Shown: piece after piece, positions 1-64,000 of the stretch
How positions within the stretch are numbered: the stretch's first letter is position 1
Layout: every line of letters begins with the position of its first letter
Assembly (NCBI GenBank): GCA_947497175.1
Contig: CANMFM010000001.1
Location: 124,001 to 188,000, forward strand
Length of the DNA: 64,000 nt
From: an uncultured Aquimarina sp.
GTDB taxonomy: Bacteria; Bacteroidota; Bacteroidia; Flavobacteriales; Flavobacteriaceae
Direction: 5' to 3'
Program-made: the position numbers and the translations under genes
Notes under the pieces: generated by a model
Told to the model about the DNA's origin: nothing
Databases searched by the model: none
Seen by the model: only the letters and a program-made list of their open reading frames with translations

Positions 1-1081
1 TGGTGCGGCTATATTCAAAGATTTCAGAATCTCTAAATATTTGATTCTCTGCAGCGGTAACGTTTGCTGCCTGGCCTCTTTTATATTCATAGTTACTCCC
101 AAAAGAAGCAGTTGCAAACACACTTAATTTTGATTCTTCTCCTATTTCCCACGACTTACCGCCTGTAATAGATCCAGAAAGACCGACAGGACCCTCTGAT
201 GAAACAGGATCTACACCATGAGATGAGATAACAGCAAATGGGTTATTACTATATCTGTTATAAAAACCGAAGAGCCCGGTTCCTTCACTCTTTATAAAAT
301 TTTTCCCAACAGAAGCTGTGTTGATATTGCTTCCTAAGTCTGCATCGACAAATGCATCCCCGCTGTGTTCTTTTGCTTTGATATCAACATTACCTGCCGC
401 AAAATCTCCATAAAAATTAGCAGCGTATGTTTTACTTACACCAATATTTTGGATAACATCTGAAGAAAAAAGACTAAGATCAATATTTTTCTTATCAACA
501 TTATTTGCCGGAAGTGATAAACCATTAAATGTAGTGTTTAAGTATCTATCTCCAAGACCACGTACATACACATTACCTCCACCTTCTTGTTTTGAGATTC
601 CAGATATTTTTGTAACTGCTGCAGCTGCATTGCTTACGGCCTTGTTTGAAAGTTCTTGAGCTCCAATACTTTGTTTTTGAACTACCGCATTTTGTTGGTC
701 TAGAAGCAGTGCTTGAACACTTTCTTTCTTGGTACTTGTTCCTTTTACAATTACTTCATCCAGTGCAGCAGCACTGGCTCCTATACTAGCATTTACTGTA
801 ATAGTTTGACCTGCACTTACCACAACTTCTTTTTCTAGGGTTTCATAACCAATAAAACTAAACTCAATGGTATATGTACCAGGATTTAAGTTGTCGATAG
901 TGTATAATCCATCAAAATCAGTAGTTGTTCCTTTGGTCGTTCCTTTTATTAAAACGTTTGCAAAAGGCAAAGGTTGGTCGTTAGATTCTTTGTCTAACAA
1001 TGTTCCGGTAATAGAACCGGTTTCTTGCGCGAAGAGTATTCCTACAAAAAACAACGCAAAAAGGGTAACAATTTTTCTCAT
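1..1081 (-). CDS. TonB-dependent receptor, N-terminal part (cut by window edge)
   Basis: The reading frame opens with ATG at 1081 and stays open to base 1, giving about 360 residues of an outer-membrane receptor whose barrel lies outside the window. It begins with a signal peptide ending near LFVGILFAQ. A carboxypeptidase-like regulatory domain follows (about residues 22-110, with GTTKGTTTDFDGLYTI and a SFIGYET stretch), then a plug domain with GGGNVYVRGLGDRYLNTTF. This domain order is typical of Bacteroidetes SusC/TonB-type receptors that take up large or scarce nutrients. The substrate cannot be read from the fragment. Phased GTTA repeats upstream (1122-1182) and the neighbouring phosphate transporter and PhoBR pair hint at phosphate control, but this is only an inference. 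Confidence 0.9.
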   Translation of the reverse strand, partial: MRKIVTLFALFFVGILFAQETGSITGTLLDKESNDQPLPFANVLIKGTTKGTTTDFDGLYTIDNLNPGTYTIEFSFIGYETLEKEVVVSAGQTITVNASIGASAAALDEVIVKGTSTKKESVQALLLDQQNAVVQKQSIGAQELSNKAVSNAAAAVTKISGISKQEGGGNVYVRGLGDRYLNTTFNGLSLPANNVDKKNIDLSLFSSDVIQNIGVSKTYAANFYGDFAAGNVDIKAKEHSGDAFVDADLGSNINTASVGKNFIKSEGTGLFGFYNRYSNNPFAVISSHGVDPVSSEGPVGLSGSITGGKSWEIGEESKLSVFATASFGSNYEYKRGQAANVTAAENQIFRDSEIFEYSRT

Positions 1082-1121
1082 TTAACTTGTTCTCAAATTC
1101 GGGGGCAAAGAACGAGAGGTT

Positions 1122-1182
1122 GTGTTAATTTCGTGTTACTCAAAAATTAATTATGTATGATTATAATGTTAGGTAATTGTTA
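1122..1182 (-). promoter_or_regulatory. 11-bp-phased TAACAY repeats (possible Pho box array)
   Basis: On the minus strand, TAACAC/TAACAT/TAACAA-like hexamers lie at 1122, 1133, 1166 and 1177, all in one 11-bp phase, with a weaker TAATTT at 1144. PhoB-type regulators bind direct repeats with an 11-bp period, and a weak -7-like GTTCTTTG follows 9 bp after the last repeat. The region is AT-rich, so chance matches are possible. Confidence 0.35.
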
Positions 1183-1414
1183 TCTGGTGCTGTTTAGAGG
1201 ATGTTTTCTTAACGTTTATAGAATGTTAATTAAGGGGATATATATTTGAAGATTAGCAAATTAACATAGGTAAAGTACTTTGCTTAGATGTGTGTAATTG
1301 GGTTAAGAAAATATTTTGTGCTTTGTGAATGTAAAAGAAATATTAATCCTTTTTTAGAGGTAAAAGTTAGTTTGCGATGGGGTATCGTCCTTTTTTGAGG
1401 TTTTTTTAGAACAA

Positions 1415-1444
1415 AAAAACGCCTTAGTCTTCTAAGGCGTTTTT
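1415..1444 (-). terminator. Rho-independent terminator of the MORN-repeat gene
   Basis: A perfect inverted repeat with 13-base arms (1415-1427 and 1432-1444, core ACGCCTTAG/CTAAGGCGT) surrounds a TCTT loop. It carries an A-tract on one side and a T-tract on the other, so it can work in both directions. It lies 23 bases beyond the stop codon of the leftward gene at 1468. Confidence 0.88.
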
Positions 1445-1467
1445 ATAATTTTTTTATTAAAAATAAT

Positions 1468-1827
1468 CTAATTATCGTAATTAACTACTACATTGTCTTT
1501 GTTAGACCAAGTTGTTACTTCTGCAATTTGATTATCAGTATAATTTACTTCAGACAATTTGTCGGCAGACCAGAAAAACCATTTTCCTGTTTTTACACCA
1601 TTATAATATTGTCCCATAGCAATTTTCTTTCCTGTTGCATCGTATGATTTCCATTCGCCATGTAATTTACCTTCTTTGTTATAAAAACCAGATTGTCTTA
1701 CTGTGCCATCTTCGTAAAAGAATGTTCCTTTAATTTGATTTCCTTGTTTTTCAAAAGTAGGCTTTACCTCTTGAGCAAAAATAGTTGTCGCAAACATTAA
1801 AGTTAATATCATTACTAAATTTCTCAT
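1468..1827 (-). CDS. Secreted MORN-repeat protein (YwqK-like)
   Basis: This 119-residue protein starts with a signal peptide (MRNLVMILTLMFATTIFAQ). Short MORN-type beta repeats follow, such as GTFFYEDGTVRQSGFYNKEG, GKLHGEWKSYDATGK and GQYYNGVKTGKWFFW. Proteins of this build are common in Bacteroidetes and are often named antitoxin YwqK-like from weak similarity, but no toxin gene is next to it, so a toxin-antitoxin role is not supported. It is more likely an exported protein of unknown role. It has its own promoter (TTG-N20-TACATTTG) and a strong terminator, so it is a single-gene unit. Confidence 0.8.
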   Translation of the reverse strand: MRNLVMILTLMFATTIFAQEVKPTFEKQGNQIKGTFFYEDGTVRQSGFYNKEGKLHGEWKSYDATGKKIAMGQYYNGVKTGKWFFWSADKLSEVNYTDNQIAEVTTWSNKDNVVVNYDN

Positions 1828-1866
1828 ATCTTAATAATTTTATTGGGGTTCTTGATGATTACATTA

Positions 1867-1897
1867 CAAATGTAACATTAATTTTACTTTTAAACAA
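1867..1897 (-). promoter_or_regulatory. Bacteroidetes-type promoter of the MORN-repeat gene
   Basis: On the minus strand TTG (1895-1897) is followed after 20 bases by TACATTTG (1867-1874), matching the Bacteroidetes sigma factor signature TTG-N17-23-TAnnTTTG. The start codon follows about 40 bases further on. Confidence 0.65.
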
Positions 1898-1922
1898 CAT
1901 TTAAGTAACATTAAATTAACAA
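1873..1922. promoter_or_regulatory. 11-bp-phased TAACAT repeats (possible Pho box array)
   Basis: TAACAT, CAACAT, TAACAT and TAACAA start at 1873, 1895, 1906 and 1917, all in one 11-bp phase, with TTACTT filling the 1884 position. The array overlaps and lies upstream of the MORN gene promoter. Repeats of this period fit PhoB-type binding sites, but binding is an inference. Confidence 0.4.
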
Positions 1923-2217
1923 TAAGCTTATAATTATCTAAAAATCAATTACTTAATATTTCATTATTGAATAACATGATTTTTCATGTATTTATGATGT
2001 AGATCGATGTTCCCAAAGTTGTCGCAAAAGGAATCGTATAAAAAGTATGTCAATGGTTTTCAAGAAACTGATTTACAGTTGTTTATTGATAAATAGGACT
2101 GTGTCTGATATTCGAAATGCTTATACTTTATAGAAGTTCGTACTGTTATTGTTGATAGTATGGCAAAGTATGTTCAATAATATCATGTAAGAATACGATA
2201 AAAAGGCTTTAAAAAGA

Positions 2218-2256
2218 TAACATTTCAATAACATAGGACTTGAATTTTAGTAACAT
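2218..2256 (+). promoter_or_regulatory. Phased TAACAT repeats upstream of phosphate transporter
   Basis: TAACAT occurs at 2218, 2229 and 2251, that is at steps of 11 and 22 bases, directly upstream of the PiT gene. A near-match -7 element, TATGCTTG, lies at 2273-2280. The pattern agrees with a PhoB-controlled promoter but is unproven. Confidence 0.4.
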
Positions 2257-2286
2257 TTTTGTGATCTATAAGTATGCTTGGAATAT

Positions 2287-4683
2287 ATGAATGATATTTA
2301 CATTATGATGATTATTGCATTGGCTGTTTTGGCCATTGCAGATCTTATTGTTGGCGTTAGTAATGATGCTGTTAATTTTTTAAATTCTGCAATAGGTTCT
2401 AAAGCAATTTCTTTTAGAACGATCATGATTGTTGCTAGTGTTGGTATTGCTGCAGGAGCTATATTTTCTAGTGGATTAATGGAGGTAGCTCGTAAGGGTA
2501 TTTTTGTGCCTGGCGAGTTTTATTTTGATGAGATCATGATCATATTTATGGCAGTAATGATCACAGATATATTACTTCTGGATTTTTTTAATACACTGGG
2601 TATGCCCACATCAACTACGGTCTCTATCGTATTTGAATTGCTTGGAGCCGCAGTGTGTGTGGCTTTACTTAAAATCTCGGCAGACGCAGATCTTTCTGTT
2701 GCAGATCTTGGCAATTTTATAAATACTAAGAAAGCAGGCGAGATCATTACGGGTATTTTGTTATCTGTAGTGGTTGCATTTTCGGTTGGAGCTATAGTTC
2801 AGTATATCTCAAGATTGCTTTTGTCGTTTAATTTTGAAAAGAAAGCCAAATGGGTTGGAGCGCTATTTGGTGGGGTAGCACTAACGGCAATCTTGTATTT
2901 TATATTTATAAAAGGAATTAAAGGCACTAATTATGCTCAATCTGTAGTTGAAATTTTATATAACGGGGGTGCAGAAGGTTTATTAGATTGGGCGAATACG
3001 TATTTTGGAAGCACATACCAAAGTGTCAAAGAATTAATAAACGCAAAAAAAGATCTTCTTTTCATAGATGCAGAAACCGGAACGGTGGCGTTAACATTAC
3101 GAGGGTTTTTAGAAACAAATGTATTGCTTATTGTATTCTTAGGCTTTGTATTTTTATCGTTACTTTCCTATGGGATAATGTCGGTTCTTAAAACGAATAT
3201 TTATAAAATAATAATTATAGTAGGAACTTTTGCACTGGCTTTGGCTTTTGCCGGTAATGATTTGGTTAACTTTATTGGAGTGCCCATTGCAGCCTGGCAA
3301 TCTTATGAGGCTTGGTCAGCTTCTGGTATTTCTGCCGAATCTTTTACTATGGGAGTGTTGGCATCAAAAGTTGCAACACCTACATATTTATTATTAGCTG
3401 CGGGTCTTATTATGGTATTGACGTTATGGTTTTCGGCCAAGGCCCGAAACGTAGTCAAGACTTCTATCGATTTGTCACGACAAGGCGATGGAGACGAAAA
3501 GTTTCGCCCTAATTTCTTATCTAGAGAGATAGTAAGATTGACCATAGTAGTTTCTAATTCTATTTCGGCAATTACTCCAAAAACATTTAAAAAGTTTAGC
3601 GATAAGCAATTTGATGAAAAAAACGTTATCGAAGCAAATGCATTTATAAAGAAAGAAGATCAACCTGCTTTTGACATGGTAAGAGCGGCTGTTAATTTAA
3701 TGGTAGCCGGGATCTTGATATCTATTGCAACCTCCATGAAATTGCCTTTGTCTACTACCTATGTAACTTTTATGGTCGCTATGGGTACATCATTAGCTGA
3801 TCGGGCTTGGGGTACAGAAAGTGCCGTATATCGTGTTGCTGGGGTGTTAAATGTAATCGGCGGTTGGTTCTTTACAGCGATAAGTGCTTTTCTGGCTGCG
3901 GCGACCATTGCTTTTTTAATCAATTTCAATCAACCAATAATGACAGCAGTTCTTTTATTGGTTGCAGTTTTATTATTGGCAAGAAGCACTATAAGGTATC
4001 GCAATCAAACCAGAGCGGAAAAAGCAGAAGACAGACTTAAAAAATCAGAAAGCAGCTCTATCCAGGGCGTGATAGAAGAAAGTGCAGACAATATTAAATC
4101 TTTTGTAAACCGAGGAAACAAAATCTATGGAAATACCGTTGATAGCTTAGCAAAATACGATTTGGCAGCACTTAAAAAGAGCAGAAAAGGAATCGCTAAA
4201 TTAGAAACCGAGGTAGAAGGATTAAGAGATAGCATCTTTTATTTTATTAAGAACCTTGACGAATCTAGTGTTGGAGCGAGTAACTTTTATATTTCAATCT
4301 TAGGATACCTTGAAGATATTACACAATCTTTAGAATACATAGCTAAAGTAAGTCATAAACATGTAAATAATAACCATAAAAAACTACGATTTAATCAAAT
4401 TAAGGACTTAAAAGAGATCGAAGATCATTTGGATGATTTTTATGGAAATATAAAAGCTGTTTTTGATAGTAGAGAGTTTAAAAAGCTTGATAGTATCATC
4501 AGTGAAAAACAAGAACTGTTTACCATTGTAAATGATAAAATCGATAAACAGGTTGCAAGAACAAGGACCGAGGAGAGTAGCCCAAAAAATACAACCCTGT
4601 ATTTTGGATTATTGACAGAAACCAAAGATCTTATCACAGCAACTATGAACCTATTGGTAACGTATAGAGATCATCAAGATTAA
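2287..4683 (+). CDS. PiT family inorganic phosphate transporter with PhoU-like tail
   Basis: The protein is a cation-coupled phosphate permease of the inner membrane. It has the duplicated PiT signature: GVSNDAVNFLNSAIGSK near residue 25 and AFAGNDLVNFIGVPIAAW near residue 325, each with the conserved N-D pair. About twelve hydrophobic segments fill the first 570 residues. The last 210 residues are soluble, charged and helical and resemble the PhoU-like DUF47 domain often fused to or paired with PiT proteins. The likely start is ATG at 2287; an in-frame TTG at 2278 would add three residues. The PhoB/PhoR-like pair directly downstream supports a role in phosphate supply and sensing. Confidence 0.92.
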   Translation: MNDIYIMMIIALAVLAIADLIVGVSNDAVNFLNSAIGSKAISFRTIMIVASVGIAAGAIFSSGLMEVARKGIFVPGEFYFDEIMIIFMAVMITDILLLDFFNTLGMPTSTTVSIVFELLGAAVCVALLKISADADLSVADLGNFINTKKAGEIITGILLSVVVAFSVGAIVQYISRLLLSFNFEKKAKWVGALFGGVALTAILYFIFIKGIKGTNYAQSVVEILYNGGAEGLLDWANTYFGSTYQSVKELINAKKDLLFIDAETGTVALTLRGFLETNVLLIVFLGFVFLSLLSYGIMSVLKTNIYKIIIIVGTFALALAFAGNDLVNFIGVPIAAWQSYEAWSASGISAESFTMGVLASKVATPTYLLLAAGLIMVLTLWFSAKARNVVKTSIDLSRQGDGDEKFRPNFLSREIVRLTIVVSNSISAITPKTFKKFSDKQFDEKNVIEANAFIKKEDQPAFDMVRAAVNLMVAGILISIATSMKLPLSTTYVTFMVAMGTSLADRAWGTESAVYRVAGVLNVIGGWFFTAISAFLAAATIAFLINFNQPIMTAVLLLVAVLLLARSTIRYRNQTRAEKAEDRLKKSESSSIQGVIEESADNIKSFVNRGNKIYGNTVDSLAKYDLAALKKSRKGIAKLETEVEGLRDSIFYFIKNLDESSVGASNFYISILGYLEDITQSLEYIAKVSHKHVNNNHKKLRFNQIKDLKEIEDHLDDFYGNIKAVFDSREFKKLDSIISEKQELFTIVNDKIDKQVARTRTEESSPKNTTLYFGLLTETKDLITATMNLLVTYRDHQD

Positions 4684-4764
4684 TCCTTAGTTACAGCATA
4701 GCAAAGTTAAGTAATTGTTATCCTTATAAAATTTTTATGTTAGATTATGGTATACTGGCTTTTT

Positions 4765-4799
4765 CTATGTTAAAACTTAATTTTAACATAGTATATTTA
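4765..4799 (+). promoter_or_regulatory. Perfect dyad and -7 element upstream of phoB-like gene
   Basis: A perfect inverted repeat with 11-base arms (CTATGTTAAAA/TTTTAACATAG, 4765-4791, centre CTTAA) abuts a -7-like TATATTTA at 4792-4799. The dyad includes a TAACAT hexamer as seen upstream of the PiT gene. It could be an autoregulatory site of the response regulator encoded next. Confidence 0.45.
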
Positions 4800-4823
4800 C
4801 CCGTCGTGATATAATTTTAAACT

Positions 4824-5507
4824 ATGGACAAAAAAGATATTATAATTTTATTGGTGGATGACGAACCTGATATTTTGGAAATCGTTGGGTATAACCTTAC
4901 GGCAGAAGGGTATCAAGTACTTACTGCAGAAAATGGTGTAGAAGCTGTTAAAATTGCAAAAAAGAAGAAGCCACATCTTATAATTCTAGATGTTATGATG
5001 CCAGAAATGGATGGTATCGAGGCTTGCGAACAAATTCGGAAATTGCCAGACCTGCAAAACACCATAATAACGTTTTTAACGGCAAGAGGAGAAGACTACT
5101 CACAGGTAGCAGGATTTGATGCAGGCGCAGATGATTACATCACAAAGCCAATTAGGCCAAAGGTTCTGGTAAGTAAGGTAAAAGCATTGCTTAGACGTTT
5201 AAAAGAAGAAGAGTCATCAGAGAACGTGGTAAAAATAGGAACTCTGGTAATTAATAGAGACGAGTATAAAATCATAAAAGATAAAAAAGAGATCGTATTG
5301 CCTAGAAAAGAGTTTGAATTATTATCTTTATTGGCCTCTAAACCAGGAAAGGTTTTTAAGCGAGAAGATATCCTTGACAAGGTATGGGGCAATGAAGTCA
5401 TTGTAGGAGGCCGAACTATTGATGTTCACATTAGAAAATTAAGAGAAAAAATCGGCGATAATAGTTTTAAAACTATTAAAGGAGTAGGATATAAGTTTGT
5501 AGTTTAA
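4824..5507 (+). CDS. phoB: OmpR/PhoB family response regulator (phosphate-type)
   Basis: A 227-residue two-domain response regulator. The receiver domain (1-120) has the acidic pair D12-D13, the phosphorylation site D56 in LIILDVMMPEMDG, T86 and the conserved lysine K108 in YITKPI. The C-terminal winged helix (about 130-227) ends with GGRTIDVHIRKLREKIG and a TIKGVGYKFV strand typical of the OmpR/PhoB class. The histidine kinase gene starts just after its stop codon, so the two form one operon. Position next to a PiT phosphate transporter makes a PhoB role likely, though the symbol rests on context and general similarity. Confidence 0.85.
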   Translation: MDKKDIIILLVDDEPDILEIVGYNLTAEGYQVLTAENGVEAVKIAKKKKPHLIILDVMMPEMDGIEACEQIRKLPDLQNTIITFLTARGEDYSQVAGFDAGADDYITKPIRPKVLVSKVKALLRRLKEEESSENVVKIGTLVINRDEYKIIKDKKEIVLPRKEFELLSLLASKPGKVFKREDILDKVWGNEVIVGGRTIDVHIRKLREKIGDNSFKTIKGVGYKFVV

Positions 5508-5508
5508 A

Positions 5509-6588
5509 ATGGCAGAAAACTTTAAGAAGTCGTATAGGTTTGCATACCTTTCATCTTTATACATCACTATATTACTAACGCTCGCTTTGAGCGTTTTTTT
5601 ATATGTTCAATCAATTCTTAATCTAGTATTAGTGGTAGGTTTTGCATTGTTGTGCTATGCTATAAGCTTTCTTGTTATTCAATACAGAGTAGAACGTTTT
5701 ATCTATCGTAGAGTACGTAAAATCTATGATGATATCGAAATGCTCGATGTAGAAACTATCGAAGATACCCCGGTTACTACAGACATGCGAACCTTGATCA
5801 AAGAAGTAGAGAAGTTCGCAAAAAAACGAAAAACAGAGATTGAAACCCTTAAAATACGAGAAGACTATCGCAAAGAATTTATGGGTAATGTTTCTCATGA
5901 GCTCAAAACACCTTTGTTTACTGTGCAGGGATATATTCTTACCCTTTTAGATGGAGCCATGAAAGATCCGGCAATTCTTGATAAATATCTTAATCGAGCT
6001 AATAAGGGCGTAGAACGACTTATTTATATTGTAAATGATTTGGATATGATCACCAAATTAGAAGTTGGTGATCTTAACCTTAACTATACAGGTTTTGATA
6101 TTGTAGAATTAGTACAAAGCGTATTTGATCTTTTCGAGATGAAGGCTGCAAAAAAAAATATCGCACTCACTTTTGATATGAATTATACAGAACCTATCAT
6201 GGTACACGCCGATAAAGAAAGAATACAACAAGTGCTTTCTAATTTGATAGTAAATTCAATTAAATACGGAAAAGAGGACGGTACAACCGAAGTAAGTATT
6301 GAAGATTTGATTCGTAATAAAGTGATTATACGAATAACAGATAATGGCGAAGGGATTGCACAGGCACATATCCCCAGGTTATTCGAACGTTTTTACAGAG
6401 TAGATAAAAGTGGTTCGCGTAAAGAAGGAGGTTCTGGCCTTGGATTAGCCATTGTAAAACATATTATCGAAGCCCATCATGAACGTATTTATGTAGAAAG
6501 CGACTATCGCGTTGGTAGCGAATTTTCATTTACTCTGGAAAAAGTGAAAAAGTTTCCCGTAATCGACGTCAGTACCAAAACTACTTAA
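5509..6588 (+). CDS. phoR: PhoR-like sensor histidine kinase
   Basis: A 359-residue membrane kinase. Two hydrophobic segments lie at about residues 14-57 with almost no periplasmic loop, as in PhoR proteins that sense through partner transporters rather than an external ligand. The HisKA box FMGNVSHELKTP places the phospho-accepting histidine at 130. The ATPase domain has the N box (SNLIVNSIKYG, N249), ITDNGEGIA and GGSGLGLAIVKHI. It follows the response regulator by one base and would phosphorylate it. The last 63 bases overlap the 3' end of the convergent glycosyltransferase gene. Confidence 0.87.
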   Translation: MAENFKKSYRFAYLSSLYITILLTLALSVFLYVQSILNLVLVVGFALLCYAISFLVIQYRVERFIYRRVRKIYDDIEMLDVETIEDTPVTTDMRTLIKEVEKFAKKRKTEIETLKIREDYRKEFMGNVSHELKTPLFTVQGYILTLLDGAMKDPAILDKYLNRANKGVERLIYIVNDLDMITKLEVGDLNLNYTGFDIVELVQSVFDLFEMKAAKKNIALTFDMNYTEPIMVHADKERIQQVLSNLIVNSIKYGKEDGTTEVSIEDLIRNKVIIRITDNGEGIAQAHIPRLFERFYRVDKSGSRKEGGSGLGLAIVKHIIEAHHERIYVESDYRVGSEFSFTLEKVKKFPVIDVSTKTT

Positions 6589-7581
6589 CCCTCTATAGTT
6601 ATTTATAGTTCTTAATTTTTTTAATGTAAATTCATTTTGAGTGCAACTAGGGACAAGTTTTTGAAGCATTAAGCGATCTGCCAGGTACTCCTGTTCAAAT
6701 TGTCCGGGTGTAGGGATAAAAAATGCTTTTTTCTTTAACTTGGCCAGATCCATTACTGTAGTATACCCAGAGCGAGATATGACCAGATTACTACTGTTGA
6801 TAGTGTTTTCTAGTTCTTTTCCGGTTAAGTAATTATGAATTGTAATATTATTTTTTACATAAGTTTTGTGCATTTCTTCTATAAGCCCTCGTACAAAAAC
6901 AATATTTTTATCACTTTGCTCAAACTCCTGAAAAAGTTTTTGTTCTAATAAAGTACGTTGTGGCTCCGGGCCAGATAGTAATACCATTATATCATACTTT
7001 TTGGGTAGGATTTGATACTCAAACCTGCTTAGTGGACCTAAATATGTGACCGGAATATTACTCTTTTTTGGATGACCTAATTCACCACTCAAATTAGGAT
7101 CATCTGCCATATCAGGAACCCAGCATAAATCAAATTTCTTAATGTATTTGTTATGTAGTTTTGTGCTAAAAGAAGTAGTTTTTCCGCTTAAAACAGTAAG
7201 TTGGTGCGTTATAAAGACCGAAGGGACACTTTTGTGCCTAACCCCCATTCTATTGTCAGAAATAATACCACAAAACTCTTCTTCTTCAACCCATCTTCGT
7301 ATGGCTTTTTTTTCTGCATTAATAGCATGGGCAATTTTAGGGCTATTCAATAACATTTTCAATTTAAAATTACTGCCCTTTTTAGAATATTCTATATTGT
7401 AAGACGGAAGTGTTCTTGCTTGTAATCCTGGAAACTCTTTTTTTAGTATTGAAAGTGCAACCCCGTCTGAAGCAATAACCGGTTCGATTCCCTCATAGAT
7501 TAACGCGTTGATAATAGGGATACATCGGGTGGCGTGACCTAATCCCCAATTAAGAGGAGCTACAAGTACTTTTTTGTTCAA
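6526..7581 (-). CDS. Glycosyltransferase, MurG/GT28-like
   Basis: The 351-residue protein opens with VLVAPLNWGLGHATRCIPII, the N-terminal glycine-rich loop of MurG/GT28-type enzymes. It has a C-terminal nucleotide-sugar binding region with NLVISRSGYTTVMDLAKLKKKAFFIPTPGQFEQEYLA, matching the S-R-x-G...P..GQ..E pattern of that fold (read here as two short motifs). It likely transfers a sugar from a nucleotide donor to a lipid or surface acceptor at the cytoplasmic face, but the acceptor is unknown. It is not murG itself, because the usual mur neighbours are absent. Its 3' end overlaps the phoR-like gene tail to tail by 63 bases. Confidence 0.75.
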   Translation of the reverse strand: MNKKVLVAPLNWGLGHATRCIPIINALIYEGIEPVIASDGVALSILKKEFPGLQARTLPSYNIEYSKKGSNFKLKMLLNSPKIAHAINAEKKAIRRWVEEEEFCGIISDNRMGVRHKSVPSVFITHQLTVLSGKTTSFSTKLHNKYIKKFDLCWVPDMADDPNLSGELGHPKKSNIPVTYLGPLSRFEYQILPKKYDIMVLLSGPEPQRTLLEQKLFQEFEQSDKNIVFVRGLIEEMHKTYVKNNITIHNYLTGKELENTINSSNLVISRSGYTTVMDLAKLKKKAFFIPTPGQFEQEYLADRLMLQKLVPSCTQNEFTLKKLRTINNYRGLSSFGTDVDYGKLFHFFQSK

Positions 7582-7854
7582 ATGTCTTGGCTTTTAGTTT
7601 GTTATACCTATTAACTATTTAATTAGTAATAATAAAAGTAATCGTATTTCTGTATGCGTATATTTCCTTAATTTTACCAAAAAATTATCTTTAAGTATAG
7701 TTTTGAAATACGAGGTTATCAAGAGAATGTAGTCGAATAATAGAATCAAAATTCCCTGAATTTTTAAAACGACTTGTAGCTCTTCAAAAAAATGTATAAC
7801 CCTTGTAACACAACCTGAAATCTGAAGACTAGTAAATAAGAAATAGGAGAACAC

Positions 7855-8529
7855 GTGGGAAGTAAGAATAAATTAAAACGATTTAACGAAAATAAAACCT
7901 TTCATAATGTACTTGAACCAACCAGGGCAGAAGTACTGGATAACATGTCTGGTTTAAAAGGAAAGTGGAACGAAAAATTTTTTAAAAACCCAAATCCAAT
8001 AGTTTTAGAATTAGGTTGTGGTAAAGGAGAATATACGGTTGGACTTGCAGAGAAATATCCAGAAAAAAATTTTATAGGTATAGATATTAAAGGAGCACGT
8101 TTTTGGAGAGGAGCAAAAACAGCAATTGAAAATGAAATGAATAATGTAGGTTTTATTAGAACTCAGATTGAGTTGGTTGATCATATTTTTGAAAAAGGAG
8201 AGATTGACGAAATTTGGATTACTTTTCCTGACCCACAAATAAAATACAAACGTACAAAGCACAGAATGACCAATACCACCTTTTTGCAGCGCTATAAAAA
8301 GATTTTGAAGCCAAACGGAATTATGCATCTCAAAACCGATAGCGAGTTTATGCATGGATATACTTTAGGATTGCTTCATGGCGAGGGGCATGAGGTCTTG
8401 TATGCAAATCATAATGTGTATCATAATGAAGGGGCACCAGAGGTCGTTACGTCTATTCAAACTTTTTACGAAAAACAATATTTAGAACAAAATAAACCCA
8501 TAACTTACATCCAGTTTAAGATCTCATAA
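7855..8529 (+). CDS. trmB: tRNA (guanine-N7-)-methyltransferase
   Basis: TrmB methylates G46 of tRNAs using S-adenosylmethionine. The 224-residue protein has the SAM-binding motif VLELGCGKGEYTVGLAEKYP and the family signature IWITFPDPQ followed by K-x-K-R-T-K-H-R-x-T, and the characteristic C-terminal P-I-T-Y-I-Q-F. The start is GTG at 7855, preceded by AGGAG at a good distance; the N-terminus MGSKNKLKRF is what flavobacterial TrmB proteins usually show. The 273 bases upstream hold only an unconvincing reverse frame. Confidence 0.93.
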   Translation: MGSKNKLKRFNENKTFHNVLEPTRAEVLDNMSGLKGKWNEKFFKNPNPIVLELGCGKGEYTVGLAEKYPEKNFIGIDIKGARFWRGAKTAIENEMNNVGFIRTQIELVDHIFEKGEIDEIWITFPDPQIKYKRTKHRMTNTTFLQRYKKILKPNGIMHLKTDSEFMHGYTLGLLHGEGHEVLYANHNVYHNEGAPEVVTSIQTFYEKQYLEQNKPITYIQFKIS

Positions 8530-8543
8530 TTGGTACTACAATT

Positions 8544-9173
8544 TTGGAAACTACTAAGATTTTTTTGGTTACTTTTTTTGCTGCACTTGTAGGAGTTATC
8601 CCTCCAGGACTGGTAAATATGACCGTTGCCAGAACTTGCCTGGAACGGGGTAAAAACAATGGGGTTTTAGTAGCCATAGGAGCTTCTTTTGTGGTAGTGC
8701 TTCAAGCTTTGGTGGCTATTCTTTTGGCCAAGTATATTTTTTTTAGCCCATATGTCAAGAATATTTTGTTACGTACCGGAGCAGTAATATTTTTTTTAAT
8801 GGCGATTTATTTTTTCGCGAAAGCAAAACAAAGAAAAACCAAAATTAAAGTATACAGGCATAATAATACCAGAAGTTTCTTCAAAGGAGTTATGATGTCT
8901 GCTATAAACGTATTACCTATACCATATTTTGTAGCAATCGCTGCAGGGATGAGTGTTAGTGGTAAAATAGAATATGATACCCCAAGAATTATCGCGTTTA
9001 TAATTGCAGCAGGGTCAGGAACGTTTGCTACCCTCTACTTTTATGTCTTTTCTTTTTTAAAAATTGAAAAAAAAACAGCCACTATTACTAAATATTCCAA
9101 TTATTTTATGGGGATATTAATGCTGATTTTGGTTATGATCACCTTGGCAAGAATTATATACACATGGGAGTGA
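8544..9173 (+). CDS. LysE/RhtB family export permease
   Basis: The 209-residue, strongly hydrophobic protein has about six membrane segments. It begins with an F-x-A-A-L-V-G-V-I-P-P-G-L-V-N-M pattern characteristic of the LysE/RhtB translocator family, which exports amino acids or related small molecules. The substrate is not predictable. Translation appears to begin at TTG 8544, 15 bases after the trmB stop, without a clear ribosome binding site. It overlaps the next gene by 10 bases, so trmB, this gene and the alkyltransferase-like gene probably share a transcript. Confidence 0.78.
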   Translation: METTKIFLVTFFAALVGVIPPGLVNMTVARTCLERGKNNGVLVAIGASFVVVLQALVAILLAKYIFFSPYVKNILLRTGAVIFFLMAIYFFAKAKQRKTKIKVYRHNNTRSFFKGVMMSAINVLPIPYFVAIAAGMSVSGKIEYDTPRIIAFIIAAGSGTFATLYFYVFSFLKIEKKTATITKYSNYFMGILMLILVMITLARIIYTWE

Positions 9174-9502
9174 AAAAGGAGGAAGCAAATTTCTTTGAAA
9201 AAGTCTACAATGTAGCACGATTAATTCCTTTTGGGAGAGTCACCTCTTATGGAGCTATAGCCAAATATCTTGGAGCAGCAAGAAGCGCGCGCATGGTCGG
9301 CTGGGCTATGAATGCTTGCGGTGGGCGAGAAGATGTGCCAGCACATCGGGTCGTAAATAGAAAAGGGATTTTGACGGGTAAGCATCATTTTCAGGGAACA
9401 AATCTAATGCAACAACTACTAGAGAGTGAGGGTATCGAGGTCGTAGATAATCAGATCCAAAACCTGGATGATATATTTTGGGATCCCATGAAAGAATGTT
9501 GA
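9164..9502 (+). CDS. Alkyltransferase-like protein (MGMT fold without catalytic cysteine)
   Basis: This 112-residue protein consists of the DNA-binding domain of O6-methylguanine-DNA methyltransferases: IPFGRVTSYGAIAKYLGAARSARMVG followed by the active-site segment (given here in parts). Where methyltransferases have PCHR, this protein reads VPAHRVVNRKG, so the alkyl-accepting cysteine is alanine. That makes it an alkyltransferase-like (ATL) protein, a family known to bind O6-alkylguanine, flip it out and recruit nucleotide excision repair instead of repairing directly. The start overlaps the LysE-type gene by 10 bases. Confidence 0.87.
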   Translation: MGVKKEEANFFEKVYNVARLIPFGRVTSYGAIAKYLGAARSARMVGWAMNACGGREDVPAHRVVNRKGILTGKHHFQGTNLMQQLLESEGIEVVDNQIQNLDDIFWDPMKEC

Positions 9503-9618
9503 TTTCTTGCATACATTATTTCCGCTGCACTAAAAACAACTAATAGTACGTATTATAAATAACGATAGCGCTATAAATCATTTCGATTTTTGAGCTTTAT
9601 AATCTTAACTTTTCAACC

Positions 9619-9626
9619 TATCTTTG
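9619..9626 (+). promoter_or_regulatory. -7 promoter element of mrp-nfu
   Basis: TATCTTTG matches the Bacteroidetes -7 consensus TAnnTTTG 51 bases before the mrp start codon. A clear -33 TTG at the usual distance is not seen. Confidence 0.5.
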
Positions 9627-9677
9627 CATTTAGAATCAATCTAGATTGTTGATTGGTTAAAAAAAGAAAATATACAC

Positions 9678-10817
9678 ATGAAGTTAGAAAAATCTGATAT
9701 ACTAAAAGCGCTAGAATCTATTACAGTGGCAGGAGAAGGAAAGAATATGGTAGAGAGTGGTGCTGTAAAAAATGTAATTACTTTTGGAGATGAGGTGGTT
9801 ATAGATTTGGTGCTTTCAACTCCGGCATTACATATCCGTAAACGCGCCGAGGTAGATGTACTGAAAGCTATACATGAAAAAGTATATGAGAAGGCAAAAG
9901 TTAAGGTAAATATTAAGGTTGAAACACCAGAGAAGCCTGATCTAAAAAATTCAATTAAAGGAAAACCAATACCTGGAATTACTAATATTATAGCTGTCGC
10001 TTCTGGTAAAGGAGGAGTAGGTAAATCTACAGTCACCTCTAATTTAGCGGTAACCTTGGCTAAAATGGGATTTAAGGTCGGGCTTTTGGATGCCGATATT
10101 TATGGCCCCTCTGCGCCAATTATGTTTGATGTTGAACGAGAACGACCACTTTCTGTTAAAGTAGGTGATAAATCTAAAATGAAACCTGTAGAGAATTATG
10201 GTGTTAAGATTTTATCTATTGGTTTTTTTACACAACCAAATCAAGCCGTAGTTTGGAGAGGCCCGATGGCAGCAAAAGCTTTAAATCAAATGATTTTTGA
10301 TGCAGCCTGGGGAGCGCTAGATTTTATGTTAATTGATTTACCACCAGGAACAGGAGACATCCATTTATCTATAATGCAATCGCTTCCGATAACAGGAGCT
10401 GTTGTCGTAAGCACTCCACAAAATGTCGCACTGGCAGATGCCAGAAAAGGAGTGGCTATGTTTCAGCAGGAAAGTATTAATGTTCCTGTCTTAGGTATTG
10501 TAGAAAATATGGCGTATTTTACTCCAGAAGAGCTTCCTAATAATAAATATTATATCTTTGGAAAAGAAGGAGCTAAATATCTTGCTGAAGATATAGAAGT
10601 TCCGTTTTTGGGAGAAATTCCATTAGTGCAAAGCATTCGAGAAGCAGGAGATGTTGGAAGACCTGCTGCATTACAAACAGCAACTCCTATTGAAATGGCA
10701 TTTGAAGAGTTAACTAAAAACATCGTTCAGGAAGTAGTAAATCGAAATGAAAATTTGCCGCCTACCGAAGCAATTAAAATAACAACAATGGCAGGATGTT
10801 CTGCTGTAAAAAAATAG
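9678..10817 (+). CDS. mrp: Mrp/ApbC family Fe-S cluster carrier ATPase
   Basis: A 379-residue P-loop ATPase of the Mrp/NBP35 family that carries Fe-S clusters to apoproteins in the cytoplasm. Residues 1-95 form a DUF59/MIP18-type domain. The deviant Walker A motif VASGKGGVGKSTVTSNLAV lies near residue 107, and the DADIYGPSAP and DLPPGTGDIHLS motifs follow. Flavobacterial Mrp proteins often end with a short cysteine-bearing tail, seen here as MAGCSAVKK. The nfu gene starts three bases after the stop codon, so the two Fe-S factors form an operon. Confidence 0.92.
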   Translation: MKLEKSDILKALESITVAGEGKNMVESGAVKNVITFGDEVVIDLVLSTPALHIRKRAEVDVLKAIHEKVYEKAKVKVNIKVETPEKPDLKNSIKGKPIPGITNIIAVASGKGGVGKSTVTSNLAVTLAKMGFKVGLLDADIYGPSAPIMFDVERERPLSVKVGDKSKMKPVENYGVKILSIGFFTQPNQAVVWRGPMAAKALNQMIFDAAWGALDFMLIDLPPGTGDIHLSIMQSLPITGAVVVSTPQNVALADARKGVAMFQQESINVPVLGIVENMAYFTPEELPNNKYYIFGKEGAKYLAEDIEVPFLGEIPLVQSIREAGDVGRPAALQTATPIEMAFEELTKNIVQEVVNRNENLPPTEAIKITTMAGCSAVKK

Positions 10818-10820
10818 AGT

Positions 10821-11060
10821 ATGACTTCTGAAGAATTAAGAAAGAATGTAGAAAAGGCTCTTGACGAAATTAGACCTTTTTTGGAAAGCGATGGAGGTAA
10901 CATTTCTCTGATTGCAATTGAGGATGATAAGAGAGTTAAAGTTCAGTTAGAAGGTGCTTGTGTAGGATGTAGTGTAAATCAAATGACTTTAAAATCTGGA
11001 GTCGAAATGACAATCAAAAAGTATGCTCCTCAGATCGAAGAAGTATTAAACATTGCATAG
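10821..11060 (+). CDS. NifU C-terminal domain Fe-S scaffold (Nfu)
   Basis: This 79-residue protein is a free-standing Nfu domain, which binds a 4Fe-4S cluster between two subunits through a CxxC motif. The motif is seen as C47-V-G-C50 in EGACVGCSVNQMTLKSGVE. The N-terminal part RPFLESDGGNISLI is the usual family signature. It directly follows mrp, which fits cooperation in late Fe-S assembly. The target proteins may include the Fe-S enzymes elsewhere in the window (CcoG, HemN, MoaA), but this is a guess. Confidence 0.9.
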   Translation: MTSEELRKNVEKALDEIRPFLESDGGNISLIAIEDDKRVKVQLEGACVGCSVNQMTLKSGVEMTIKKYAPQIEEVLNIA

Positions 11061-11068
11061 AAATAGAA

Positions 11069-11965
11069 TTATGCCGTCCTAAATTCAATTAATGGTTTAG
11101 GACCTTCAAGAGGGGTTCTTATAATTTTTAAAACTCCGTCATCTGTAGTGGATATTTGCCATTTGATAAGGGTAATATTTCCATATTCAATCTCAATTCC
11201 AGTGATGCATCTGGGATGTACACAACTGCCATCATTAAAAAGATTTAACTCTCCAATTTCAGGAAACCGTGGGCGATGTGTATGACCAATTATGGTACAA
11301 AGGTTTTTATTATTAGCAATCCATTTTTTAATCTTGCGTTCTATTCTAATAGTTTCTTTAAAATTTTGTGCAGGACTTGTGGGGTCAGAGATCCCCATTA
11401 CTTGTAAAGGTTTCCATAATACACGCACCAAAAATCGATGAATCCTCCATCCTGTATAATTCATGAAATCTGCTTGGTGACCATGCAAAAGAAAGATTTC
11501 CTGAGTAGTATCTTTATGCTTTAAAACGATTGCTTCTTCATATTTAATACCGGGAAAAAGCGGTACTTTTTTACCTGTTTTACGATCAAGATAATAGCTA
11601 AGATGTTTTTCAACGTATTTAGGATTTCGGTATACCATATCATGATTACCCCAAATCATTTCTAATCGATTTTCATTATAAAATAACTGAAGCAGCTCAT
11701 AAATATTCTTATGCGCCCTTAGAATCATGTTAAAATTAAGGTTCTCCCATAATTCATCTCCATCCCCTAATTCGCAATAGGTATAACCTTCTTTGTAATA
11801 ATGTTTGAGGGCATGAAAATAAATATTTCTATTATTAGCAAATTCATCAGCAAAACTATTATCCCCACGGTGGCAGTCACTAAAAAGTATAAACTTAGAA
11901 CTATCATCAAACGGAATTACTCTTGCATTTTTATAAGCACGATTCAATCGGAATTGAGAAGACAT
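11069..11965 (-). CDS. Metallophosphoesterase (LpxH/UDP-diacylglucosamine hydrolase-like)
   Basis: A 298-residue calcineurin-type phosphoesterase. All five metal-binding motifs are visible: SDCHRGDN, ELGDGDELWE, WGNHDMV, LLHGHQAD and GHTHRPRF. The D-C-H rather than D-x-H first motif and the large insert resemble bacterial metallophosphoesterases distantly related to LpxH. The substrate is unknown; a lipid or cell-envelope phosphate is plausible. It faces the nfu gene tail to tail with 8 bases between them. Confidence 0.82.
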   Translation of the reverse strand: MSSQFRLNRAYKNARVIPFDDSSKFILFSDCHRGDNSFADEFANNRNIYFHALKHYYKEGYTYCELGDGDELWENLNFNMILRAHKNIYELLQLFYNENRLEMIWGNHDMVYRNPKYVEKHLSYYLDRKTGKKVPLFPGIKYEEAIVLKHKDTTQEIFLLHGHQADFMNYTGWRIHRFLVRVLWKPLQVMGISDPTSPAQNFKETIRIERKIKKWIANNKNLCTIIGHTHRPRFPEIGELNLFNDGSCVHPRCITGIEIEYGNITLIKWQISTTDDGVLKIIRTPLEGPKPLIEFRTA

Positions 11966-12076
11966 ACACTAAGTTTTCAGTAAATATACAATAGACGAAA
12001 TATAATGTATTTAGAAAAAGTAATTTATTTTTATCAATAGAAAATCAAATTTTTCATATAGAAAACCATCTTATAT

Positions 12077-12301
12077 TCACGCCGTATTTGGATTTTTTTG
12101 ATGAGTTTCTAAATGATGATTTAATAACTCTTGTAGGCTATCCAGATACTCTAATAAGATTTTATCATTTGTATCACAAGAGGTACCAGAAGGTATTGTA
12201 ATAGGCTGTTCTTCAATAAAATGATATATTTCTGGATATTGAGTTTCTATTTTGGTCGTTAGCGTATTGATTTGAGTAATTAGATCTTGAGAAGGATTCA
12301 T
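12077..12301 (-). CDS. Small conserved-type hypothetical protein
   Basis: A 74-residue acidic protein with no signal peptide or membrane segment. It reads as two helices (MNPSQDLITQINTLTTKIE and ILLEYLDSLQELLNHHLETH) around a loop with IPSGTSCDTND. Codon use looks like the neighbours and a CTCC-type purine-poor leader precedes the ATG, so I think it is real, but I cannot assign a function. It lies on its own between the phosphoesterase gene and the region upstream of the hibernation factor. Confidence 0.5.
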   Translation of the reverse strand: MNPSQDLITQINTLTTKIETQYPEIYHFIEEQPITIPSGTSCDTNDKILLEYLDSLQELLNHHLETHQKNPNTA

Positions 12302-12684
12302 AACAATTGTTTAAGGAGTTTATTTTAGCTATGCGCTTACTTAATTTCTGGATATAGAAGATACGATAAAAAAGAGCTAGGTCATAGTTAAAGAATTGCT
12401 AACATTACTATTTTCATAAGAATATATCTTGTATCTCTAATTTGATTCGTTTTGTTAAAATACCTGTATCGCAAGTCACCATTTGGAGGAATATCTTTTC
12501 TAGTCGATAAATGTCTAAAAAACAGCAAAATTTAGACTGACATTCATCATATTTAATATTGCATGAAGCAGTTATTTTTGAACAAAGAACTACATCCAAA
12601 AGCTACATATTTTTCTAGCAAATTTTTTAAGGTCGATCCCTTATTAAGATGGAATATAATATTAATTAAAACAAAGAATTGCTT
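12302..12684. other. Intergenic region upstream of ribosome hibernation factor
   Basis: About 380 bases between a leftward small gene and the rightward hibernation factor gene. Short reverse frames exist but show no protein-like composition. I find no Fnr-like dyad and no clear TAnnTTTG here. Confidence 0.5.
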
Positions 12685-12987
12685 ATGAAAACAAACATTC
12701 AATTTGTACAAATGCCTACTAGTGAAACTATGGAAGATTACGTACAAGAAAAATTAAATAAGTTGTATAAAAAATATGATTGGATCATCAAAACTGATGT
12801 ATTTTTCAAAAAGGAAAATGATCCTAAAGGAAAAGGGAAGATTTGTGACATGGAACTAAGTCTTTCAGGTCCCAGGATATATGCTTCATCAAACGAAAAA
12901 AATTTCGAGTTGGCCTTTAAGGAAAGCTTAAGTGATATAGAAAAACAACTTAAAAAACGAAAACAGGATATGAAACCCTACATATAG
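12685..12987 (+). CDS. Ribosome hibernation promoting factor / sigma-54 modulation protein family
   Basis: The 100-residue protein matches short HPF (YfiA/RaiA type) proteins, which bind in the 30S decoding channel and silence or dimerise ribosomes in starving cells. Visible features are the N-terminal strand TNIQFVQMPTSETMEDYV, a helix EKLNKLYKKYDWI, the strand KICDMELSLSGPRIYASSNEKNFELAF and a basic C-terminal helix KQLKKRKQDMKPYI. The usual long dimerisation domain is absent. The start is ATG 12685; an in-frame TTG two codons earlier is unlikely. Confidence 0.82.
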   Translation: MKTNIQFVQMPTSETMEDYVQEKLNKLYKKYDWIIKTDVFFKKENDPKGKGKICDMELSLSGPRIYASSNEKNFELAFKESLSDIEKQLKKRKQDMKPYI

Positions 12988-13014
12988 TGGCTTATTATCT
13001 TGTAGAATAAATTA

Positions 13015-13386
13015 TTATACATGTTGATCTATCAAAATTTGATTTCCATCCGGGTCTGTTAATACAATACTGGCTGGCCCAGAGGTTTTTTGATCTGCTT
13101 CTCGATCTAATGGTATGTTTTTAGATTTTAATTTGGCCTGTATCTCTCGTACGTCATCAAATGATTCCAGTGTTTTGGCATTTTCATCCCAACCTGGATT
13201 AAATGTCAAAATGTTTTGGGTAAACATTCCTTGAAACAATCCAATCAAGGCATTACCGTTTTTCATGATTAGATAATTCATTTTTAGGTCTCCTGCAAAA
13301 ACAGTAAACCCAAGCTTCTCATAAAAGTCTTTTGAAACGTTAATGTCTTTAACGGTTAAACTAATCGAAAATGCTCCAAGTTTCAT
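13015..13386 (-). CDS. VOC family protein (glyoxalase/bleomycin resistance fold)
   Basis: The 123-residue protein has one glyoxalase-type unit. It begins [27 protein letters not shown], the classic first strand and helix, and ends with [18 protein letters not shown], where the last segment would place a metal-binding residue. Such proteins are metal-dependent lyases, dioxygenases or drug-binding proteins; the substrate cannot be told. The frame extends upstream to 13473, but those residues look unlike the family, so I place the start at 13386. It stands alone between convergent and co-directional genes. Confidence 0.8.
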
Positions 13387-13563
13387 ATAATTTTTTTTTA
13401 GTAAGGATTCGATATCTATCGTTGTTTTGTTTACTAGATAATTGAGATTTAAATGCTCTGTGGTTTGTCTCAAAATAAAAATTATTGTTCAATCCAATAC
13501 CTTGCTGGCAGGACCGGAGGTATTTTACTTCTCAAAGAGTATATATGTACACTATACAAATTG

Positions 13564-14799
13564 TTATCGCTTAGTTGTTTTTACTTTTTTATTGATCTCC
13601 TTCATATAGTGCTCTATTTTGCTTATCTCTTTAGTTTTTTGAGGGGCATTATACGTTGACCAAAACTCAGCATTATATCCGCGTGATTGATTTTCAAGAC
13701 TGTTTTCAATATCCATATTTTTCTGAAAAGGATATTTGTCAATGTCATCGACAATTATTTTATTTATGAATAACTCTTTTTTAGGATTTTTAACAAATAG
13801 TAATTTATTAGTTTTTTTGGTGTCATAGATTTTCCAGGTGTCTTCCTCTTTTTGATATTTCAGATACATTTTATCGTTATACTCTTGATATTCAAAAATG
13901 ACATTATAATACACTTGCTCCTGGCCATTTGTTAATCTTCTTTTCCATGATTTTCCTTTGTGTGATGTGCGCGTGAGCTCTATTCTTACAAAAGCAAAGG
14001 ACTCTGTGTCTATATATAATGTTGCTTTTTGAAAAGGAGTATCAATACCTTTTATTTTATATACGTAGGTATTATTGTATAGTAAAATATCTTCCAGTTC
14101 ATATTGCCATCCATTTTTACCCTTTATTGGTCCGTAATCAAATCTAATAAGATCGTCTTCGATAAGATCAATAATCGAATTTTTTCTTTCCCACTGGTCA
14201 TTCCAGGGATTTTTTTGTGCGATGTAACTATTTCTTATTTCAACTACTTCTACTTCAGCTTCTATATCAATATCTGTGGCCTGATTGTAGAATTTGGCAG
14301 CACACTCCAGATATTCTACATAGGTACTATCTTCTTTTTGAAGATCCCGTATAAACCCTTCAAGAATATAGGGTTGGTTGGGGTAGTTTTTATCAATCTC
14401 CTGATATGCCTTTTTAACAATTTGCTTAGCTGATAATTTTTTCTTTTTTGTTGTCGCAATAACTACTTCACTAAGGGTATTAATTTGTGCACTAAGAAAT
14501 AGTTTTTGATGGGTAACAAAGTCATCAATTCGTTTTTCAACAGATCCAAACCCAATACTAGATATCACTACGATATCTGAATTTTTGAAATCAGGAATAT
14601 GAAAAATAAATGTACCTTCTTCGTTAGAAGTCGTACCAATTGGTTGTCCTTTTAGATATATAGATGCAAATGCAATAGGTGTATTATTTTCTGAGTCTAA
14701 AACCTTACCTGTAATAGTTTTTTGAGCATGTTGCCCAATAGTTCTAAATGAAAAGAATGAGATAATAATAAAAACAAAAAACTTTGTGGTTGTATTCAT
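13564..14799 (-). CDS. Secreted protein with carboxypeptidase-like regulatory domain
   Basis: A 411-residue protein. After a signal peptide (FFVFIIISFFSFRTIGQ) comes a carboxypeptidase-like regulatory (CarboxypepD_reg) domain: TITGKVLDSENNTPIAFASIYLKG, then GTTSNEEGTFIFHIP and the VISSIGF turn. A helical stretch with IVKKAYQEIDKNYPNQPYIL and a beta-rich C-terminal half follow. Similar proteins are frequent in Bacteroidetes and are thought to sit in the periplasm or outer membrane; no enzymatic motif is seen. The start ATG at 14799 gives the proper signal peptide, whereas the frame itself opens further upstream at 14856. Confidence 0.8.
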   Translation of the reverse strand: MNTTTKFFVFIIISFFSFRTIGQHAQKTITGKVLDSENNTPIAFASIYLKGQPIGTTSNEEGTFIFHIPDFKNSDIVVISSIGFGSVEKRIDDFVTHQKLFLSAQINTLSEVVIATTKKKKLSAKQIVKKAYQEIDKNYPNQPYILEGFIRDLQKEDSTYVEYLECAAKFYNQATDIDIEAEVEVVEIRNSYIAQKNPWNDQWERKNSIIDLIEDDLIRFDYGPIKGKNGWQYELEDILLYNNTYVYKIKGIDTPFQKATLYIDTESFAFVRIELTRTSHKGKSWKRRLTNGQEQVYYNVIFEYQEYNDKMYLKYQKEEDTWKIYDTKKTNKLLFVKNPKKELFINKIIVDDIDKYPFQKNMDIENSLENQSRGYNAEFWSTYNAPQKTKEISKIEHYMKEINKKVKTTKR

Positions 14800-14881
14800 A
14801 ATATAACGACGAATCAAATATAAATTCGTTACTTTTTTATAATACAAGCTAATCATATTTAAAAATAAAACTGATAATACT

Positions 14882-15154
14882 CTATCTAATTATTTCAAAA
14901 AGAGTAAAATATTGTATGCTTGCTTCTTTAAAAGAGATGTGATCTACCTTGGCAAATTCGGGGCCAGTGCGGCACCAGTCTAACAAAGATTGTAGTTGAT
15001 TTTTATCTCCTTCTGCCTCGATATAGACACTTCCATCAGGTAAATTTTTTACAAAACCATTGATGCCCAACTCCTGAGCTTTATCTAGTGTGCTTTTTCT
15101 GTACCATACGCCTTGTACTTTGCCTGACACTGTGATGTTGTAATGTTTTATCAT
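14882..15154 (-). CDS. acyP: Acylphosphatase
   Basis: Acylphosphatase hydrolyses the carboxyl-phosphate bond of small acyl phosphates. The 90-residue protein has the whole family signature: NITVSGKVQGVWYRKSTLDKA, with the catalytic arginine in V-W-Y-R, and GINGFVKNLPDGSVYIEAEG, with the catalytic asparagine in K-N. The start is ATG 15154 (MIKHYNITV); the open frame upstream codes for unrelated hydrophobic residues. Confidence 0.92.
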   Translation of the reverse strand: MIKHYNITVSGKVQGVWYRKSTLDKAQELGINGFVKNLPDGSVYIEAEGDKNQLQSLLDWCRTGPEFAKVDHISFKEASIQYFTLFEIIR

Positions 15155-15221
15155 TCTGATAAATGAAATAAATTTTATATAATCATATCGAAAGATAGTA
15201 TAAATTTTAAGAATCAACAGT

Positions 15222-15265
15222 ATGATAAATATCATATTAATTACGGAATACATGATCTAATTTTG
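15222..15265 (+). promoter_or_regulatory. Fnr-like dyad with class II promoter, site 1 (usp 15287)
   Basis: The dyad ATGATAAATATCAT (15222-15235) is followed after exactly 22 bases by a perfect -7 element TAATTTTG (15258-15265). The usp start codon follows 21 bases later. This places the dyad centre near -41.5, the position of class II Crp/Fnr activators. Confidence 0.82.
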
Positions 15266-15286
15266 GTACTATAAAACAGAGAACAC

Positions 15287-16126
15287 ATGAAAAAAATTCT
15301 TGTCCCAGTAGATTTCTCCGAATATTCAGAATATGCATTGCAAGCAGCGGCAAGTATTGCCAAACAGCAAAATGCTAAAATTATAGTGTTGCATATGCTT
15401 GGATTATCCGAAGCGGTATTGACCAAAAATGAAGGTCAGGAAGTAGCCGAAGCAATGTATTATATGAAACTTGCCGAAAAACGGTTTAAAACGTTTCTTG
15501 ATAAAGAGTATCTAAAAGGAATCCAAATTGAAGAAACTGTACAAAATTATAAAATCTTTAGCGAAGTAAATGAAGTCGCACATGAAAGTGACGCAGATCT
15601 AATTATAATGGGCTCTCATGGCACAACAGGTTTACGAGAAGAAGTTTTTATAGGTTCTAATACCGAAAAAGTGGTTCGTACAGCTGATGTACCTGTATTA
15701 GTTATAAAAAAACCGAGTAATGATTTTAAAATAAAGGAAGTGGTATTTGCCTGTGATTTTAAAATGGAAAATATCAGGCCTTACCTTAATGCAGTAAAAC
15801 TTTTTGAATCTCTGGGAGCCAATATTCATCTGTTGTATGTAAACTTGCCGGGAGAACAATTTAGAAATTCTATAGAAATAGAAGAAAAGGTAAAAGAGTT
15901 TCTTTTTAAAGCAGAATCTGGTAATCTGGAAATGCTGGATAAAGTTGTGTATTATAATGATTATAGTGTAGAAAATGGTGTGTTTAATTATAGCAATAAA
16001 AGTAATGCAGATGCGATTGCAATTCCTACACATGGTCGACGGGGTTTAGCCCATTTCTTTAGCGGTAGTATCGGTGAAGATATTGCGAATCATGCCACTA
16101 AACCTGTAATCACATTTAAGATATAA
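15287..16126 (+). CDS. Universal stress protein, two intact Usp domains
   Basis: A 279-residue tandem Usp protein and the only one in the window with both nucleotide-binding loops intact: GSHGTTGLREEVFIGSNTEK in the first domain and THGRRGLAHFFSGSIGEDI in the second. It opens with ILVPVDFSEYSEYALQAA, typical of the fold. It therefore probably binds ATP twice and differs from the paralogs at 22-48 kb, whose second domains are degenerate. An Fnr-like dyad with a perfect promoter sits directly upstream, so it is likely induced with the cbb3 oxidase. Confidence 0.9.
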   Translation: MKKILVPVDFSEYSEYALQAAASIAKQQNAKIIVLHMLGLSEAVLTKNEGQEVAEAMYYMKLAEKRFKTFLDKEYLKGIQIEETVQNYKIFSEVNEVAHESDADLIIMGSHGTTGLREEVFIGSNTEKVVRTADVPVLVIKKPSNDFKIKEVVFACDFKMENIRPYLNAVKLFESLGANIHLLYVNLPGEQFRNSIEIEEKVKEFLFKAESGNLEMLDKVVYYNDYSVENGVFNYSNKSNADAIAIPTHGRRGLAHFFSGSIGEDIANHATKPVITFKI

Positions 16127-16304
16127 GTTTTATCTTTTTTTAGTAAAAAACTAAAGGTCAGAAAAGGCGTCTTAGTAAGAGAAGCGAAGAAATCTGTCAA
16201 ATTTAAATCATTAATTGAAAGGTTACTTCCAAAACTACCATTTTTGATGATGACATTATTCTATGTTTTTTAACTTTGGATTCAGCGTCTTTTATGCGGT
16301 TTTC

Positions 16305-16946
16305 TTATGAGGTGACTAAACGAACTCCTGATGAGGTGCCTATTCTAGAAACACCTAAGTCAATATAGTGCTCTGCAGTTTCAATATCTTGAATACCCCC
16401 AGAAGCTTTTATTTTTACAACGTCTCGCACTTGATTTTTCATCAATACTATATCTTCGAAAGTAGCACCACTAGTCCCAAAACCAGTAGAGGTTTTAATA
16501 TAATCTGCTCCGGCGTTCATAGATAGTTTGCATGCAATTTTTTTTTCTTCATCGGTTAGGTAACAGTTTTCGAAAATCACTTTTAGAAGCTTATTCCCAA
16601 TAGCCTTTTTGACCGCTCTGATTTCATCTTCAACAATTTTATAATATCCGGACTTTAGCAAACCAATATTGAGTACCATGTCAATTTCATCAGCACCTTG
16701 ATCGATGCATTTTTTTGCTTCATATACTTTAACCTGATTAATGATTGACCCAAGAGGAAACCCTACAACGGTAGCAACTTTAATATTGGTATTCATGAGC
16801 TCACTATCAGCTAAAGCAACATAGTAACTGTTAACACAAACCGCATAGAAGTTGTGTTTTTTTGCCTCACTGCAAAGTTTTTTGATATCGTCTACAGTGG
16901 CAGTAGCTTTTAGAAGTGTATGGTCAATATACTGGTTCAGTACCAT
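16305..16946 (-). CDS. deoC: Deoxyribose-phosphate aldolase
   Basis: DeoC splits 2-deoxyribose 5-phosphate into glyceraldehyde 3-phosphate and acetaldehyde in deoxynucleoside breakdown. The 213-residue protein starts with IDHTLLKATATVDDIKKLC. It shows VVGFPLG, DEIDMVLNIG, the Schiff-base lysine in DYIKTSTGFG and KASGGIQ, all family hallmarks. It follows the thioredoxin gene by two bases and shares its transcript. The 178 bases beyond its stop separate it from the convergent usp gene and contain nothing clear. Confidence 0.94.
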   Translation of the reverse strand: MVLNQYIDHTLLKATATVDDIKKLCSEAKKHNFYAVCVNSYYVALADSELMNTNIKVATVVGFPLGSIINQVKVYEAKKCIDQGADEIDMVLNIGLLKSGYYKIVEDEIRAVKKAIGNKLLKVIFENCYLTDEEKKIACKLSMNAGADYIKTSTGFGTSGATFEDIVLMKNQVRDVVKIKASGGIQDIETAEHYIDLGVSRIGTSSGVRLVTS

Positions 16947-16948
16947 TA

Positions 16949-17248
16949 CTATAGATAGGTATTAATTACTTTAATAATGTCGTTTTTTTGCAATACGCCT
17001 GATTGTCTCCAGAGTTGCTTTCCATCTTTAAACAAAATCATTGTTGGCACCCCTCGTACCTGATATTTTGCTGATAACGGTTGATTATTGTCGACATTAA
17101 TCTTTACAATTTTAACGTGATCCCCTAATTCGTCTTTAACTTCTTTAAGAATAGGTGATAATACTTTGCACGGGCCACACCAATCTGCAAAAAAATCGAC
17201 TAAAACTGGTTTTTTTGAATTTATAATGTCACTAAAATTACTTTTCAT
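16949..17248 (-). CDS. trxA: Thioredoxin
   Basis: A 99-residue cytoplasmic thioredoxin. It has the redox-active site WCGPCK in VDFFADWCGPCKVLSPIL and the cis-proline segment VRGVPTMILFKDGK. It would reduce disulfides in proteins such as ribonucleotide reductase or peroxiredoxins. The length is that of ordinary thioredoxins and there is no signal peptide. It heads a two-gene unit with deoC, an arrangement without an obvious functional reason. No Fnr-like site is seen in the 62 bases upstream. Confidence 0.93.
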   Translation of the reverse strand: MKSNFSDIINSKKPVLVDFFADWCGPCKVLSPILKEVKDELGDHVKIVKINVDNNQPLSAKYQVRGVPTMILFKDGKQLWRQSGVLQKNDIIKVINTYL

Positions 17249-17310
17249 TGTATATCGTTTTTAAACCCTAAAGTATACTAATGAATTGAGAAAATAACAA
17301 ATGTTCTGCA

Positions 17311-18201
17311 TTAACTTATTTTTGGATTAGCAGTATATTTTTTTAATACATGCATTATCCTGGTTATAGGAATAGTTACAGAGTAAGTCCCCGTGTACGA
17401 TGGGCATATGATACAATCATCAAAGTAAAATTTTATGACATCATCATCCATCACAAAATTATTCTTATACGCTTTAAAATCACCCTCAGAGATCTCCCAA
17501 CAGTCATAATATAGTTCTCCAGAATTAATCCCTTCTTTGATCAATTCATTGATAATACTAAATACCTCTTCTTGGGATCCGGTTTTAAAAAAATCATCAA
17601 AATACACAAATTCATGTGTGTTGAGGTCAAAATTGATACAATCAAAAAGATAGGTAGAATACCGCATTCCCGAATAATAATTTTCTTTGTAAAGGACCAC
17701 ACTAAGAAGTTTATCATTTACATTATAAATTTTATAATCAATAATTCTTTTTTCTCTTAATCTATTTGTTTTTAATGTATCGCATAGTAGTTCTTTGTCT
17801 TCTAATATTTGATTTTCAGTTTTTTCGATATTGAGATAATTTTCCTTGATTACGGTATTAAATACTGAATAGTATGCATCGATGTTTTCATTTAAATAAG
17901 GATATTTATAATCTAATACGTACAGATCTTCTTCTTTATAAAATGCTTTGGAGATGACTAGTTCTTGTAGCTTAGCTTTATCGTCTTGTGCTTTAAGCAA
18001 GCGTTGTTTTTTGATGGATTTTGTCTTCTCTTTATCGTATTCTTGTATTTCTTCAGAAAAAAAGAGTTCTGTGTCAGTAGATTCAGTGTTTTTTTGTGAC
18101 TTGGTTTCAATTTTTTTGATATCGGTTGGTTTTTGAGAAGAAGCTTCTTTTTTACAAGCGATTAGGCTGAGTATAATAAAACAGGAGATAAGGGTTTTCA
18201 T
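17311..18201 (-). CDS. Lipoprotein with DUF3298-like domain
   Basis: A 296-residue predicted lipoprotein: the signal peptide ends in a lipobox with LSLIACKK, so cysteine would be lipidated. A low-complexity charged linker follows. The C-terminal two thirds resemble DUF4163/DUF3298 proteins (RsiV-like), with the segments YYSGMRYSTYLFDCINFDL, FVYFDDFFKTGSQEEVF and VIKFYFDDCIICPSYTGTYS. The role of this family in Bacteroidetes is unknown; it may bind a ligand in the periplasm. The start at 18201 gives the lipobox at the usual distance. Confidence 0.72.
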   Translation of the reverse strand: MKTLISCFIILSLIACKKEASSQKPTDIKKIETKSQKNTESTDTELFFSEEIQEYDKEKTKSIKKQRLLKAQDDKAKLQELVISKAFYKEEDLYVLDYKYPYLNENIDAYYSVFNTVIKENYLNIEKTENQILEDKELLCDTLKTNRLREKRIIDYKIYNVNDKLLSVVLYKENYYSGMRYSTYLFDCINFDLNTHEFVYFDDFFKTGSQEEVFSIINELIKEGINSGELYYDCWEISEGDFKAYKNNFVMDDDVIKFYFDDCIICPSYTGTYSVTIPITRIMHVLKKYTANPKIS

Positions 18202-18208
18202 AAGATTA

Positions 18209-18706
18209 TTATTTAATACATTTTTTAATGAGTTTATATGCCCAGTCATAATGACTGGAAGTCGCCGAAATAAGATATGAGGCTAACGAGGTGGTGCCTG
18301 TCCATTTGTATTTTCTTTTTTCGAATAACTCTTCTTCTGTGTGGTGATTTATTATTTTTTGTAATTCTTCAAATGATTTTTCAAGCATGGTTTTGACCTC
18401 TTCCAAATTAACTTCCTTATATTTTTTCCATATCTCTTTATTAAGTTCTGGGGTAGTTTTCCAAGTGTACCCTTTTGCAGGCATATCAGGTTTTTCCCCT
18501 GTCATTCCTACAGCATACCAATCAAGCATCATCATATGCCAATGATGAAGATGGGCCAACACATCTCTAATATTTCGATTCAAATATCCTTTAGGAAATT
18601 GAGTTTTTAGTTTCTCTTCAGAGAGTGAGTTGATATAAATCCATAGCTTTTTATAATTCTGATTGCTCAAGCTGTGTAGCTCTTTTTTGGTTTTTGGTCT
18701 TGGCAT
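18209..18706 (-). CDS. ClbS/DfsB family four-helix bundle protein
   Basis: The 165-residue protein begins MPRPKTKKELHSLSNQNYKKLW and has the DfsB/ClbS-type pattern NRNIRDVLAHLHHWHMMMLDWY, GEKPDMPAKGYTWKTTPELN and SHYDWAYKLIKK. This fold is related to DinB/YfiT. ClbS of colibactin producers protects cells by opening the cyclopropane warhead, but most members are uncharacterised. There is no toxin synthesis cluster here, so a general detoxification role is more likely. The start at 18706 fits both the family and the Fnr-like promoter upstream at 18728-18771. Confidence 0.8.
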   Translation of the reverse strand: MPRPKTKKELHSLSNQNYKKLWIYINSLSEEKLKTQFPKGYLNRNIRDVLAHLHHWHMMMLDWYAVGMTGEKPDMPAKGYTWKTTPELNKEIWKKYKEVNLEEVKTMLEKSFEELQKIINHHTEEELFEKRKYKWTGTTSLASYLISATSSHYDWAYKLIKKCIK

Positions 18707-18727
18707 TTTTTTATAATTTACTATGTG

Positions 18728-18771
18728 TAAATGTAGCCGAGATTCAACAAGAAAAATATGATATTGATCAG
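18728..18771 (-). promoter_or_regulatory. Fnr-like dyad with class II promoter, site 2 (DfsB-like gene)
   Basis: On the minus strand CTGATCAATATCAT (18758-18771) is followed after 22 bases by TACATTTA (18728-18735). The DfsB-like start codon at 18706 follows 21 bases later. Confidence 0.75.
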
Positions 18772-18837
18772 TCATCATCAGAAATACGAAAGGTGAGCTC
18801 ATAAGACCTCACCTTTGTCATGTATATAAGAATGTAT

Positions 18838-19122
18838 TTAATACAATCCGTTACCCAATATGATCAACGTATTTACCACCAAACTGGCAATTAATAAGTC
18901 TAAAACTAGCTTGGGTTTTTGAACCGTTAAAATTGCAGCATTATGGGCACTACAAACAATCACACTCAAGAAAACCAGAAACATTTGGATAGCACTATTG
19001 CCATGAAGCAATGTTGCCATAATAGCAATAGAACCTAAACAAGTAGAGGCAATAATCGCAAGAGCGGAGTATCCGATATAATTTTCTGAAAAATCAGCAT
19101 TTATTTTTGCATATAGTGTCAT
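18838..19122 (-). CDS. Small membrane protein of unknown function
   Basis: A 94-residue protein with three hydrophobic segments: about residues 17-38 (IGYSALAIIASTCLGSIAIM), 44-66 and 72-92. It has no recognisable domain, no signal peptide and a cytoplasmic N-terminus by charge. I do not recognise the family. It has its own Fnr-like dyad and promoter at 19146-19189, so it probably acts under low oxygen or stress with the TerB-like and DfsB-like proteins on either side. Confidence 0.65.
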   Translation of the reverse strand: MTLYAKINADFSENYIGYSALAIIASTCLGSIAIMATLLHGNSAIQMFLVFLSVIVCSAHNAAILTVQKPKLVLDLLIASLVVNTLIILGNGLY

Positions 19123-19145
19123 AGTATTTGTTTTTTAATTCGCAG

Positions 19146-19189
19146 TAAAAATAATAGCAAGGGGTTTTCTAAACTATGAGAAATATCAG
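19146..19189 (-). promoter_or_regulatory. Fnr-like dyad with class II promoter, site 3 (gene at 18838-19122)
   Basis: On the minus strand CTGATATTTCTCAT (19176-19189) is followed after 22 bases by TATTTTTA (19146-19153). The dyad overlaps the last bases of the TerB-like gene. One half-site carries a mismatch (TCTCAT). Confidence 0.68.
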
Positions 19190-19590
19190 TTTTCAAAAAT
19201 TAGCTTTAGTTTTCCTAGCATGATCAGTTCAGATTTGTTCTTTCCTGAAAAAGCTCCGGCAATGGCATTTGCGGTTTCCCAAATTAGTTGCTTGATGCGA
19301 TCAGAAAAACGAGCTTTATGTTCGTTATAAAAGGATTCAAACTCCTGAAAACAAGATTCAGCACTTAGGGTTTCAGAATCCATCCAATCAAAAACAATTT
19401 CGATCTGAAAAGCGGCATCTGCACCAAATTCATCTACGATATCGTCAACCTTTATCCATTCGTTTTTTATAATTTTCCTTAAAGATTCGTATTCTGAAGA
19501 GCGAACTACTTTATCAGATGCTGCGATGGCATAGAAAAGTTTTCCCAGATTTTGGTAAAATGCTATTCCGATATTTTGTGCTGTATTCAT
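19186..19590 (-). CDS. TerB-like helical protein
   Basis: The 134-residue all-helical soluble protein contains FYAIAASDKVVRSSEYESLRKII, which resembles the A-x-A-D-G-x-V-x-x-x-E repeat of TerB domains, proteins linked to tellurite resistance and stress complexes at the membrane. The acidic residues D26 and E34 would sit where TerB binds metal. The match is short, so the family call is tentative. It is transcribed away from the PAS kinase gene and has an Fnr-like dyad with a TAACTTTA promoter between the two. Confidence 0.6.
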   Translation of the reverse strand: MNTAQNIGIAFYQNLGKLFYAIAASDKVVRSSEYESLRKIIKNEWIKVDDIVDEFGADAAFQIEIVFDWMDSETLSAESCFQEFESFYNEHKARFSDRIKQLIWETANAIAGAFSGKNKSELIMLGKLKLIFEN

Positions 19591-19618
19591 GGTGCTAATA
19601 TTTAGTAGTTTATTAAAG

Positions 19619-19662
19619 TAAAGTTAATATGTGTTTAAGAAGATTTTTATGACATTTATCAG
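19619..19662 (-). promoter_or_regulatory. Fnr-like dyad with class II promoter, site 4 (TerB-like gene; possibly both directions)
   Basis: On the minus strand CTGATAAATGTCAT (19649-19662) is followed after 22 bases by TAACTTTA (19619-19626) for the TerB-like gene. In the other direction the same dyad lies 23 bases before a perfect TACATTTG, upstream of the kinase gene. Confidence 0.75.
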
Positions 19663-19685
19663 TTCGGGTAACTCTTCAAAATCAT

Positions 19686-19693
19686 TACATTTG
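19686..19693 (+). promoter_or_regulatory. -7 element of the PAS kinase gene
   Basis: TACATTTG matches TAnnTTTG perfectly and ends only 4 bases before the ATG at 19698. Transcription would begin at or next to the start codon, so the mRNA may be leaderless. It lies 23 bases after the Fnr-like dyad at 19649-19662. Confidence 0.55.
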
Positions 19694-19697
19694 AAAA

Positions 19698-20954
19698 ATG
19701 AAGGTTTTTAAGGAGAATAATAATATTTTCAGGTTGCTTTCTGAAGCTGTTTCAGAAGGTATTATTGTAGTCAATAAAGATCAGATCGTTGTAGCAACTA
19801 ATGGATCTGCTAATGAGATTTTTGGTTACGATATGGATGAGTTAATAGGCAAACCCTTAAATACGCTCATACCACAAAAATATCATCATAGCCATAAAGC
19901 TCATTTTGAAAATTTTACTCAACATAGCGAAAAGCGCCACATGGGTAAAGGCAGAGACCTTTATGGAGTTCGAAAAGATGGTACAGAATTTCCTGTTGAA
20001 GCAGGTCTTAATCCATTTACAATCTATGATAATCATTACGTAATGGCTTTGGTTATCGATATTACAGAACGCAAAAAACAAGAAGAGAAGATAATAGAAT
20101 TAAATGCAGAGCTCGAACTAAAAGTAGAAGAACGTACAAAAGCATTACATAATACAATACAAGAGTTGAAAGAAGAGGTTAAGCTGCGTAAAGAAGCCGA
20201 AGCCAAAGCCAAAGAATCATTAAAAAAAGAACGTGATCTCAACGAGTTAAAAACGAAGTTTCTATCTATGGTATCTCATGAGTTTAAGACCCCTCTGGGG
20301 GGTATTCTTACTTCGGCTACTTTGATAGGAAAATACACTAAGGAAGAACAACAGGAGAAAAGAGACAAACATCTTAATACCATTAAAAATAAGGTAAAAT
20401 ACCTGGATAATATTCTTACAGATTTTTTATCTATTGAGCGATTGGAAACAGGTAAGGTAAGTTACAAATTTAGTCAGTTTCCACTTAGCAAAGTAATTAA
20501 CGAAGTTGTGTATAATGCCAATATGCTGCTCAAAGACGGGCAAAGAATTAATTATCCAGATGATATAGACGAATACACCATCGAGTTTGATGAAAAGATT
20601 TTAGAATTGATGCTGTCCAACCTCATTAATAATGCTATAAAATATTCTGGAGAGAACACGATAATAGATCTACAAGTAACATTTGAAGAAGATGTTCTTA
20701 TATTTAGGGTTATTGATGAAGGTAGAGGCATCCCCGAAAAAGAACAAGCGTTTATTTTTAAACGATATTTTAGAGCAGAAAACGCTTTGTTAGATCAAGG
20801 AACCGGAATAGGCTTGAATATAGTCAAAAATCATTTAGAGAACCTTGGCGGGAGTATTACATTTACTAGCCAGGAAAATCAAGGCTCGACATTTATTGTT
20901 AAAATACCCTTTATTAATAATTACAAAAATGATGAAAACGATTCTGTTAATTGA
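19698..20954 (+). CDS. PAS-domain histidine kinase, FixL-like
   Basis: A 418-residue cytoplasmic kinase. The PAS domain (about 10-125) carries LIPQKYHHSHKAHFENF and KRHMGKGRDLYGVRKDGTEF, which align with the haem-PAS of FixL. His66 falls on the FixL haem-ligand histidine and Arg86 on the oxygen-contacting arginine. A coiled coil (125-185) leads to the HisKA box MVSHEFKTPLGG with His194, and the ATPase domain follows (NLINNAIKYSG, VIDEGRGIP, GTGIGLNIV). It overlaps the response regulator-Crp gene by 26 bases. I infer an oxygen or redox sensor that phosphorylates that regulator; haem binding is not proven, because similar PAS domains exist without haem. Confidence 0.85.
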   Translation: MKVFKENNNIFRLLSEAVSEGIIVVNKDQIVVATNGSANEIFGYDMDELIGKPLNTLIPQKYHHSHKAHFENFTQHSEKRHMGKGRDLYGVRKDGTEFPVEAGLNPFTIYDNHYVMALVIDITERKKQEEKIIELNAELELKVEERTKALHNTIQELKEEVKLRKEAEAKAKESLKKERDLNELKTKFLSMVSHEFKTPLGGILTSATLIGKYTKEEQQEKRDKHLNTIKNKVKYLDNILTDFLSIERLETGKVSYKFSQFPLSKVINEVVYNANMLLKDGQRINYPDDIDEYTIEFDEKILELMLSNLINNAIKYSGENTIIDLQVTFEEDVLIFRVIDEGRGIPEKEQAFIFKRYFRAENALLDQGTGIGLNIVKNHLENLGGSITFTSQENQGSTFIVKIPFINNYKNDENDSVN

Positions 20955-21990
20955 AGATGATGCTGCTCTTAGAGAAAATACTGCCGAGTTATTAGAACTT
21001 TCAGATTATCATGTAATCACTGCTCCCAACGGAAAGATAGGAATCACAATGGCAAAAGAAGAGAAACCTGATATTATAGTTTGCGATATCATGATGCCCG
21101 AAGTTGATGGTTACGGAGTTTTGGAAGCCCTATCTGATCATAAATATACGAGTCAAATCCCATTTATTTTCTTATCGGCAAGAACAGAGCATAAAGAAAT
21201 TCGTAAAGGAATGAATTTAGGTGCAGATGATTATCTTACCAAACCATTTGAAGAGGAAGAATTAATAAGCGCTATAGAAAGTCGTCTGGCCAAAGCTCAG
21301 ATAATAGCAAATCTTCTTTATGAGCGTAAGGAACAATTTATTGATAATGAGAATCAAGGTGGGTTTAGAAATCTTCATGAACTTAAGAATTTCTTTGATG
21401 ATCATGGAGAGATTTCTGAATTTAAAAAAGGAGAAATAATTTTTAAAGAAGGTGAACATTCTAATAAGATTTATTTGCTTCTGAAAGGGGTAATCAAATC
21501 TCATAAAATGGATGAAAACGGTAAAGAATTGATTACTGCATTATATAAGGCCGATGATTTCTTAGGCTTTACTTCTTTTACAGATAATGTCCCGTATCAA
21601 GAATCGGCTACAGCAGTTGAAGATGCACAATTGGCAGGAATATCAAAAGGGAACTTGAAAGATATTTTAGATAAAAGTAAAAATATTTCACTTGAATTAA
21701 TGGAATTACTTACCGATAATTTATCAGAAATAAAAGGTCAGCTGTTGCAGATGGCTTATAGCTCTGTGCGCAAAAAAACAGCACAAACCATTCTTCAATT
21801 TGCACAAATCCTTACTAAAAAACCAGAGGATACTATTAAAATATCTCGTAATGATTTAGCAAGTGTGGCGGGTATAGCAACAGAGAGTTTGATAAGAACG
21901 TTGTCAAGTTTTAAAAAAGATGGGCTTATAGAAATAGAAGGACGTAATATTAAAATTTTAAATTTACAAGGCCTTCAGTTGATAGAATAA
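20929..21990 (+). CDS. Response regulator fused to a Crp/Fnr module
   Basis: A protein of about 353 residues with a receiver domain (1-120; DIIVCDIMMPEVDGYG with the phosphorylation aspartate, ADDYLTKPF with the lysine), a cyclic-nucleotide-binding-like beta barrel (FKKGEIIFKEGEHSNKIYLL, DDFLGFTSF) and a Crp-type winged helix (ISRNDLASVAGIATESLIRT). It lacks the N-terminal cysteines of Fnr, so it does not carry the Fnr Fe-S sensor; phosphorylation by the adjacent kinase is the likely input. The recognition helix A-T-E-S-L-I-R keeps the Glu and Arg of Fnr. It is the best candidate to read the Fnr-like dyads in this window. Start ATG 20929 or 20932. Confidence 0.88.
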   Translation: MMKTILLIEDDAALRENTAELLELSDYHVITAPNGKIGITMAKEEKPDIIVCDIMMPEVDGYGVLEALSDHKYTSQIPFIFLSARTEHKEIRKGMNLGADDYLTKPFEEEELISAIESRLAKAQIIANLLYERKEQFIDNENQGGFRNLHELKNFFDDHGEISEFKKGEIIFKEGEHSNKIYLLLKGVIKSHKMDENGKELITALYKADDFLGFTSFTDNVPYQESATAVEDAQLAGISKGNLKDILDKSKNISLELMELLTDNLSEIKGQLLQMAYSSVRKKTAQTILQFAQILTKKPEDTIKISRNDLASVAGIATESLIRTLSSFKKDGLIEIEGRNIKILNLQGLQLIE

Positions 21991-22000
21991 AATACGCAAA

Positions 22001-22044
22001 CTGATTTTTATCATTCTTTTCATCGATATGACCTAATACTTTTG
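22001..22044 (+). promoter_or_regulatory. Fnr-like dyad with class II promoter, site 5 (usp 22066)
   Basis: CTGATTTTTATCAT (22001-22014) is followed after 22 bases by a perfect TACTTTTG (22037-22044), 21 bases before the start codon. Confidence 0.82.
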
Positions 22045-22065
22045 TTGTATTAGAAAATATTAAAG

Positions 22066-22905
22066 ATGAAGAATATTCTAATTCCGACAGATTTTTCTGA
22101 AAATTCATGGAATGCTATCCTCTATGCAGTATCATTTTTTAAAAGGATGCGGTGCAATTTCTATTTGCTCCACGTTTCAGCATATGATGAAATAATTAGT
22201 AAAGCATTGTTTTATGAAACAAAAGATACTATCCTCGAAAATATTGCCTACACAGGTCAAGAATATATGCAGTTGTTGCTCAAAAGAATCCAAAGATTAC
22301 CCTTAAATACAAAACATCGCTTTTTTACCATCAACGAATATGTCTTTTTTATCGATGCGGTTAGAAGGCAAGTAGAGGAGAAAGAAATCGATTTTATTGT
22401 TATGGGTACAAAAGGAGCTTCAGGACTTAAAGAAAAAACAATAGGAAGCAATACCGGCGATGTGATAACAAAGGTGAAATGTCCTGTTTTGGTAATTCCT
22501 GAAAAAGCCAGATATAGTAAACCTAAAGAAATAGCTTTTCCTACAGATTATAATTTATTATATAAAAGCAGAATTTTAAACACAATAACGAGTATTGTTT
22601 CTATAAACAGAGCTGCCCTTAGAATACTGCATATCGCCAAAAGAGAACAAGAACTTACCGAATTACAGAATAAGAATAAGAATTTTCTTGATGACTATCT
22701 AGAGGAGCACATTGAGCGCAGTTTCCATTTTCTATCAAATCAGAATATAGAGGAAGCTGTACAATGCTTTGTAGAGAGCAGGAATATAGATATGATCACT
22801 ATGATTGCTAAAAACCTTAATTTTTTTCAGCATATTTTATTCCATCCTACTGTTGAAAAAATAAGTTACCATACCAATGTACCTTTTTTGGTACTACATG
22901 AATAA
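22066..22905 (+). CDS. Universal stress protein, degenerate second domain
   Basis: A 279-residue tandem Usp protein. The first domain has ILIPTDFSENSWNAILYA and the ATP-binding loop GTKGASGLKEKTIGSNTGDV. The second domain begins EIAFPTDYNLLYKSR but lacks the G-2x-G-9x-G-S/T loop; its end reads FFQHILFHPTVEKISY. It lies downstream of the regulator gene and upstream of hemN with 94 bases to the latter, and has its own Fnr-like promoter. It may continue into hemN, which shows no good promoter of its own. Confidence 0.88.
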   Translation: MKNILIPTDFSENSWNAILYAVSFFKRMRCNFYLLHVSAYDEIISKALFYETKDTILENIAYTGQEYMQLLLKRIQRLPLNTKHRFFTINEYVFFIDAVRRQVEEKEIDFIVMGTKGASGLKEKTIGSNTGDVITKVKCPVLVIPEKARYSKPKEIAFPTDYNLLYKSRILNTITSIVSINRAALRILHIAKREQELTELQNKNKNFLDDYLEEHIERSFHFLSNQNIEEAVQCFVESRNIDMITMIAKNLNFFQHILFHPTVEKISYHTNVPFLVLHE

Positions 22906-22999
22906 CGTTTGACTTTCTGAGATTTTTCAACCCGTTTAGAATACTTGTCTTAAACATGACTCTTTATAAATATCATAAAAAAGTAAAAACAATAAAATA

Positions 23000-24364
23000 A
23001 TGTGTACAAGCTTAGTAAACAAATACAACATACCGGGACCAAGATACACCAGTTATCCAACGGTTCCATATTGGGATATTAATACATTTTCTTTAAAAAG
23101 TTGGATCAAATCGGTACAAAAATCTTTTGGTGAAAGTAATACTACAGAAGGAATAAGTCTTTATATACATTTACCATTTTGTGAACGTATGTGCACGTTT
23201 TGTGGTTGTCATAAAAGGATTACAAAACGGCATGAGGTTGAAATGCCTTATATCCGTACTTTATTAAAAGAATGGCAGCTGTATCTAGATCTTTTAGAAA
23301 CTAAACCTAACATCAAAGAATTACATCTTGGAGGAGGAACCCCGACCTTTTTCTCTCCCAAAAATTTGGAATATCTGATCAATGGGATTTTCAGGTTTGC
23401 CAACAAAACCGAAGATTGTGAGTTCAGTTTTGAAGGGCATCCCAACAATACGACCAGAGAGCATTTGCAAGCCCTGTATGATGTGGGATTCAGAAGGGTG
23501 AGTTTTGGCGTTCAGGATTATAATAAAACTGTACAAGAGGCCATTAACCGCGTACAACCTTTTGAAAATGTAAAGCATATCACAGAAACAGCAAGAGAAA
23601 TTGGATTCACATCGGTGGGGCATGATATTATTTTCGGACTTCCTTTCCAGAAACAAGAAGAGGTTATCCAAACGATTCTAAAAACAAAAGAGTTAATGCC
23701 GGATCGGCTGGCATTTTACAGTTATGCACATGTGCCATGGCAAAAAGGGAACGGACAACGAGGTTTTAAAGAATCCAATTTGCCTACGGCAGAAGAAAAA
23801 AGAAAGCAATATGAAACGGGTAAAAAATTACTATCAGAAGTAGGATATGTTGAAATAGGCATGGATCATTTTGCGTTACCAAATGATTCCTTATACACCG
23901 CCATGAAAAACCAAACCTTGCATCGAAATTTTATGGGGTATACTGCATCCAAAACTAAAATGATGATCGGCTTAGGTGCGTCTTCTATAAGTGATAGTTG
24001 GTATGGTTTTGCTCAAAACGTAAAAAACATAGAAGAATATCAACATTTGGTTACTGAGGGGATAATCCCGGTATATAGGGGTCATATGCTAACTCAAGAA
24101 GATGAGATTATAAGAAAGCATATCCTACATTTGATGTGTCATTTTGAAACCAACTGGAAGGATGACGAATTGTATTTTAGGGAGTTGCCCGAGGTTATTC
24201 AGAATTTAAGAGAACTCGAAATTGATGGTTTAATGAAAATTCAGGATGATTCGTTAAAAATTTATAAAAAAGGACACGCTTTTGTGCGTAATGTTTGTAT
24301 GGCTTTTGATTTAAGATTACAACGTAATAAACCCGAGACGACATTGTTTTCTATGACGGTTTAG
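23000..24364 (+). CDS. hemN: Oxygen-independent coproporphyrinogen III oxidase
   Basis: HemN is a radical SAM enzyme that converts coproporphyrinogen III to protoporphyrinogen IX without oxygen, supplying haem under anoxia. The 454-residue protein shows YNIPGPRYTSYPTVPYW, the cluster motif CERMCTFCGC, HLGGGTPTFFSPKNL and the C-terminal HemN domain. The length and the extra Cys after the CxxxCxxC motif are those of true HemN rather than HemW. It supports haem supply for the cbb3 oxidase encoded downstream in the opposite direction. Upstream only a weak dyad (22917-22930) is found, so it may be read from the usp promoter. Confidence 0.94.
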   Translation: MCTSLVNKYNIPGPRYTSYPTVPYWDINTFSLKSWIKSVQKSFGESNTTEGISLYIHLPFCERMCTFCGCHKRITKRHEVEMPYIRTLLKEWQLYLDLLETKPNIKELHLGGGTPTFFSPKNLEYLINGIFRFANKTEDCEFSFEGHPNNTTREHLQALYDVGFRRVSFGVQDYNKTVQEAINRVQPFENVKHITETAREIGFTSVGHDIIFGLPFQKQEEVIQTILKTKELMPDRLAFYSYAHVPWQKGNGQRGFKESNLPTAEEKRKQYETGKKLLSEVGYVEIGMDHFALPNDSLYTAMKNQTLHRNFMGYTASKTKMMIGLGASSISDSWYGFAQNVKNIEEYQHLVTEGIIPVYRGHMLTQEDEIIRKHILHLMCHFETNWKDDELYFRELPEVIQNLRELEIDGLMKIQDDSLKIYKKGHAFVRNVCMAFDLRLQRNKPETTLFSMTV

Positions 24365-24371
24365 TCTTTAA

Positions 24372-25076
24372 CTAATAATGGCATTCAAAATTGGAAGAAA
24401 CGATTTTGGTAGTGGATTTTGGAGAAAGATAAGGGATTCCTAACCCCAGACCGCGCACAATAAATAACAGGCCTATAATTATTATAAATATCGGAATAAC
24501 TTTTTGAATATGTTGGCGTGTTTTCCCTTTTATAAAATTACCTAGATATACAGCGCTGGTCATTAATGGGATAGTACCCAATCCAAACAGTACCATATAT
24601 ACACTACTTTCTAATGCATCACCATAAGCAAGAGCACCAAATACTGCCATATAGACTAACCCACAAGGTAAAAAGCCATTTAAAAAACCGATAGTTAAAA
24701 ACGTATCTGGTGTTTTCTTTTTGAGTGCTATACCCAACGTATTTTTTACTCTCGAAAGAAGTGTATAGATCGGTTTGGTAAAATTATATCTTGTTAAATA
24801 ACGAGTTGGAATTAATACAATTAGAATCATTAAAACTCCAATGGTTATCGATATGCCTTGTTGGATTCCAAAAATTTGAAGACTTTTTCCTAATATTCCA
24901 AAAAACAATCCTATACTGCCATAGGCCAATAATCGACCTAAATGATATAATCCTATATGTAAAAATTTCTTGGCATTATTAGATCTACTCACGGGGAGCA
25001 TAAAAACGATGGGGCCACACATTCCTATGCAGTGAAAACTACCTAATATTCCTAATATAAATGCAGATACTAACAT
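24372..25076 (-). CDS. Sulfite exporter TauE/SafE-like membrane protein of the cbb3 cluster
   Basis: A 234-residue membrane protein with about six segments. It carries GSFHCIGMCGPIVFMLP near the N-terminus and GFLNGFLPCGLVYMAVFGAL in the middle, the cysteine-containing repeats of the DsbD-like SafE family (PF13386 type). Members are regularly encoded at the end of Bacteroidetes cbb3 oxidase operons and are thought to help copper delivery or cytochrome maturation. It follows ccoH by two bases and ends 7 bases from the convergent hemN. Confidence 0.82.
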   Translation of the reverse strand: MLVSAFILGILGSFHCIGMCGPIVFMLPVSRSNNAKKFLHIGLYHLGRLLAYGSIGLFFGILGKSLQIFGIQQGISITIGVLMILIVLIPTRYLTRYNFTKPIYTLLSRVKNTLGIALKKKTPDTFLTIGFLNGFLPCGLVYMAVFGALAYGDALESSVYMVLFGLGTIPLMTSAVYLGNFIKGKTRQHIQKVIPIFIIIIGLLFIVRGLGLGIPYLSPKSTTKIVSSNFECHY

Positions 25077-25078
25077 TT

Positions 25079-25525
25079 TTAATAGGTAAATGATTTTTTA
25101 AACAGGTATGAAGTATTTCCATATTGCCAATCAATTGTAATATTCCAACGACCTTCAATCATATATTCATCTGAAATAAGATACACATTATTCTGAAGTG
25201 ATATAGGAATTTCAAAATCTAGTTTTTTATTGGATGGTCGATATAAGAAAATCGTTCCCGAGATTTTATCGAACTCTTTTTCGTCAGGAAACGTAATTAC
25301 GATTCCATGTAAAGTTTTCTCAAAAGTGATATTATTTTTCAGAGCTTTTGCATTTTTTTCGGCATCAATTTCTTTCTGAAATGCTAATTCTTCTTTATAA
25401 TATTCTTCGGTGACCAAATCATGCGAATACTTTTCATTACTATTCATTTTTATAACAAAATACATGATGAAAGAGATAAACCCTATAAATGCAAGTACTA
25501 TGGCTGTTCCCCAGTTTATTTTCAT
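25079..25525 (-). CDS. ccoH: FixH/CcoH family cbb3 oxidase assembly protein
   Basis: A 148-residue protein with one N-terminal membrane segment (INWGTAIVLAFIGFISFIMYFVI) and a periplasmic FixH domain (YSHDLVTEEYYKEELAFQKE, ending with WNITIDWQYGNTSYLFKKSF). CcoH is needed for stable assembly of cbb3-type cytochrome oxidase. The start at 25525 (MKINWG) is typical for flavobacterial members. The frame opens upstream through the palindromic repeat at 25544-25565, which is not part of the protein. Confidence 0.9.
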   Translation of the reverse strand: MKINWGTAIVLAFIGFISFIMYFVIKMNSNEKYSHDLVTEEYYKEELAFQKEIDAEKNAKALKNNITFEKTLHGIVITFPDEKEFDKISGTIFLYRPSNKKLDFEIPISLQNNVYLISDEYMIEGRWNITIDWQYGNTSYLFKKSFTY

Positions 25526-25543
25526 GATGTTTAATTTTTTTTG

Positions 25544-25565
25544 GATGCCGGCATACGCCGGCATC
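25544..25565. repeat. GC-rich palindrome between ccoG and ccoH
   Basis: GATGCCGGC-ATAC-GCCGGCATC is a perfect hairpin with 9-base arms and a 4-base loop, strikingly GC-rich for this genome. Translated, either strand gives a MPAYAGI-like string, as in short palindromic repeats dispersed in many bacterial genomes. It would form a stable hairpin in the ccoG-ccoH message. Confidence 0.75.
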
Positions 25566-25627
25566 AATTTTAATACCTTATTTTCGTATTCTTTTTTAAT
25601 ACGTTAATCTACTTAACGACCGTAGCC

Positions 25628-27049
25628 TTATCTATAGCTTCTGGGCCCCAAAAAGGAAGCAGTTGTAGTTTCTATAAGTTTGTTATTACTATATATACCA
25701 ATTTTTATTTTATCCTTATCTCCACTTAGCACAGAGGCATTTACTTCTATAAACAAGGTTCCTTCAGCCAATCCCTGTTTTGGAACCGAAAAGTTTTTAT
25801 GAGTTACCGGTTCAATAGTTCCTTTGTGTGATAATAATCTAAAATGAACATCTTCAATTTCTGACGTAGTTTTATTTACTAATTTATAGGTGTAAACATT
25901 GCTAATCATGTTATTGTCTTTTCGTTCATACAGTTGTCCTGGCAATCGTAAAATATTGGCTTCGACATCATTTCTTAATAATGACATGCCCAAGAAAACA
26001 CCAATTAGAATAAATAGCACCGCACTGTATCCTTTTAATCGGGGTGTAAATTTAAATTTTGCCTTTTTAGAAATATTTTCTTCACTGGCATATCGTATCA
26101 AACCTTTAGGTAGATTGACACTTTCCATCATGTGATCACATGCATCAATACAAGCGGTGCAGTTTACGCATTCTAATTGGGTTCCGTTGCGAATATCAAT
26201 TCCGGTAGGGCAGACATGAACGCATTGAAAACAGTCAATACAATCACCTTTACCGGCCGAAGAGCGATCTTCGTTTTTCTTAAATTTAGCTCTTCCTACT
26301 TCTTTCTCTCCTCGTTTATAATCATAAGCAACCACAATGGATTTTGAATCGAGTAATACTCCTTGTAATCGCCCGTAGGGACATGCTATAATACAAACTT
26401 GCTCTCTAAACCAGGCAAATACAAAATAGAATACGGTGGTGAATATAAGTAATGAAATTAGAGTGTTTACATTGGCTAAAGGTCCGTCAATAATATATTG
26501 TAACAATTGATCACTGCCGATTAAGTACGCCAGAAATATATTCGCTATCAGGAATGAGATAATGAAAAATATAAGCCATTTTGTAACTCGTTTTCTTATT
26601 TTCTCAGCGTTCCAGGATTGTTTGTCTAAACGTATTTGTTTTCCACGATCCCCTTCTATCCAGTATTCAATTCTACGAAAGACCATTTCCATAAATATGG
26701 TTTGCGGACAAATCCAACCACAAAAAATCCTTCCGAAGGCTACTGTAAAAAGGGTAATAAATATGACTCCAATAACCATTGAAATTACAAATAAATGAAA
26801 ATCTTGAGGCCAGAAGGGAGCTCCGAAAATATTGAAACGACGTTCTAAAACATTAAACAGTAAGAATTGGTTCCCGTTGATTTTTATAAAAGGTGCTGAA
26901 AACAAAAATAGTAGCAATCCGTAACTTATCCATTTTCTGTATGTATAAAATCTTCCACTTGGTTTTTTAGGATACACCCAGGCCCGTTTTCCTTCATCGT
27001 TTACGGTAGCAATCGAATCTCTAAATTTTTCGTTTGTTGGTGTTTCCAA
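25628..27049 (-). CDS. ccoG: Cytochrome c oxidase accessory protein CcoG
   Basis: A 473-residue membrane protein with polyferredoxin domains that reduces copper for delivery to the cbb3 oxidase. It has about five membrane segments, the motifs CGWICPQTIFMEMVFRR and CIIACPYGRLQ, and two classical 4Fe-4S clusters (CIDCFQCVHVCPTGIDIRNG and CVNCTACIDACD). A C-terminal Ig-like FixG domain follows. The start appears to be TTG 27049; the frame stays open upstream into ccoP without an ATG. It lies 28 bases after ccoP in the same operon. Confidence 0.93.
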   Translation of the reverse strand: METPTNEKFRDSIATVNDEGKRAWVYPKKPSGRFYTYRKWISYGLLLFLFSAPFIKINGNQFLLFNVLERRFNIFGAPFWPQDFHLFVISMVIGVIFITLFTVAFGRIFCGWICPQTIFMEMVFRRIEYWIEGDRGKQIRLDKQSWNAEKIRKRVTKWLIFFIISFLIANIFLAYLIGSDQLLQYIIDGPLANVNTLISLLIFTTVFYFVFAWFREQVCIIACPYGRLQGVLLDSKSIVVAYDYKRGEKEVGRAKFKKNEDRSSAGKGDCIDCFQCVHVCPTGIDIRNGTQLECVNCTACIDACDHMMESVNLPKGLIRYASEENISKKAKFKFTPRLKGYSAVLFILIGVFLGMSLLRNDVEANILRLPGQLYERKDNNMISNVYTYKLVNKTTSEIEDVHFRLLSHKGTIEPVTHKNFSVPKQGLAEGTLFIEVNASVLSGDKDKIKIGIYSNNKLIETTTASFLGPRSYR

Positions 27050-27077
27050 TGGATTTTGTTTAGCATTAAAAAATTGA

Positions 27078-28052
27078 TCAGTTTTCCTGAACCGTGTTAT
27101 GGGATAGAACCACTAGCGTCGAATCAGAAACTGTTTCCAGAACTTCTTTTGTAGGGGTTTCGTCTTTTTTAGCGTCTGGATCTAACCATATTTCTCCTTG
27201 CGCTTCTTTTGGTTCTGCTGGAGTTGTACCTCCTAAAGTGATTACATAACTAGCTACCTGAGCCATTTCGGCCGGTTTTAAGGTTTGTTTCCAAGCGACC
27301 ATTCCTTTTCCATCTCTTCCTCCTTCAGAAATGGTTCTGAATACATTTTTGATTCCTCCTCCCAAAATCCAATATTTATCGGTGAGATTAGGGCCAATAC
27401 CACCGCCTCCATCAGCTTTGTGACAAGCAACACAATGTGTTGTGAAAATTCCTTTTCCGGCATTAATATCTGATGCTTCGGTGAGTAGAGTTACAGTAGT
27501 AACATCTACCAGATCTTTGGCATTCTTTTTATATTCTTCAATTGCAATTTTAGCTTCGGCCACTTCGCTTTCAAATTCTTCTGCCTGTGTATAATCATTA
27601 AAGACATGAAAACGAACCATGTAAATAACACCAAATAGGATAGTCGCATAAAATCCATATACCCACCATGGCGGAAGGTTGTTATCTAATTCTTTAATGC
27701 CATCATAATTGTGGTCTAAAATAATTTCATCTTCTTGCTCCAAAGGTTTACTATCCAAAAGTCTTAGATAGGTCTTTTTTATCCATCTAAACTGTTTCGC
27801 TTTTCTTGCGCTCTCTGCTGATTGATATCGCTCTTGTGCTTCAGGGCTTAAGGCCATGAACAAAATATTCTTAAAAGCAGCTAAACAGATCTCGGCTGCT
27901 ACCATAAATAAAAGCGCTATTCCTAAGCCTAGCCAACTTAGTGGTTGTACAATAAATGCAGATTGATCTCCTGTTTCTACAGTTATCTCTATCAAAACAT
28001 AGGTTATTAATAAAAAGGTAATGATTCTTATATAAGATGAAGTACTTCTCAT
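27078..28052 (-). CDS. ccoP: cbb3-type cytochrome c oxidase subunit III (single haem)
   Basis: A 324-residue membrane-anchored cytochrome c that passes electrons to the catalytic subunits. Two or three N-terminal membrane segments include VYGFYATILFGVIYMVRFHV, preceded by the typical DGIKELDNNLPPWWV. A single haem site CVACHKADGGGGIGPNL lies near residue 207 and the axial methionine in GMVAWK. Proteobacterial CcoP has two CxxCH motifs; the one-haem form is usual in Bacteroidetes. It overlaps ccoQ by four bases (ATGA). Confidence 0.92.
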   Translation of the reverse strand: MRSTSSYIRIITFLLITYVLIEITVETGDQSAFIVQPLSWLGLGIALLFMVAAEICLAAFKNILFMALSPEAQERYQSAESARKAKQFRWIKKTYLRLLDSKPLEQEDEIILDHNYDGIKELDNNLPPWWVYGFYATILFGVIYMVRFHVFNDYTQAEEFESEVAEAKIAIEEYKKNAKDLVDVTTVTLLTEASDINAGKGIFTTHCVACHKADGGGGIGPNLTDKYWILGGGIKNVFRTISEGGRDGKGMVAWKQTLKPAEMAQVASYVITLGGTTPAEPKEAQGEIWLDPDAKKDETPTKEVLETVSDSTLVVLSHNTVQEN

Positions 28053-28237
28053 AGCATAGTTTCGTTTTCGGTGGTTTCTAATGGAATGTTGCTTACTTCT
28101 TTAATATGCTCTTTTTTTGTAGTGAATATCCACCAGAACAATGCAGCAAAGAAGACAAAAAATATGAGTAAGGATATTATGGGATAGATCTCTATCCCAT
28201 CGATACTTTCCATATGGCCTTTTACAAATTTTAGCAT
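28049..28237 (-). CDS. ccoQ: CcoQ-like small subunit
   Basis: A 62-residue protein with one membrane helix (YPIISLLIFFVFFAALFWWIF) and a charged cytoplasmic tail starting TTKKEHIKEV. This matches CcoQ/FixQ subunits, which stabilise cbb3 oxidase. Position between ccoNO and ccoP and the 4-base overlap with ccoP strengthen the call. Confidence 0.85.
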   Translation of the reverse strand: MLKFVKGHMESIDGIEIYPIISLLIFFVFFAALFWWIFTTKKEHIKEVSNIPLETTENETML

Positions 28238-28241
28238 AGCT

Positions 28242-30449
28242 TTATTCTTTATTTTGAACTATTGTTTCCTCGTTTTCACTTTTAACCTTGATGTCAGTTC
28301 CTAATCTTTGGATATAAGCTATTAAGGCAATGACTTCGCGATCACGCATCTCGATAAAATCCAGTCCATTTTCTTTGGCATATTTTTTATCGGCCTCATA
28401 AGTTTTTGCAAAATCAGGATCGTCGTACAGGTTTTTTTCGATGGTTGTGGCTTGCTCATCCATCCATTGTTGTGCTTTGGCAATTTCTTCTGCTGTATAA
28501 GGAACTCCCAGAGAAACCATAGCTTCCATTTTGGTTTCAGTTAGTGATCGATCAAGTTTATTTTGTATCAACCATTTATAACTTGGCATGATGGATCCGG
28601 ATGAGGTGCTTTGCGGATCATAAAAGTGATTCAAGTGCCAATTATCAGAATATTTTCCTCCTATTCGCATTAAATCTGGCCCCGTGCGCTTACTTCCCCA
28701 CAAGAAAGGATGATCATATATATATTCTCCTGCCTTAGAATATTCTCCGTATCGTTCTACCTCGCTTCTAAAAGGACGTATCATTTGTGAATGACAAGAC
28801 ACGCAACTCTCTCTTATATATAAATCTCTCCCTTCTAACTCTAATGGAGTATAGGGTTTAACACTGGTAATCGTAGGAATATTAGAATCAACCATTAATG
28901 TTGGTATGATTTGTACTGCTCCTCCTATAAGAATAGCTATAGTAGCAAATATGGTAAGTTTTACAGGTCTTCTTTCTAACCAGGTGTGGTATCCTTCTTT
29001 GGCGGTTCTTAATTTGGTTACCTTTTGAAGCGCAGCTGCTTCTGCTAATTCGTCTGTAACCGGGCTTCCGCTTTGTATAGTTTTGATAATATTATAAAGC
29101 ATTACAAAAGTTCCCAGGATGTATAAGCTTCCTCCTATGGCACGCATCCAATACATAGGAATAATCTCGTTTACGGTTTCAAGGAAATTACCGTACACTA
29201 AGCTTCCGTCTGGATTAAATTGTTTCCACATAGAGGCTTGTACAAAACCAGCAACATACATAGGTAAGGCATACATAATGATACCTAAGGTTCCAATCCA
29301 GAAATGAGCATTGGCAAGCCCAGTAGACCATAATTTTGTTTTTGTTAATTTAGGAACTAGCCAATACACCATTCCAAATGTTAAAAATCCATTCCAGGCT
29401 AAAGCTCCGACATGTACATGAGCAATAATCCAATCGCTAAAATGTGCTATAGCATTTACATTTTTTAAGGATAGCATGGGGCCTTCAAAAGTAGCCATAC
29501 CATATCCAGTGATGGCCACAACCATAAATTTTAATACGGGATTAGTACGTACCTTATCCCAGGCCCCCCGTAAAGTTAATAACCCATTAATCATACCTCC
29601 CCAAGATGGAGCGATCAACATAATCGAAAATGCTACTCCAAGATTTTGAGCCCAATCGGGTAAAGAAGAATATAATAAATGGTGTGGTCCTGCCCAGATA
29701 TAAATGAAAATAAGAGACCAAAAATGAACTATAGATAATCGATAAGAATAAACAGGCCTGTTAGCGGCTTTGGGAATGAAATAATACATTAGACCTAAAA
29801 ATGGTGTTGTAAGAAAGAAAGCAACGGCATTATGACCGTACCACCATTGTACCAAGGCATCTTGCACTCCTGCATATACCGAATAACTTTTTAACGCACT
29901 CACCGGAAGCTCGAGACTATTAAATATATGCAGAACAGCTACGGTAACAAAAGTAGCAAGGTAAAACCATATCGCTACATATAGATGGCGCTGTCTTCGT
30001 TTTAGTATTGTGCCGATAAGGTTCCATCCAAAGACAACCCAGATAATTGCAATTGCAATATCAAATGGCCATTCTAATTCTGCATATTCTTTTGAGGTGG
30101 TATAACCTAACGGTAATGTAATTGCAGCACCTACAATAATCAATTGCCAAACCCAGAAATTTATAGTACTTAGTTGATCGCTAAACATTCGGGTTTTTAA
30201 TAAACGCTGCGTAGAATAATATACTCCAGCAAAAATTGCGTTACCTACAAAGGCAAAAATAACAGCATTCGTATGCAACGGTCTTAATCGGCCAAAGCTT
30301 AACCATGAAATACCATCGGTAAGATTGGGGAATAAAAACATAAATGCCAGAAGAAGGCCAACCGACATTCCTACAATACCCCAAAGCATTGTAGCATATA
30401 AGAATTTTTTTACGATTTTATTATCGTAATAGAATTGTTCTATTTCCAT
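28242..30449 (-). CDS. ccoNO: Fused cbb3-type cytochrome c oxidase subunits I and II
   Basis: The 735-residue protein joins CcoN and CcoO. The CcoN part (1-490) has twelve membrane segments with histidine ligands in RPLHTNAVIFAF, WYGHNAVAFFLTTP, WAGPHHLLYSSLPDW and DWIIAHVHVGALAWNGF. After one more membrane segment the CcoO part carries the haem c site CVSCHSQMIRPF near residue 549, followed by GPDLMRIGGKYSD and the axial methionine in SIMPSYKWL. It reduces oxygen to water with high affinity and pumps protons. The ccoN-ccoO fusion is common in Bacteroidetes. It follows ccoS by one base. Confidence 0.96.
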   Translation of the reverse strand: MEIEQFYYDNKIVKKFLYATMLWGIVGMSVGLLLAFMFLFPNLTDGISWLSFGRLRPLHTNAVIFAFVGNAIFAGVYYSTQRLLKTRMFSDQLSTINFWVWQLIIVGAAITLPLGYTTSKEYAELEWPFDIAIAIIWVVFGWNLIGTILKRRQRHLYVAIWFYLATFVTVAVLHIFNSLELPVSALKSYSVYAGVQDALVQWWYGHNAVAFFLTTPFLGLMYYFIPKAANRPVYSYRLSIVHFWSLIFIYIWAGPHHLLYSSLPDWAQNLGVAFSIMLIAPSWGGMINGLLTLRGAWDKVRTNPVLKFMVVAITGYGMATFEGPMLSLKNVNAIAHFSDWIIAHVHVGALAWNGFLTFGMVYWLVPKLTKTKLWSTGLANAHFWIGTLGIIMYALPMYVAGFVQASMWKQFNPDGSLVYGNFLETVNEIIPMYWMRAIGGSLYILGTFVMLYNIIKTIQSGSPVTDELAEAAALQKVTKLRTAKEGYHTWLERRPVKLTIFATIAILIGGAVQIIPTLMVDSNIPTITSVKPYTPLELEGRDLYIRESCVSCHSQMIRPFRSEVERYGEYSKAGEYIYDHPFLWGSKRTGPDLMRIGGKYSDNWHLNHFYDPQSTSSGSIMPSYKWLIQNKLDRSLTETKMEAMVSLGVPYTAEEIAKAQQWMDEQATTIEKNLYDDPDFAKTYEADKKYAKENGLDFIEMRDREVIALIAYIQRLGTDIKVKSENEETIVQNKE

Positions 30450-30450
30450 A

Positions 30451-30645
30451 TTATGATTGATTATTTTTTGTGGATACAGGGGATTTTTCTTTGCTTTCTT
30501 TTACGAGCTCATCCTCAAAAAGTATTCGTATCGAGGGTGTATAGATATCATCATATTGACCATTTCGAACGGATAGGATAAATGCTATAAAAAAGATGAT
30601 GGCAACGATAATACTAATCGTTAAGAGTACATAAATTACACCCAT
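30451..30645 (-). CDS. ccoS: cbb3 oxidase assembly protein CcoS
   Basis: A 64-residue protein with one membrane segment (IYVLLTISIIVAIIFFIAFIL) and the CcoS signature S-V-R-N-G-Q-Y-D-D-I-Y-T-P-S-I-R-I-L-F followed by a charged tail. CcoS is needed to insert haem and copper into the cbb3 oxidase. It is the first gene of the operon ccoS-NO-Q-P-G-H-safE and has the Fnr-like promoter upstream at 30665-30708. Confidence 0.9.
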   Translation of the reverse strand: MGVIYVLLTISIIVAIIFFIAFILSVRNGQYDDIYTPSIRILFEDELVKESKEKSPVSTKNNQS

Positions 30646-30664
30646 ACTTGTTTTAATTATGCAT

Positions 30665-30708
30665 CAAAAGTATGTGTGAAGAATTTCAAAAAAAATGACA
30701 TTTGTCAG
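30665..30708 (-). promoter_or_regulatory. Fnr-like dyad with class II promoter, site 6 (cco operon)
   Basis: On the minus strand CTGACAAATGTCAT (30695-30708) is followed after 22 bases by a perfect TACTTTTG (30665-30672), 19 bases before the ccoS start. This would drive the entire cbb3 structural and assembly operon. Confidence 0.83.
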
Positions 30709-30870
30709 ATTTAGAGTTATATTTAATACTATGGTGATTTAGAATAGGAGTTGATTTTTTTTTTAGATATGAAGTTTCTTTGATGTTCGTAGTGTGATTT
30801 ACAGACCAGAATGGGTAATTAGTGGCAAGCAGGATAAAAAAATGAGTATTACAAATGTTTCAATTAAAAC

Positions 30871-31491
30871 TTATGGAGTAAGAAATCTATTTTTTAGTAC
30901 GAAAACATCTTTTGACCAATTATAATCCGACCGAAGCGTATATTTAGTACAGTAATCAAAACCTGTTTCGGGATCATGCTTTATAAACTCCAGACTACTG
31001 GGTTTTACGATATATCCTCCCCAATATGAGGGTTTGGGTATGGATTTATTTTTGAATTTAGTTTCATAGTATTTTAACTGGTCATTTAAAATTTTACGAG
31101 AATCGATTATTTGACTTTGCTTAGATATCCAACTGCTTAACTTACTGCCTTCAGGGCGAGATTCAAAATATCCTTCTGATAGATTGTTGGATATTTTATC
31201 TGCTTTTCCAGTAATTAAAACCTCTCGTTTTGCTGATGCCCAATGAAATGATATAGATACATTATTATTAAAAGCTATTGCCTTTCCTTTTTCGCTATTA
31301 TAATTAGTGAAAAAGATAAACCCTTCCCATGTAAAACGTTTTAATAATACAATTCTACTTTTTGGAAACCCATCAAGGCCAATTGTAGAAAGTAGCATAG
31401 CGTTGCTCTCACTTTCCGGATATGCGATATCAACATCGTGAAACCATTTCTGAAAATGTTCTATGGGATTATGGCCACTCGATATATTCAT
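30871..31491 (-). CDS. Pyridoxamine 5'-phosphate oxidase-like protein
   Basis: A 206-residue PdxH-family flavoprotein. Family segments are clear: RIVLLKRFTWEGFIFFTNY, SFHWASAKREVLITGKADK, YFESRPEGSKLSSWISKQS and SYWGGYIVKPSSLEF. The C-terminus diverges: where PdxH has the substrate-binding R-L-H-D-R and ends in R-L-x-P, this protein reads KHDPETGFDYCTKY and ends NRFLTP. It may thus have an altered substrate or lost activity. Its ATG overlaps the ccoI stop codon (TAATG), so it is translationally coupled to the copper ATPase gene, an unusual place for a vitamin B6 enzyme. Confidence 0.75.
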   Translation of the reverse strand: MNISSGHNPIEHFQKWFHDVDIAYPESESNAMLLSTIGLDGFPKSRIVLLKRFTWEGFIFFTNYNSEKGKAIAFNNNVSISFHWASAKREVLITGKADKISNNLSEGYFESRPEGSKLSSWISKQSQIIDSRKILNDQLKYYETKFKNKSIPKPSYWGGYIVKPSSLEFIKHDPETGFDYCTKYTLRSDYNWSKDVFVLKNRFLTP

Positions 31492-33884
31492 TATTTTTCA
31501 AGTTTTCTACTATAAATATTTGTAAGCAGGGTTACATATATAACAATCGAGATAGAGCTTAAGGGCATCAAAATAGCGGCTACAATCGGTGATAGTTGAC
31601 CGGTAACTGCAAAATATAGACCTATGACATTGTACAAAAATGATACGATAAAACTTGACTTGATCGTTTGTATGGCTTTTTTTGATATCGAAATATAATT
31701 TGAAATCTGATCAAATTTTGTGGCATCTAATATAGCATCGCAAGCGGGAGAAAATACATTCACATTTTCTGAAATTGCAATTCCGACGTCACTTTGTGCT
31801 AAGGCCCCCGCATCGTTTAGGCCGTCCCCAACCATAATCACCTTTTGCTGGTCCTGTTGTAACGATTTTATATACGTAAGCTTATCATTTGGCTTTTGGT
31901 TAAAGAGTAACGTGGTTTTTCTAGGAAGGATACGTTTTAAGTATTCTTTTTCTCCCTCATTATCACCGGATAGTATAGACAAATTATAGGTTTTTGCAAG
32001 CGTATGAAACACATTTTTAATGCCTTTGCGATATTGATTGTAAAAAACATACTTCCCCTTATACTGATCATTTGTACTTATATGTATGGTAGTATTAAGG
32101 AGTTCTGATTCGTTTTGATTTCCTACAAAACTTGAAGAACCTATTTTGATGGTGTTTTGCTCTGATTTTCCTTCGATTCCTTTTCCGATATGCTCCTGGT
32201 AGTCGTCTAGTGTGTAGATATTCTGTTCTGCGAGGATGGCATAAAGAGATCTGCTTAACGGATGATTTGATGCACGAAGTGTATTTTTGAGTAAAGATTC
32301 TTCGTCTCGCGTTAATTGCAATCCTTGATACGCGATCTTACTTTTTTTATTGGTAGTTATCGTACCTGTTTTATCAAAAATTATAGTATCGGTTTTTGCT
32401 AATACTTCAATTACGTCCGCATTCTTAAGGTAAAATTTACTTTTTCCAAAGATTCTAAGTACATTTCCTAAAGCAAAAGGTCGTGCCAAAGCTAAGGCAC
32501 ACGGACACGCAATAATAAGTACAGCCGTAAACACATTTATGGCTTTTGACATATCTATAGATAGCCAAACTATGGTTGCCAATACTGCAATGCATAAAAT
32601 GGCCATAGTGAAATATTTACTTACAGTATCGGTTAGATTAATAAAAGACGCTGATTTGTCTTTAGTAAAAATATCATTACTCCATAATTGGGTAAGGTAA
32701 CTTTGTTCAACTGACTTTAAAGCTTCAATCTCGATAGCCCCAGATACTTGTTTGCCGCCGGCAAAAAGTTTATCACCAGATGTTTTGGTAACAGATTCGC
32801 TCTCACCAGTTACAAAACTATAATCTATTAAGGCATTACCTTCAATAAGAATACCATCTACCGGAATGAGTTCTTCATTTCTAATTAATAGTCGGTCACC
32901 TTGTTTGATATCATATACTTGTACGCTTTCTTCTTTTCTTTCATATTTTTGTTTGGCCTTAGTAATTCTTGTTACCGCGACAGGAAAATAGGATTTGTAA
33001 TCTCGCTCAAAGGATAAAAACGAATATGTTTTTTGTTGAAAAAATTTTCCGAGTAATAAGAAGAATACAAGCCCGGTAAGACTATCAAAAAATCCTGTGC
33101 CAAGATCGAAAAGAATTTCAGAGGTACTTCTTAAAAATAGCACTAATATTCCTAACCCTATAGGGACATCGATATTTAATATCTTAGAACGTAATCCTTT
33201 ATAGGCCGAAATAAAATAATCCTGAGCAGCATAAAAAACTACCGGCAACGAGAAGGCAAACATAAGCCACCTAAACACATATTTATATTGCTCTAACCAA
33301 TATTCTGATATTTCAAAATATTCAGGAAAAGATAGAAACATGACATTGCCAAATGCAAAACCAGCAATCCCCAATTTGTATATTAAACTTCGATCGATAC
33401 GTTTTTTACCAGAGGCGTAATCATCAAGACTTATATAAGGCTCGTACCCTATCGAACTTAATAGAATTACAACTTCTTTTAGTGAGATTTGTTCTGTATT
33501 GAAAGTGATACGAACATTTTTTTCTGGAAAATTGACCTGAGCAAATGTAACGCCCGGTTGAAGCTTATGTAAATTTTCTAGAATCCAGATACAAGAACTA
33601 CAATGTATATGAGGAATGTACAATGTAACGATTTGTGTATTATCATTATCAAATTCTATTAATTTTTCAGTAATAGTATGAGTGTCGAGATAATCGTATT
33701 TTCCTTTAATTTCTTCAGGAATGGCTCCAGGAGCAGATTGCAAATCATAATAACAGGATAAATTATGAGTCGAAAAAATATCATATACAGTTTTACAACC
33801 ATTACAACAGAATGTTTTTTGATCGAAGTTTATAATTGTTTTACCACAATCGTTGCCGCAGTGAAAACAAGTTGACTCTATCAT
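31491..33884 (-). CDS. ccoI: Copper-translocating P-type ATPase CcoI
   Basis: A 797-residue P1B ATPase that exports copper for cbb3 oxidase assembly. The N-terminus has a cysteine-rich segment (CFHCGNDCGKTI and FCCNGCKTVY), then an HMA-type domain with HCSSCIWILENLHK. Eight membrane segments follow, with the ion-binding CPCALALARPFALG. Catalytic motifs are TGESE, DKTGTITTNKK, the ASNHPLSRS HP motif and GDGLNDAGAL. It forms a two-gene operon with the PdxH-like gene. Its own Fnr-like dyad lies at 33933-33946, divergent from the one for the usp operon. Confidence 0.95.
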   Translation of the reverse strand: MIESTCFHCGNDCGKTIINFDQKTFCCNGCKTVYDIFSTHNLSCYYDLQSAPGAIPEEIKGKYDYLDTHTITEKLIEFDNDNTQIVTLYIPHIHCSSCIWILENLHKLQPGVTFAQVNFPEKNVRITFNTEQISLKEVVILLSSIGYEPYISLDDYASGKKRIDRSLIYKLGIAGFAFGNVMFLSFPEYFEISEYWLEQYKYVFRWLMFAFSLPVVFYAAQDYFISAYKGLRSKILNIDVPIGLGILVLFLRSTSEILFDLGTGFFDSLTGLVFFLLLGKFFQQKTYSFLSFERDYKSYFPVAVTRITKAKQKYERKEESVQVYDIKQGDRLLIRNEELIPVDGILIEGNALIDYSFVTGESESVTKTSGDKLFAGGKQVSGAIEIEALKSVEQSYLTQLWSNDIFTKDKSASFINLTDTVSKYFTMAILCIAVLATIVWLSIDMSKAINVFTAVLIIACPCALALARPFALGNVLRIFGKSKFYLKNADVIEVLAKTDTIIFDKTGTITTNKKSKIAYQGLQLTRDEESLLKNTLRASNHPLSRSLYAILAEQNIYTLDDYQEHIGKGIEGKSEQNTIKIGSSSFVGNQNESELLNTTIHISTNDQYKGKYVFYNQYRKGIKNVFHTLAKTYNLSILSGDNEGEKEYLKRILPRKTTLLFNQKPNDKLTYIKSLQQDQQKVIMVGDGLNDAGALAQSDVGIAISENVNVFSPACDAILDATKFDQISNYISISKKAIQTIKSSFIVSFLYNVIGLYFAVTGQLSPIVAAILMPLSSISIVIYVTLLTNIYSRKLEK

Positions 33885-33902
33885 AGAGATATTGTTTTAC
33901 AA

Positions 33903-33946
33903 CAAAAATGAAAAAGTATTACGTTGCATACTATGATAAATATCAT
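33903..33946 (-). promoter_or_regulatory. Fnr-like dyad with class II promoter, site 7 (ccoI)
   Basis: On the minus strand ATGATATTTATCAT (33933-33946) is followed after 22 bases by CATTTTTG (33903-33910), one mismatch from TAnnTTTG. The ccoI start follows 18 bases later. Confidence 0.75.
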
Positions 33947-33956
33947 CATTGCTTAA

Positions 33957-34000
33957 CTGATAAAAATCATAGTTTTCACGCCGGCCATTATCTAGATTTG
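33957..34000 (+). promoter_or_regulatory. Fnr-like dyad with class II promoter, site 8 (usp operon 34029-36615)
   Basis: CTGATAAAAATCAT (33957-33970) is followed after 22 bases by a perfect TAGATTTG (33993-34000), 28 bases before the first usp gene. Only 10 bases separate this dyad from site 7, so two back-to-back activator sites share one short intergenic region. Confidence 0.82.
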
Positions 34001-34028
34001 GAGTAAACGATCAAAAAAGAGTGTAGTA

Positions 34029-34877
34029 ATGAGAAAAATAGTAATTCCTACAGATTTTTCAGAAAATGCAATGAATGCTATTCGATATGCTGTTGAGCTT
34101 TTTAAGTACGAACAAAGTCAATTTTTTATCTTACATGCATATGCAGATGAAGTGTATGATCACAATGCTTTGGTGTCTCGTGATTTTTTTGATGAGCTAA
34201 AAGAAATTGTGCAAAAAAAGGCGGATAAGCAATTGGCACATATTCTGGAAGAGATACATCAAATCTCACCTAATCCAAAACATGAGTATAATACACTATC
34301 AAGTTTTGGAACGTTGATCGATGAAACGAATGATTTAGTAGATAAAGAAAATATAGATATTCTTATTATGGGCACAAGGGGTAAGACCGATGATAGAAAT
34401 CTAACTTTTGGCAGCAATACACTACAGGTACTTAAATATGTAAAATGCCCGGTTTTAGCTATTCCAAAGAAGTGCGTTTATAATCCACCTAAAAAAATTC
34501 TTTTCCCTACAGATTACGTATTACCCTTTATGCGAAGAGAACTAAAATTATTGAGTACGCTAACCCAAAGTTTTAGATCTAAAATTCATTTTTTGTACGT
34601 ATCTGGTTTTGATAAACTCTCTATAAGACAAGAAGATAATAAGGCTTTTGTTACCTCTTCTTTACCAGAATCTGAACTTGAATTTCATAGAGTAGATGCA
34701 AATAACCTAACTACTGCTATACATGACTTTATAAAAAAGCATGAAATAGACTTTTTAGTGATGGTCAACTCGAGACATTCGTACTTAGAGAATCTTTTAC
34801 AGCAATCTACAATCGATACCATAGGTTTATATATCCAGATTCCTTTTTTAACACTGCAAAACTTACAACGATACTAA
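34029..34877 (+). CDS. Universal stress protein (tandem array, first)
   Basis: A 282-residue tandem Usp protein with IVIPTDFSENAMNAIRYAVE at the start and a first-domain loop GTRGKTDDRNLTFGSNTLQV, in which one glycine of the ATP signature is replaced (T-D-D). The second domain ends with VNSRHSYLENLL and IQIPFLTLQ, a motif shared by the paralogs in place of an ATP loop. It is the first gene of a three-usp operon divergent from ccoI; the next gene starts 12 bases after its stop. Confidence 0.87.
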   Translation: MRKIVIPTDFSENAMNAIRYAVELFKYEQSQFFILHAYADEVYDHNALVSRDFFDELKEIVQKKADKQLAHILEEIHQISPNPKHEYNTLSSFGTLIDETNDLVDKENIDILIMGTRGKTDDRNLTFGSNTLQVLKYVKCPVLAIPKKCVYNPPKKILFPTDYVLPFMRRELKLLSTLTQSFRSKIHFLYVSGFDKLSIRQEDNKAFVTSSLPESELEFHRVDANNLTTAIHDFIKKHEIDFLVMVNSRHSYLENLLQQSTIDTIGLYIQIPFLTLQNLQRY

Positions 34878-34889
34878 AAGTCTACGACA

Positions 34890-35741
34890 ATGAAACATGT
34901 ATTATTACCTACAGATTTTTCAGAAAATGCATATAACGCTATTCGATATGCAATGCATTTTTTTAAGGAAGATATGGCAACATTTTACCTGCTTAATACA
35001 TTTACTCCCATTTCTTACCACACAGGATATCTTATCGAAAACCCTACACCATATGGTATGGAAGACGTAGCCATGTTAAATTCTAAAAGAGAGATAAAGC
35101 GCACCGTAGAAAGGATTAAGAACGAGTTTGTGAACCCAAAGCACGAATTTGTACAATTATCTGCTTTTAATACTCTTATTGGTGAGATTAAGGAGGTTAT
35201 TGAAACCTATACTATTGATCTGGTAATTATGGGTACCAAGGGAGCAACGGGTGCTAAAGAAGTTTTTATAGGTACTCATACAATGTATACCATTAAAAAA
35301 GCAAAATGTCCGGTGATTGCAGTTCCTTCAGGTTTTAATTTTGAAAAGCCCAAAGATATATTGTTTCCAACAGATTATCACGTAAGTACAAACAACAAGT
35401 ATCTATCTTTTCTAAAAAGAATATGTGATACTCATATTTGCCGACTTCATATCTTGAACGCGTATTACGGAGTTCCTCTGAACAATAAACAAAACGAAGT
35501 TAAAGATTTTTTGGATGAATATTTCAAAGATATCGCACATGTATTTCATATGGCCGAAGGGGTAGATGTACTGGAAGCTGTTGAAGATTTTCAGAAAAAA
35601 TACAAAATCAACTTGTTAGTTATGATTCATAACAAACATTCTTTTTTCGAAAATCTTTTATTTAAACCAGTAATTAATCAAATAGCCTATCATACCAATA
35701 TTCCTTTTTTGGTCATTCCATCAGAAGAAAGGATACAATAG
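34890..35741 (+). CDS. Universal stress protein (tandem array, second)
   Basis: A 283-residue tandem Usp protein. It begins VLLPTDFSENAYNAIRYAMH and has the ATP-type loop GTKGATGAKEVFIGTHTMYT in domain 1. Domain 2 opens DILFPTDYHVSTNNKYL and closes with HNKHSFFENLLFKP, without a nucleotide loop. Closely spaced between the first and third usp genes, it has no promoter of its own that I can see. Confidence 0.88.
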   Translation: MKHVLLPTDFSENAYNAIRYAMHFFKEDMATFYLLNTFTPISYHTGYLIENPTPYGMEDVAMLNSKREIKRTVERIKNEFVNPKHEFVQLSAFNTLIGEIKEVIETYTIDLVIMGTKGATGAKEVFIGTHTMYTIKKAKCPVIAVPSGFNFEKPKDILFPTDYHVSTNNKYLSFLKRICDTHICRLHILNAYYGVPLNNKQNEVKDFLDEYFKDIAHVFHMAEGVDVLEAVEDFQKKYKINLLVMIHNKHSFFENLLFKPVINQIAYHTNIPFLVIPSEERIQ

Positions 35742-35766
35742 TTTGATGAACTCAAAGCATGAACAA

Positions 35767-36615
35767 ATGAAACGAATTTTGATTCCCACAGATTTTTCAG
35801 AAAATGCATGGAATACTGTATTGTACACAATACAATTGTTTGAAGGGACTTCTTGTGAGTTTTATCTTCTTAATGCATACGACATTACTCCTGTAGAACT
35901 TATGAGTACGGTAAGTTCGCAGCGGGTAGGTCATTTTTATGAGGCTGTTAAAAAGGAATCTGTAGAAACACTGAAAATGATTTTGGATGATATCACAAAT
36001 TCTAATCCAGATGAGAAACATGTTTTCAAATCTATCTCAAAATCAGGTACTTTAACAGAAGCAGTAGACGAGTCGTTTAATGATACCCATTTTGATATGA
36101 TTATTATCGGAACAAAAGGAGCTACCGGTGCTAAAGAAATTTTTTTAGGAAGTAATACTCAAAAAGTAATTAGAAATATTGATGCATGTCCAATTTTGGT
36201 TGTACCCGAGGATTCTTTTTTTGAGAACATTTCTGAAATTGCTTTTGCTACAAATTTTGAAAGAATATATTATGATGCAGAAATAAAACCAATTATTGAT
36301 CTTGCTAAACTTCAGAATGCAATGGTTAGAATGATCCATGTGTATGATACACCAGAGTTAAATCAGATGCAGCGTTTTAATGCAAATAAACTCGAACATT
36401 ATTTTAAGTCAATACATTATGATTTTCATGTTATTCGTGATTTCTCTACCATAGAAAAGGCCATCCAGGCATTTCTTGAAGAACTAGAGATCAATTTACT
36501 GGTAATGATTAAGTATCAACACAGCTTTATAGAACGACTTACACGAGAAGCTGTAATTAAAAAAATAACATTTCATACGAATATCCCTTTTTTGGTAATT
36601 CCTTCAGATAGCTGA
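35767..36615 (+). CDS. Universal stress protein (tandem array, third)
   Basis: A 282-residue tandem Usp protein. By comparison with its neighbours the start is ATG 35767 (MKRILIPTDFSENAWN); the frame opens earlier, at TTG 35743. Domain 1 has GTKGATGAKEIFLGSNTQKV. Domain 2 is degenerate and ends with KYQHSFIERLTREAVIKK and NIPFLVIP. The intergenic region after it holds Fnr-like site 9. Confidence 0.88.
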   Translation: MKRILIPTDFSENAWNTVLYTIQLFEGTSCEFYLLNAYDITPVELMSTVSSQRVGHFYEAVKKESVETLKMILDDITNSNPDEKHVFKSISKSGTLTEAVDESFNDTHFDMIIIGTKGATGAKEIFLGSNTQKVIRNIDACPILVVPEDSFFENISEIAFATNFERIYYDAEIKPIIDLAKLQNAMVRMIHVYDTPELNQMQRFNANKLEHYFKSIHYDFHVIRDFSTIEKAIQAFLEELEINLLVMIKYQHSFIERLTREAVIKKITFHTNIPFLVIPSDS

Positions 36616-36655
36616 GAATTGTCATAGTATTCTTCAGGGTTTAGGAATAATTTTA
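36612..36655 (+). promoter_or_regulatory. Fnr-like dyad with class II promoter, site 9 (usp 36681)
   Basis: CTGAGAATTGTCAT (36612-36625) is followed after 22 bases by TAATTTTA (36648-36655), 25 bases before the start codon. The dyad overlaps the stop codon of the preceding usp gene. Confidence 0.75.
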
Positions 36656-36680
36656 TACTTCACTTATACTATTATTTATC

Positions 36681-37529
36681 ATGAAACGAATACTTGTACC
36701 AACCGATTTTTCAGAAAATGCATATAGCGCACTTTTCTATGCAACTCGTCTATTTCAGGGTCAGGAATGCCAGTTTTATATCTTACATACTTTTGATGTA
36801 AATACTCCGGTTTTAACCAGTAGGGTTAACACGAGTAAAGGTGATCTTTTGTACCAACAATTAAGCAATGAATCCCAGGAAAAACTCACAGAAACCTATC
36901 ATTCTATTGTAAGAGACACCGATGAGTTTAATCATACTTTTGAAACTATTTCCGTTTCCAAAAAACTATCAGAAACTATTAATAAAACAATAAAAAGTAA
37001 ACATATTGACCTTGTTGTTATGGGTACCAAAGGAGCAAGTGGTGCCAAAGAGATTTTTATGGGAAGTAATACGGTTAATGCAGTTCAAAAAATTAAGGAT
37101 TGCCCGATATTAGCAATACCCGATGAGTTTGATTTTGAAGAGTTAATTGATATAGCTTTTGCCACTGATTTTAGACGGTTCTACAGTAAAAAAGAACTCA
37201 AACCTATTTTACAGATGGCCTCATTATTTAATTCAAATATCAGGATAATGCATATCCATGAGGAAGAAAAGTTAGATGAGACGCAAGAACATAACTTTAA
37301 GAAACTCAAAGAACATCTTGACGGGTACAACTATACATTGCATTGGATGTCAAGGTTTGATAAAAAAACTGAAGTGATTAACACATTCATTGACAAAATG
37401 AATATAAACATGCTGGCAATGCTATATTATAAACATAGTTTTCTAGAAAGCATTACTCATGAACCGGTTATTAAAAAAATAGGATTTCATGCTTCGATAC
37501 CATTCTTGATAATTCCGGCGGTCAGCTGA
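36681..37529 (+). CDS. Universal stress protein (tandem array, fourth)
   Basis: A 282-residue tandem Usp protein. Domain 1 begins ILVPTDFSENAYSALFYATR and carries GTKGASGAKEIFMGSNTVNA. Domain 2 begins DIAFATDFRRFYSKKE and ends YYKHSFLESITHEPVIKK with SIPFLIIP. The K-H-S-F-x-E motif shared with the other arrays suggests one duplicated ancestor with a lost second nucleotide site. It is transcribed from its own Fnr-like promoter. Confidence 0.88.
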   Translation: MKRILVPTDFSENAYSALFYATRLFQGQECQFYILHTFDVNTPVLTSRVNTSKGDLLYQQLSNESQEKLTETYHSIVRDTDEFNHTFETISVSKKLSETINKTIKSKHIDLVVMGTKGASGAKEIFMGSNTVNAVQKIKDCPILAIPDEFDFEELIDIAFATDFRRFYSKKELKPILQMASLFNSNIRIMHIHEEEKLDETQEHNFKKLKEHLDGYNYTLHWMSRFDKKTEVINTFIDKMNINMLAMLYYKHSFLESITHEPVIKKIGFHASIPFLIIPAVS

Positions 37530-37569
37530 TAATTATCATAGTTTTCAAAAGCTATGACCCATACATTTA
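37526..37569 (+). promoter_or_regulatory. Fnr-like dyad with class II promoter, site 10 (usp 37596)
   Basis: CTGATAATTATCAT (37526-37539, both half-sites ideal) is followed after 22 bases by TACATTTA (37562-37569), 26 bases before the start codon. The dyad overlaps the stop codon of the preceding usp gene. Confidence 0.8.
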
Positions 37570-37595
37570 TACTATAAACCTTAAAAAAATAAGTA

Positions 37596-38447
37596 ATGAA
37601 AAAGAAGATCTTATTGCCTACAGATTTTTCAAAAAATGCATGGAATGCTATACAATACGCCATAGAGTTATATAAAAACGAAACTTGCGATTTTTATATA
37701 CTTAACGCTTTTAATGCTTCTGGTTATGCTTTAGAAAGTATGATGGTACCAGAGCCGGGTGAAAAATTCTACGAAGAAGCTAAAGAGAAATCAGAACAAG
37801 GGCTAAGTAAAATTTTGCAAAGGTTAAGTTTTAGAGATGATAATTCTAATCATAAATTCTTTATGGTGTCACAATTTAATAATCTACTGGATGCCATCAA
37901 AGACATTGTGGATAAAGAAGATATCCAAATGATCATTATGGGGACCAAAGGGAAAACGGGAGCTAGAGATGTTGTTTTTGGGAGCAATACCGTCATGATT
38001 ATGGAAAAATCCAGAACTTGTCCTGTAATGGCAATACCAGAAGAAGCCAACTATAAAGATCTCAAAGAAATTGTATTTCCTACCGACTATAAAATGAATT
38101 TTAAGCGCAGGGAGCTTCAGGATATTGTAGAGGCTGCAAAAATGAGTAAAGCCGCTATTCGAATTCTATATGCATCAAATGGTGACCCTCTTACAGAAGA
38201 ACAAGAGAACAACAAAAAGCTCCTCAATGAAATTTTTGAGGGATTATCATATACATTTCACGTACTAACTAATGTTGATCCACAATCTGCAGTACGTTGT
38301 TTTGTCGAAAGCAGGGAGAGTGATATGATTGCTTTCTTTAATCGAAAACATAGTTTTTTTGGAAGTGTATTTTCTAGACCCATGGTAAAAAGCCTTGGAC
38401 GCTATTCTAAAGTCCCGGTATTGGCATTACATGATTTAAGAAATTAA
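37596..38447 (+). CDS. Universal stress protein (tandem array, fifth)
   Basis: A 283-residue tandem Usp protein. Domain 1 starts ILLPTDFSKNAWNAIQYAIE and has GTKGKTGARDVVFGSNTVMI. Domain 2 starts EIVFPTDYKMNFKRRELQD and ends NRKHSFFGSVFSRP. It is the most divergent of the array at the C-terminus (VPVLALHDLRN). The gene at 38461 follows after 13 bases and is probably co-transcribed. Confidence 0.88.
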   Translation: MKKKILLPTDFSKNAWNAIQYAIELYKNETCDFYILNAFNASGYALESMMVPEPGEKFYEEAKEKSEQGLSKILQRLSFRDDNSNHKFFMVSQFNNLLDAIKDIVDKEDIQMIIMGTKGKTGARDVVFGSNTVMIMEKSRTCPVMAIPEEANYKDLKEIVFPTDYKMNFKRRELQDIVEAAKMSKAAIRILYASNGDPLTEEQENNKKLLNEIFEGLSYTFHVLTNVDPQSAVRCFVESRESDMIAFFNRKHSFFGSVFSRPMVKSLGRYSKVPVLALHDLRN

Positions 38448-38460
38448 AAAAATAGAGAAG

Positions 38461-38868
38461 ATGAATAAGAATATAGGCATTTGGATGGATAAAGAAAAAG
38501 CTCATATCATTACCATAAATAAAGAAGATGAGGACATGATAACCGTGCTATCTGAGATTGATGTTTTTCGTCCTCATGGGGGTTCTGGAACCCGATTAAA
38601 AGGAGGGCCACAAGATGTAGTGCATGATAGTAAATTTCTGGAACGCCAAAAACAACAGTATAAAATATACTTTACCAGCATCATTTCTTACATTAAAGAA
38701 GCAGATAGACTTGTGATTTTCGGACCCGCACAGGCCTCGGAGAAATTTAACAAAGAATTACAAGAAAAATACAGAGACATCAGCGATAAGGTTGAGGGAG
38801 TGTTTAAAGCAGACAGCATGACAGATAACCAAACAAAGGCTCTGGTAAGAGAATATTTTAATACATAA
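38461..38868 (+). CDS. Possible baeRF-type (eRF1-like) protein
   Basis: A 135-residue soluble protein. IGIWMDKEKAHIITI at the start and RLVIFGPAQASEKFNKELQE with a closing ADSMTDNQTKALVREYF look like the small bacterial relatives of eRF1 (baeRF or host-attachment-type proteins), which may interact with ribosomes. In the middle is a glycine-rich loop HGGSGTRLKGGPQDVVHDSK, which could stand in for the peptide-release loop. The family call is from pattern memory and tentative. It directly follows a usp gene and shares its Fnr-like promoter, which suggests a role in translation under low oxygen or stress. Confidence 0.6.
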   Translation: MNKNIGIWMDKEKAHIITINKEDEDMITVLSEIDVFRPHGGSGTRLKGGPQDVVHDSKFLERQKQQYKIYFTSIISYIKEADRLVIFGPAQASEKFNKELQEKYRDISDKVEGVFKADSMTDNQTKALVREYFNT

Positions 38869-38911
38869 ATCTTCAGTAATTCTTAAAAGTAGATTTTTAC
38901 TTACTGATAAC

Positions 38912-38955
38912 CTGATAATTATCATTTTTTTAGTGCTTTTACAGGGTTAAATTTA
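38912..38955 (+). promoter_or_regulatory. Fnr-like dyad with class II promoter, site 11 (gene 38981)
   Basis: CTGATAATTATCAT (38912-38925) is followed after 22 bases by TAAATTTA (38948-38955), 25 bases before the start codon. Confidence 0.78.
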
Positions 38956-38980
38956 TAGAAAGCCTTAAAACATAGAAAAA

Positions 38981-39397
38981 ATGAAAACTGTAATACCACC
39001 TTCGTCAGGCAAAGCGCTTAAAGAGATCCATCTGGAAACCTTAGAATGGAAATCCTGCCTTCAATTTATCAAGGGAGAAATTCAATTTATTAATCAATTA
39101 CTCAACTCTTATGTGTTTGAACCCAATACGCTTAATCTCTATGAAAGATTACAAGAGTATAAAGAACAGATCACAACAACAGAAGAGGAAATAAAAAGTA
39201 TAGATCAAAGTATCAGGAAACATGAAAGTCTCCTGGGTGGAATTTTAGAATTTAATTTTGTCTCGAATGATCATTCGTATTATCAAGAGCATGAATTGAT
39301 CAAAATTACATTTAATCAATTCTATAAAAATTACAGACAACTGAAGGCCAGTATCTTCGATTATACCGGAAACATCTTGAAAAAGAAAAAAAAGTAA
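38981..39397 (+). CDS. Helical protein of unknown function, paralog of 40009-40452
   Basis: A 138-residue cytoplasmic protein, predicted helical, with coiled-coil character (YERLQEYKEQITTTEEEIKS). It shares a clear layout with the protein at 40009-40452: an N-terminal L-x-W-x-S-x-L-x-F-I-K-x-E-x-x-F-x-x-x-L pattern, then coiled helices, a gap, and a C-terminal helix ending in lysines. I do not recognise the family. It is controlled by an Fnr-like dyad and precedes hsp20, so a role in stress protection is plausible. Confidence 0.65.
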   Translation: MKTVIPPSSGKALKEIHLETLEWKSCLQFIKGEIQFINQLLNSYVFEPNTLNLYERLQEYKEQITTTEEEIKSIDQSIRKHESLLGGILEFNFVSNDHSYYQEHELIKITFNQFYKNYRQLKASIFDYTGNILKKKKK

Positions 39398-39415
39398 AGT
39401 TAAAATACACTCAGA

Positions 39416-39459
39416 CTGATATTTATCATTTTTATCAACCTTTTACTGCTTTAATTTTA
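39416..39459 (+). promoter_or_regulatory. Fnr-like dyad with class II promoter, site 12 (hsp20)
   Basis: CTGATATTTATCAT (39416-39429) is followed after 22 bases by TAATTTTA (39452-39459), 41 bases before the hsp20 start codon. Confidence 0.78.
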
Positions 39460-39500
39460 AAAATATAAATTAATTAATAACTCTAATAAACCAAACCATT

Positions 39501-39944
39501 ATGTCAATAATCAAATTTAACAAGAACAGGTTTCCCTGGATTAATGATCGCATGTCCAACTGGTTGGATACCGATGATTTTTTTGCAGATGATTTCTTCA
39601 TAAGAAATAAAAATCTACCTGCAATGAATGTCAAAGAAAACGAGAATGCCTTTGATATAGAATTTGCTGTTCCTGGTTTTTCAAAAAAAGATATAGAAGT
39701 AACCATGGAGGATGATATTCTACATATTAGTGCTAAAAGTAGTACAGAAGAGGTAGAGGAAGAGGAGAATTATACACGCAAAGAATTCAATTATAGCTCC
39801 TTTGACAGAAAGCTACAATTACCAGGCAGTGTAGATCAAAACAAAAAGGTTAAAGCTACATACAAAGACGGAATTCTAACTCTTAATCTTTTAAAAAGAG
39901 AGGAAGCTAAAGAGCCACCAAAGAGAGTAATTGATATAGCTTAA
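39501..39944 (+). CDS. Small heat shock protein Hsp20/alpha-crystallin
   Basis: A 147-residue small heat shock protein that holds unfolding proteins in a refoldable state. The alpha-crystallin domain runs from about residue 36 (MNVKENENAFDIEFAVPGFSKKDIEV) to the strand KVKATYKDGILTLNLLKRE, which contains the family's A-x-x-x-x-G-x-L motif. The tail VIDIA replaces the usual I-x-I. It is placed under an Fnr-like dyad rather than an evident heat-shock element, which links it to low oxygen or redox stress. Confidence 0.92.
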   Translation: MSIIKFNKNRFPWINDRMSNWLDTDDFFADDFFIRNKNLPAMNVKENENAFDIEFAVPGFSKKDIEVTMEDDILHISAKSSTEEVEEEENYTRKEFNYSSFDRKLQLPGSVDQNKKVKATYKDGILTLNLLKREEAKEPPKRVIDIA

Positions 39945-39952
39945 ACCGTAAT

Positions 39953-39990
39953 AAGGGGTAGAAAAATGGGGGTAATTTTTTCTGCCCTTT
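39953..39990 (+). terminator. Hairpin after hsp20, likely partial terminator
   Basis: Arms AAGGGGTAGAAAAA (39953-39966) and TTTTTTCTGCCCTT pair with one bulge and one wobble, followed by a short T-rich stretch. It probably ends or dampens transcription after hsp20; the following gene has no promoter that I recognise, so some read-through is likely. Confidence 0.5.
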
Positions 39991-40008
39991 CTTTTAAAAT
40001 TAAAAGAT

Positions 40009-40452
40009 ATGAAAGCAAGAGAACCAAACATTAAGTATGTAGAGTGGCAAAGCCCCGATGAGCTACATGAGATCTCACTAAATTGGGTTTCTGAACTCAA
40101 ATTCATCAAAGACGAACAGCATTTTTTGGATGAACTTATGCAGAATTACATGCTAGAGCTCCTTTCTGGAAACGTTTATAAAAAAAGTAAAAAGGTGCTT
40201 AATGATTTATCAGAAGAGAGAAAAGATCTAGAACCTTTATTTAAAGAAATAATCAATCATCATAATGCACTTGCCATATTAGTAGACGGAAAAGATCAGC
40301 CCGTCGAAGAAAAACAATATAAAGATGATCACCGGGCATTGATAATAAAGGTAAACGAATATCTTATCAACTATAAGGATACAAAAAGAAAGGTTTTTGA
40401 GTTGATTAAAACTATCATGAAACGAGAAAAACAAAAACGGTTATTGAGCTAA
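40009..40452 (+). CDS. Helical protein of unknown function, paralog of 38981-39397
   Basis: A 147-residue soluble helical protein. The N-terminal part SPDELHEISLNWVSELKFIK followed by EQHFLDELMQNYMLELL mirrors the 138-residue protein before hsp20, as do the central KKVLNDLSEERKDLEPLFKEI helix and the lysine-rich end. The family is unknown to me. Conservation of tryptophan and the F-I-K-x-E pattern between the copies suggests a binding surface. It lies 17 bases after a hairpin and 6-9 bases before the next gene, with which it forms an operon. Confidence 0.65.
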   Translation: MKAREPNIKYVEWQSPDELHEISLNWVSELKFIKDEQHFLDELMQNYMLELLSGNVYKKSKKVLNDLSEERKDLEPLFKEIINHHNALAILVDGKDQPVEEKQYKDDHRALIIKVNEYLINYKDTKRKVFELIKTIMKREKQKRLLS

Positions 40453-40461
40453 GATATTTTG

Positions 40462-40962
40462 ATGTTACGTCTTCTAAAAATAATTTTGATTGCTGTTTTG
40501 GTACTGATCTCCGGGTTTTGGGTATGGTACGAGTATACATTTTCAATGGATACTGTGATCCCTTTTGAGGTTAATGATTCAAGCTTGAACACCAAGGTAT
40601 TAATCGCCTCACAAGGGAGTAAATTCAAAGATTCATTAGTGCAAGGAGTTTTAAAACATTATCAGAGCGATACGATACACTTTAAAGTTATAGATGTATA
40701 TACTTTGTTTACCGTAAATATTGAAAAGTGGGATGCCTTAATTATTATTAATTCCTGGGAATATGGCAGTCCACCATCTAATGTGAAAAAGTTTATTAAA
40801 AATCACCCGGATCGATTAGATAAACTCATCATACTTTCTACCGTAGGAAGCAGTAATATAGCGCTAGAAGATGTAGATGTAATATCTGGCGAATCAATTA
40901 TAGAAAAAACATCACAATACACGAACATATTGGTAAAACGATTAGATAAAATAATTAAATAA
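40462..40962 (+). CDS. Membrane-anchored flavodoxin-like protein
   Basis: A 166-residue protein with one N-terminal membrane anchor (LLKIILIAVLVLISGFWVWY). A small alpha/beta domain follows that resembles the flavodoxin fold: VLIASQGSKFKDSLVQGVL as the phosphate-loop strand and helix, WDALIIINSWEYGSPPSNVKKF as the central strand and loop, and KLIILSTVGSS later. The typical T/S-x-T-G-x-T loop is replaced by S-Q-G-S-K-F, so FMN binding is uncertain. The start is ATG 40462 (TTG 40459 also possible). It stands between an unknown stress protein and a lipoprotein. Confidence 0.55.
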   Translation: MLRLLKIILIAVLVLISGFWVWYEYTFSMDTVIPFEVNDSSLNTKVLIASQGSKFKDSLVQGVLKHYQSDTIHFKVIDVYTLFTVNIEKWDALIIINSWEYGSPPSNVKKFIKNHPDRLDKLIILSTVGSSNIALEDVDVISGESIIEKTSQYTNILVKRLDKIIK

Positions 40963-40972
40963 ATCACGAAAA

Positions 40973-41641
40973 ATGAAGACCTCATATATATTCCTATTCT
41001 TTAGTACAGTGCTATTATATAGCTGTACCTCTAGCGAATTGGTTGAAAACTGGAAGAACCCTGATATTGATACTTTTGAAGCTCAAAAAGTACTGGTTAT
41101 TGGTATAACTCCAGACGATGGAAATCGAAAGGTTTTTGAAAAAAAATTAGAAGCAGAGTTAAAGAAGAGCGGAATTAATGCTGTAAAAAGCCTTGGTTTC
41201 TTTCAGGAAAATTTCACAATCTCACCTAGAACCGAAGAAGAATTAATGGCACTAGAAGAGCAATTGATACAACAAGGTTTTGATGCCATATTACTTTCAA
41301 AAGTGGTTGGTATTGAGGATAAGGTAACGATTGTAAAAGCCTATAGAAATCTTGATAGAAATTTTAAAAGCTTCAGAGATGACTATTTTGAAAATCAAGA
41401 AATATACCACGATGAAGAGTATTATGAAGAGTATCAGGTTTTTCATGCAGAATCATCACTTTATTGCATTTGCCCTGATAAAGATCGGGAGTTGATCTGG
41501 AGAGGATCAATAGATATAACAGAACCCGAAAGCACTAAAAAAGCAGTAAACGATTATGTAAAAGTATTAATCTGGGCATTAAAAGGACAACAATTATTGA
41601 TCATACAAGAAGAGCCTACAGACGAAGAGCTTGATATCTAA
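40973..41641 (+). CDS. Lipoprotein of unknown function
   Basis: A 222-residue predicted lipoprotein: the signal peptide ends in LLYSCTSSE with the cysteine at residue 18. The mature part begins with ENWKNPD, has an alpha/beta core (KVLVIGITPDDGNRKVFEKK, GFDAILLSKVVG) and an acidic, tyrosine-rich middle (EIYHDEEYYEEYQVF). It ends with LIWRGSIDITEPESTKKAVND, a layout like DUF4136-type lipoproteins. The function is unknown. It is the last gene of the rightward stress island and faces the YeeE genes tail to tail. Confidence 0.65.
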   Translation: MKTSYIFLFFSTVLLYSCTSSELVENWKNPDIDTFEAQKVLVIGITPDDGNRKVFEKKLEAELKKSGINAVKSLGFFQENFTISPRTEEELMALEEQLIQQGFDAILLSKVVGIEDKVTIVKAYRNLDRNFKSFRDDYFENQEIYHDEEYYEEYQVFHAESSLYCICPDKDRELIWRGSIDITEPESTKKAVNDYVKVLIWALKGQQLLIIQEEPTDEELDI

Positions 41642-41696
41642 AAATTTATATTTTCGTGGAATTTCTTAAATGCTGTAAGTAGATCTTCAATGCGAA

Positions 41697-42110
41697 TTAG
41701 TGAGGAAGTTTATCTTTTACTACTCCATATAAGAATGTCCCCAGAATGGAGGCTGATAATACAACAATGATTGGCAAGTATCCCGCCCCTAACAAAACAA
41801 ACATTGGTCCGGGACAAGCACCTGCAAGAGCCCAACCCAATCCGAAGATAATTCCACCGAATATATATCGACTAAAACTTTTATCCTTAGGTGTGATAAG
41901 TACAGGCTCGCCATAAAACGATTTTATACGATGTCTTTTGATAAGTTGAATTACGATAATGCCTAACCCAACTGCAGAGCCGATAATTCCATACATATGA
42001 AAAGATGCAAAATGAAACATTTCATAAATTCTAAACCATGAGGCAGCTTCAGATTTAAATAAAATAATTCCGAAAAAAATACCAATTCCTAAATATATAA
42101 TTGAACGCAT
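41697..42110 (-). CDS. YeeE/YedE-type sulfur transporter half (DUF6691-like)
   Basis: A 137-residue membrane protein with four hydrophobic segments. It carries FGLGWALAGACPGPMFVLLGAGY, the second half-motif of YeeE/YedE proteins, whose cysteine is thought to relay thiosulfate through the channel. It pairs with the protein encoded 4 bases upstream to form one full-length transporter equivalent. In E. coli the single-chain YeeE (TsuA) takes up thiosulfate; here the sulfur species is not known. Confidence 0.85.
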   Translation of the reverse strand: MRSIIYLGIGIFFGIILFKSEAASWFRIYEMFHFASFHMYGIIGSAVGLGIIVIQLIKRHRIKSFYGEPVLITPKDKSFSRYIFGGIIFGLGWALAGACPGPMFVLLGAGYLPIIVVLSASILGTFLYGVVKDKLPH

Positions 42111-42114
42111 ATGC

Positions 42115-42672
42115 TTAAAAAATTAAAGGAAAAATAAGATGAATCATAACTAACCCACCAATAAAAAAACCGATAGTAGCGACCAAGGAAGGCCATTGTA
42201 GATCGCTTAATCCAGATATCGCATGCCCAGAGGTGCATCCTCCTGCATATCGAGCTCCAAAACCAACAAGTAAACCTCCTAAGACGAGTAAGACCAATCC
42301 TTTTGGATCAGAAAATACATCATTAGAAAATAACATATCGGGCATATAGGTATTTCCTGTGCTTTGAAAACCTTTGGATTGTAAATCACTAAGAAGAGTT
42401 GTATCAAGAACTACCGAGGTGTCTTTTGATAAAAAGTTAGAGGCAATAAACCCTCCGATAATGACTCCTAAGACTACCATAAGATTCCATCTTTGTGCTT
42501 TCCAATCAAATCTGAAAAAGTCAGATGTTTTGCCAGCCCCACAGAGGGTGCACATCGTTCTTAGATTAGATGACATTCCAAATCGTTTGCCTATCATTAG
42601 TAATAAAAATAGTACTACTGTTATTAATGGTCCAGAAACATACCAGGGCCAGGGATCGTAAATCCAATTCAT
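42115..42672 (-). CDS. YeeE/YedE-type sulfur transporter half
   Basis: A 185-residue membrane protein with about four hydrophobic segments and the family motif GARYAGGCTSGHAISGLSDL; the cysteine in G-G-C-T-S-G-H is the conserved sulfur-binding residue. The N-terminal loop has TMCTLCGAGKTSDFF, an extra CxxC unusual for a transporter. It is the first gene of a two-gene unit with a GTAACA...TGTTAC dyad at 42719-42732. Together with the persulfide dioxygenase and TauE genes it forms a sulfane-sulfur handling module. Confidence 0.87.
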   Translation of the reverse strand: MNWIYDPWPWYVSGPLITVVLFLLLMIGKRFGMSSNLRTMCTLCGAGKTSDFFRFDWKAQRWNLMVVLGVIIGGFIASNFLSKDTSVVLDTTLLSDLQSKGFQSTGNTYMPDMLFSNDVFSDPKGLVLLVLGGLLVGFGARYAGGCTSGHAISGLSDLQWPSLVATIGFFIGGLVMIHLIFPLIF

Positions 42673-42687
42673 AAATAATATTTTGGG

Positions 42688-42732
42688 GCGAAGTAATTAA
42701 ATTTACGAATGGTGGTCAGTAACAAATGTTAC
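42688..42732 (-). promoter_or_regulatory. GTAACA-AA-TGTTAC dyad, site A (YeeE/YedE genes)
   Basis: The palindrome GTAACAAATGTTAC (42719-42732) lies 47 bases before the start codon. On the minus strand a partial -7 match TACTTCGC (42688-42695) follows after 23 bases. It is one of three such dyads, all in front of sulfur genes. Confidence 0.72.
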
Positions 42733-42745
42733 ATAACGTTAATTT

Positions 42746-44158
42746 TTATTTCAGTGTTGTGGGGCAAACATAATCGGAGGTTTCTATACCTGATTCTTTA
42801 ATATCTTTGAAGCCCCCTGCAATATCGATAAGATTATGTATTCCTCGGCTCTTCAATATTGATGCTGCAATTACAGACCGATATCCACCAGCACAATGCA
42901 CATAAAAGGTTTTGTCGTCAGGAAATTCTGTTAAATAATCATTTAAAAAATCCAAGGGAGCGTTATATGCCTTATCCATATGTTCAGCAACAAATTCACT
43001 TTCTTTTCGCACATCAAAAACAGGAACTTCTCTTGTGGCTACAATATCTTTGAATTCTGAAGCCGAGATTGAAGTTATTGTATCATATTCTTTTCCAGCG
43101 GCTTTCCAAGACTCGAATCCACCGTCTAAATACCCTAAGGTATTATCAAACCCTACACGAGATAGGCGAGTGATTGTTTCTTCAACACGTCCTTTGGGTG
43201 CAACTAGTAAGATGGGTTGTTGTACATCAGCAATTAAAGCTCCTACCCATGGTGCAAACCCTCCATCGATTCCTATAAATATAGATCTTGGGATATGTCC
43301 TTCTATATAGTCACTTTGATGTCTTACATCCAAAACGATAGCGCCTGCTTTATTTGCCAGAGCTTCAAAATTTTCTGGAGATAAAGGTGTTGTGCCTTGT
43401 GCTATCACTTTATCGATATCCTCATATCCTTCTTTATTCATTTTTACATTAAGAGGAAAGTACAGCGGCGGCGGGAGCAATCCATCGGTAACTTCTTTTA
43501 CAAATTCTTCTTTGGTCATATCTGCACGAAGGGCATAGTTCATCTTCTTTTGATTACCCAAAGTATCAACCGTTTCTTTCATCATATTTTTACCACAAGC
43601 AGAGCCTGCACCGTGGGCAGGATATACAATAACATCATCAGCCAATGGCATGATCTTATTTCGAAGACTATCGTAAAGGGTTTCAGCAAGTTGTTCTTGT
43701 GTCATATGGGCAGCTTTCTGAGCCAGATCTGGTCGTCCTACATCTCCTAAGAATAAAGTGTCACCACTAAAAATAGCATGATCTTTTCCGTCTTTATCCC
43801 TGAGAAGATACGTTGTGCTCTCCATCGTATGCCCGGGAGTATGTAATGCTATAATTGTAATATCTCCTAGCCTAAATTCTTGATTGTCTTTTGCAATGGT
43901 AGCTTTAAAAGAGGGGTTAGCCTCTGGTCCAAATATAATATCTGCACCCGTTTCTTTTGCGAGTGTTATATGGCCACTAACAAAATCGGCATGAAAATGT
44001 GTTTCAAAAATATATTTGATTTTTGCTTCATCCTCTTTAGCTTTTTCTATATATGGTTTTACCTCTCTTAAGGGGTCTACAATTGCAACTTCACCTTGAT
44101 TTTCGATATAGTATGCTCCTTGAGCAAGACATCCTGTATAAATTTGTTCAATCTTCAT
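42746..44158 (-). CDS. Persulfide dioxygenase-rhodanese fusion (MBL fold plus two rhodanese domains)
   Basis: A 470-residue cytoplasmic protein. The ETHE1-type domain (1-250) has ETHFHADFVSGHITLA, HTPGHTMEST and FSGDTLFLGDVGRPDL, which bind iron in persulfide dioxygenases that oxidise glutathione-type persulfide to sulfite. The first rhodanese domain (about 265-360) has no cysteine in its active loop (VAPKGRVEET). The second (365-470) has VHCAGGYRSVIA with the catalytic cysteine. So one rhodanese is likely structural. It would detoxify sulfane sulfur together with the TauE exporter, and sits behind dyad B. Confidence 0.92.
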   Translation of the reverse strand: MKIEQIYTGCLAQGAYYIENQGEVAIVDPLREVKPYIEKAKEDEAKIKYIFETHFHADFVSGHITLAKETGADIIFGPEANPSFKATIAKDNQEFRLGDITIIALHTPGHTMESTTYLLRDKDGKDHAIFSGDTLFLGDVGRPDLAQKAAHMTQEQLAETLYDSLRNKIMPLADDVIVYPAHGAGSACGKNMMKETVDTLGNQKKMNYALRADMTKEEFVKEVTDGLLPPPLYFPLNVKMNKEGYEDIDKVIAQGTTPLSPENFEALANKAGAIVLDVRHQSDYIEGHIPRSIFIGIDGGFAPWVGALIADVQQPILLVAPKGRVEETITRLSRVGFDNTLGYLDGGFESWKAAGKEYDTITSISASEFKDIVATREVPVFDVRKESEFVAEHMDKAYNAPLDFLNDYLTEFPDDKTFYVHCAGGYRSVIAASILKSRGIHNLIDIAGGFKDIKESGIETSDYVCPTTLK

Positions 44159-44223
44159 TTGTTGTATTCTTTATGAATTCTCTAATTTTGGAGCGAGAAA
44201 TTTTTTATTCATTGTTTACTTGC

Positions 44224-44267
44224 CAAAAATAAGGCAATTATTTTTTCGAAACAGTAACAATTGTTAC
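44224..44267 (-). promoter_or_regulatory. GTAACA-AT-TGTTAC dyad with class II promoter, site B (persulfide dioxygenase)
   Basis: The perfect palindrome GTAACAATTGTTAC (44254-44267) is followed on the minus strand after 22 bases by a perfect -7 element TATTTTTG (44224-44231). The start codon lies 65 bases further on. Confidence 0.82.
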
Positions 44268-44277
44268 AAAGCTTGTT

Positions 44278-45075
44278 TTAAGTCAGTTCTTTAACAATTA
44301 TGAAGATCCCCATGATTAAAACAAACCATCCAAATGCCTTTTCTAACTTTTTACCTTTGATAAAGTTGGATGCATACATCCCTATAAAAATCCCGATCAC
44401 TGAAATAGTAGTAAATATTAATAGAAAGCCCCATGCTATTTCTAAATTCTCGACATCGCCAATAAATCCTATAAGGGATTTAACGGCAATAATTAATAAT
44501 GAGGTGGCAACTGCTTTTTTCATAGGTAATTTTGCCATGAGCACTAATGCCGGAATAATCAAAAATCCTCCGCCAGCACCGACGATACCGGTTAAAACAC
44601 CAACAAGAAAGCCTTCGGTTAAGATCAAAGGGTAGTTATAGGCTACCTGAGCAGCAGTTTCTATCTCTTTTTTATTGTTTCTTATCATTGAAATCGAAGC
44701 CAGTAGCATTATAATGGCAAAGAAAAGCATGATTGCTATATTTTTGGTAACCATAAATTCCTGAATAGTAAAAAGTGTATTTGGAATCGCCGGTACAAGA
44801 TATTTTCGGGTACTATATACGGCCACAAAAGCGGGTATGGCAAAAACAAAAGCAGTACGTATATCGACTAACCCTTTTGATATATTAGTAACAGTGCCTA
44901 CAAGGGCAGAAACCCCTACTACAAATAATGAATATGCTGTTGCAGTTATTGGATTGATTTGCATAAGGTAAACAAACACAGGAACAGTAAGTATTGAACC
45001 ACCGCCACCAATCAAACCAAGTACAATCCCTATGCATAACGCTCCCGAGTAGCCAAGAATTTCTGTTGTTTCCAT
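44278..45075 (-). CDS. Sulfite exporter TauE/SafE family permease
   Basis: A 265-residue membrane protein with about eight segments and the family repeats LIGGGGSILTVPVFVYLMQI near the start and GIVGAGGGFLIIPALVLMAK in the middle. TauE-type proteins export sulfite or other sulfur anions. Its neighbour would produce sulfite from persulfide, so export of that product is likely. It is transcribed on its own from dyad C, although it lies only 119 bases before the dioxygenase gene in the same direction. Confidence 0.9.
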   Translation of the reverse strand: METTEILGYSGALCIGIVLGLIGGGGSILTVPVFVYLMQINPITATAYSLFVVGVSALVGTVTNISKGLVDIRTAFVFAIPAFVAVYSTRKYLVPAIPNTLFTIQEFMVTKNIAIMLFFAIIMLLASISMIRNNKKEIETAAQVAYNYPLILTEGFLVGVLTGIVGAGGGFLIIPALVLMAKLPMKKAVATSLLIIAVKSLIGFIGDVENLEIAWGFLLIFTTISVIGIFIGMYASNFIKGKKLEKAFGWFVLIMGIFIIVKELT

Positions 45076-45090
45076 TTATTACTTTTTGTT

Positions 45091-45134
45091 CAAAAGTACC
45101 TTTGGAAAACAGCTGTTGCAGTAACATTTGTTAC
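45091..45134 (-). promoter_or_regulatory. GTAACA-TT-TGTTAC dyad with class II promoter, site C (TauE gene)
   Basis: The palindrome GTAACATTTGTTAC (45121-45134) is followed on the minus strand after 22 bases by a perfect TACTTTTG (45091-45098), 15 bases before the start codon. The dyad lies just downstream of the Crp/Fnr regulator gene. Confidence 0.82.
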
Positions 45135-45140
45135 ACAAGA

Positions 45141-45773
45141 CTAAATTTGTATCACTTCAATAGTATTCCTATTCAGTTTAACTTTACCCTTTTGTTCTAG
45201 CTTTTTGAGTAATCTAGAAATCACAACTCGTGAGGTATGAAGATCGTAGGCGATTTCCTGATGTGTATTATTGATTATAGAATCCTGGTTAACCTTAGTC
45301 TTATCTGTAAGGTATTTTAGTAACCGATCATCCATTTTTAGAAAAGCAATACTGTCTATGGTTTCGATAGCTTCAATTAATCGTTTGTGATAGCTGTCAA
45401 ACATAAAGTTTCTCCAGGATTTATATTTGGTTGTCCATTCTTCCATCTTTTCAATAGGTACCATGATGAGTTTGGCATCGGTTTCAGCAATGGCTTTAAT
45501 TTCGCTTTTATGGCTTCCCAAACAACAAGATAACGTCATTGCACAGGTATCTCCTCGTTCTAGAAAATATAGCAACAACTCATCACCATCATTATCTTCT
45601 CTTAGAATTTTTATCGCACCGCTAATAATTAAAGGCATTGATTTAATATAGCTACCCGGTTTAATTAGCTCAAAACCCTCTGGGACTTCCTTCAACGTTC
45701 CTACCTGATTAATTTCTTCTAAGAGTTCGTCTTCAAAAAGGTTTTTATAGTTACTTTTTATCTCCTGAATCAT
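45141..45773 (-). CDS. Crp/Fnr family regulator with cysteine motif
   Basis: A 210-residue regulator: cyclic-nucleotide-binding-like domain (1-120), a long dimer helix, and a winged helix with HQEIAYDLHTSRVVISRLLKKL. The recognition helix S-R-V-V-I-S-R lacks the Glu of Crp and Fnr, in line with a different DNA target. The sensor domain contains DTCAMTLSCCLGSHKSEI, three cysteines at the place where Crp binds cAMP, so a cysteine-based sensor of persulfide or redox state is plausible. It overlaps the patatin gene by 23 bases and probably regulates the three GTAACA dyads downstream. Confidence 0.86.
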   Translation of the reverse strand: MIQEIKSNYKNLFEDELLEEINQVGTLKEVPEGFELIKPGSYIKSMPLIISGAIKILREDNDGDELLLYFLERGDTCAMTLSCCLGSHKSEIKAIAETDAKLIMVPIEKMEEWTTKYKSWRNFMFDSYHKRLIEAIETIDSIAFLKMDDRLLKYLTDKTKVNQDSIINNTHQEIAYDLHTSRVVISRLLKKLEQKGKVKLNRNTIEVIQI

Positions 45774-46548
45774 ATTCTTGATTTTTTAGAAATAAGGTGA
45801 TCTGTTGTTTTGCTTCTTGATATCCCAAATCGTATACTTTTTCTATACTAGCACTATTAAAGATTCCATGATTTACTAACTGTTTGGGTTGAACAACGAT
45901 GTCACATTGTTTAAATTTTACTTCAGCGTTGGGCATTGCTCTGAGATAGTAGGCACGTTGCATCACATTATATGAATGTTTGAAATCTGTAATCTTTGGT
46001 TTTTTAATAGGCGATACATCAATACCAATTATGAAATCACATTTTTTCTTCAGTGGTTTAATCGGGAAATTATCTAAAATTCCTCCGTCAGCGTATAATT
46101 CTCCATCGATCATTACCGGAGTAAAAACACCGGGAAAAGCCGCAGATGCCAGTATAGGTTTAATAAGCTCTCCTTTGTCAAATACTTTTGTAGTTCCCTC
46201 TACCAAGTTTGTCGCTGTTATACTTAGTTTTTTAGGTAAAGCCTCAAACAAATTTTCTGGAAAAAACGTTTCGAGATCATCCTGAAACTTATCTGAATCT
46301 AAGAAACCAGCTTTCTTTCTGGTAAATCGATTAAACTTGAAAATTGAAGTCTTTTTAAAGAAATCTTTAATCTCTTCGGGAGAATATGCCCCTGCATATA
46401 ATGAGCCTACGATAGCTCCGGCACTACTACCTGAGATGTAGTCAGGAACTATATTAGCTTCTTCAAAAGCTTGTAAGGCTCCTATATGGGCAACACCTTT
46501 AAATCCCCCTCCAGACAATACTATTCCTATGCTTTTTTTTTCTTTCAT
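45751..46548 (-). CDS. Patatin-like phospholipase
   Basis: A 265-residue cytoplasmic esterase of the patatin family (RssA/NTE-like). It has the oxyanion loop LSGGGFKGVAHIGALQAFEE, the nucleophile in ISGSSAGAIVGSLYAG (G-x-S-x-G) and the catalytic aspartate in YADGGILDNFPIKPL. It would hydrolyse phospholipids or lysophospholipids. It lies between cardiolipin synthase and the Crp/Fnr regulator, so it may help lipid remodelling under the same stress. Confidence 0.9.
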   Translation of the reverse strand: MKEKKSIGIVLSGGGFKGVAHIGALQAFEEANIVPDYISGSSAGAIVGSLYAGAYSPEEIKDFFKKTSIFKFNRFTRKKAGFLDSDKFQDDLETFFPENLFEALPKKLSITATNLVEGTTKVFDKGELIKPILASAAFPGVFTPVMIDGELYADGGILDNFPIKPLKKKCDFIIGIDVSPIKKPKITDFKHSYNVMQRAYYLRAMPNAEVKFKQCDIVVQPKQLVNHGIFNSASIEKVYDLGYQEAKQQITLFLKNQEYDSGDKK

Positions 46549-46558
46549 GATATACAGG

Positions 46559-47983
46559 TCATAAGACCGGGCTAAATACCTTGGCTATACCCTCTTTTAA
46601 TTTATCATGCCATGGTCTTTTTACAAAGGTATCATACTTCAATCGAATACTTTTATTACAATCCTTTAAAAAATCATTTCTTAGGTTTTTTGCAAATTTA
46701 TCATCATAAACAACCGCATTTATTTCATAATTATGCTCAAAACTGCGAATATCCATATTTGTAGTCCCAATCGAAGAAATGGTATCATCAGCAATAATGA
46801 TCTTGCTGTGTAAGAAATTTTCTGGAAACAGATAAATATTGACTCCTGATTTTAATAAACCTTCAAAATAGGATCGTACACATTGGCGTACAATACTGCT
46901 GTCAGATTTATCCGAAAGTAGTAGACGTACATCAACCCCGCTTAATGCAGCAACTTGTAATGCTTTCAAAATTCCTTCTCCAGGAATAATATAGGGGTTG
47001 ATAATGTATACATATCGTTTTGCCTGATTGATGATTGAGAAATAAACTTGTTGTGTCGAAGAAAAATCTGAATCGGGACCACTGTGCACGATTTGAGCAT
47101 CAGAGCATCCCGCTCTTTTATGTTTTATAAAATATGTTGAACTTAAAATTTGATCATCGTTGTTAGTAGCATACCAGTCCATGGCAAATACCGCATGTAA
47201 ACTATGTACAATAGGACCTTCAAGTTTAACGTGTCTGTCGTGCCAAATGCCTAAATAAGGATCGCCTTTGATATACTTATCTGAAATATTAATGCCCCCG
47301 GTAAAGGCAACTTGGTTGTCGATAACAATAATTTTCCGATGATTTCTATAGTTAATCGAGGATAAGAATTTCCCGAATTGTATCGGTAAAAAACTATATA
47401 CCTCACATCCGGCATTTCTTAATTGCCGAATATATTTTTTGCTTAAAGAGAAACTTCCGATGCCATCATATAAAATACGTATCGATACTCCTTTTTTACT
47501 TTTGGATTCAAAAAGTTGAAAGAGTCGATTTGCTAATTCACCATTTTCGAAAATATAATACTGTAAATGAATGAATTTTTCAGCCTTTTCCAGAGCAGAA
47601 AATATGGCGTTAAAAGTAGCCTCACCATCTTTAAGCAATGTAACGCTATTGTTAGAACTTGCAGCAAAGCCACTATTTTTTGATATTAAATGTACTACCC
47701 TGTAATGTTCCTGGTCCTCTGAAACCGACATGGGGTCATAGCTTTCTTCAACATGTTTTAGGTATGCTGTGACTTTTTGATTTTTTTGTTCAAAAAGCTT
47801 ATTCTTTCTACGATTTCTTCCCAGAGAAAGATACAATAACATTCCACCAACGGGGATGGTAAAAACAGCAAGCATCCATGCTAATGTTTTGGTTGGATGA
47901 ATCCCGTTTAAGAGTAATTTGATAATAATGAAAATTCCGATCAGGATATATACAATAAGAAGAATAGTAAATATCATGAGCAT
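46559..47983 (-). CDS. cls: Cardiolipin synthase (phospholipase D family)
   Basis: A 474-residue inner-membrane enzyme that joins two phosphatidylglycerols to cardiolipin. Two N-terminal membrane segments (IFTILLIVYILIGIFIIIKL and LAWMLAVFTIPVGGMLLYL) are followed by two HKD motifs, NHRKIIVIDNQVAFTGG and LHSKIIIADDTISSIGTTN. The length and motif spacing are those of ClsA-type enzymes. The start may be ATG 47983 or 47977. It follows a usp gene by 19 bases and precedes patatin by 10. Confidence 0.93.
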   Translation of the reverse strand: MLMIFTILLIVYILIGIFIIIKLLLNGIHPTKTLAWMLAVFTIPVGGMLLYLSLGRNRRKNKLFEQKNQKVTAYLKHVEESYDPMSVSEDQEHYRVVHLISKNSGFAASSNNSVTLLKDGEATFNAIFSALEKAEKFIHLQYYIFENGELANRLFQLFESKSKKGVSIRILYDGIGSFSLSKKYIRQLRNAGCEVYSFLPIQFGKFLSSINYRNHRKIIVIDNQVAFTGGINISDKYIKGDPYLGIWHDRHVKLEGPIVHSLHAVFAMDWYATNNDDQILSSTYFIKHKRAGCSDAQIVHSGPDSDFSSTQQVYFSIINQAKRYVYIINPYIIPGEGILKALQVAALSGVDVRLLLSDKSDSSIVRQCVRSYFEGLLKSGVNIYLFPENFLHSKIIIADDTISSIGTTNMDIRSFEHNYEINAVVYDDKFAKNLRNDFLKDCNKSIRLKYDTFVKRPWHDKLKEGIAKVFSPVL

Positions 47984-48002
47984 TGATGGATTTTACAGAG
48001 CA

Positions 48003-48839
48003 TTAGCTATGCATAATTAATAAAGGTACTCGAGTGCCGTAACTAATTTTTGAAGTTTCGGAACCTTTAAGAAATCGTTCTATAAAGGTTTCTCTTTTAA
48101 TAAACATTGCGGTTAGATCAACATTCATGACTTGAACAAAACTATCAATGGCTAGTGCTGTGGGTACGTTAATTATAGAATGAAAAGTATGATTGATTCC
48201 CTTAAAAAATTCCTTCATATGTTTTTTGTCGTCAAATTCGGCTATTGTAACCGTTTCATCTTCTTTAATCTTAAGTATGCGTAATGAAGACCTATGTTTT
48301 GCAAGGGTATCCATTAGGGGCTCGATACCTTTTGTAGTAAAACGATCTCTGTAATCAATGGCCAATAGAACGGTTTTTAGATTTTGATAGACATATCCTT
48401 GAGGGATTGCCAGTACTGGACAATCTATTTTCCGAATAACATTGAGTGTATTGCTTCCAAATACTACTTCTGAAGCACCGGTAGCACCATTAGTTCCCAT
48501 AACAATGAGATCAATATTTTTTGATATAATCGCTTGTCGTATCGCATCTATAAAAACATCATAATCGGTTATTGTATGATAGGAGTAGTTTTGATCAGGA
48601 TATTTCGATTTTAGATCTTCGATAACGATAGTAAGCTTTTGTTTTGCTTCACTAATCACCGATTCATGGATCGATGTATTCGCCGAAGCCACCATGAGAT
48701 CATCTGTAGTATAACCAGATGTTTTCTGAACGTTAAACAGATAAAACGTGCAGAGCTCGTTCTTGAAAAATTGCATAGCAAAGTATATAGCATTCTTCGA
48801 ATTATCTGAAAAATCAGTGGGAAGCAGAATATTTTTCAT
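48003..48839 (-). CDS. Universal stress protein (first gene of cls-patatin-crp operon)
   Basis: A 278-residue tandem Usp protein. Domain 1 starts ILLPTDFSDNSKNAIYFAMQ and has GTNGATGASEVVFGSNTLNV. Domain 2 (TVLLAIDYRDRFTTKGIEPL) is degenerate and ends with RETFIERFLKGSETSKIS, a variant of the K-H-S-F-x-E motif. An Fnr-like dyad with promoter lies upstream, so the operon usp-cls-patatin-crp should respond like the 34-39 kb array on the other strand. Confidence 0.88.
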   Translation of the reverse strand: MKNILLPTDFSDNSKNAIYFAMQFFKNELCTFYLFNVQKTSGYTTDDLMVASANTSIHESVISEAKQKLTIVIEDLKSKYPDQNYSYHTITDYDVFIDAIRQAIISKNIDLIVMGTNGATGASEVVFGSNTLNVIRKIDCPVLAIPQGYVYQNLKTVLLAIDYRDRFTTKGIEPLMDTLAKHRSSLRILKIKEDETVTIAEFDDKKHMKEFFKGINHTFHSIINVPTALAIDSFVQVMNVDLTAMFIKRETFIERFLKGSETSKISYGTRVPLLIMHS

Positions 48840-48858
48840 TGTAAATGTTTTATAGTCT

Positions 48859-48902
48859 TAAAAGTAGCCCGGATTCAATCAGATTACAATGATATTTATC
48901 AT
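48859..48902 (-). promoter_or_regulatory. Fnr-like dyad with class II promoter, site 13 (usp-cls-patatin-crp)
   Basis: On the minus strand ATGATAAATATCAT (48889-48902) is followed after 22 bases by TACTTTTA (48859-48866), 19 bases before the usp start codon at 48839. Confidence 0.8.
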
Positions 48903-48998
48903 ACACTCAAAAGCGGCCTTTCTTCATCTTACATTAAGATCAGCGAGAAAAGGTCTCAAAAGTGTAACATAACGAGATAAGAGAACGTCTTATTGAAC

Positions 48999-49982
48999 AT
49001 GAGGAAGCTTATATCATGTATAGTTTTGTGTCTAATTTGTACTGCTACCGCTATAGCAAATGATAATGTGCCTTCAATTTTCTCATCAGATAGCAGTATT
49101 ATATTTCCAAAAGCAGAAATCCTTAATGAATACACAGCGAGAATTCCTTTTAAACTTGTCGATCATTTAATTGTTGTCGAAGCAGAACTTCATAACAAAA
49201 AAGGAAGTTTTATAATTGATACGGGATCAAAAACATTGATGTTAAACGAAGTGCATTTTCCGAAAAGAGATCATTTTTTTACGAAAAGAAAGCACACATC
49301 AGGTGTTTTGGCCGTTATGGATGATACATTTGAGCAAAATGTAAAAGAATTTATACTTCAAAATTTTAATCTAAAAAATCAAATTTCAGATATAGTCGAT
49401 TTATCCCATATCGAAAAAGCAAAAAAAATGCATTTATTGGGAATTATAGGATATAGTATTTTAAGAGATTATGAAGTGTTTATCGATATGCACCTAAATC
49501 AAATTACGCTTACCAAGGTAGATTCATTGGGGGTTAGATTAGATCAGAATGTTTATGCTGAAGAAATTAGTGACAGTATTAATTTTAAACTCAAAGCCCA
49601 TACAATAGTTATTGAAGGTTATATTGGAGACCAACACGTAAAATTTGGTTTGGATACTGCTGCTGAGTTTAATCAAATAAATAAGAAACTAAGAAAAAAA
49701 ACACTCAAATATTTTTATCCTAAAAAGCGGTTAGTATTGTTAGGGGCAAGTAATAACAAAATTGAAGTTATGGCAGGAAAATTGTACCGTGTTAAACTAA
49801 GTGAAACAGTTTATTTTGGCCCTATGAATACATTATTGACCAATTTAAATAAGATGAATGAAGCTTTTGGAACTGATTTGGATGGCGTCTTAGGATACGA
49901 ATTTTTTCAACAAAAAAGAACGATTATCAATTATCAAAAAGAAAAGCTTTACTTTGTAGATTACCCAATATTACGAAATTGA
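48999..49982 (+). CDS. Secreted retropepsin-like aspartyl protease fold protein
   Basis: A 327-residue protein with a signal peptide (LISCIVLCLICTATAIA). It contains two aspartyl-protease-like units: GSFIIDTGSKTLMLNEVHF with a canonical D-T-G, and KFGLDTAAEFNQINKKL with D-T-A. Single-chain retropepsin-like proteins of this kind are frequent in Bacteroidetes; whether they cleave proteins is mostly unknown. The start is ATG 48999. It overlaps the next gene by four bases, so the two are co-translated and possibly act together at the cell surface. Confidence 0.72.
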   Translation: MRKLISCIVLCLICTATAIANDNVPSIFSSDSSIIFPKAEILNEYTARIPFKLVDHLIVVEAELHNKKGSFIIDTGSKTLMLNEVHFPKRDHFFTKRKHTSGVLAVMDDTFEQNVKEFILQNFNLKNQISDIVDLSHIEKAKKMHLLGIIGYSILRDYEVFIDMHLNQITLTKVDSLGVRLDQNVYAEEISDSINFKLKAHTIVIEGYIGDQHVKFGLDTAAEFNQINKKLRKKTLKYFYPKKRLVLLGASNNKIEVMAGKLYRVKLSETVYFGPMNTLLTNLNKMNEAFGTDLDGVLGYEFFQQKRTIINYQKEKLYFVDYPILRN

Positions 49983-50944
49983 GTAGAATAATACGATATA
50001 GCTTTCTTTTTATACTTGCATTTGCAAGCCCCTACTCGTATGCCCAAACCGAGCTGTTTAAGGGATATAGAATTGAGGGTGATGAACTGGTTTTTTCTTT
50101 CGATAGAAGAGATTATAAAATTGCTACAGCTGATACATTTAGCAATATATATGATTTTGAAGACTTGGATATCAAAGGAGTTGTTGTTGCCGGAGAGTTT
50201 AACAATTGGTCAAAAAATGACTGGAATATGACCAAAATTGATGAGAATCGATATGAACTGAGAAAAAAACTAAGCGAATTTACCGATGAGTTTTCTTGGG
50301 AATTTAAATTTGTTATCAATAATGTCTATTGGGCAGAACCTGCCAAAGAGTATAGTAATGCCGTTCGGGCTTTTAAAGATAGGTATGAATTACCAGCCTA
50401 CAATCTAAAAATGTATACAGCATATCCCGATAAAGAAGGGAATATTACTTTTTCACTTAATGGCTTTCCTGACGCAAAAAAGGTGGTGCTTAGCGGTAGT
50501 TTTAATAAGTGGGATGAAGATCTTTTTAGAATGAAAAAGAGTAAAGATTGTTGGGCAATAACACTAAAGATAAGACCTGGAGAATACGAATATAAATTTA
50601 TTGTCGACGGAGATTGGATAGAAGACCCGGATAACCCCTTAAAAAGGAGAAATGAGTTTAACGAGTATAACTCCTTTATTAATATTAAAGCTCCTAAAGT
50701 ATTTATGCTCAATGGTTATCTGGATGCGCAAGAAGTTATTCTAACCGGATCATTTAATAATTGGTCAGAGAATGAGTTTAAAATGGCCAAGACCAAAAGT
50801 GGATGGGTAGCCACCCTAATGCTTTCCGGAGGGAAGTATCATTATAAGTATATCGTAGATAACAAATGGATATTGGATCCCGATAATGCTGTAAAAGAGT
50901 ACGATGGCAAAGGAAATGTGAATTCAGTTTGTATTGTGAAATAG
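49979..50944 (+). CDS. Secreted protein with three glycogen-binding (CBM48/AMPK-type) domains
   Basis: A 321-residue protein beginning at TTG 49979, which overlaps the previous stop. After a signal peptide (FLFILAFASPYSYAQ) come three similar domains: VVVAGEFNNWSKNDWNMTKI, VVLSGSFNKWDEDLFRMKKS and VILTGSFNNWSENEFKMAKT. The second and third continue with P/S-G-x-Y-x-Y-K-(F/Y)-I-V-D and WI-(E/L)-DPDN. This is the glycogen-binding module of AMPK-beta and isoamylases. There is no catalytic domain, so it likely binds alpha-glucans outside the cytoplasm. Three modules without an enzyme are unusual. Confidence 0.82.
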   Translation: MSRIIRYSFLFILAFASPYSYAQTELFKGYRIEGDELVFSFDRRDYKIATADTFSNIYDFEDLDIKGVVVAGEFNNWSKNDWNMTKIDENRYELRKKLSEFTDEFSWEFKFVINNVYWAEPAKEYSNAVRAFKDRYELPAYNLKMYTAYPDKEGNITFSLNGFPDAKKVVLSGSFNKWDEDLFRMKKSKDCWAITLKIRPGEYEYKFIVDGDWIEDPDNPLKRRNEFNEYNSFINIKAPKVFMLNGYLDAQEVILTGSFNNWSENEFKMAKTKSGWVATLMLSGGKYHYKYIVDNKWILDPDNAVKEYDGKGNVNSVCIVK

Positions 50945-50950
50945 TACAAT

Positions 50951-51952
50951 TTATCCTCCTATTGTAATCATACTTCGATTATTATGCCCGTCTGTTTTTT
51001 TGAATTTGTCCAGGGTATCCATACCACTTCGGATTTTAAATTTAGACTGAATAGTTTTTTGAATAATAGGCGATATAGATTTTCCTTCTCTAAGTGGTGT
51101 TAGCAAATCTGATTCTTTTGAAGAAAACAAACAATTTTTGATTTGTCCATTTGCGGTAAGGCGAATTCTATTACAACCATCACAAAACGGATTAGTTACA
51201 GAGCTTATGATAGCAAAAGTACCTTGATATCCCTGTATTTGATAACTTTTGGTAGTATCGTTGGGAGCATCTTCAAGTTTTATGATTTCAGTTTCTTCGA
51301 ATTGTGAATTCACCTCTGATAGGATTTCTTGAAGCGAAACCAGTTTATCCATATTCCATTGATTACCATCAAAGGGCATAAATTCTATGAAACGCACGTG
51401 CAAGGGTAGGTTCTTGCTTAAATTAATAAAATCAATAATCTCATTATCATTGAAGCCCTTCATTAAAACACAATTCACCTTTACATGAAATCCTTCGCGT
51501 ACCAGCAGCAGAATATTTTGGTATACTTTATCAAAGTAATTTCTTCTGGTAATTTCTTTATTTTTTGTAGCATCCAGAGAATCTAAGCTTACATTAAGGG
51601 TTTTGATTCCACATTTTTTAAAAAGATCGATAAACGTATCTACAATAACACCATTGGTGGTTAGCGTAAGTTGAACGGGTAGCGAAGCAAGCTTTTCTAT
51701 AATTTGACCAGCATCTTTACGAATTAAGGGTTCACCACCAGTTAAGCGAATTTTTGTAACACCATGATCCACAAAATCTTTGGCGATAGTATAGATCTCC
51801 TCATAAGTCATGATATGTGCTTTTGGGGATAATGTAATCCCATCTGCCGGCATACAATAGGTGCAGCGAAGATTACATCGCTCTGTAAGCGAAATACGGA
51901 GATAATTGTGTTTTCTGCCAAATGTATCGGTAAGTATGTTAGATTTAGTCAT
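50951..51952 (-). CDS. moaA: GTP 3',8-cyclase MoaA
   Basis: MoaA is a radical SAM enzyme that starts molybdenum cofactor synthesis by cyclising GTP. The 333-residue protein has the N-terminal cluster motif RCNLRCTYCMPADG, the TGGEPLIRKD motif and a second cluster motif NPFCDGCNRIRLTANGQIKN with a third cysteine in CLFSS. It ends in GG as required for activity. Its start overlaps moaCB by 8 bases. The 3' end lies 6 bases from the convergent glycogen-binding gene. Confidence 0.96.
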   Translation of the reverse strand: MTKSNILTDTFGRKHNYLRISLTERCNLRCTYCMPADGITLSPKAHIMTYEEIYTIAKDFVDHGVTKIRLTGGEPLIRKDAGQIIEKLASLPVQLTLTTNGVIVDTFIDLFKKCGIKTLNVSLDSLDATKNKEITRRNYFDKVYQNILLLVREGFHVKVNCVLMKGFNDNEIIDFINLSKNLPLHVRFIEFMPFDGNQWNMDKLVSLQEILSEVNSQFEETEIIKLEDAPNDTTKSYQIQGYQGTFAIISSVTNPFCDGCNRIRLTANGQIKNCLFSSKESDLLTPLREGKSISPIIQKTIQSKFKIRSGMDTLDKFKKTDGHNNRSMITIGG

Positions 51953-52856
51953 GTCTGGCTCCTTTTAGAATTCTAAACACGTGTAATACTTCTGGAAAAA
52001 CAGACGCCATAGATTCTTTGGCTCCATTGGTAGATCCTGGTAATGCCATTACTAAAGTATTTTTGATCGTTCCCACTACACTTCTTGATAACATCGCATA
52101 AGGCATACGATCCTGTCCATATTTGCGAATGGCCTCTTCGATACCGGGAATTGTTTTGTCTAACAAAGGTTTTAATGCTTCTGGAGTCACGTCTCTTGGT
52201 GACAAACCGGTACCTCCGGTATAAACGATGAGGTCCGCACCCTGTTCTTGATAATGCCTTGCTTTTTTCTGAATAATATCTACTTCATCAGGAATAATAA
52301 TATAATCTAAAATACCCACTTCGCAGTTTTCTAATGCGGCTATAATCGCTTTACCGGCTTTATCTTCTTTTTTTCCTTCAGAAATAGTATCAGAACATAC
52401 AATAACTGCAGCCTGTAAATCGCTTCTAAATGTGTCTTTATAATCAGATTTCCCTCCTTTTTTATCGAGCAGCTTAATGTGGTGAATTTCGACTCCTTTA
52501 TCTATCGGTTTTAGCATATCGTACATGTTTAAAGCCACCACGCTTGCACCATGCATTGCCTCGACCTCGACACCTGTTTTATAAATTGTCTTTATAGTGA
52601 CTAAAACGGTAATATCCAGGCCTTCAACTGTATAATCAATACCTGTATATTCGATCGGTAATGGGTGGCAATCTGGTAATAAGTCGGGTGTTTTTTTAAC
52701 ACCAAGTAGTCCTGCGGCCTTACTCATGGCAAATACATCCCCTTTGGGTACAATACCCTTTTGAATAGCCTCGATAGTTTCAGGCTTGCTAACTTTTACC
52801 ACTGCTTGGGCAGTGGCAATTCTTAATGTAGATGTTTTATGCGTGATGTCTACCAT
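51945..52856 (-). CDS. moaCB: Bifunctional MoaC-MoaB/MogA fusion
   Basis: A 303-residue fusion. Residues 1-150 are MoaC, cyclic pyranopterin monophosphate synthase: MVDITHKTSTLRIATAQA at the start, LLPDCHPLPIEYTGIDYTV and VEVEAMHGASVVALNMYDM. Residues 150-303 are the MoaB/MogA molybdopterin adenylyltransferase domain: AAVIVCSDTISEGKKEDKAG, LIVYTGGTGLSPRDVTPEAL and LVMALPGSTNGAKESM. The fusion is known in several bacteria. It acts directly after MoaA in the same pathway and operon. Confidence 0.94.
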   Translation of the reverse strand: MVDITHKTSTLRIATAQAVVKVSKPETIEAIQKGIVPKGDVFAMSKAAGLLGVKKTPDLLPDCHPLPIEYTGIDYTVEGLDITVLVTIKTIYKTGVEVEAMHGASVVALNMYDMLKPIDKGVEIHHIKLLDKKGGKSDYKDTFRSDLQAAVIVCSDTISEGKKEDKAGKAIIAALENCEVGILDYIIIPDEVDIIQKKARHYQEQGADLIVYTGGTGLSPRDVTPEALKPLLDKTIPGIEEAIRKYGQDRMPYAMLSRSVVGTIKNTLVMALPGSTNGAKESMASVFPEVLHVFRILKGARHD

Positions 52857-53165
52857 GTGGTTTAATTCAATTTTATAATCGATGTCAGTCTGAGATTGCC
52901 GAAGACTATTGTATCTTGTTTTTCAATTTCACTTCGACAGGCTTAGTGTGACATAATGTATTATTTTTCGAACTCATTGTGAATTTTGACTTTTTTGATC
53001 CAAAATTCGTCAATTCGAGTACTTTGACTGAAGGGCGAAGTGTATCGAGAATAGGATTTTGGATCAAAAAAGCTGTTCTCGATACATTTTGTTTTCATTT
53101 CATTACAATAAAACACTCGAACTGACACTTTTTTACATTATTTCCCAAAATGCACAACGGGTTTT
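52857..53165. other. Intergenic region holding a palindromic repeat element
   Basis: These 309 bases between moaE and moaCB contain a repeat element of complex inverted structure (copy A, 52991-53126) and no gene. All genes around it run leftward, so the element would be transcribed if moaE and moaCB share an mRNA. Confidence 0.65.
52991..53126. repeat. Dispersed palindromic repeat, copy A
   Basis: Nested inverted repeats are seen: GTCAATTCGAGT (53009-53020) with ACTCGAACTGAC (53115-53126), and GTATCGAGAA (53042-53051) with TTCTCGATAC (53076-53085). In addition a perfect 16-base pair TTTTTTGATCCAAAAT (52991-53006) and ATTTTGGATCAAAAAA (53056-53071) occurs only in this copy. A second copy with the same outer and inner arms lies at 57304-57418. 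No transposase is present, so it may be a MITE- or REP-like element. Confidence 0.75.
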
Positions 53166-53609
53166 TCAGCTATTTTGTTTCCATTGATGTGTTTGATCTT
53201 CAAAAATTTCTTTTCCGAAAACCGGTACTTCTGCTTTGATTGCTTCAACTACATACTCCAGAGCTTCAAAGACTACTTTTCTTCTAGGCGAAGACACAAA
53301 AACAAAAAGGCAAATCTCTCCAATATTTACTTTTCCTAAACTATGGTAAATATGCATACAGGTAAGATCAAATTTTTCGAATGTAGCTTCTCTAATTTCA
53401 TGAAACTTCTGATTTGCCATTTCTTCATAAGCGGTATAATCGATAGCAGTAACGATTTTACCCTCGATATCATCGGCTCGTACTTGTCCTAAGAAAATAT
53501 TGTGCGCTCCGATACTGGTTTTTGTTTGATGCTTTGCAATAGAGGTGCCAATAAATTCTGATGAAATAGCACCTTGTACAAATACATTTTTTAATTTCTT
53601 TTTTTCCAT
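53166..53609 (-). CDS. moaE: Molybdopterin synthase catalytic subunit MoaE
   Basis: MoaE, with MoaD, inserts two sulfurs to make molybdopterin. The 147-residue protein has GAHNIFLGQVRADDIEGK, IDYTAYEEMANQKFHEIREA, HSLGKVNIGEICLFVFVSSP and the catalytic lysine region EAIKAEVPVFGKEIFED. It ends with THQWKQNS. It follows the moeB-like gene by 9 bases in a leftward operon. Confidence 0.94.
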   Translation of the reverse strand: MEKKKLKNVFVQGAISSEFIGTSIAKHQTKTSIGAHNIFLGQVRADDIEGKIVTAIDYTAYEEMANQKFHEIREATFEKFDLTCMHIYHSLGKVNIGEICLFVFVSSPRRKVVFEALEYVVEAIKAEVPVFGKEIFEDQTHQWKQNS

Positions 53610-53618
53610 ATACTTGTT

Positions 53619-54713
53619 TTAAACTTCTTTTAATGTTTGATATTCAGCAATTGCCAATGCTCCTTTTTTTATATGAGATACGTTATTAAACCCATGATTT
53701 TGAAGAATTTCAACTGCTTTTTTGCTTCGAATACCAGATTGACAAAATACTATGGTTTCTTTTTCTTTATCCAGATTGTTTATTTGTTTCTGAAGATCAT
53801 CAAGAGAAATACAAACAGGCTTCAGGCTATTGATTTTTGGTTGTTCATGAACCTCTCGAACATCAATAAATTGAGCCTCATTTACGACTTGAAAAGCGGT
53901 TTCTGGTGATATTTCTTTTATTTTTTGAATTCCACAGAAAAGATTATAATCCACAGTTTCAAAATCCTGAGCCAAGGTCAATACTTTTGATATTTCAGAT
54001 GCTACGCGAGGTATAGAAAAAGTAGAAGATTGTGTAGTGAGACAATCATACATTAATAGTTTTCCGTTAAGTACATGATCAAGATTTAAAACTATTTTCA
54101 GTACTTCATTAGCTTGCATGCTTCCTATAACTCCAGGTAAAACACCTAAAACCCCAATCTCGGCACAAGAAGGAACACTTCCAGATTTGGGAGGCTCAGG
54201 AAACAAGCATCTATAGGTAGGACCATTTTTATAATTAAAAACAGATACCTGGCCTTCGTACTTAAAAATTGCACCATATACCAATGGTTTACCAGTGATG
54301 ACACAAGCATCATTCACCAAATATCGAGTAGAAAAATTATCGCTACCGTCAACGATAATGTCGTACTGCGAAAAAAGTGATATTGCATTTTCTGTCGTTA
54401 GCTTTTCTGGATAGGCATTAATATTTATAATAGGATTAAGGTCTTCAAGGCGACTTTTGGCTGCAAGCGCTTTGTTTTTTCCGACAACACTATCTCCATA
54501 AAGTATTTGACGATGCAGGTTAGAAGTGTCTACAAGATCAAAATCAATAATACCAATAGTACCAATGCCAGCAGCAGCAAGATATTGTAATACGGGGCAT
54601 CCTAATCCGCCTGCTCCAATAACCAGTACTTTGGATGCATTGAGCTTTTGCTGGCCCGATTCTCCTATCTCTGGTAGTATAATTTGTCTGTTGTATCGAT
54701 TATTTGATGCCAT
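53619..54713 (-). CDS. moeB: MoeB/ThiF family adenylyltransferase with rhodanese domain
   Basis: A 364-residue protein that adenylates the C-terminal glycine of MoaD so that it can be thiocarboxylated. The ATP-binding motif is VLVIGAGGLGCPVLQYLAAA with a following GIIDFDLVDTSNLHRQILY. NFSTRYLVNDAC and VPSCAEIGVLGVLPGVIG are also conserved. The zinc-binding CxxC pairs of typical MoeB are not obvious. A C-terminal rhodanese domain (about 270-364) has FCQSGIRSKKAVEIL with the catalytic cysteine, which could supply the sulfur. It lies 11 bases after moaD in the same operon. Confidence 0.9.
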   Translation of the reverse strand: MASNNRYNRQIILPEIGESGQQKLNASKVLVIGAGGLGCPVLQYLAAAGIGTIGIIDFDLVDTSNLHRQILYGDSVVGKNKALAAKSRLEDLNPIININAYPEKLTTENAISLFSQYDIIVDGSDNFSTRYLVNDACVITGKPLVYGAIFKYEGQVSVFNYKNGPTYRCLFPEPPKSGSVPSCAEIGVLGVLPGVIGSMQANEVLKIVLNLDHVLNGKLLMYDCLTTQSSTFSIPRVASEISKVLTLAQDFETVDYNLFCGIQKIKEISPETAFQVVNEAQFIDVREVHEQPKINSLKPVCISLDDLQKQINNLDKEKETIVFCQSGIRSKKAVEILQNHGFNNVSHIKKGALAIAEYQTLKEV

Positions 54714-54724
54714 TTTATATTTAA

Positions 54725-54961
54725 TTATCCTCCTGCAAACGGAGGTAATAATGCAATTTCAGCTTTGTTATTAATAATATAATTATGATTTACTAGTTGT
54801 TGATTAACCGCTACTTTAAAATCCTTTTTGTCTAGTGCAGGATATTGGTGTATTAATTTTTCTACCAATTCAGATACTGAGCAATTATCAATTTGTAATT
54901 GTTCTTCTGTAATTGAAGTGGCTTCTGCCAACATTCCAAAATATTTAATTGTCAATTGCAT
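54725..54961 (-). CDS. moaD: Molybdopterin synthase sulfur carrier subunit MoaD
   Basis: A 78-residue ubiquitin-like protein whose C-terminal glycine is converted to the thiocarboxylate that donates sulfur to the cofactor. It begins IKYFGMLAEATSITEE and ends LLPPFAGG, the family's Gly-Gly end. It overlaps mobA by 17 bases and precedes moeB, its activating enzyme, by 11 bases. Confidence 0.93.
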   Translation of the reverse strand: MQLTIKYFGMLAEATSITEEQLQIDNCSVSELVEKLIHQYPALDKKDFKVAVNQQLVNHNYIINNKAEIALLPPFAGG

Positions 54962-55529
54962 CTGTGATTGTATTTAAATCATCGATAGTATTAATATTTT
55001 TTACCAAGGTGTGTTCATTTTCTGAAACAGGAATTGTTTTAGTATTGAGTTCTACAACCAATTTTCTTAAGCGTTTTTCATTATTTGAAAGCAGTTCAAA
55101 ACATTTTGAAATACATTGTTTTTTATATAAGGCGATTAGCGGAATGGTTTTCCCCTCAGCTTCGAATTGAATGATGTCATGATTTTCCTTTTCATATTGC
55201 CGTAATTTTTTAAGTAAAGCCGTGGTAATTAGAGGGGCATCACAACTTAACACTAGATTATTTTTAGTTTTAGAATGCGTTAATCCGGCATGTATACCCG
55301 AAATAGGTCCAGAATCAGGGATTATATCCTGTACTCTGTTTACCTCAAATACATCATAATCGGTATTACTGCTGACCAGTATAATCTCTTTGGTTATAGG
55401 TTTAAGAGCATCGATAATGTGTTGTACAAATGGTTTGTGCTCAAGCATTAACAGCCCTTTATCACTGCCCATCCTAGAACTTTTTCCTCCTGCAAGTATG
55501 ATCCCAGTTATGTTATTTTTTACCTTCAT
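54945..55529 (-). CDS. mobA: Molybdenum cofactor guanylyltransferase MobA
   Basis: MobA attaches GMP to molybdopterin to form the guanine dinucleotide form used by the DMSO-reductase family. The 194-residue protein starts with the nucleotidyltransferase signature TGIILAGGKSSRMGSDKGLL, then has IIPDSGPISGIHAGL and VLSCDAPLITTALL. It follows the modE-like gene by 19 bases. Its presence implies a bis-MGD enzyme elsewhere in the genome; none is in the window. Confidence 0.92.
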   Translation of the reverse strand: MKVKNNITGIILAGGKSSRMGSDKGLLMLEHKPFVQHIIDALKPITKEIILVSSNTDYDVFEVNRVQDIIPDSGPISGIHAGLTHSKTKNNLVLSCDAPLITTALLKKLRQYEKENHDIIQFEAEGKTIPLIALYKKQCISKCFELLSNNEKRLRKLVVELNTKTIPVSENEHTLVKNINTIDDLNTITDAIDN

Positions 55530-55548
55530 TTTAAAAATAAGAAGAGTA

Positions 55549-55884
55549 TTATAATACTAGTTGCTTTAACTCATTGTCTAGAAATTCCCAGCATTTTTGA
55601 TTAATACTATCAAAGGTTTTGATAACTTTTATCCCATAAGCCGTTACGTTTGCGCCACCACCGCCTTTTCCACCAATAGAAGTAATGACCAAAGGTTCTT
55701 GAGCTGCTTTATTCATACTATCTAACAGATTCCAGGCTTTTTTGTAAGACATGTCTATTGCATTGGCTGCTTTACTTAATGATCCGGTGTCGGCAATAGC
55801 TTTTAACAAGCGAACTCTTCCTTCGCCCAAAAAAACACCTTGTTCAGATTCGATCCAAATCCTACTTTTTATCTTATAATCCAT
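55549..55884 (-). CDS. ModE N-terminal-type winged helix regulator
   Basis: A 111-residue protein equal to the DNA-binding domain of ModE: GRVRLLKAIADTGSLSKAANAIDMSYKKAWNLLDSMNK, followed by EPLVITSIGGKGGGGANVTAYG. The molybdate-binding MOP domains of full ModE are absent, as is common in small ModE-like regulators. It likely controls the Mo-cofactor genes, possibly in response to molybdate through another protein. It is 131 bases from moeA and starts the mobA-moaD-moeB-moaE unit. Confidence 0.88.
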   Translation of the reverse strand: MDYKIKSRIWIESEQGVFLGEGRVRLLKAIADTGSLSKAANAIDMSYKKAWNLLDSMNKAAQEPLVITSIGGKGGGGANVTAYGIKVIKTFDSINQKCWEFLDNELKQLVL

Positions 55885-56015
55885 AGCATTAATATAGCGT
55901 TTGGTTTTTAAATATATAACGATTTTTTTAGAAGGTATTCTTCTTTATCTAAATTTTAGCAAATAAAAATCAGGAAAGATGTTTTTTTCATGATCATCAT
56001 GATTTTGAGAGGTTT

Positions 56016-57191
56016 TTATGCTAAATTTATAATCTGAATTGGGTCTCCAACTTTTATTTCTGAAATTTCTTCAGGAAGATATACCAACACATTAGATAAT
56101 GCAAAAGATCTAAGCATCGACGATGCTTGCCCATCTAAAATGGTTACCTGCTCACCTTCAACTTTAGCTTTTAAAAACTCTGCTCGTTGTCCTTTTTTAG
56201 AATACTCTGAATTGGAAATTAGCGCACGTAATTTTGACTTGTATTGAGCATAACCAGAAATTTTCTTTATCATTGGTAATGCATAAATATAGAAACAACT
56301 TAACGAAGAGGCAGGATTACCGGGCAATGCAAAAATGGTAGTATAATTTTTTTTTGCAAAATAAAGAGGTTTTCCTGGCTTTTGTTTTACCTTATAAAAA
56401 ATTTCTTCTACCTCTAGATCCCGGAGCGCTTTACCCACAAAATCATAATCTCCAACCGATATTCCTCCAGAAATAAGTACTACATCATATTGTGCTATTA
56501 CGTTTTGTAAAAGGAACTTGGTGGCCTCATAGTTATCTTCTACTTTATGGCAGTCTACATGGGTATATCCAGAAGCTTGTAATGCTGTGGATAACATAAT
56601 AGAATTGCTTTCATAAATTTGCCCGTGTTTTAAAGTTTGACCAGGAGGGATCAATTCATTTCCAGTGGCGATAACGGCAATAGAAGGTTTTTGATATACT
56701 TCGACATGAGTAATCCCTAAAGTAGCTAAATATCCTATCCCTGCTGGCGTGATCACGGTTCCTTTTATGAGTGCGACTTCACCTTTTTTTATCTGTTCGC
56801 CCTCCGGGCGGATATTAGAGTTTATACTGGCTGATTCTTGAAGTATCACCTGGGTATCATTTATCGATACTTTTTCTTGCATCACCACCGCCTTAGCACC
56901 AAACGGAACAGGGGCCCCCGTGAAAATTCGAACCGCTTCTCCTTTTACAATAGTTGGACTTTGATCATCCCCAGCTTGAACTTCGCCAACCAGAGAAAAT
57001 TTTTTTTCATCAGTAGACCCCAAAGCATAGCCATCCATAGCTGATTGTCTAAATGGAGGCATATTGATAGGGGATACAATATCTTTTGCTAATACGTACC
57101 CCAAAGATTGAGGTAATGTAATTGTAGTTGTTTTTTCAGTCGCTTTTGTATGGGTGTCAACCAAAATAAGTGCTTGTTCTACAGAAATCAT
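56016..57191 (-). CDS. moeA: Molybdopterin molybdenumtransferase MoeA
   Basis: MoeA inserts molybdate into adenylated molybdopterin. The 391-residue protein has PPFRQSAMDGYAL, VRIFTGAPVPFGAKAVVMQE, IAVIATGNELIPPGQTL, SNSIMLSTAL, LISGGISVGDYDFVGKAL, KPGKPLYFAKK and FALPGNPASSLSCFYIYALP, all hallmarks. The start is ATG 57191 (MISVEQALILVD); an in-frame TTG two codons upstream is unlikely. It is the first gene of the leftward Mo-cofactor region, with repeat copy B upstream. Confidence 0.95.
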   Translation of the reverse strand: MISVEQALILVDTHTKATEKTTTITLPQSLGYVLAKDIVSPINMPPFRQSAMDGYALGSTDEKKFSLVGEVQAGDDQSPTIVKGEAVRIFTGAPVPFGAKAVVMQEKVSINDTQVILQESASINSNIRPEGEQIKKGEVALIKGTVITPAGIGYLATLGITHVEVYQKPSIAVIATGNELIPPGQTLKHGQIYESNSIMLSTALQASGYTHVDCHKVEDNYEATKFLLQNVIAQYDVVLISGGISVGDYDFVGKALRDLEVEEIFYKVKQKPGKPLYFAKKNYTTIFALPGNPASSLSCFYIYALPMIKKISGYAQYKSKLRALISNSEYSKKGQRAEFLKAKVEGEQVTILDGQASSMLRSFALSNVLVYLPEEISEIKVGDPIQIINLA

Positions 57192-57303
57192 GAGCAAATT
57201 TTGTTATGTACGTAAATATAAAATGAATTTAAGATAGAAATTCATTCTTTCATGAATATTTAAAGAAGATGAGTTTATATACTTAAACTAATGACCAATA
57301 ACT

Positions 57304-57418
57304 GTCGATTCGAGTGATTTTTTAAAACAAGGTGAAAAAATAGTACCGAGAATAGGTCTTTGATAAAAAAATACTGTTCTCGATACACTTCTCCTTAAGT
57401 TGAATCAATCGAACTCAC
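57304..57418. repeat. Dispersed palindromic repeat, copy B
   Basis: The element shows GTCGATTCGAGT (57304-57315), GTACCGAGAATAGG (from 57343), CTGTTCTCGATAC (to 57386) and CGAACTCAC (57410-57418), in the same order and spacing as copy A at 53009-53126. The 115-bp length is near the 118 bp of copy A, while sequences between the arms differ. It lies in the gap between moeA and the small gene at 57441. Confidence 0.7.
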
Positions 57419-57440
57419 GTTAAATAGTAATAATCACAAG

Positions 57441-57683
57441 TTACAGACACATATTCAAATCATTATCTATTCTTTTTATTTCATGCTGGGTCGCTTTTAA
57501 AAGGTTTTTTAATTTCCTTTTTTTGATATTACATTTTGTCGATAAAAGATCCTTTTTAGACCTATAAATGAGAGATTCGCAATAACTGATACGATTTGGA
57601 TTTGGGAGTTTCGAAATGACTTTCCTATATAAAGGATCAATCTCGATCAACGTTTTTTTGGAGTTATTTTTAAATGATAACAT
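57441..57683 (-). CDS. Small basic hypothetical protein
   Basis: An 80-residue lysine- and arginine-rich protein of helical character (LIYRSKKDLLSTKCNIKKRK and LKATQHEIKRIDNDLNM). It has no signal peptide, membrane segment or known motif. Codon use is similar to neighbours, but its short length and the lack of any family match make it uncertain. It could also be a non-coding frame. Confidence 0.35.
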   Translation of the reverse strand: MLSFKNNSKKTLIEIDPLYRKVISKLPNPNRISYCESLIYRSKKDLLSTKCNIKKRKLKNLLKATQHEIKRIDNDLNMCL

Positions 57684-57898
57684 CGTAGTTCAATTTAGGG
57701 AGTTGTTAAATAGTTGAGTATTTTGATCGCTATAGGTGCATCAATATTTATTCCCTAATTGGCATAATAATCTTAAGATATGTTAAGGTTTTGTTTTATA
57801 GTCTTATCCAGAAGAAATATTATTAATTTTCTGTATAGGTTTTGAAAGTCCTATCTTATAACTTTACAATATTAGTGCGCCAAACATCATATTTCTTT

Positions 57899-57906
57899 TA
57901 TCTTTG
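57899..57906 (+). promoter_or_regulatory. -7 element of the Cys/His-rich protein gene
   Basis: TATCTTTG fits TAnnTTTG perfectly and ends 4 bases before the ATG at 57911, so transcription would start at or next to the start codon. This resembles the arrangement at the PAS kinase gene and points to a leaderless message. Confidence 0.55.
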
Positions 57907-57910
57907 TAAC

Positions 57911-58228
57911 ATGAGAATTTTGGCTGTAATTTTATCAGTATATTTTTTCGCACTTAATTTTGTCTCGTGCGAAGATGCATATACAAATATAGATGATATA
58001 CAGGCTGAGATTTCTCAAAATTTAGATATCGAAAATAGTCATGACGGATCAGATCAATGTTCTCCTTTTTGTCAATGTCATTGTTGTCATGTACATATAA
58101 TTGGTTTTGATATCCTACAATTTGAAACACGGGCAACGTATATTTCTACTCAGATTTTCTCACAAAATGAAGGAATTAGTAAAGATATAGCACGCTCTAT
58201 ATTACAACCTCCTCAGTTAATTGATTAG
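57911..58228 (+). CDS. Cys/His-rich exported small protein (DUF6660-like)
   Basis: A 105-residue protein with a signal peptide (MRILAVILSVYFFALNFVSC) followed by a short acidic stretch. Then comes a metal-binding-type cluster CSPFCQCHCCHVHIIG with five cysteines and two histidines. The signal may also work as a lipobox (N-F-V-S-C). Small proteins of this type are found directly upstream of TonB-dependent receptors in Bacteroidetes, as here (57 bases apart), which suggests a role in metal capture. The metal is unknown; copper or zinc would fit the ligands. Confidence 0.7.
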   Translation: MRILAVILSVYFFALNFVSCEDAYTNIDDIQAEISQNLDIENSHDGSDQCSPFCQCHCCHVHIIGFDILQFETRATYISTQIFSQNEGISKDIARSILQPPQLID

Positions 58229-58285
58229 TATATAAGGAAACGCACACGTTTCAATTATTTTTTTATCAATTAAATCACGTATTAA

Positions 58286-60487
58286 ATGAATATACAAAAT
58301 GTAACCCTGTGTGGTTTACTACTGCTTTGTGTATTAGTATCTCGACAAAGTTTTGCACAGGATTCAATACAATCACATACTATAAAAATCAAAGTCTTAC
58401 TAGAAAAAGAGTCATTACCAGGAGCCACTGTATTAATCAAATCTCTAAAGAAAGGAGCGATTACCGATCTTAGTGGGATCGCTAGAATAGAAAATGTACC
58501 AAATGGTCAATATTTTGTATCGGTTTCGTTTGTTGGGTATGAGCAGATAGAACAATCAATACAAGTGCCTATGCAGGAAGTATTAATTGTTTATATGAAA
58601 GAAAGCGAAAATGCCTTGGATGCTATTGTTTTACAATCTACCCGAAGTACCAGAACCATAAAAAATATCCCAACACGTATTGAGTATATTGGAGCAGAAG
58701 AATTAAGCGAAAAAACCGCAATGAATGCATCTAATATAGCAATGGTGTTACGAGAGAGTACAGGTATCCAAATGCAACAAACATCATTAAGTAGTGGTAA
58801 TACAAATATCAGAATACAAGGATTAGATGGCCGATACACGCAATTATTAAGAGATGGTTTTCCTTTATATAGTGGTTTTTCTAGTGGATTGAGCATATTA
58901 CAAATTCCACCTGTAGATTTAAAACAGTTCGAAATTATCAAAGGAAGTTCATCTACGTTATATGGAGGGGGAGCTATCGCCGGCTTAGTCAATATGGTTT
59001 CAAAAACACCAAAAGAAGAACCGCAACTGGATCTTATGGTTACCCAAACGCAGGCATTAGGAAGCATTTTCAATACCTTTTACGCCAAGCGTAATAACAA
59101 ATGGGGGTATACATTATATGGTTCAGGGCATTATCAAAAAGTTTATGATCCCGAGGATGATGGTTTTAGCAATTTACCAGAAACAAAATCAGTGACCATT
59201 AACCCTAAACTCTTTTATTACCCATCAGAAAAGACTATAATGTGGTTCGGTCTTAATGGCACCTATGATGACAGAACAGGAGGCGATGTAAAAAAAATAG
59301 AAGATGGAGAAAATGGCATTCATCAATATACAGAGGAGAACATCTCAAAACGATTGAGTACTCAAGCGGTATTAGAAACTAAAATAGATGATAAACAATC
59401 TGTAACGATAAAAAATAGTATTGCCTATTTTGATAGAAATCTTAAGATACCCGATCTTACATTCGAAGGAAATCAGTGGAATACTTTTACAGAGGCTACG
59501 TATCAAAGAAAAGGTCAGAGGGCAGATTGGGTGTTAGGAGCAAATCTATATTCTGTGTCATTTGATGAAGATTCTCAATTCGTAGAGAGGGACCAAAATG
59601 ATATTACCTATGGATTATTTCTTAATACTATTTATGATATTTCTGAAAACTGGATTTTAGAAACCGGACTTAGAACAGATTATGCGCAGGATTGGGGAGT
59701 CTTTGCTTTGCCAAGAGTTTCATTACTATACAAGTTAAATAGTTCTTTTACCAGTAGGGTAGGTGGGGGCTTAGGATATAAAATCCCCGATATTTTTACA
59801 GAAGAAGCCGAGCTTGTTAATTTTAGAGACGTGCAGCCAATCGATAATGATATGTTAAACGCAGAGCGCTCCTATGGTTTGAATATGGATTTTAATTATC
59901 AGACCAGTTTAACCGACGAAATAGGATTCTCTATCAATCAATTATTTTATATAACCGCAATTCGTGATGGTTTATTGTTAAATAATACTAGTGCAGGTTT
60001 ATTTCAGTTTGAAAACGCAAAAGGAGATATTTTAAGTAGAGGCGCAGAAACCAATATCAAATTTACCTATAAGGATTTCAAGTGGTTTTTAAACTATGCG
60101 CTAATTGATACCAGGTTAAATTATTTGCCAGGTAATCCACAAAAACCACTTACGGCAAAACACAATGCCGGTAGTGTAATCATGTACGAGACTTCAACAT
60201 GGCGAATAGGGTATGAAACCTATTATACAGGAACTCAATTTCTATCAAGTGGAATTAAAACTACAGATTTTATAACCATGGGCGTATTAGCTATGCGTAA
60301 CTATAGCTGGGGGAGCGCTTTTGTAAATTTTGAAAACTTAACGGATAGAAGACAAAGTAGGTTCTCGCCATTGGTAGTACCACCTCACGAAAACCCTACG
60401 TTTCCAGAAATATATGCACCAACCGATGGGTTTATACTTAGTGTAGGAGTTATTTTGAAGCCTTTTGGCAATGAAGAAGAACATTAA
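58286..60487 (+). CDS. TonB-dependent receptor
   Basis: A 733-residue outer-membrane receptor. After a signal peptide (ending SRQSFAQ) comes a carboxypeptidase-like domain (about 28-115, with GAITDLSGIARIENVPNGQY and SFVGYEQIEQ). A plug follows (IPTRIEYIGAEELSEKTAMN, NTNIRIQGLDGRYTQLLRDG, IKGSSSTLYGGGAIAGLVNM), then a 22-strand barrel. The size and plug resemble receptors for metal complexes or siderophores rather than SusC, which is larger. No SusD-like gene is near. The Cys/His-rich protein upstream supports metal uptake. Confidence 0.92.
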   Translation: MNIQNVTLCGLLLLCVLVSRQSFAQDSIQSHTIKIKVLLEKESLPGATVLIKSLKKGAITDLSGIARIENVPNGQYFVSVSFVGYEQIEQSIQVPMQEVLIVYMKESENALDAIVLQSTRSTRTIKNIPTRIEYIGAEELSEKTAMNASNIAMVLRESTGIQMQQTSLSSGNTNIRIQGLDGRYTQLLRDGFPLYSGFSSGLSILQIPPVDLKQFEIIKGSSSTLYGGGAIAGLVNMVSKTPKEEPQLDLMVTQTQALGSIFNTFYAKRNNKWGYTLYGSGHYQKVYDPEDDGFSNLPETKSVTINPKLFYYPSEKTIMWFGLNGTYDDRTGGDVKKIEDGENGIHQYTEENISKRLSTQAVLETKIDDKQSVTIKNSIAYFDRNLKIPDLTFEGNQWNTFTEATYQRKGQRADWVLGANLYSVSFDEDSQFVERDQNDITYGLFLNTIYDISENWILETGLRTDYAQDWGVFALPRVSLLYKLNSSFTSRVGGGLGYKIPDIFTEEAELVNFRDVQPIDNDMLNAERSYGLNMDFNYQTSLTDEIGFSINQLFYITAIRDGLLLNNTSAGLFQFENAKGDILSRGAETNIKFTYKDFKWFLNYALIDTRLNYLPGNPQKPLTAKHNAGSVIMYETSTWRIGYETYYTGTQFLSSGIKTTDFITMGVLAMRNYSWGSAFVNFENLTDRRQSRFSPLVVPPHENPTFPEIYAPTDGFILSVGVILKPFGNEEEH

Positions 60488-60665
60488 TCTAATTTTTTTA
60501 TCAAGGTCTTATTTCATATAAGAAAAGCGCAGTCGTTAATTTTGGAAACAAATAGTAATACTTCTATTTTTGGAAGTATTACTATTAAATTTTTCTTAAA
60601 GACGAGCTATTAGTCAAATTTTCATTTTATGTTTGTTTAGTTTTTTATGTAAAAAATTGAACAAA

Positions 60666-61364
60666 ATGAAAAGAGCTTTATTATTTTCTATTTTTTGTAT
60701 ACTCACCCGTACTCATAGTATAGGTCAAGAACCAGATGAGAATAAATTGGGTGCCTGGTATATGTATTTTTATAATACTACTTTTAAAGGATCTAACTGG
60801 GGAGTACAAGGAGACTTTCAATATCGGGATTGGCGTGGTATTGGTGACAGAGAACAGCTATTACTTCGTTCGGGAGTGACCTATACTCCAAAAGATTCGG
60901 GAGTTAAGTTTACTTTAGGATACGCTAATATCTCTACAGGACAGTTTGGTAAAGAAATAGACAATCCAGTTATAGAAAATCGTATCTACCAGGAGGCTCT
61001 ATTCTCTAATACTCTTTTAAAAAGGTTGCTAATGACTCATCGCTTTCGTTATGAACAAAGATGGGTCGAAAATCAAGATTTCAGGACGCGATATCGGTAT
61101 AACCTTTTTGTTAATATACCCTTTAACAACTCAACTCTGATAAAAAACACCTATTACATGGCGCTTTACAATGAAATTTTTATCAATGGAGAACGCAATA
61201 TAGGTGGGGGTCGTAGTGTTCAATTTTTTGATAGAAACCGTACATATTTAGGTCTAGGATATACCATCAACAAGGCACTGAGAGTTCAGTTGGGGTGGAT
61301 GGAGCAAACCACCGTTAATTGGCAAAAGGGACAATTACAATTTAGCCTACACCATACATTTTAA
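60666..61364 (+). CDS. DUF2490 family outer-membrane-type protein
   Basis: A 232-residue protein with a signal peptide (MKRALLFSIFCILTRTHSIGQ). A beta-rich remainder fits DUF2490: KLGAWYMYFYNTTFKGSNWG, FQYRDWRGIGDREQLLLRSG, RFRYEQRWVENQDFRTRYRY and NRTYLGLGYTINKALRVQLG. These proteins probably form small outer-membrane barrels of unknown function. The start is ATG 60666; the open frame further up does not give a signal peptide. It stands between the TonB receptor and a carbonic anhydrase in the same direction. Confidence 0.85.
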   Translation: MKRALLFSIFCILTRTHSIGQEPDENKLGAWYMYFYNTTFKGSNWGVQGDFQYRDWRGIGDREQLLLRSGVTYTPKDSGVKFTLGYANISTGQFGKEIDNPVIENRIYQEALFSNTLLKRLLMTHRFRYEQRWVENQDFRTRYRYNLFVNIPFNNSTLIKNTYYMALYNEIFINGERNIGGGRSVQFFDRNRTYLGLGYTINKALRVQLGWMEQTTVNWQKGQLQFSLHHTF

Positions 61365-61381
61365 CTTTAAATACAAAACAA

Positions 61382-62158
61382 ATGAAAAAAGTCACATTAC
61401 CATTATTAGCAATTGCAACGTTATTGTTAACCGTAGCTTGCCAGGAAAAAACTAAAAACGATATTAGCGAGAAAGCAATAATTACAGAAAACCAAGCTCA
61501 AAATATTGAAAAGCCCGTTGAAAGTATTTTAACGGCAGAGGAGCAAGCTAATATGACGCCCCAAGAAATCATAGGGCGTCTTAAAAAAGGGAATGAAAAT
61601 TTCATGAACAATAACCTTACTCGCCGCGATCACTCAGCACAACGCAGAAAGGCGATGATAGGTCAGTTTCCTAAAGCAATAGTGTTGTCATGTGTAGATA
61701 GCCGTGTACCTGTAGAGGATGTTTTTGATTTAGGAATCGGAGATATTTTCGTGGCTCGAGTAGCAGGTAATATTGAAAATCAGGATATTGTAGGCTCAAT
61801 GGAGTTTGCAACAGCGGTAGCAGGATCAAAAGTGGTTATCGTAATGGGCCATACTGCTTGTGGGGCCGTAAAATCGACGATAGATAAAGTGGATGCACGC
61901 GCTATGAATATGAACTCTTTGGCAGATTTGATGGAAGAAATACAACCAGCAGTGGAAGAAACAACAACTGATGGCGAAATTAGCTCTAAAAATACAGAGT
62001 TCACCAATACAGTTATCACTAATAATGCAATGCGCACGGTTAAAAATATTCGAGAGGCTTCACCCACCATGGCCGCGATGGAGGATAAGGGAGACATTAT
62101 CATCATCTCTGCAGTCTATGATATGGAAAGCGGAAAAGTAAGCTTCAATAAGGATTAG
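61382..62158 (+). CDS. Beta-carbonic anhydrase, lipoprotein
   Basis: A 258-residue beta-class carbonic anhydrase that hydrates carbon dioxide. The zinc ligands are visible in IVLSCVDSRVPVEDVFDLG (C-x-D-x-R) and VIVMGHTACGAVKS (H-x-x-C). Unlike cytoplasmic family members, it has a lipoprotein signal with LLTVACQEK and a linker of about 40 residues, so it should sit in the periplasm or outer membrane. It follows the DUF2490 gene by 17 bases, and both may be one operon. Confidence 0.92.
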   Translation: MKKVTLPLLAIATLLLTVACQEKTKNDISEKAIITENQAQNIEKPVESILTAEEQANMTPQEIIGRLKKGNENFMNNNLTRRDHSAQRRKAMIGQFPKAIVLSCVDSRVPVEDVFDLGIGDIFVARVAGNIENQDIVGSMEFATAVAGSKVVIVMGHTACGAVKSTIDKVDARAMNMNSLADLMEEIQPAVEETTTDGEISSKNTEFTNTVITNNAMRTVKNIREASPTMAAMEDKGDIIIISAVYDMESGKVSFNKD

Positions 62159-62546
62159 GTTACTATTAGATTGCAATATCGAAACCCCTATACAGAAATT
62201 GTATAAGGGGTTTTCAGTTTTAGCTTGCAAATTAATTAAGTTTTAAAAGCTGGTTCCGCAGAAAATAACACATGCATAATTTTTTGAATAAAACCGAAAA
62301 TATGTGGGTAGTTTAGAATGAAAATAATCAGTATTACTATAAAACTACAGATAAATGCAATACATCATTATATACATTTTAAGCAAACAATGTATTCATT
62401 TTATGTGATTTAAAACCTCGTATCTATACCTTTTTAGACGATACCAACCACTTCTTGAAAACTTAGAAGTAGAAAAAAGATGAACAAAATTTACAACTGA
62501 TACCGTATTCGCAATACGTACATTAACAGTTTACAAATCTAAAAGT
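62159..62546. other. Intergenic region between convergent genes
   Basis: Apart from the terminator at its left end, these 388 bases hold no convincing coding frame, tRNA or promoter. The sequence is AT-rich and the flanking genes run toward each other. Confidence 0.55.
62182..62214 (+). terminator. Terminator after carbonic anhydrase gene
   Basis: Arms AAACCCCTATACA (62182-62194) and TGTATAAGGGGTTTT pair with one bulged A and are followed by T-rich sequence. The hairpin lies 24 bases beyond the stop codon and ends the DUF2490-carbonic anhydrase transcript. Confidence 0.75.
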
Positions 62547-64000
62547 CTATATCTCCTGGTAGTATAACCGTTCTACGGTACCATTGTTTTCTTCAATCCA
62601 AGTGTATAATTCTTCTTTCTGTTCCTTATCGTATTGGGTTACTTGTTTTCGATGTCGTATCAATTGGTCTAATGAGATTTCATAGAATGACTCTATAATT
62701 TGATTTTCATTTTTAGCAGACGAAAAGAGCTTCCATTTAATAGCACCTGATCGATATCGTTTGTTTCTTATCTTCCGAATTTTATTTATGGCTTCATTCT
62801 TCATAGTATGATTTACGGTATATACAATATGGACCATTATCCATCCACCATTATCATTCTCTCTGGATATGGATAGTTCAGGTAGGTCGGTGGCCATATT
62901 AAAGTTTCCGTCCTTTGCTAAATCTAAAGGGAATCTATAGGCCAATATTCCAATAAAAGCACTCGCTATTCCTGCTCCATAGAGACCATACTGAAGGCTG
63001 GTCTGTTCTGCAAATAATCCCCAAATAGCACTGCCAACCCCCATACTACCAGACATTGCCATCAAAAAATATCCCATTCCTCTTGCTCCAAACCATTTGG
63101 GTAATGCATATTGCGCGGATGTCATTATGCTTGTAAACGAAAGTTGCCAACAGATACCTGCAATAAAACAGATGGCTATTGCGAGATATTTTGACGATGC
63201 AAAACCAAGAAAAAACAGACAAACTCCAAGTAGTATTGATACAACTGTGGTCAACTTACTTGCTCCTAATTTATGACTAATATAGTTTGAAAATAGTACA
63301 CTACTTACGGCGCCAAAGCCTGCAGCACCTAATAAATATCCATATAAATCTGCTCCGCCATTAAACTGTTCTTTTGCAATTAGAGGCATCAATGCCCAAA
63401 GCGCCGCGGCTGGAAAGAAAAATAGTATCGCTCGAATAATACTATGATATAATGCAGGAGTATATCTCAGGAAGCGTATAGAATCCCGCATAGCCCAAGA
63501 GAGTTTTTGATTTGGTAACGTTGTTTCTTTCTTTTCCTGTTTCCAGAATAGAATAACCAGAACCACAGCTCCAAATGATATAGCATCTATCCAAAAAGGC
63601 ATATCCAATGCAAAAATGGTAATCAAACTTCCTGCTAATATTGGACCTAAAGCTCTGCTGAGATTATATGCTATGCCTGTAAGATTGATTGCAGTTCTCA
63701 AATGAGACCGTTGTACCAGTTGAGGGGTAAGAGCTGCTAGTACAGGTCTGGAAAATGCAGCACCAACTCCATTAAGCAAAGTAAAAAGCAGTAAAAGAAA
63801 GACAGTAGCTTTATTCAGGTATACGATATAAGCAAAAATAAGGGTGTTGACAATGAGCAAGCTTTGAGAAATTATGACCACTTTTTTTTGATTATAAATG
63901 TCACCTATGGCACCAGTTGGCAGCGCTAAAATGAATAATGGTATTAAAGTCGCCGTCTGTACTAATGAAACCATAAATGGCGAAGGGTTCAATTTGGTCA
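62547..64000 (-). CDS. MFS exporter of the MFS_3 (EntS-like) type, N-terminus outside window
   Basis: The frame is open to the right edge, and the visible 484 residues lack the first membrane segments typical of the family, so the true start lies beyond base 64000. Membrane segments begin with TATLIPLFILALPTGAIGDI, followed by the G-x-x-x-D-x-x-x-x-K/R loop between helices 2 and 3. About ten segments follow. The C-terminal 100 residues are soluble (WIMVHIVYTVNHTMKNEAIN, KWKLFSSAKNENQIIESF) and resemble the monooxygenase-like domain found at the end of EntS-type siderophore exporters. The substrate is not known. Confidence 0.86.
   Translation of the reverse strand, partial: TKLNPSPFMVSLVQTATLIPLFILALPTGAIGDIYNQKKVVIISQSLLIVNTLIFAYIVYLNKATVFLLLLFTLLNGVGAAFSRPVLAALTPQLVQRSHLRTAINLTGIAYNLSRALGPILAGSLITIFALDMPFWIDAISFGAVVLVILFWKQEKKETTLPNQKLSWAMRDSIRFLRYTPALYHSIIRAILFFFPAAALWALMPLIAKEQFNGGADLYGYLLGAAGFGAVSSVLFSNYISHKLGASKLTTVVSILLGVCLFFLGFASSKYLAIAICFIAGICWQLSFTSIMTSAQYALPKWFGARGMGYFLMAMSGSMGVGSAIWGLFAEQTSLQYGLYGAGIASAFIGILAYRFPLDLAKDGNFNMATDLPELSISRENDNGGWIMVHIVYTVNHTMKNEAINKIRKIRNKRYRSGAIKWKLFSSAKNENQIIESFYEISLDQLIRHRKQVTQYDKEQKEELYTWIEENNGTVERLYYQEI

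Follow-up and report, generated by a model that had tools for sequence, protein, structure and literature searches.

What controls the genes that lie behind the repeated TGA-N6-TCA dyads of this Aquimarina locus, and which protein reads them? In the window (the whole stretch of DNA analysed, 64,000 nucleotides from an uncultured Aquimarina sp.), a first-pass annotation had described 13 Fnr-like dyads, each placed 22 bases before a Bacteroidetes -7 element in the direction of a gene, and had assigned them to a low-oxygen and stress regulon.

A dyad and a -7 element at fixed spacing

All 13 dyads were recovered, and in 13/13 cases exactly 22 bases separate the dyad from its -7 element towards the gene start. 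The core TGAYAnnTRTCA is exact in 8/13 dyads and carries one mismatch in the other 5/13, as had been remarked of some of them. The -7 element reads TAnnTTTG at 15258, 22037, 30665 and 33993, TAnnTTTA at eight others and CATTTTTG, one base off, at 33903. The form TAnnTTTR of a Bacteroidetes sigma-A -7 element is present at 12/13 sites and, since the last base is A at 8/13, most of them differ from the perfect TAnnTTTG consensus. A 14th site, absent from the earlier list, lies at 12537 (+) and reads CTGACATTCATCAT-N22-TATTTTTG.

This additional composite (12537..12580, +) precedes the gene for an HPF/YfiA-type ribosome hibernation factor (12685..12987, +; TIGR00741 above cut-off, PF02482). On the same strand, composites at 15222..15265, 22001..22044, 36612..36655 and 37526..37569 serve the usp genes at 15287, 22066, 36681 and 37596, that at 33957..34000 serves usp 34029 and perhaps later usp genes too (five usp genes occupy 34029..38447, + by Pfam), that at 38912..38955 stands before orf38981 (138 aa, no family) and that at 39416..39459 serves hsp20 (39501..39944, +). 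On the opposite strand, the composite at 30665..30708 faces ccoS (30645) and the cco operon (ccoS, ccoNO, ccoP, ccoG, FixH and DsbD_2 genes, a probable operon at 24372..30645, -), the one at 33903..33946 faces ccoI (33884), which encodes a ccoI-type metal-transport P-ATPase (31491..33884, -), the one at 48859..48902 serves usp 48839-48003, and those at 19146..19189 and 19619..19662 precede orf18838 (94 aa) and orf19186 (134 aa), neither with a family. The composite at 18728..18771 (-) belongs to a DUF1706 gene, for which it implies a start at 18706, not 18802. Pfam bore out FixS/ccoS, ccoNO, ccoP, ccoG, FixH, the ccoI-type ATPase, usp and Hsp20 as targets. The target called DfsB-like was confirmed by Pfam as DUF1706, and the name DfsB was returned by no search; as to the TerB-like target, no TerB family was matched by the seven scanned products without a Pfam name (18838, 19186, 38461, 38981, 40009, 40459 and 40973).

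In E. coli, CRP and FNR carry out class II activation from a dyad centred at -41.5. Starts mapped in another flavobacterium put the -7 box between -12 and -5 (PMC9723704) and, with the start position borrowed from there, the dyad centre of every composite in the window falls at -41.5, in agreement with the class II position previously proposed. From the predicted +1 to the first ATG (opening an ORF of 45 or more codons) there are 14-37 nt at 13/14 sites and 100 nt at the 14th, and it appears reasonable to use the spacing rule for calling starts.

The window holds 74 dyad-strands of the form TGAN6TCA, and 13 of these are followed by TAnnTTTR at offset 23, counted from the 12-mer, versus never more than 2 at any other offset from 0 to 59; 200 dinucleotide-preserving shuffles gave a mean of 0.12 and a maximum of 2 at offset 23, and a maximum of 3 at any offset. 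The 13 sites comprise 12 of the earlier 13 plus 12537, the dyad at 33933 being missed because its -7 element is imperfect. By itself, the dyad with up to one mismatch occurs 20 times versus 11.3 expected, 2/100 shuffles being equally rich; since this enrichment is weak, the signal resides in the fixed spacing. Across the whole 4.59-Mb genome, 7/7 composites with zero mismatches and 7/10 with one mismatch lie at C1:136538-172901, inside the window, such that 14/17 composites with up to one mismatch fall in one 36-kb stretch. With up to two mismatches the genome has 82 composites versus 65 for the reversed control, and because they are barely richer than the control they prove nothing by themselves; interpretation of those with exactly two mismatches was limited to the TAACA pair. 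Outside the window, three one-mismatch composites occur, on C6, C7 and C13.

Conservation in relatives

The fixed-spacing rule holds across Flavobacteriaceae. In 80 loci around relatives of a response regulator encoded within the cluster (REC-CRP, see below), 454/1908 dyad-strands have a -7 element at the expected spacing, whereas other spacings average 4.5 and peak at 25 (offset 24); every locus carries 1-10 composite sites, and a usp gene lies downstream of a site in 80/80. In 199 genomes of the family we counted 948 exact composites versus 7 matches to the reversed pattern. Enrichment of the composite over shuffled sequence, which the first-pass annotation had set in advance as a test, was seen against the shuffles, in the genome itself and in relatives. 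At positions outside the selection, 441 sites have T after TCA in 97%, Y in 97% and R in 99%; the flanking T of TTGAT, said to be lacking, indeed stands before TGA in just 3%, and the dyad is directional, with C or A on its upstream side and T on the other. It is hardly conceivable that AT-rich intergenic DNA or the copying of usp promoters gave rise to the repeats as an artefact: usp paralogues make up several of the targets, but the spacers vary between sites, with nearly no information at offsets 21-28 across the relatives, the target genes span many families, and neither the shuffles nor the reversed pattern yield composites (by which a composition artefact was ruled out). A family-wide 44-bp rule (dyad, 22 bp, TAnnTTTR) would permit direct prediction of regulated promoters and their starts. 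To our knowledge, little is known about how activators act at the unusual Bacteroidetes -7 promoters.

The candidate activator and its signal

No regulator had been named for these sites. The best candidate is REC-CRP, the product of a gene inside the cluster (20932..21990, +) with REC, cNMP_binding and HTH_Crp domains by Pfam. Its matches to PF00027 (67 bits) and PF13545 (49.5 bits), both above cut-off, place it in the Crp/Fnr superfamily, and its receiver matches PF00072 with 101 bits. The receiver residues D9, D10, D52, S82 and K104 are invariant in 81/81 REC-CRPs, and the recognition helix ATESLIR, the same in these 81 except for one T-to-I change, is close to the TATESAIR of CxxC-FNRs. 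REC-CRP does not have the features of an Fe-S FNR: it contains one Cys, in VCDIMMP, and no N-terminal cysteine cluster. No LuxR-type output domain, as found in the FixJ and DosR response regulators, is among its four family matches, the output being cNMP_binding plus HTH_Crp.

The neighbouring gene (19698..20954, +) encodes a histidine kinase whose PAS domain has FixL as its best PDB match, and the kinase ORF ends at REC-CRP in 79/80 loci. Its His66 aligns with what we take to be the haem-ligand His of FixL. Among the ORFs ending at REC-CRP this His is constant (79/79), and Arg is kept in 76/79; a looser count admitting any kinase hit in the 80 loci gave H in 48 of the sequences that span this position, the remainder having other residues. 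At the distal pocket position, presumably FixL I215 in the numbering of that protein, the aligned residue is polar in 77/79 kinases, the distal hydrophobic residue not being kept. It is thus doubtful whether the PAS domain binds haem and, since the distal pocket differs from that of FixL, oxygen sensing is something we infer.

Sites and regulators co-occur. Setting class limits at E-values of 1e-60 for REC-CRP (a class that takes in proteins of 41-45% identity, possibly a sister group) and 1e-50 for FNR, we found means of 9.0 exact composites in genomes with both REC-CRP and FNR (n=48), 5.2 with REC-CRP only (n=38), 4.3 with FNR only (n=68) and 0.6 with neither (n=45), so that site numbers follow the presence of REC-CRP or CxxC-FNR in counts uncorrected for phylogeny. 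The median is 0 in genomes with neither regulator, 37/45 having none; these genomes are mostly small, and of the 11 that reach 2.5 Mb and 90% completeness, nine are devoid of sites and the other two carry 5 and 1. The 8/45 that retain sites include G138 (5 sites, 99% complete) and G048 (10 sites, 82% complete), and five regulator-bearing genomes, three FNR-only and two REC-only, have no exact site. One or other candidate activator is encoded in 144/146 genomes with ccoNO versus 10/53 without. FNR lies less than 12 kb from ccoNO in 103/110 and less than 4 kb in 93/110 genomes having both, and REC-CRP about 0.9-1.0 kb from FNR in 9/48 genomes with both; in REC-only genomes, cco lies less than 20 kb from REC-CRP in just 7/34.

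The genome encodes other Crp/Fnr proteins. It has 13 cNMP-domain proteins, nine of which, REC-CRP included, are Crp-like and shorter than 400 aa; HTH_Crp_2 is found in three proteins above cut-off and one fragment below, and six short Crp-like proteins have an abridged helix-turn-helix. The helix of one short protein, C10:55059, reads TESLSR and, judged by its sequence, could bind a TGA half-site. Because the E...R pair recurs in this protein, the recognition helix alone is not decisive, and the case for REC-CRP rests on co-occurrence and position. The sites might be truly class II but served by one of the six short proteins or by the Crp proteins of C8 or 45141, with REC-CRP a mere neighbour. 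We regard this as improbable, given that site numbers track REC-CRP or CxxC-FNR and that all 80 REC-CRP loci have sites; in addition, the E...R pair lacks its Glu in the C8 and 45141 proteins, and a different dyad, TAACAnnTGTTA, occurs twice next to the 45141 gene. A search with the family FNR (E 1e-50) found no stand-alone CxxC-FNR in this genome, so REC-CRP probably drives the cbb3 promoter too.

We consider it probable, with good confidence, that the composites form one regulon of class II promoters with an output in low-oxygen survival, for which the activator here would most likely be the kinase and REC-CRP pair. A Crp/Fnr-type dimer would occupy C/A-TGAYA-WW-TRTCA-T centred at -41.5, replace the -33 contact and bring sigma-A polymerase to TAnnTTTR at -12 to -5. 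The PAS kinase would phosphorylate the receiver of REC-CRP, whose Crp/Fnr output would then bind the dyad, and relatives may use the same sites through a stand-alone CxxC-FNR, REC-CRP or both. As output one would expect the cbb3 oxidase together with its assembly functions, a number of universal stress proteins, Hsp20 and a factor for ribosome hibernation. The sequence itself shows how the composites are built, their fixed spacing and conservation, the target genes, the co-occurrence of regulators and sites, and the intact receiver residues; that the dimer binds and activates, that phosphorylation controls it and that low oxygen is the signal are inferences. On the other hand, the dyad might respond to NO, redox, starvation or other signals as part of a general stress or stationary-phase programme, a possible but rather unlikely reading to which the usp, Hsp20 and hibernation-factor targets, being general stress genes, and the unproven haem binding by the kinase would lend themselves. 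Low oxygen is supported indirectly by the cbb3 operon as a target, whose promoters retain the site under either regulator, by the co-occurrence of ccoNO with a regulator and by the rise of cbb3 under oxygen limitation in F. psychrophilum (PMC9723704). The proposal names a testable activator and ties respiration under hypoxia to usp proteins, Hsp20 and ribosome hibernation.

Known systems and exchange of the sensor

The promoters resemble those of E. coli CRP/FNR class II in their palindromic TGA-N6-TCA at -41.5 and their low-oxygen respiration targets, but differ in being of the Bacteroidetes TAnnTTTG type and, compared to FNR, in having a directional dyad with C/A in place of the flanking T of TTGAT. 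In rhizobia, the FixL-FixJ-FixK cascade links a kinase, a response regulator and a Crp/Fnr regulator to cbb3 targets. FixK2 is described as being under FixLJ control (PMC9104804). The Aquimarina locus shares with this cascade a kinase PAS closest to FixL among solved structures, a response regulator, a Crp/Fnr binding domain and cbb3 targets; by contrast, receiver and Crp/Fnr domains are fused in one protein, and the same site also stands before usp, Hsp20 and hibernation-factor genes. The proposed scheme would amount to the Fix cascade cut to one step. The mycobacterial DosS/DosR dormancy regulon includes an Hsp20. Six usp genes are reported to belong to it (PMC2914252). Both are two-component regulons rich in usp genes, with Hsp20, but here the output is of Crp/Fnr type and the site is found at the cbb3 oxidase promoter. 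P. gingivalis HcpR, PgRsp and CrpPg are likewise Crp/Fnr regulators of Bacteroidetes, and their available descriptions, unlike what we find for REC-CRP, mention no receiver (PMC12040651, PMC6955866). The literature titles and abstract openings searched, with subscription journals mostly outside, described neither the motif rule nor a REC-CRP regulon in Bacteroidetes; both may, tentatively, be new.

The flavobacterial CxxC-FNR (MSKCEQC-type, usually near ccoNO) has a near-identical helix and the same cco composite, but no receiver and an N-terminal CxxC. A composite with 0-2 mismatches stands at the cco promoter in 32/33 REC-only (all 33 besides the present genome), 25/25 FNR-only and 19/20 two-regulator genomes, the promoters of the last two classes having been picked by hand (25/63 and 20/47, respectively), versus 3-6 mismatches for the best reversed match; both ccoNO genomes of the class with neither regulator also retain the site at cco. 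In a tree of 27 of the 30 best REC-CRP matches having loci, a minimum of 5 changes in FNR presence is needed, 3 or more of them by well-supported branches, with 12/24 inner branches open and the changes undirected (loss or gain). On balance we lean slightly towards the view that in Flavobacteriaceae one promoter set serves two paralogous activators that have a near-identical helix and unlike inputs (CxxC-FNR and phosphorylation-controlled REC-CRP), and that several FNR-less lineages keep the cbb3 site under REC-CRP, perhaps with a flank shifted from A to C. If true, this would be sensor swapping on a conserved regulon, replicated in nature, in which the sites were kept while the sensor may have changed. 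The base before TGA at cco is C or A at 21:9 in 32 REC-only sites (2 T left out) versus 4:20 in 25 FNR-only sites (1 T left out), a contrast with P 1e-4 that is confounded by kinship. Among the matches listed (79 twelve-mers from 14 single-regulator genomes), the TGAT/TGAC ratio proved a poor discriminator, TGAC making up 37/86 FNR-only and 21/72 REC-only half-sites, and the base preceding TGA separates the regulators better.

Composite promoters in the window

All thirteen Fnr-like dyads that the first-pass annotation had placed 22 bp ahead of a -7 element were found again, with their -7 elements, when the window sequence was re-read. Of the 74 occurrences of TGAN6TCA on both window strands, 13 carry TAnnTTTR at offset 23 (22 bp from the 14-mer) and at most 2 carry it at any other offset; 200 dinucleotide-preserving shuffles yielded no more than 2 at offset 23, bearing out the expected enrichment over shuffled sequence, which belongs to the composite, the dyad by itself being scarcely enriched. 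These 13 include a new composite at 12537, absent from the earlier list, and lack the site at 33933, which drops from the count because its -7 element is CATTTTTG, so that the window holds 14 in all. The proposed scan of the whole genome (4.59 Mb, 21 contigs, the window being C1:124001-188000) returned 17 matches with at most one mismatch, 14 of them the window's sites, and the recognisable regulon of the strain is therefore nearly a single 36-kb island. At up to two mismatches there is a small excess (82 composites versus 65 reversed-control matches), and weaker sites outside the window are thus not distinguishable from background.

In the transcription starts mapped for Flavobacterium psychrophilum, the -7 box TAnnTTTG spans -12 to -5 (PMC9723704). 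With +1 positions transferred from that study, the centre of every window dyad falls at -41.5, as the first-pass annotation had proposed. At 13 of the 14 sites, 14-37 nt separate the predicted +1 from the first ATG that opens an ORF of 45 codons or more; at the remaining one, the hibernation factor promoter, the distance is 100 nt. At the DUF1706 gene the composite lies inside the longest ORF, implying a start at 18706, where the Pfam match begins. On the + strand, TACATTTG (19686-19693) lies one base further (offset 24) from the dyad at 19650 and immediately precedes the ATG (19698) of a kinase gene; the gene may regulate itself from a leaderless transcript, or the match may be coincidental.

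Spacing and targets across the family

The same spacing recurs around homologues of REC-CRP, the response regulator with a Crp/Fnr output encoded at 20932-21990 (+), in the 80 named loci examined (3-21 kb each), these being the best 80 of 529 confirmed. Among the matches listed, from which near-identical records may be missing, the nearest named relatives are Aquimarina (A. mytili, 88% identity), which makes the host an Aquimarina-like flavobacterium of the family Flavobacteriaceae. The -7 element stands at offset 23 in 454 of 1908 dyad-strands (other offsets: mean 4.5, maximum 25), and in the 48 loci outside Aquimarina in 273 versus 2.4; the number of sites per locus ranges from 1 to 10 over all 80. 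At positions outside the search pattern, 441 non-redundant sites conserve the T after TCA (97%), the Y (97%) and the R (99%), and TGA is preceded by C in 63%, A in 29% and T in 3%. The dyad is therefore directional, with C or A upstream and T on the promoter side. Composite sites also show a T-run at about -33.

We sorted the 454 sites by the downstream gene (ORF within 300 bp), taking families from the window genes compared. Universal stress protein (usp) genes account for 198 sites and occur as targets in all 80 loci, followed by a 134-aa protein (61 sites, 59 loci), DUF3298 (31, 30 loci), a 94-aa protein (25, 24 loci), a ccoS-like gene (23, 23 loci), the ribosome-hibernation factor (21, 21 loci; TIGR00741 and PF02482 both above cut-off in the window protein) and Hsp20 (10, 10 loci). 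Other window families take 31 sites, 46 precede genes for proteins to which none of the compared window genes is homologous, and 8 have no ORF within 300 bp.

A second dyad, TAACAnnTGTTA, precedes TAnnTTTG at the same spacing at 44224-44266 (-) and 45091-45133 (-), upstream of MBL-rhodanese and TauE genes and adjoining another Crp gene (45141-45773), whose product has a helix without the Glu. Across 199 family genomes there are 97 such composites in 74 genomes, versus 9 with the reversed pattern, and the spacing rule is therefore common to more than one regulator. The 167-aa product of 40459-40962 (+) shows no more than a weak similarity, well short of the cut-off (E 0.0018), to menaquinone-dependent protoporphyrinogen dehydrogenase.

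The kinase and REC-CRP

The cluster encodes a PAS histidine kinase (19698-20954, +) and REC-CRP, which has receiver, cNMP_binding and HTH_Crp domains. The receiver residues are constant in 81/81 proteins, and 79 of the 80 loci have a kinase ORF running up to REC-CRP. REC-CRP has a single cysteine, which rules it out as an Fe-S FNR. The closest PDB entry to the kinase PAS domain is FixL (E 6e-14); the His aligned with that of FixL is constant (79/79), the aligned Arg nearly so (76/79), but the position aligned with the distal Ile215 of FixL is polar in 77/79, so the domain is only a possible haem binder. We infer that the kinase may sense a low-oxygen or redox signal and phosphorylate REC-CRP, a dimer of which would bind at -41.5 and recruit polymerase.

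The scheme resembles FixL-FixJ-FixK, but here the last two proteins are fused into one, and with its Crp/Fnr output the system is no member of that group; for the same reason it is no member of the mycobacterial DosR system. Hsp20 belongs to the DosR regulon, whose content is similar, the regulon here including a ribosome-hibernation factor. Usp genes are also members of the DosR regulon (PMC2914252).

Two regulators and the cbb3 promoter

In 199 evenly drawn family genomes we related the number of exact composites to whether the genome encodes REC-CRP (E 1e-60; 86/199) and a stand-alone FNR with an N-terminal CxxC (E 1e-50; 116/199), the latter not being found in the window's genome at that threshold. 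There are 948 exact composites versus 7 for the reversed pattern, with means of 9.0 in genomes with both regulators (n=48), 5.2 with REC-CRP only (n=38), 4.3 with FNR only (n=68) and 0.6 with neither (n=45; zero in 37). Such additive numbers are expected if both regulators read the site, and their recognition helices are alike: REC-CRP has ATESLIR, and the FNRs examined have TATESAIR or a close variant. Five regulator-bearing genomes have no exact composite. G177, of the same genus and with neither regulator, has no composite and no ccoNO (cbb3 oxidase genes). G138 (99% complete) has 5 exact composites, no ccoNO and neither regulator at these thresholds; it encodes one Crp-like protein with a VETVIR helix, and no clear reader was found there.

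One of the two regulators is present in 144 of 146 ccoNO genomes versus 10 of 53 without ccoNO (P 2e-31, kinship ignored). In ccoNO upstream regions from 80 genomes, the composite occurs with at most two mismatches in 32 of 33 further REC-only genomes, all 25 sampled of 63 FNR-only, 19 of 20 sampled of 47 with both, and 2/2 with neither; of the two exceptions, one falls at the end of a contig, and the best reversed matches have 3-6 mismatches. Of the two neither-class genomes, which seemed to lack both regulators and retain the site, G048 is 82% complete, and G020 encodes a third Crp/Fnr variant (L266, G020:C47) with three cysteines near the N-terminus and an ASESLIR helix. This variant, whose gene shares a contig with ccoNO at a distance of about 7 kb, is likely a third kind of site reader. 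FNR presence changes at least five times on a tree of 27 REC-CRP proteins; together with the shared cco site, this makes it seem that the same cbb3 promoter passes between REC-CRP and the CxxC-type FNR. The base before TGA at cco promoters (L186-L265) has a C:A ratio of 21:9 in REC-only versus 4:20 in FNR genomes, a difference confounded by kinship.

Among the 110 genomes that have both FNR and ccoNO, the two are less than 4 kb apart in 93 and less than 12 kb apart in 103; among the 34 REC-only genomes, that of the window included, the distance between REC-CRP and ccoNO is below 20 kb in 7 and 20-80 kb in a further 7. The two regulator genes are about 0.9-1.0 kb apart in 9 of 48 two-regulator genomes, a sign that they are two regulators of one system; in eight of these (G061, G071, G110, G121, G134, G153, G159 and G173) the pair is also near ccoNO, the ninth being G180.
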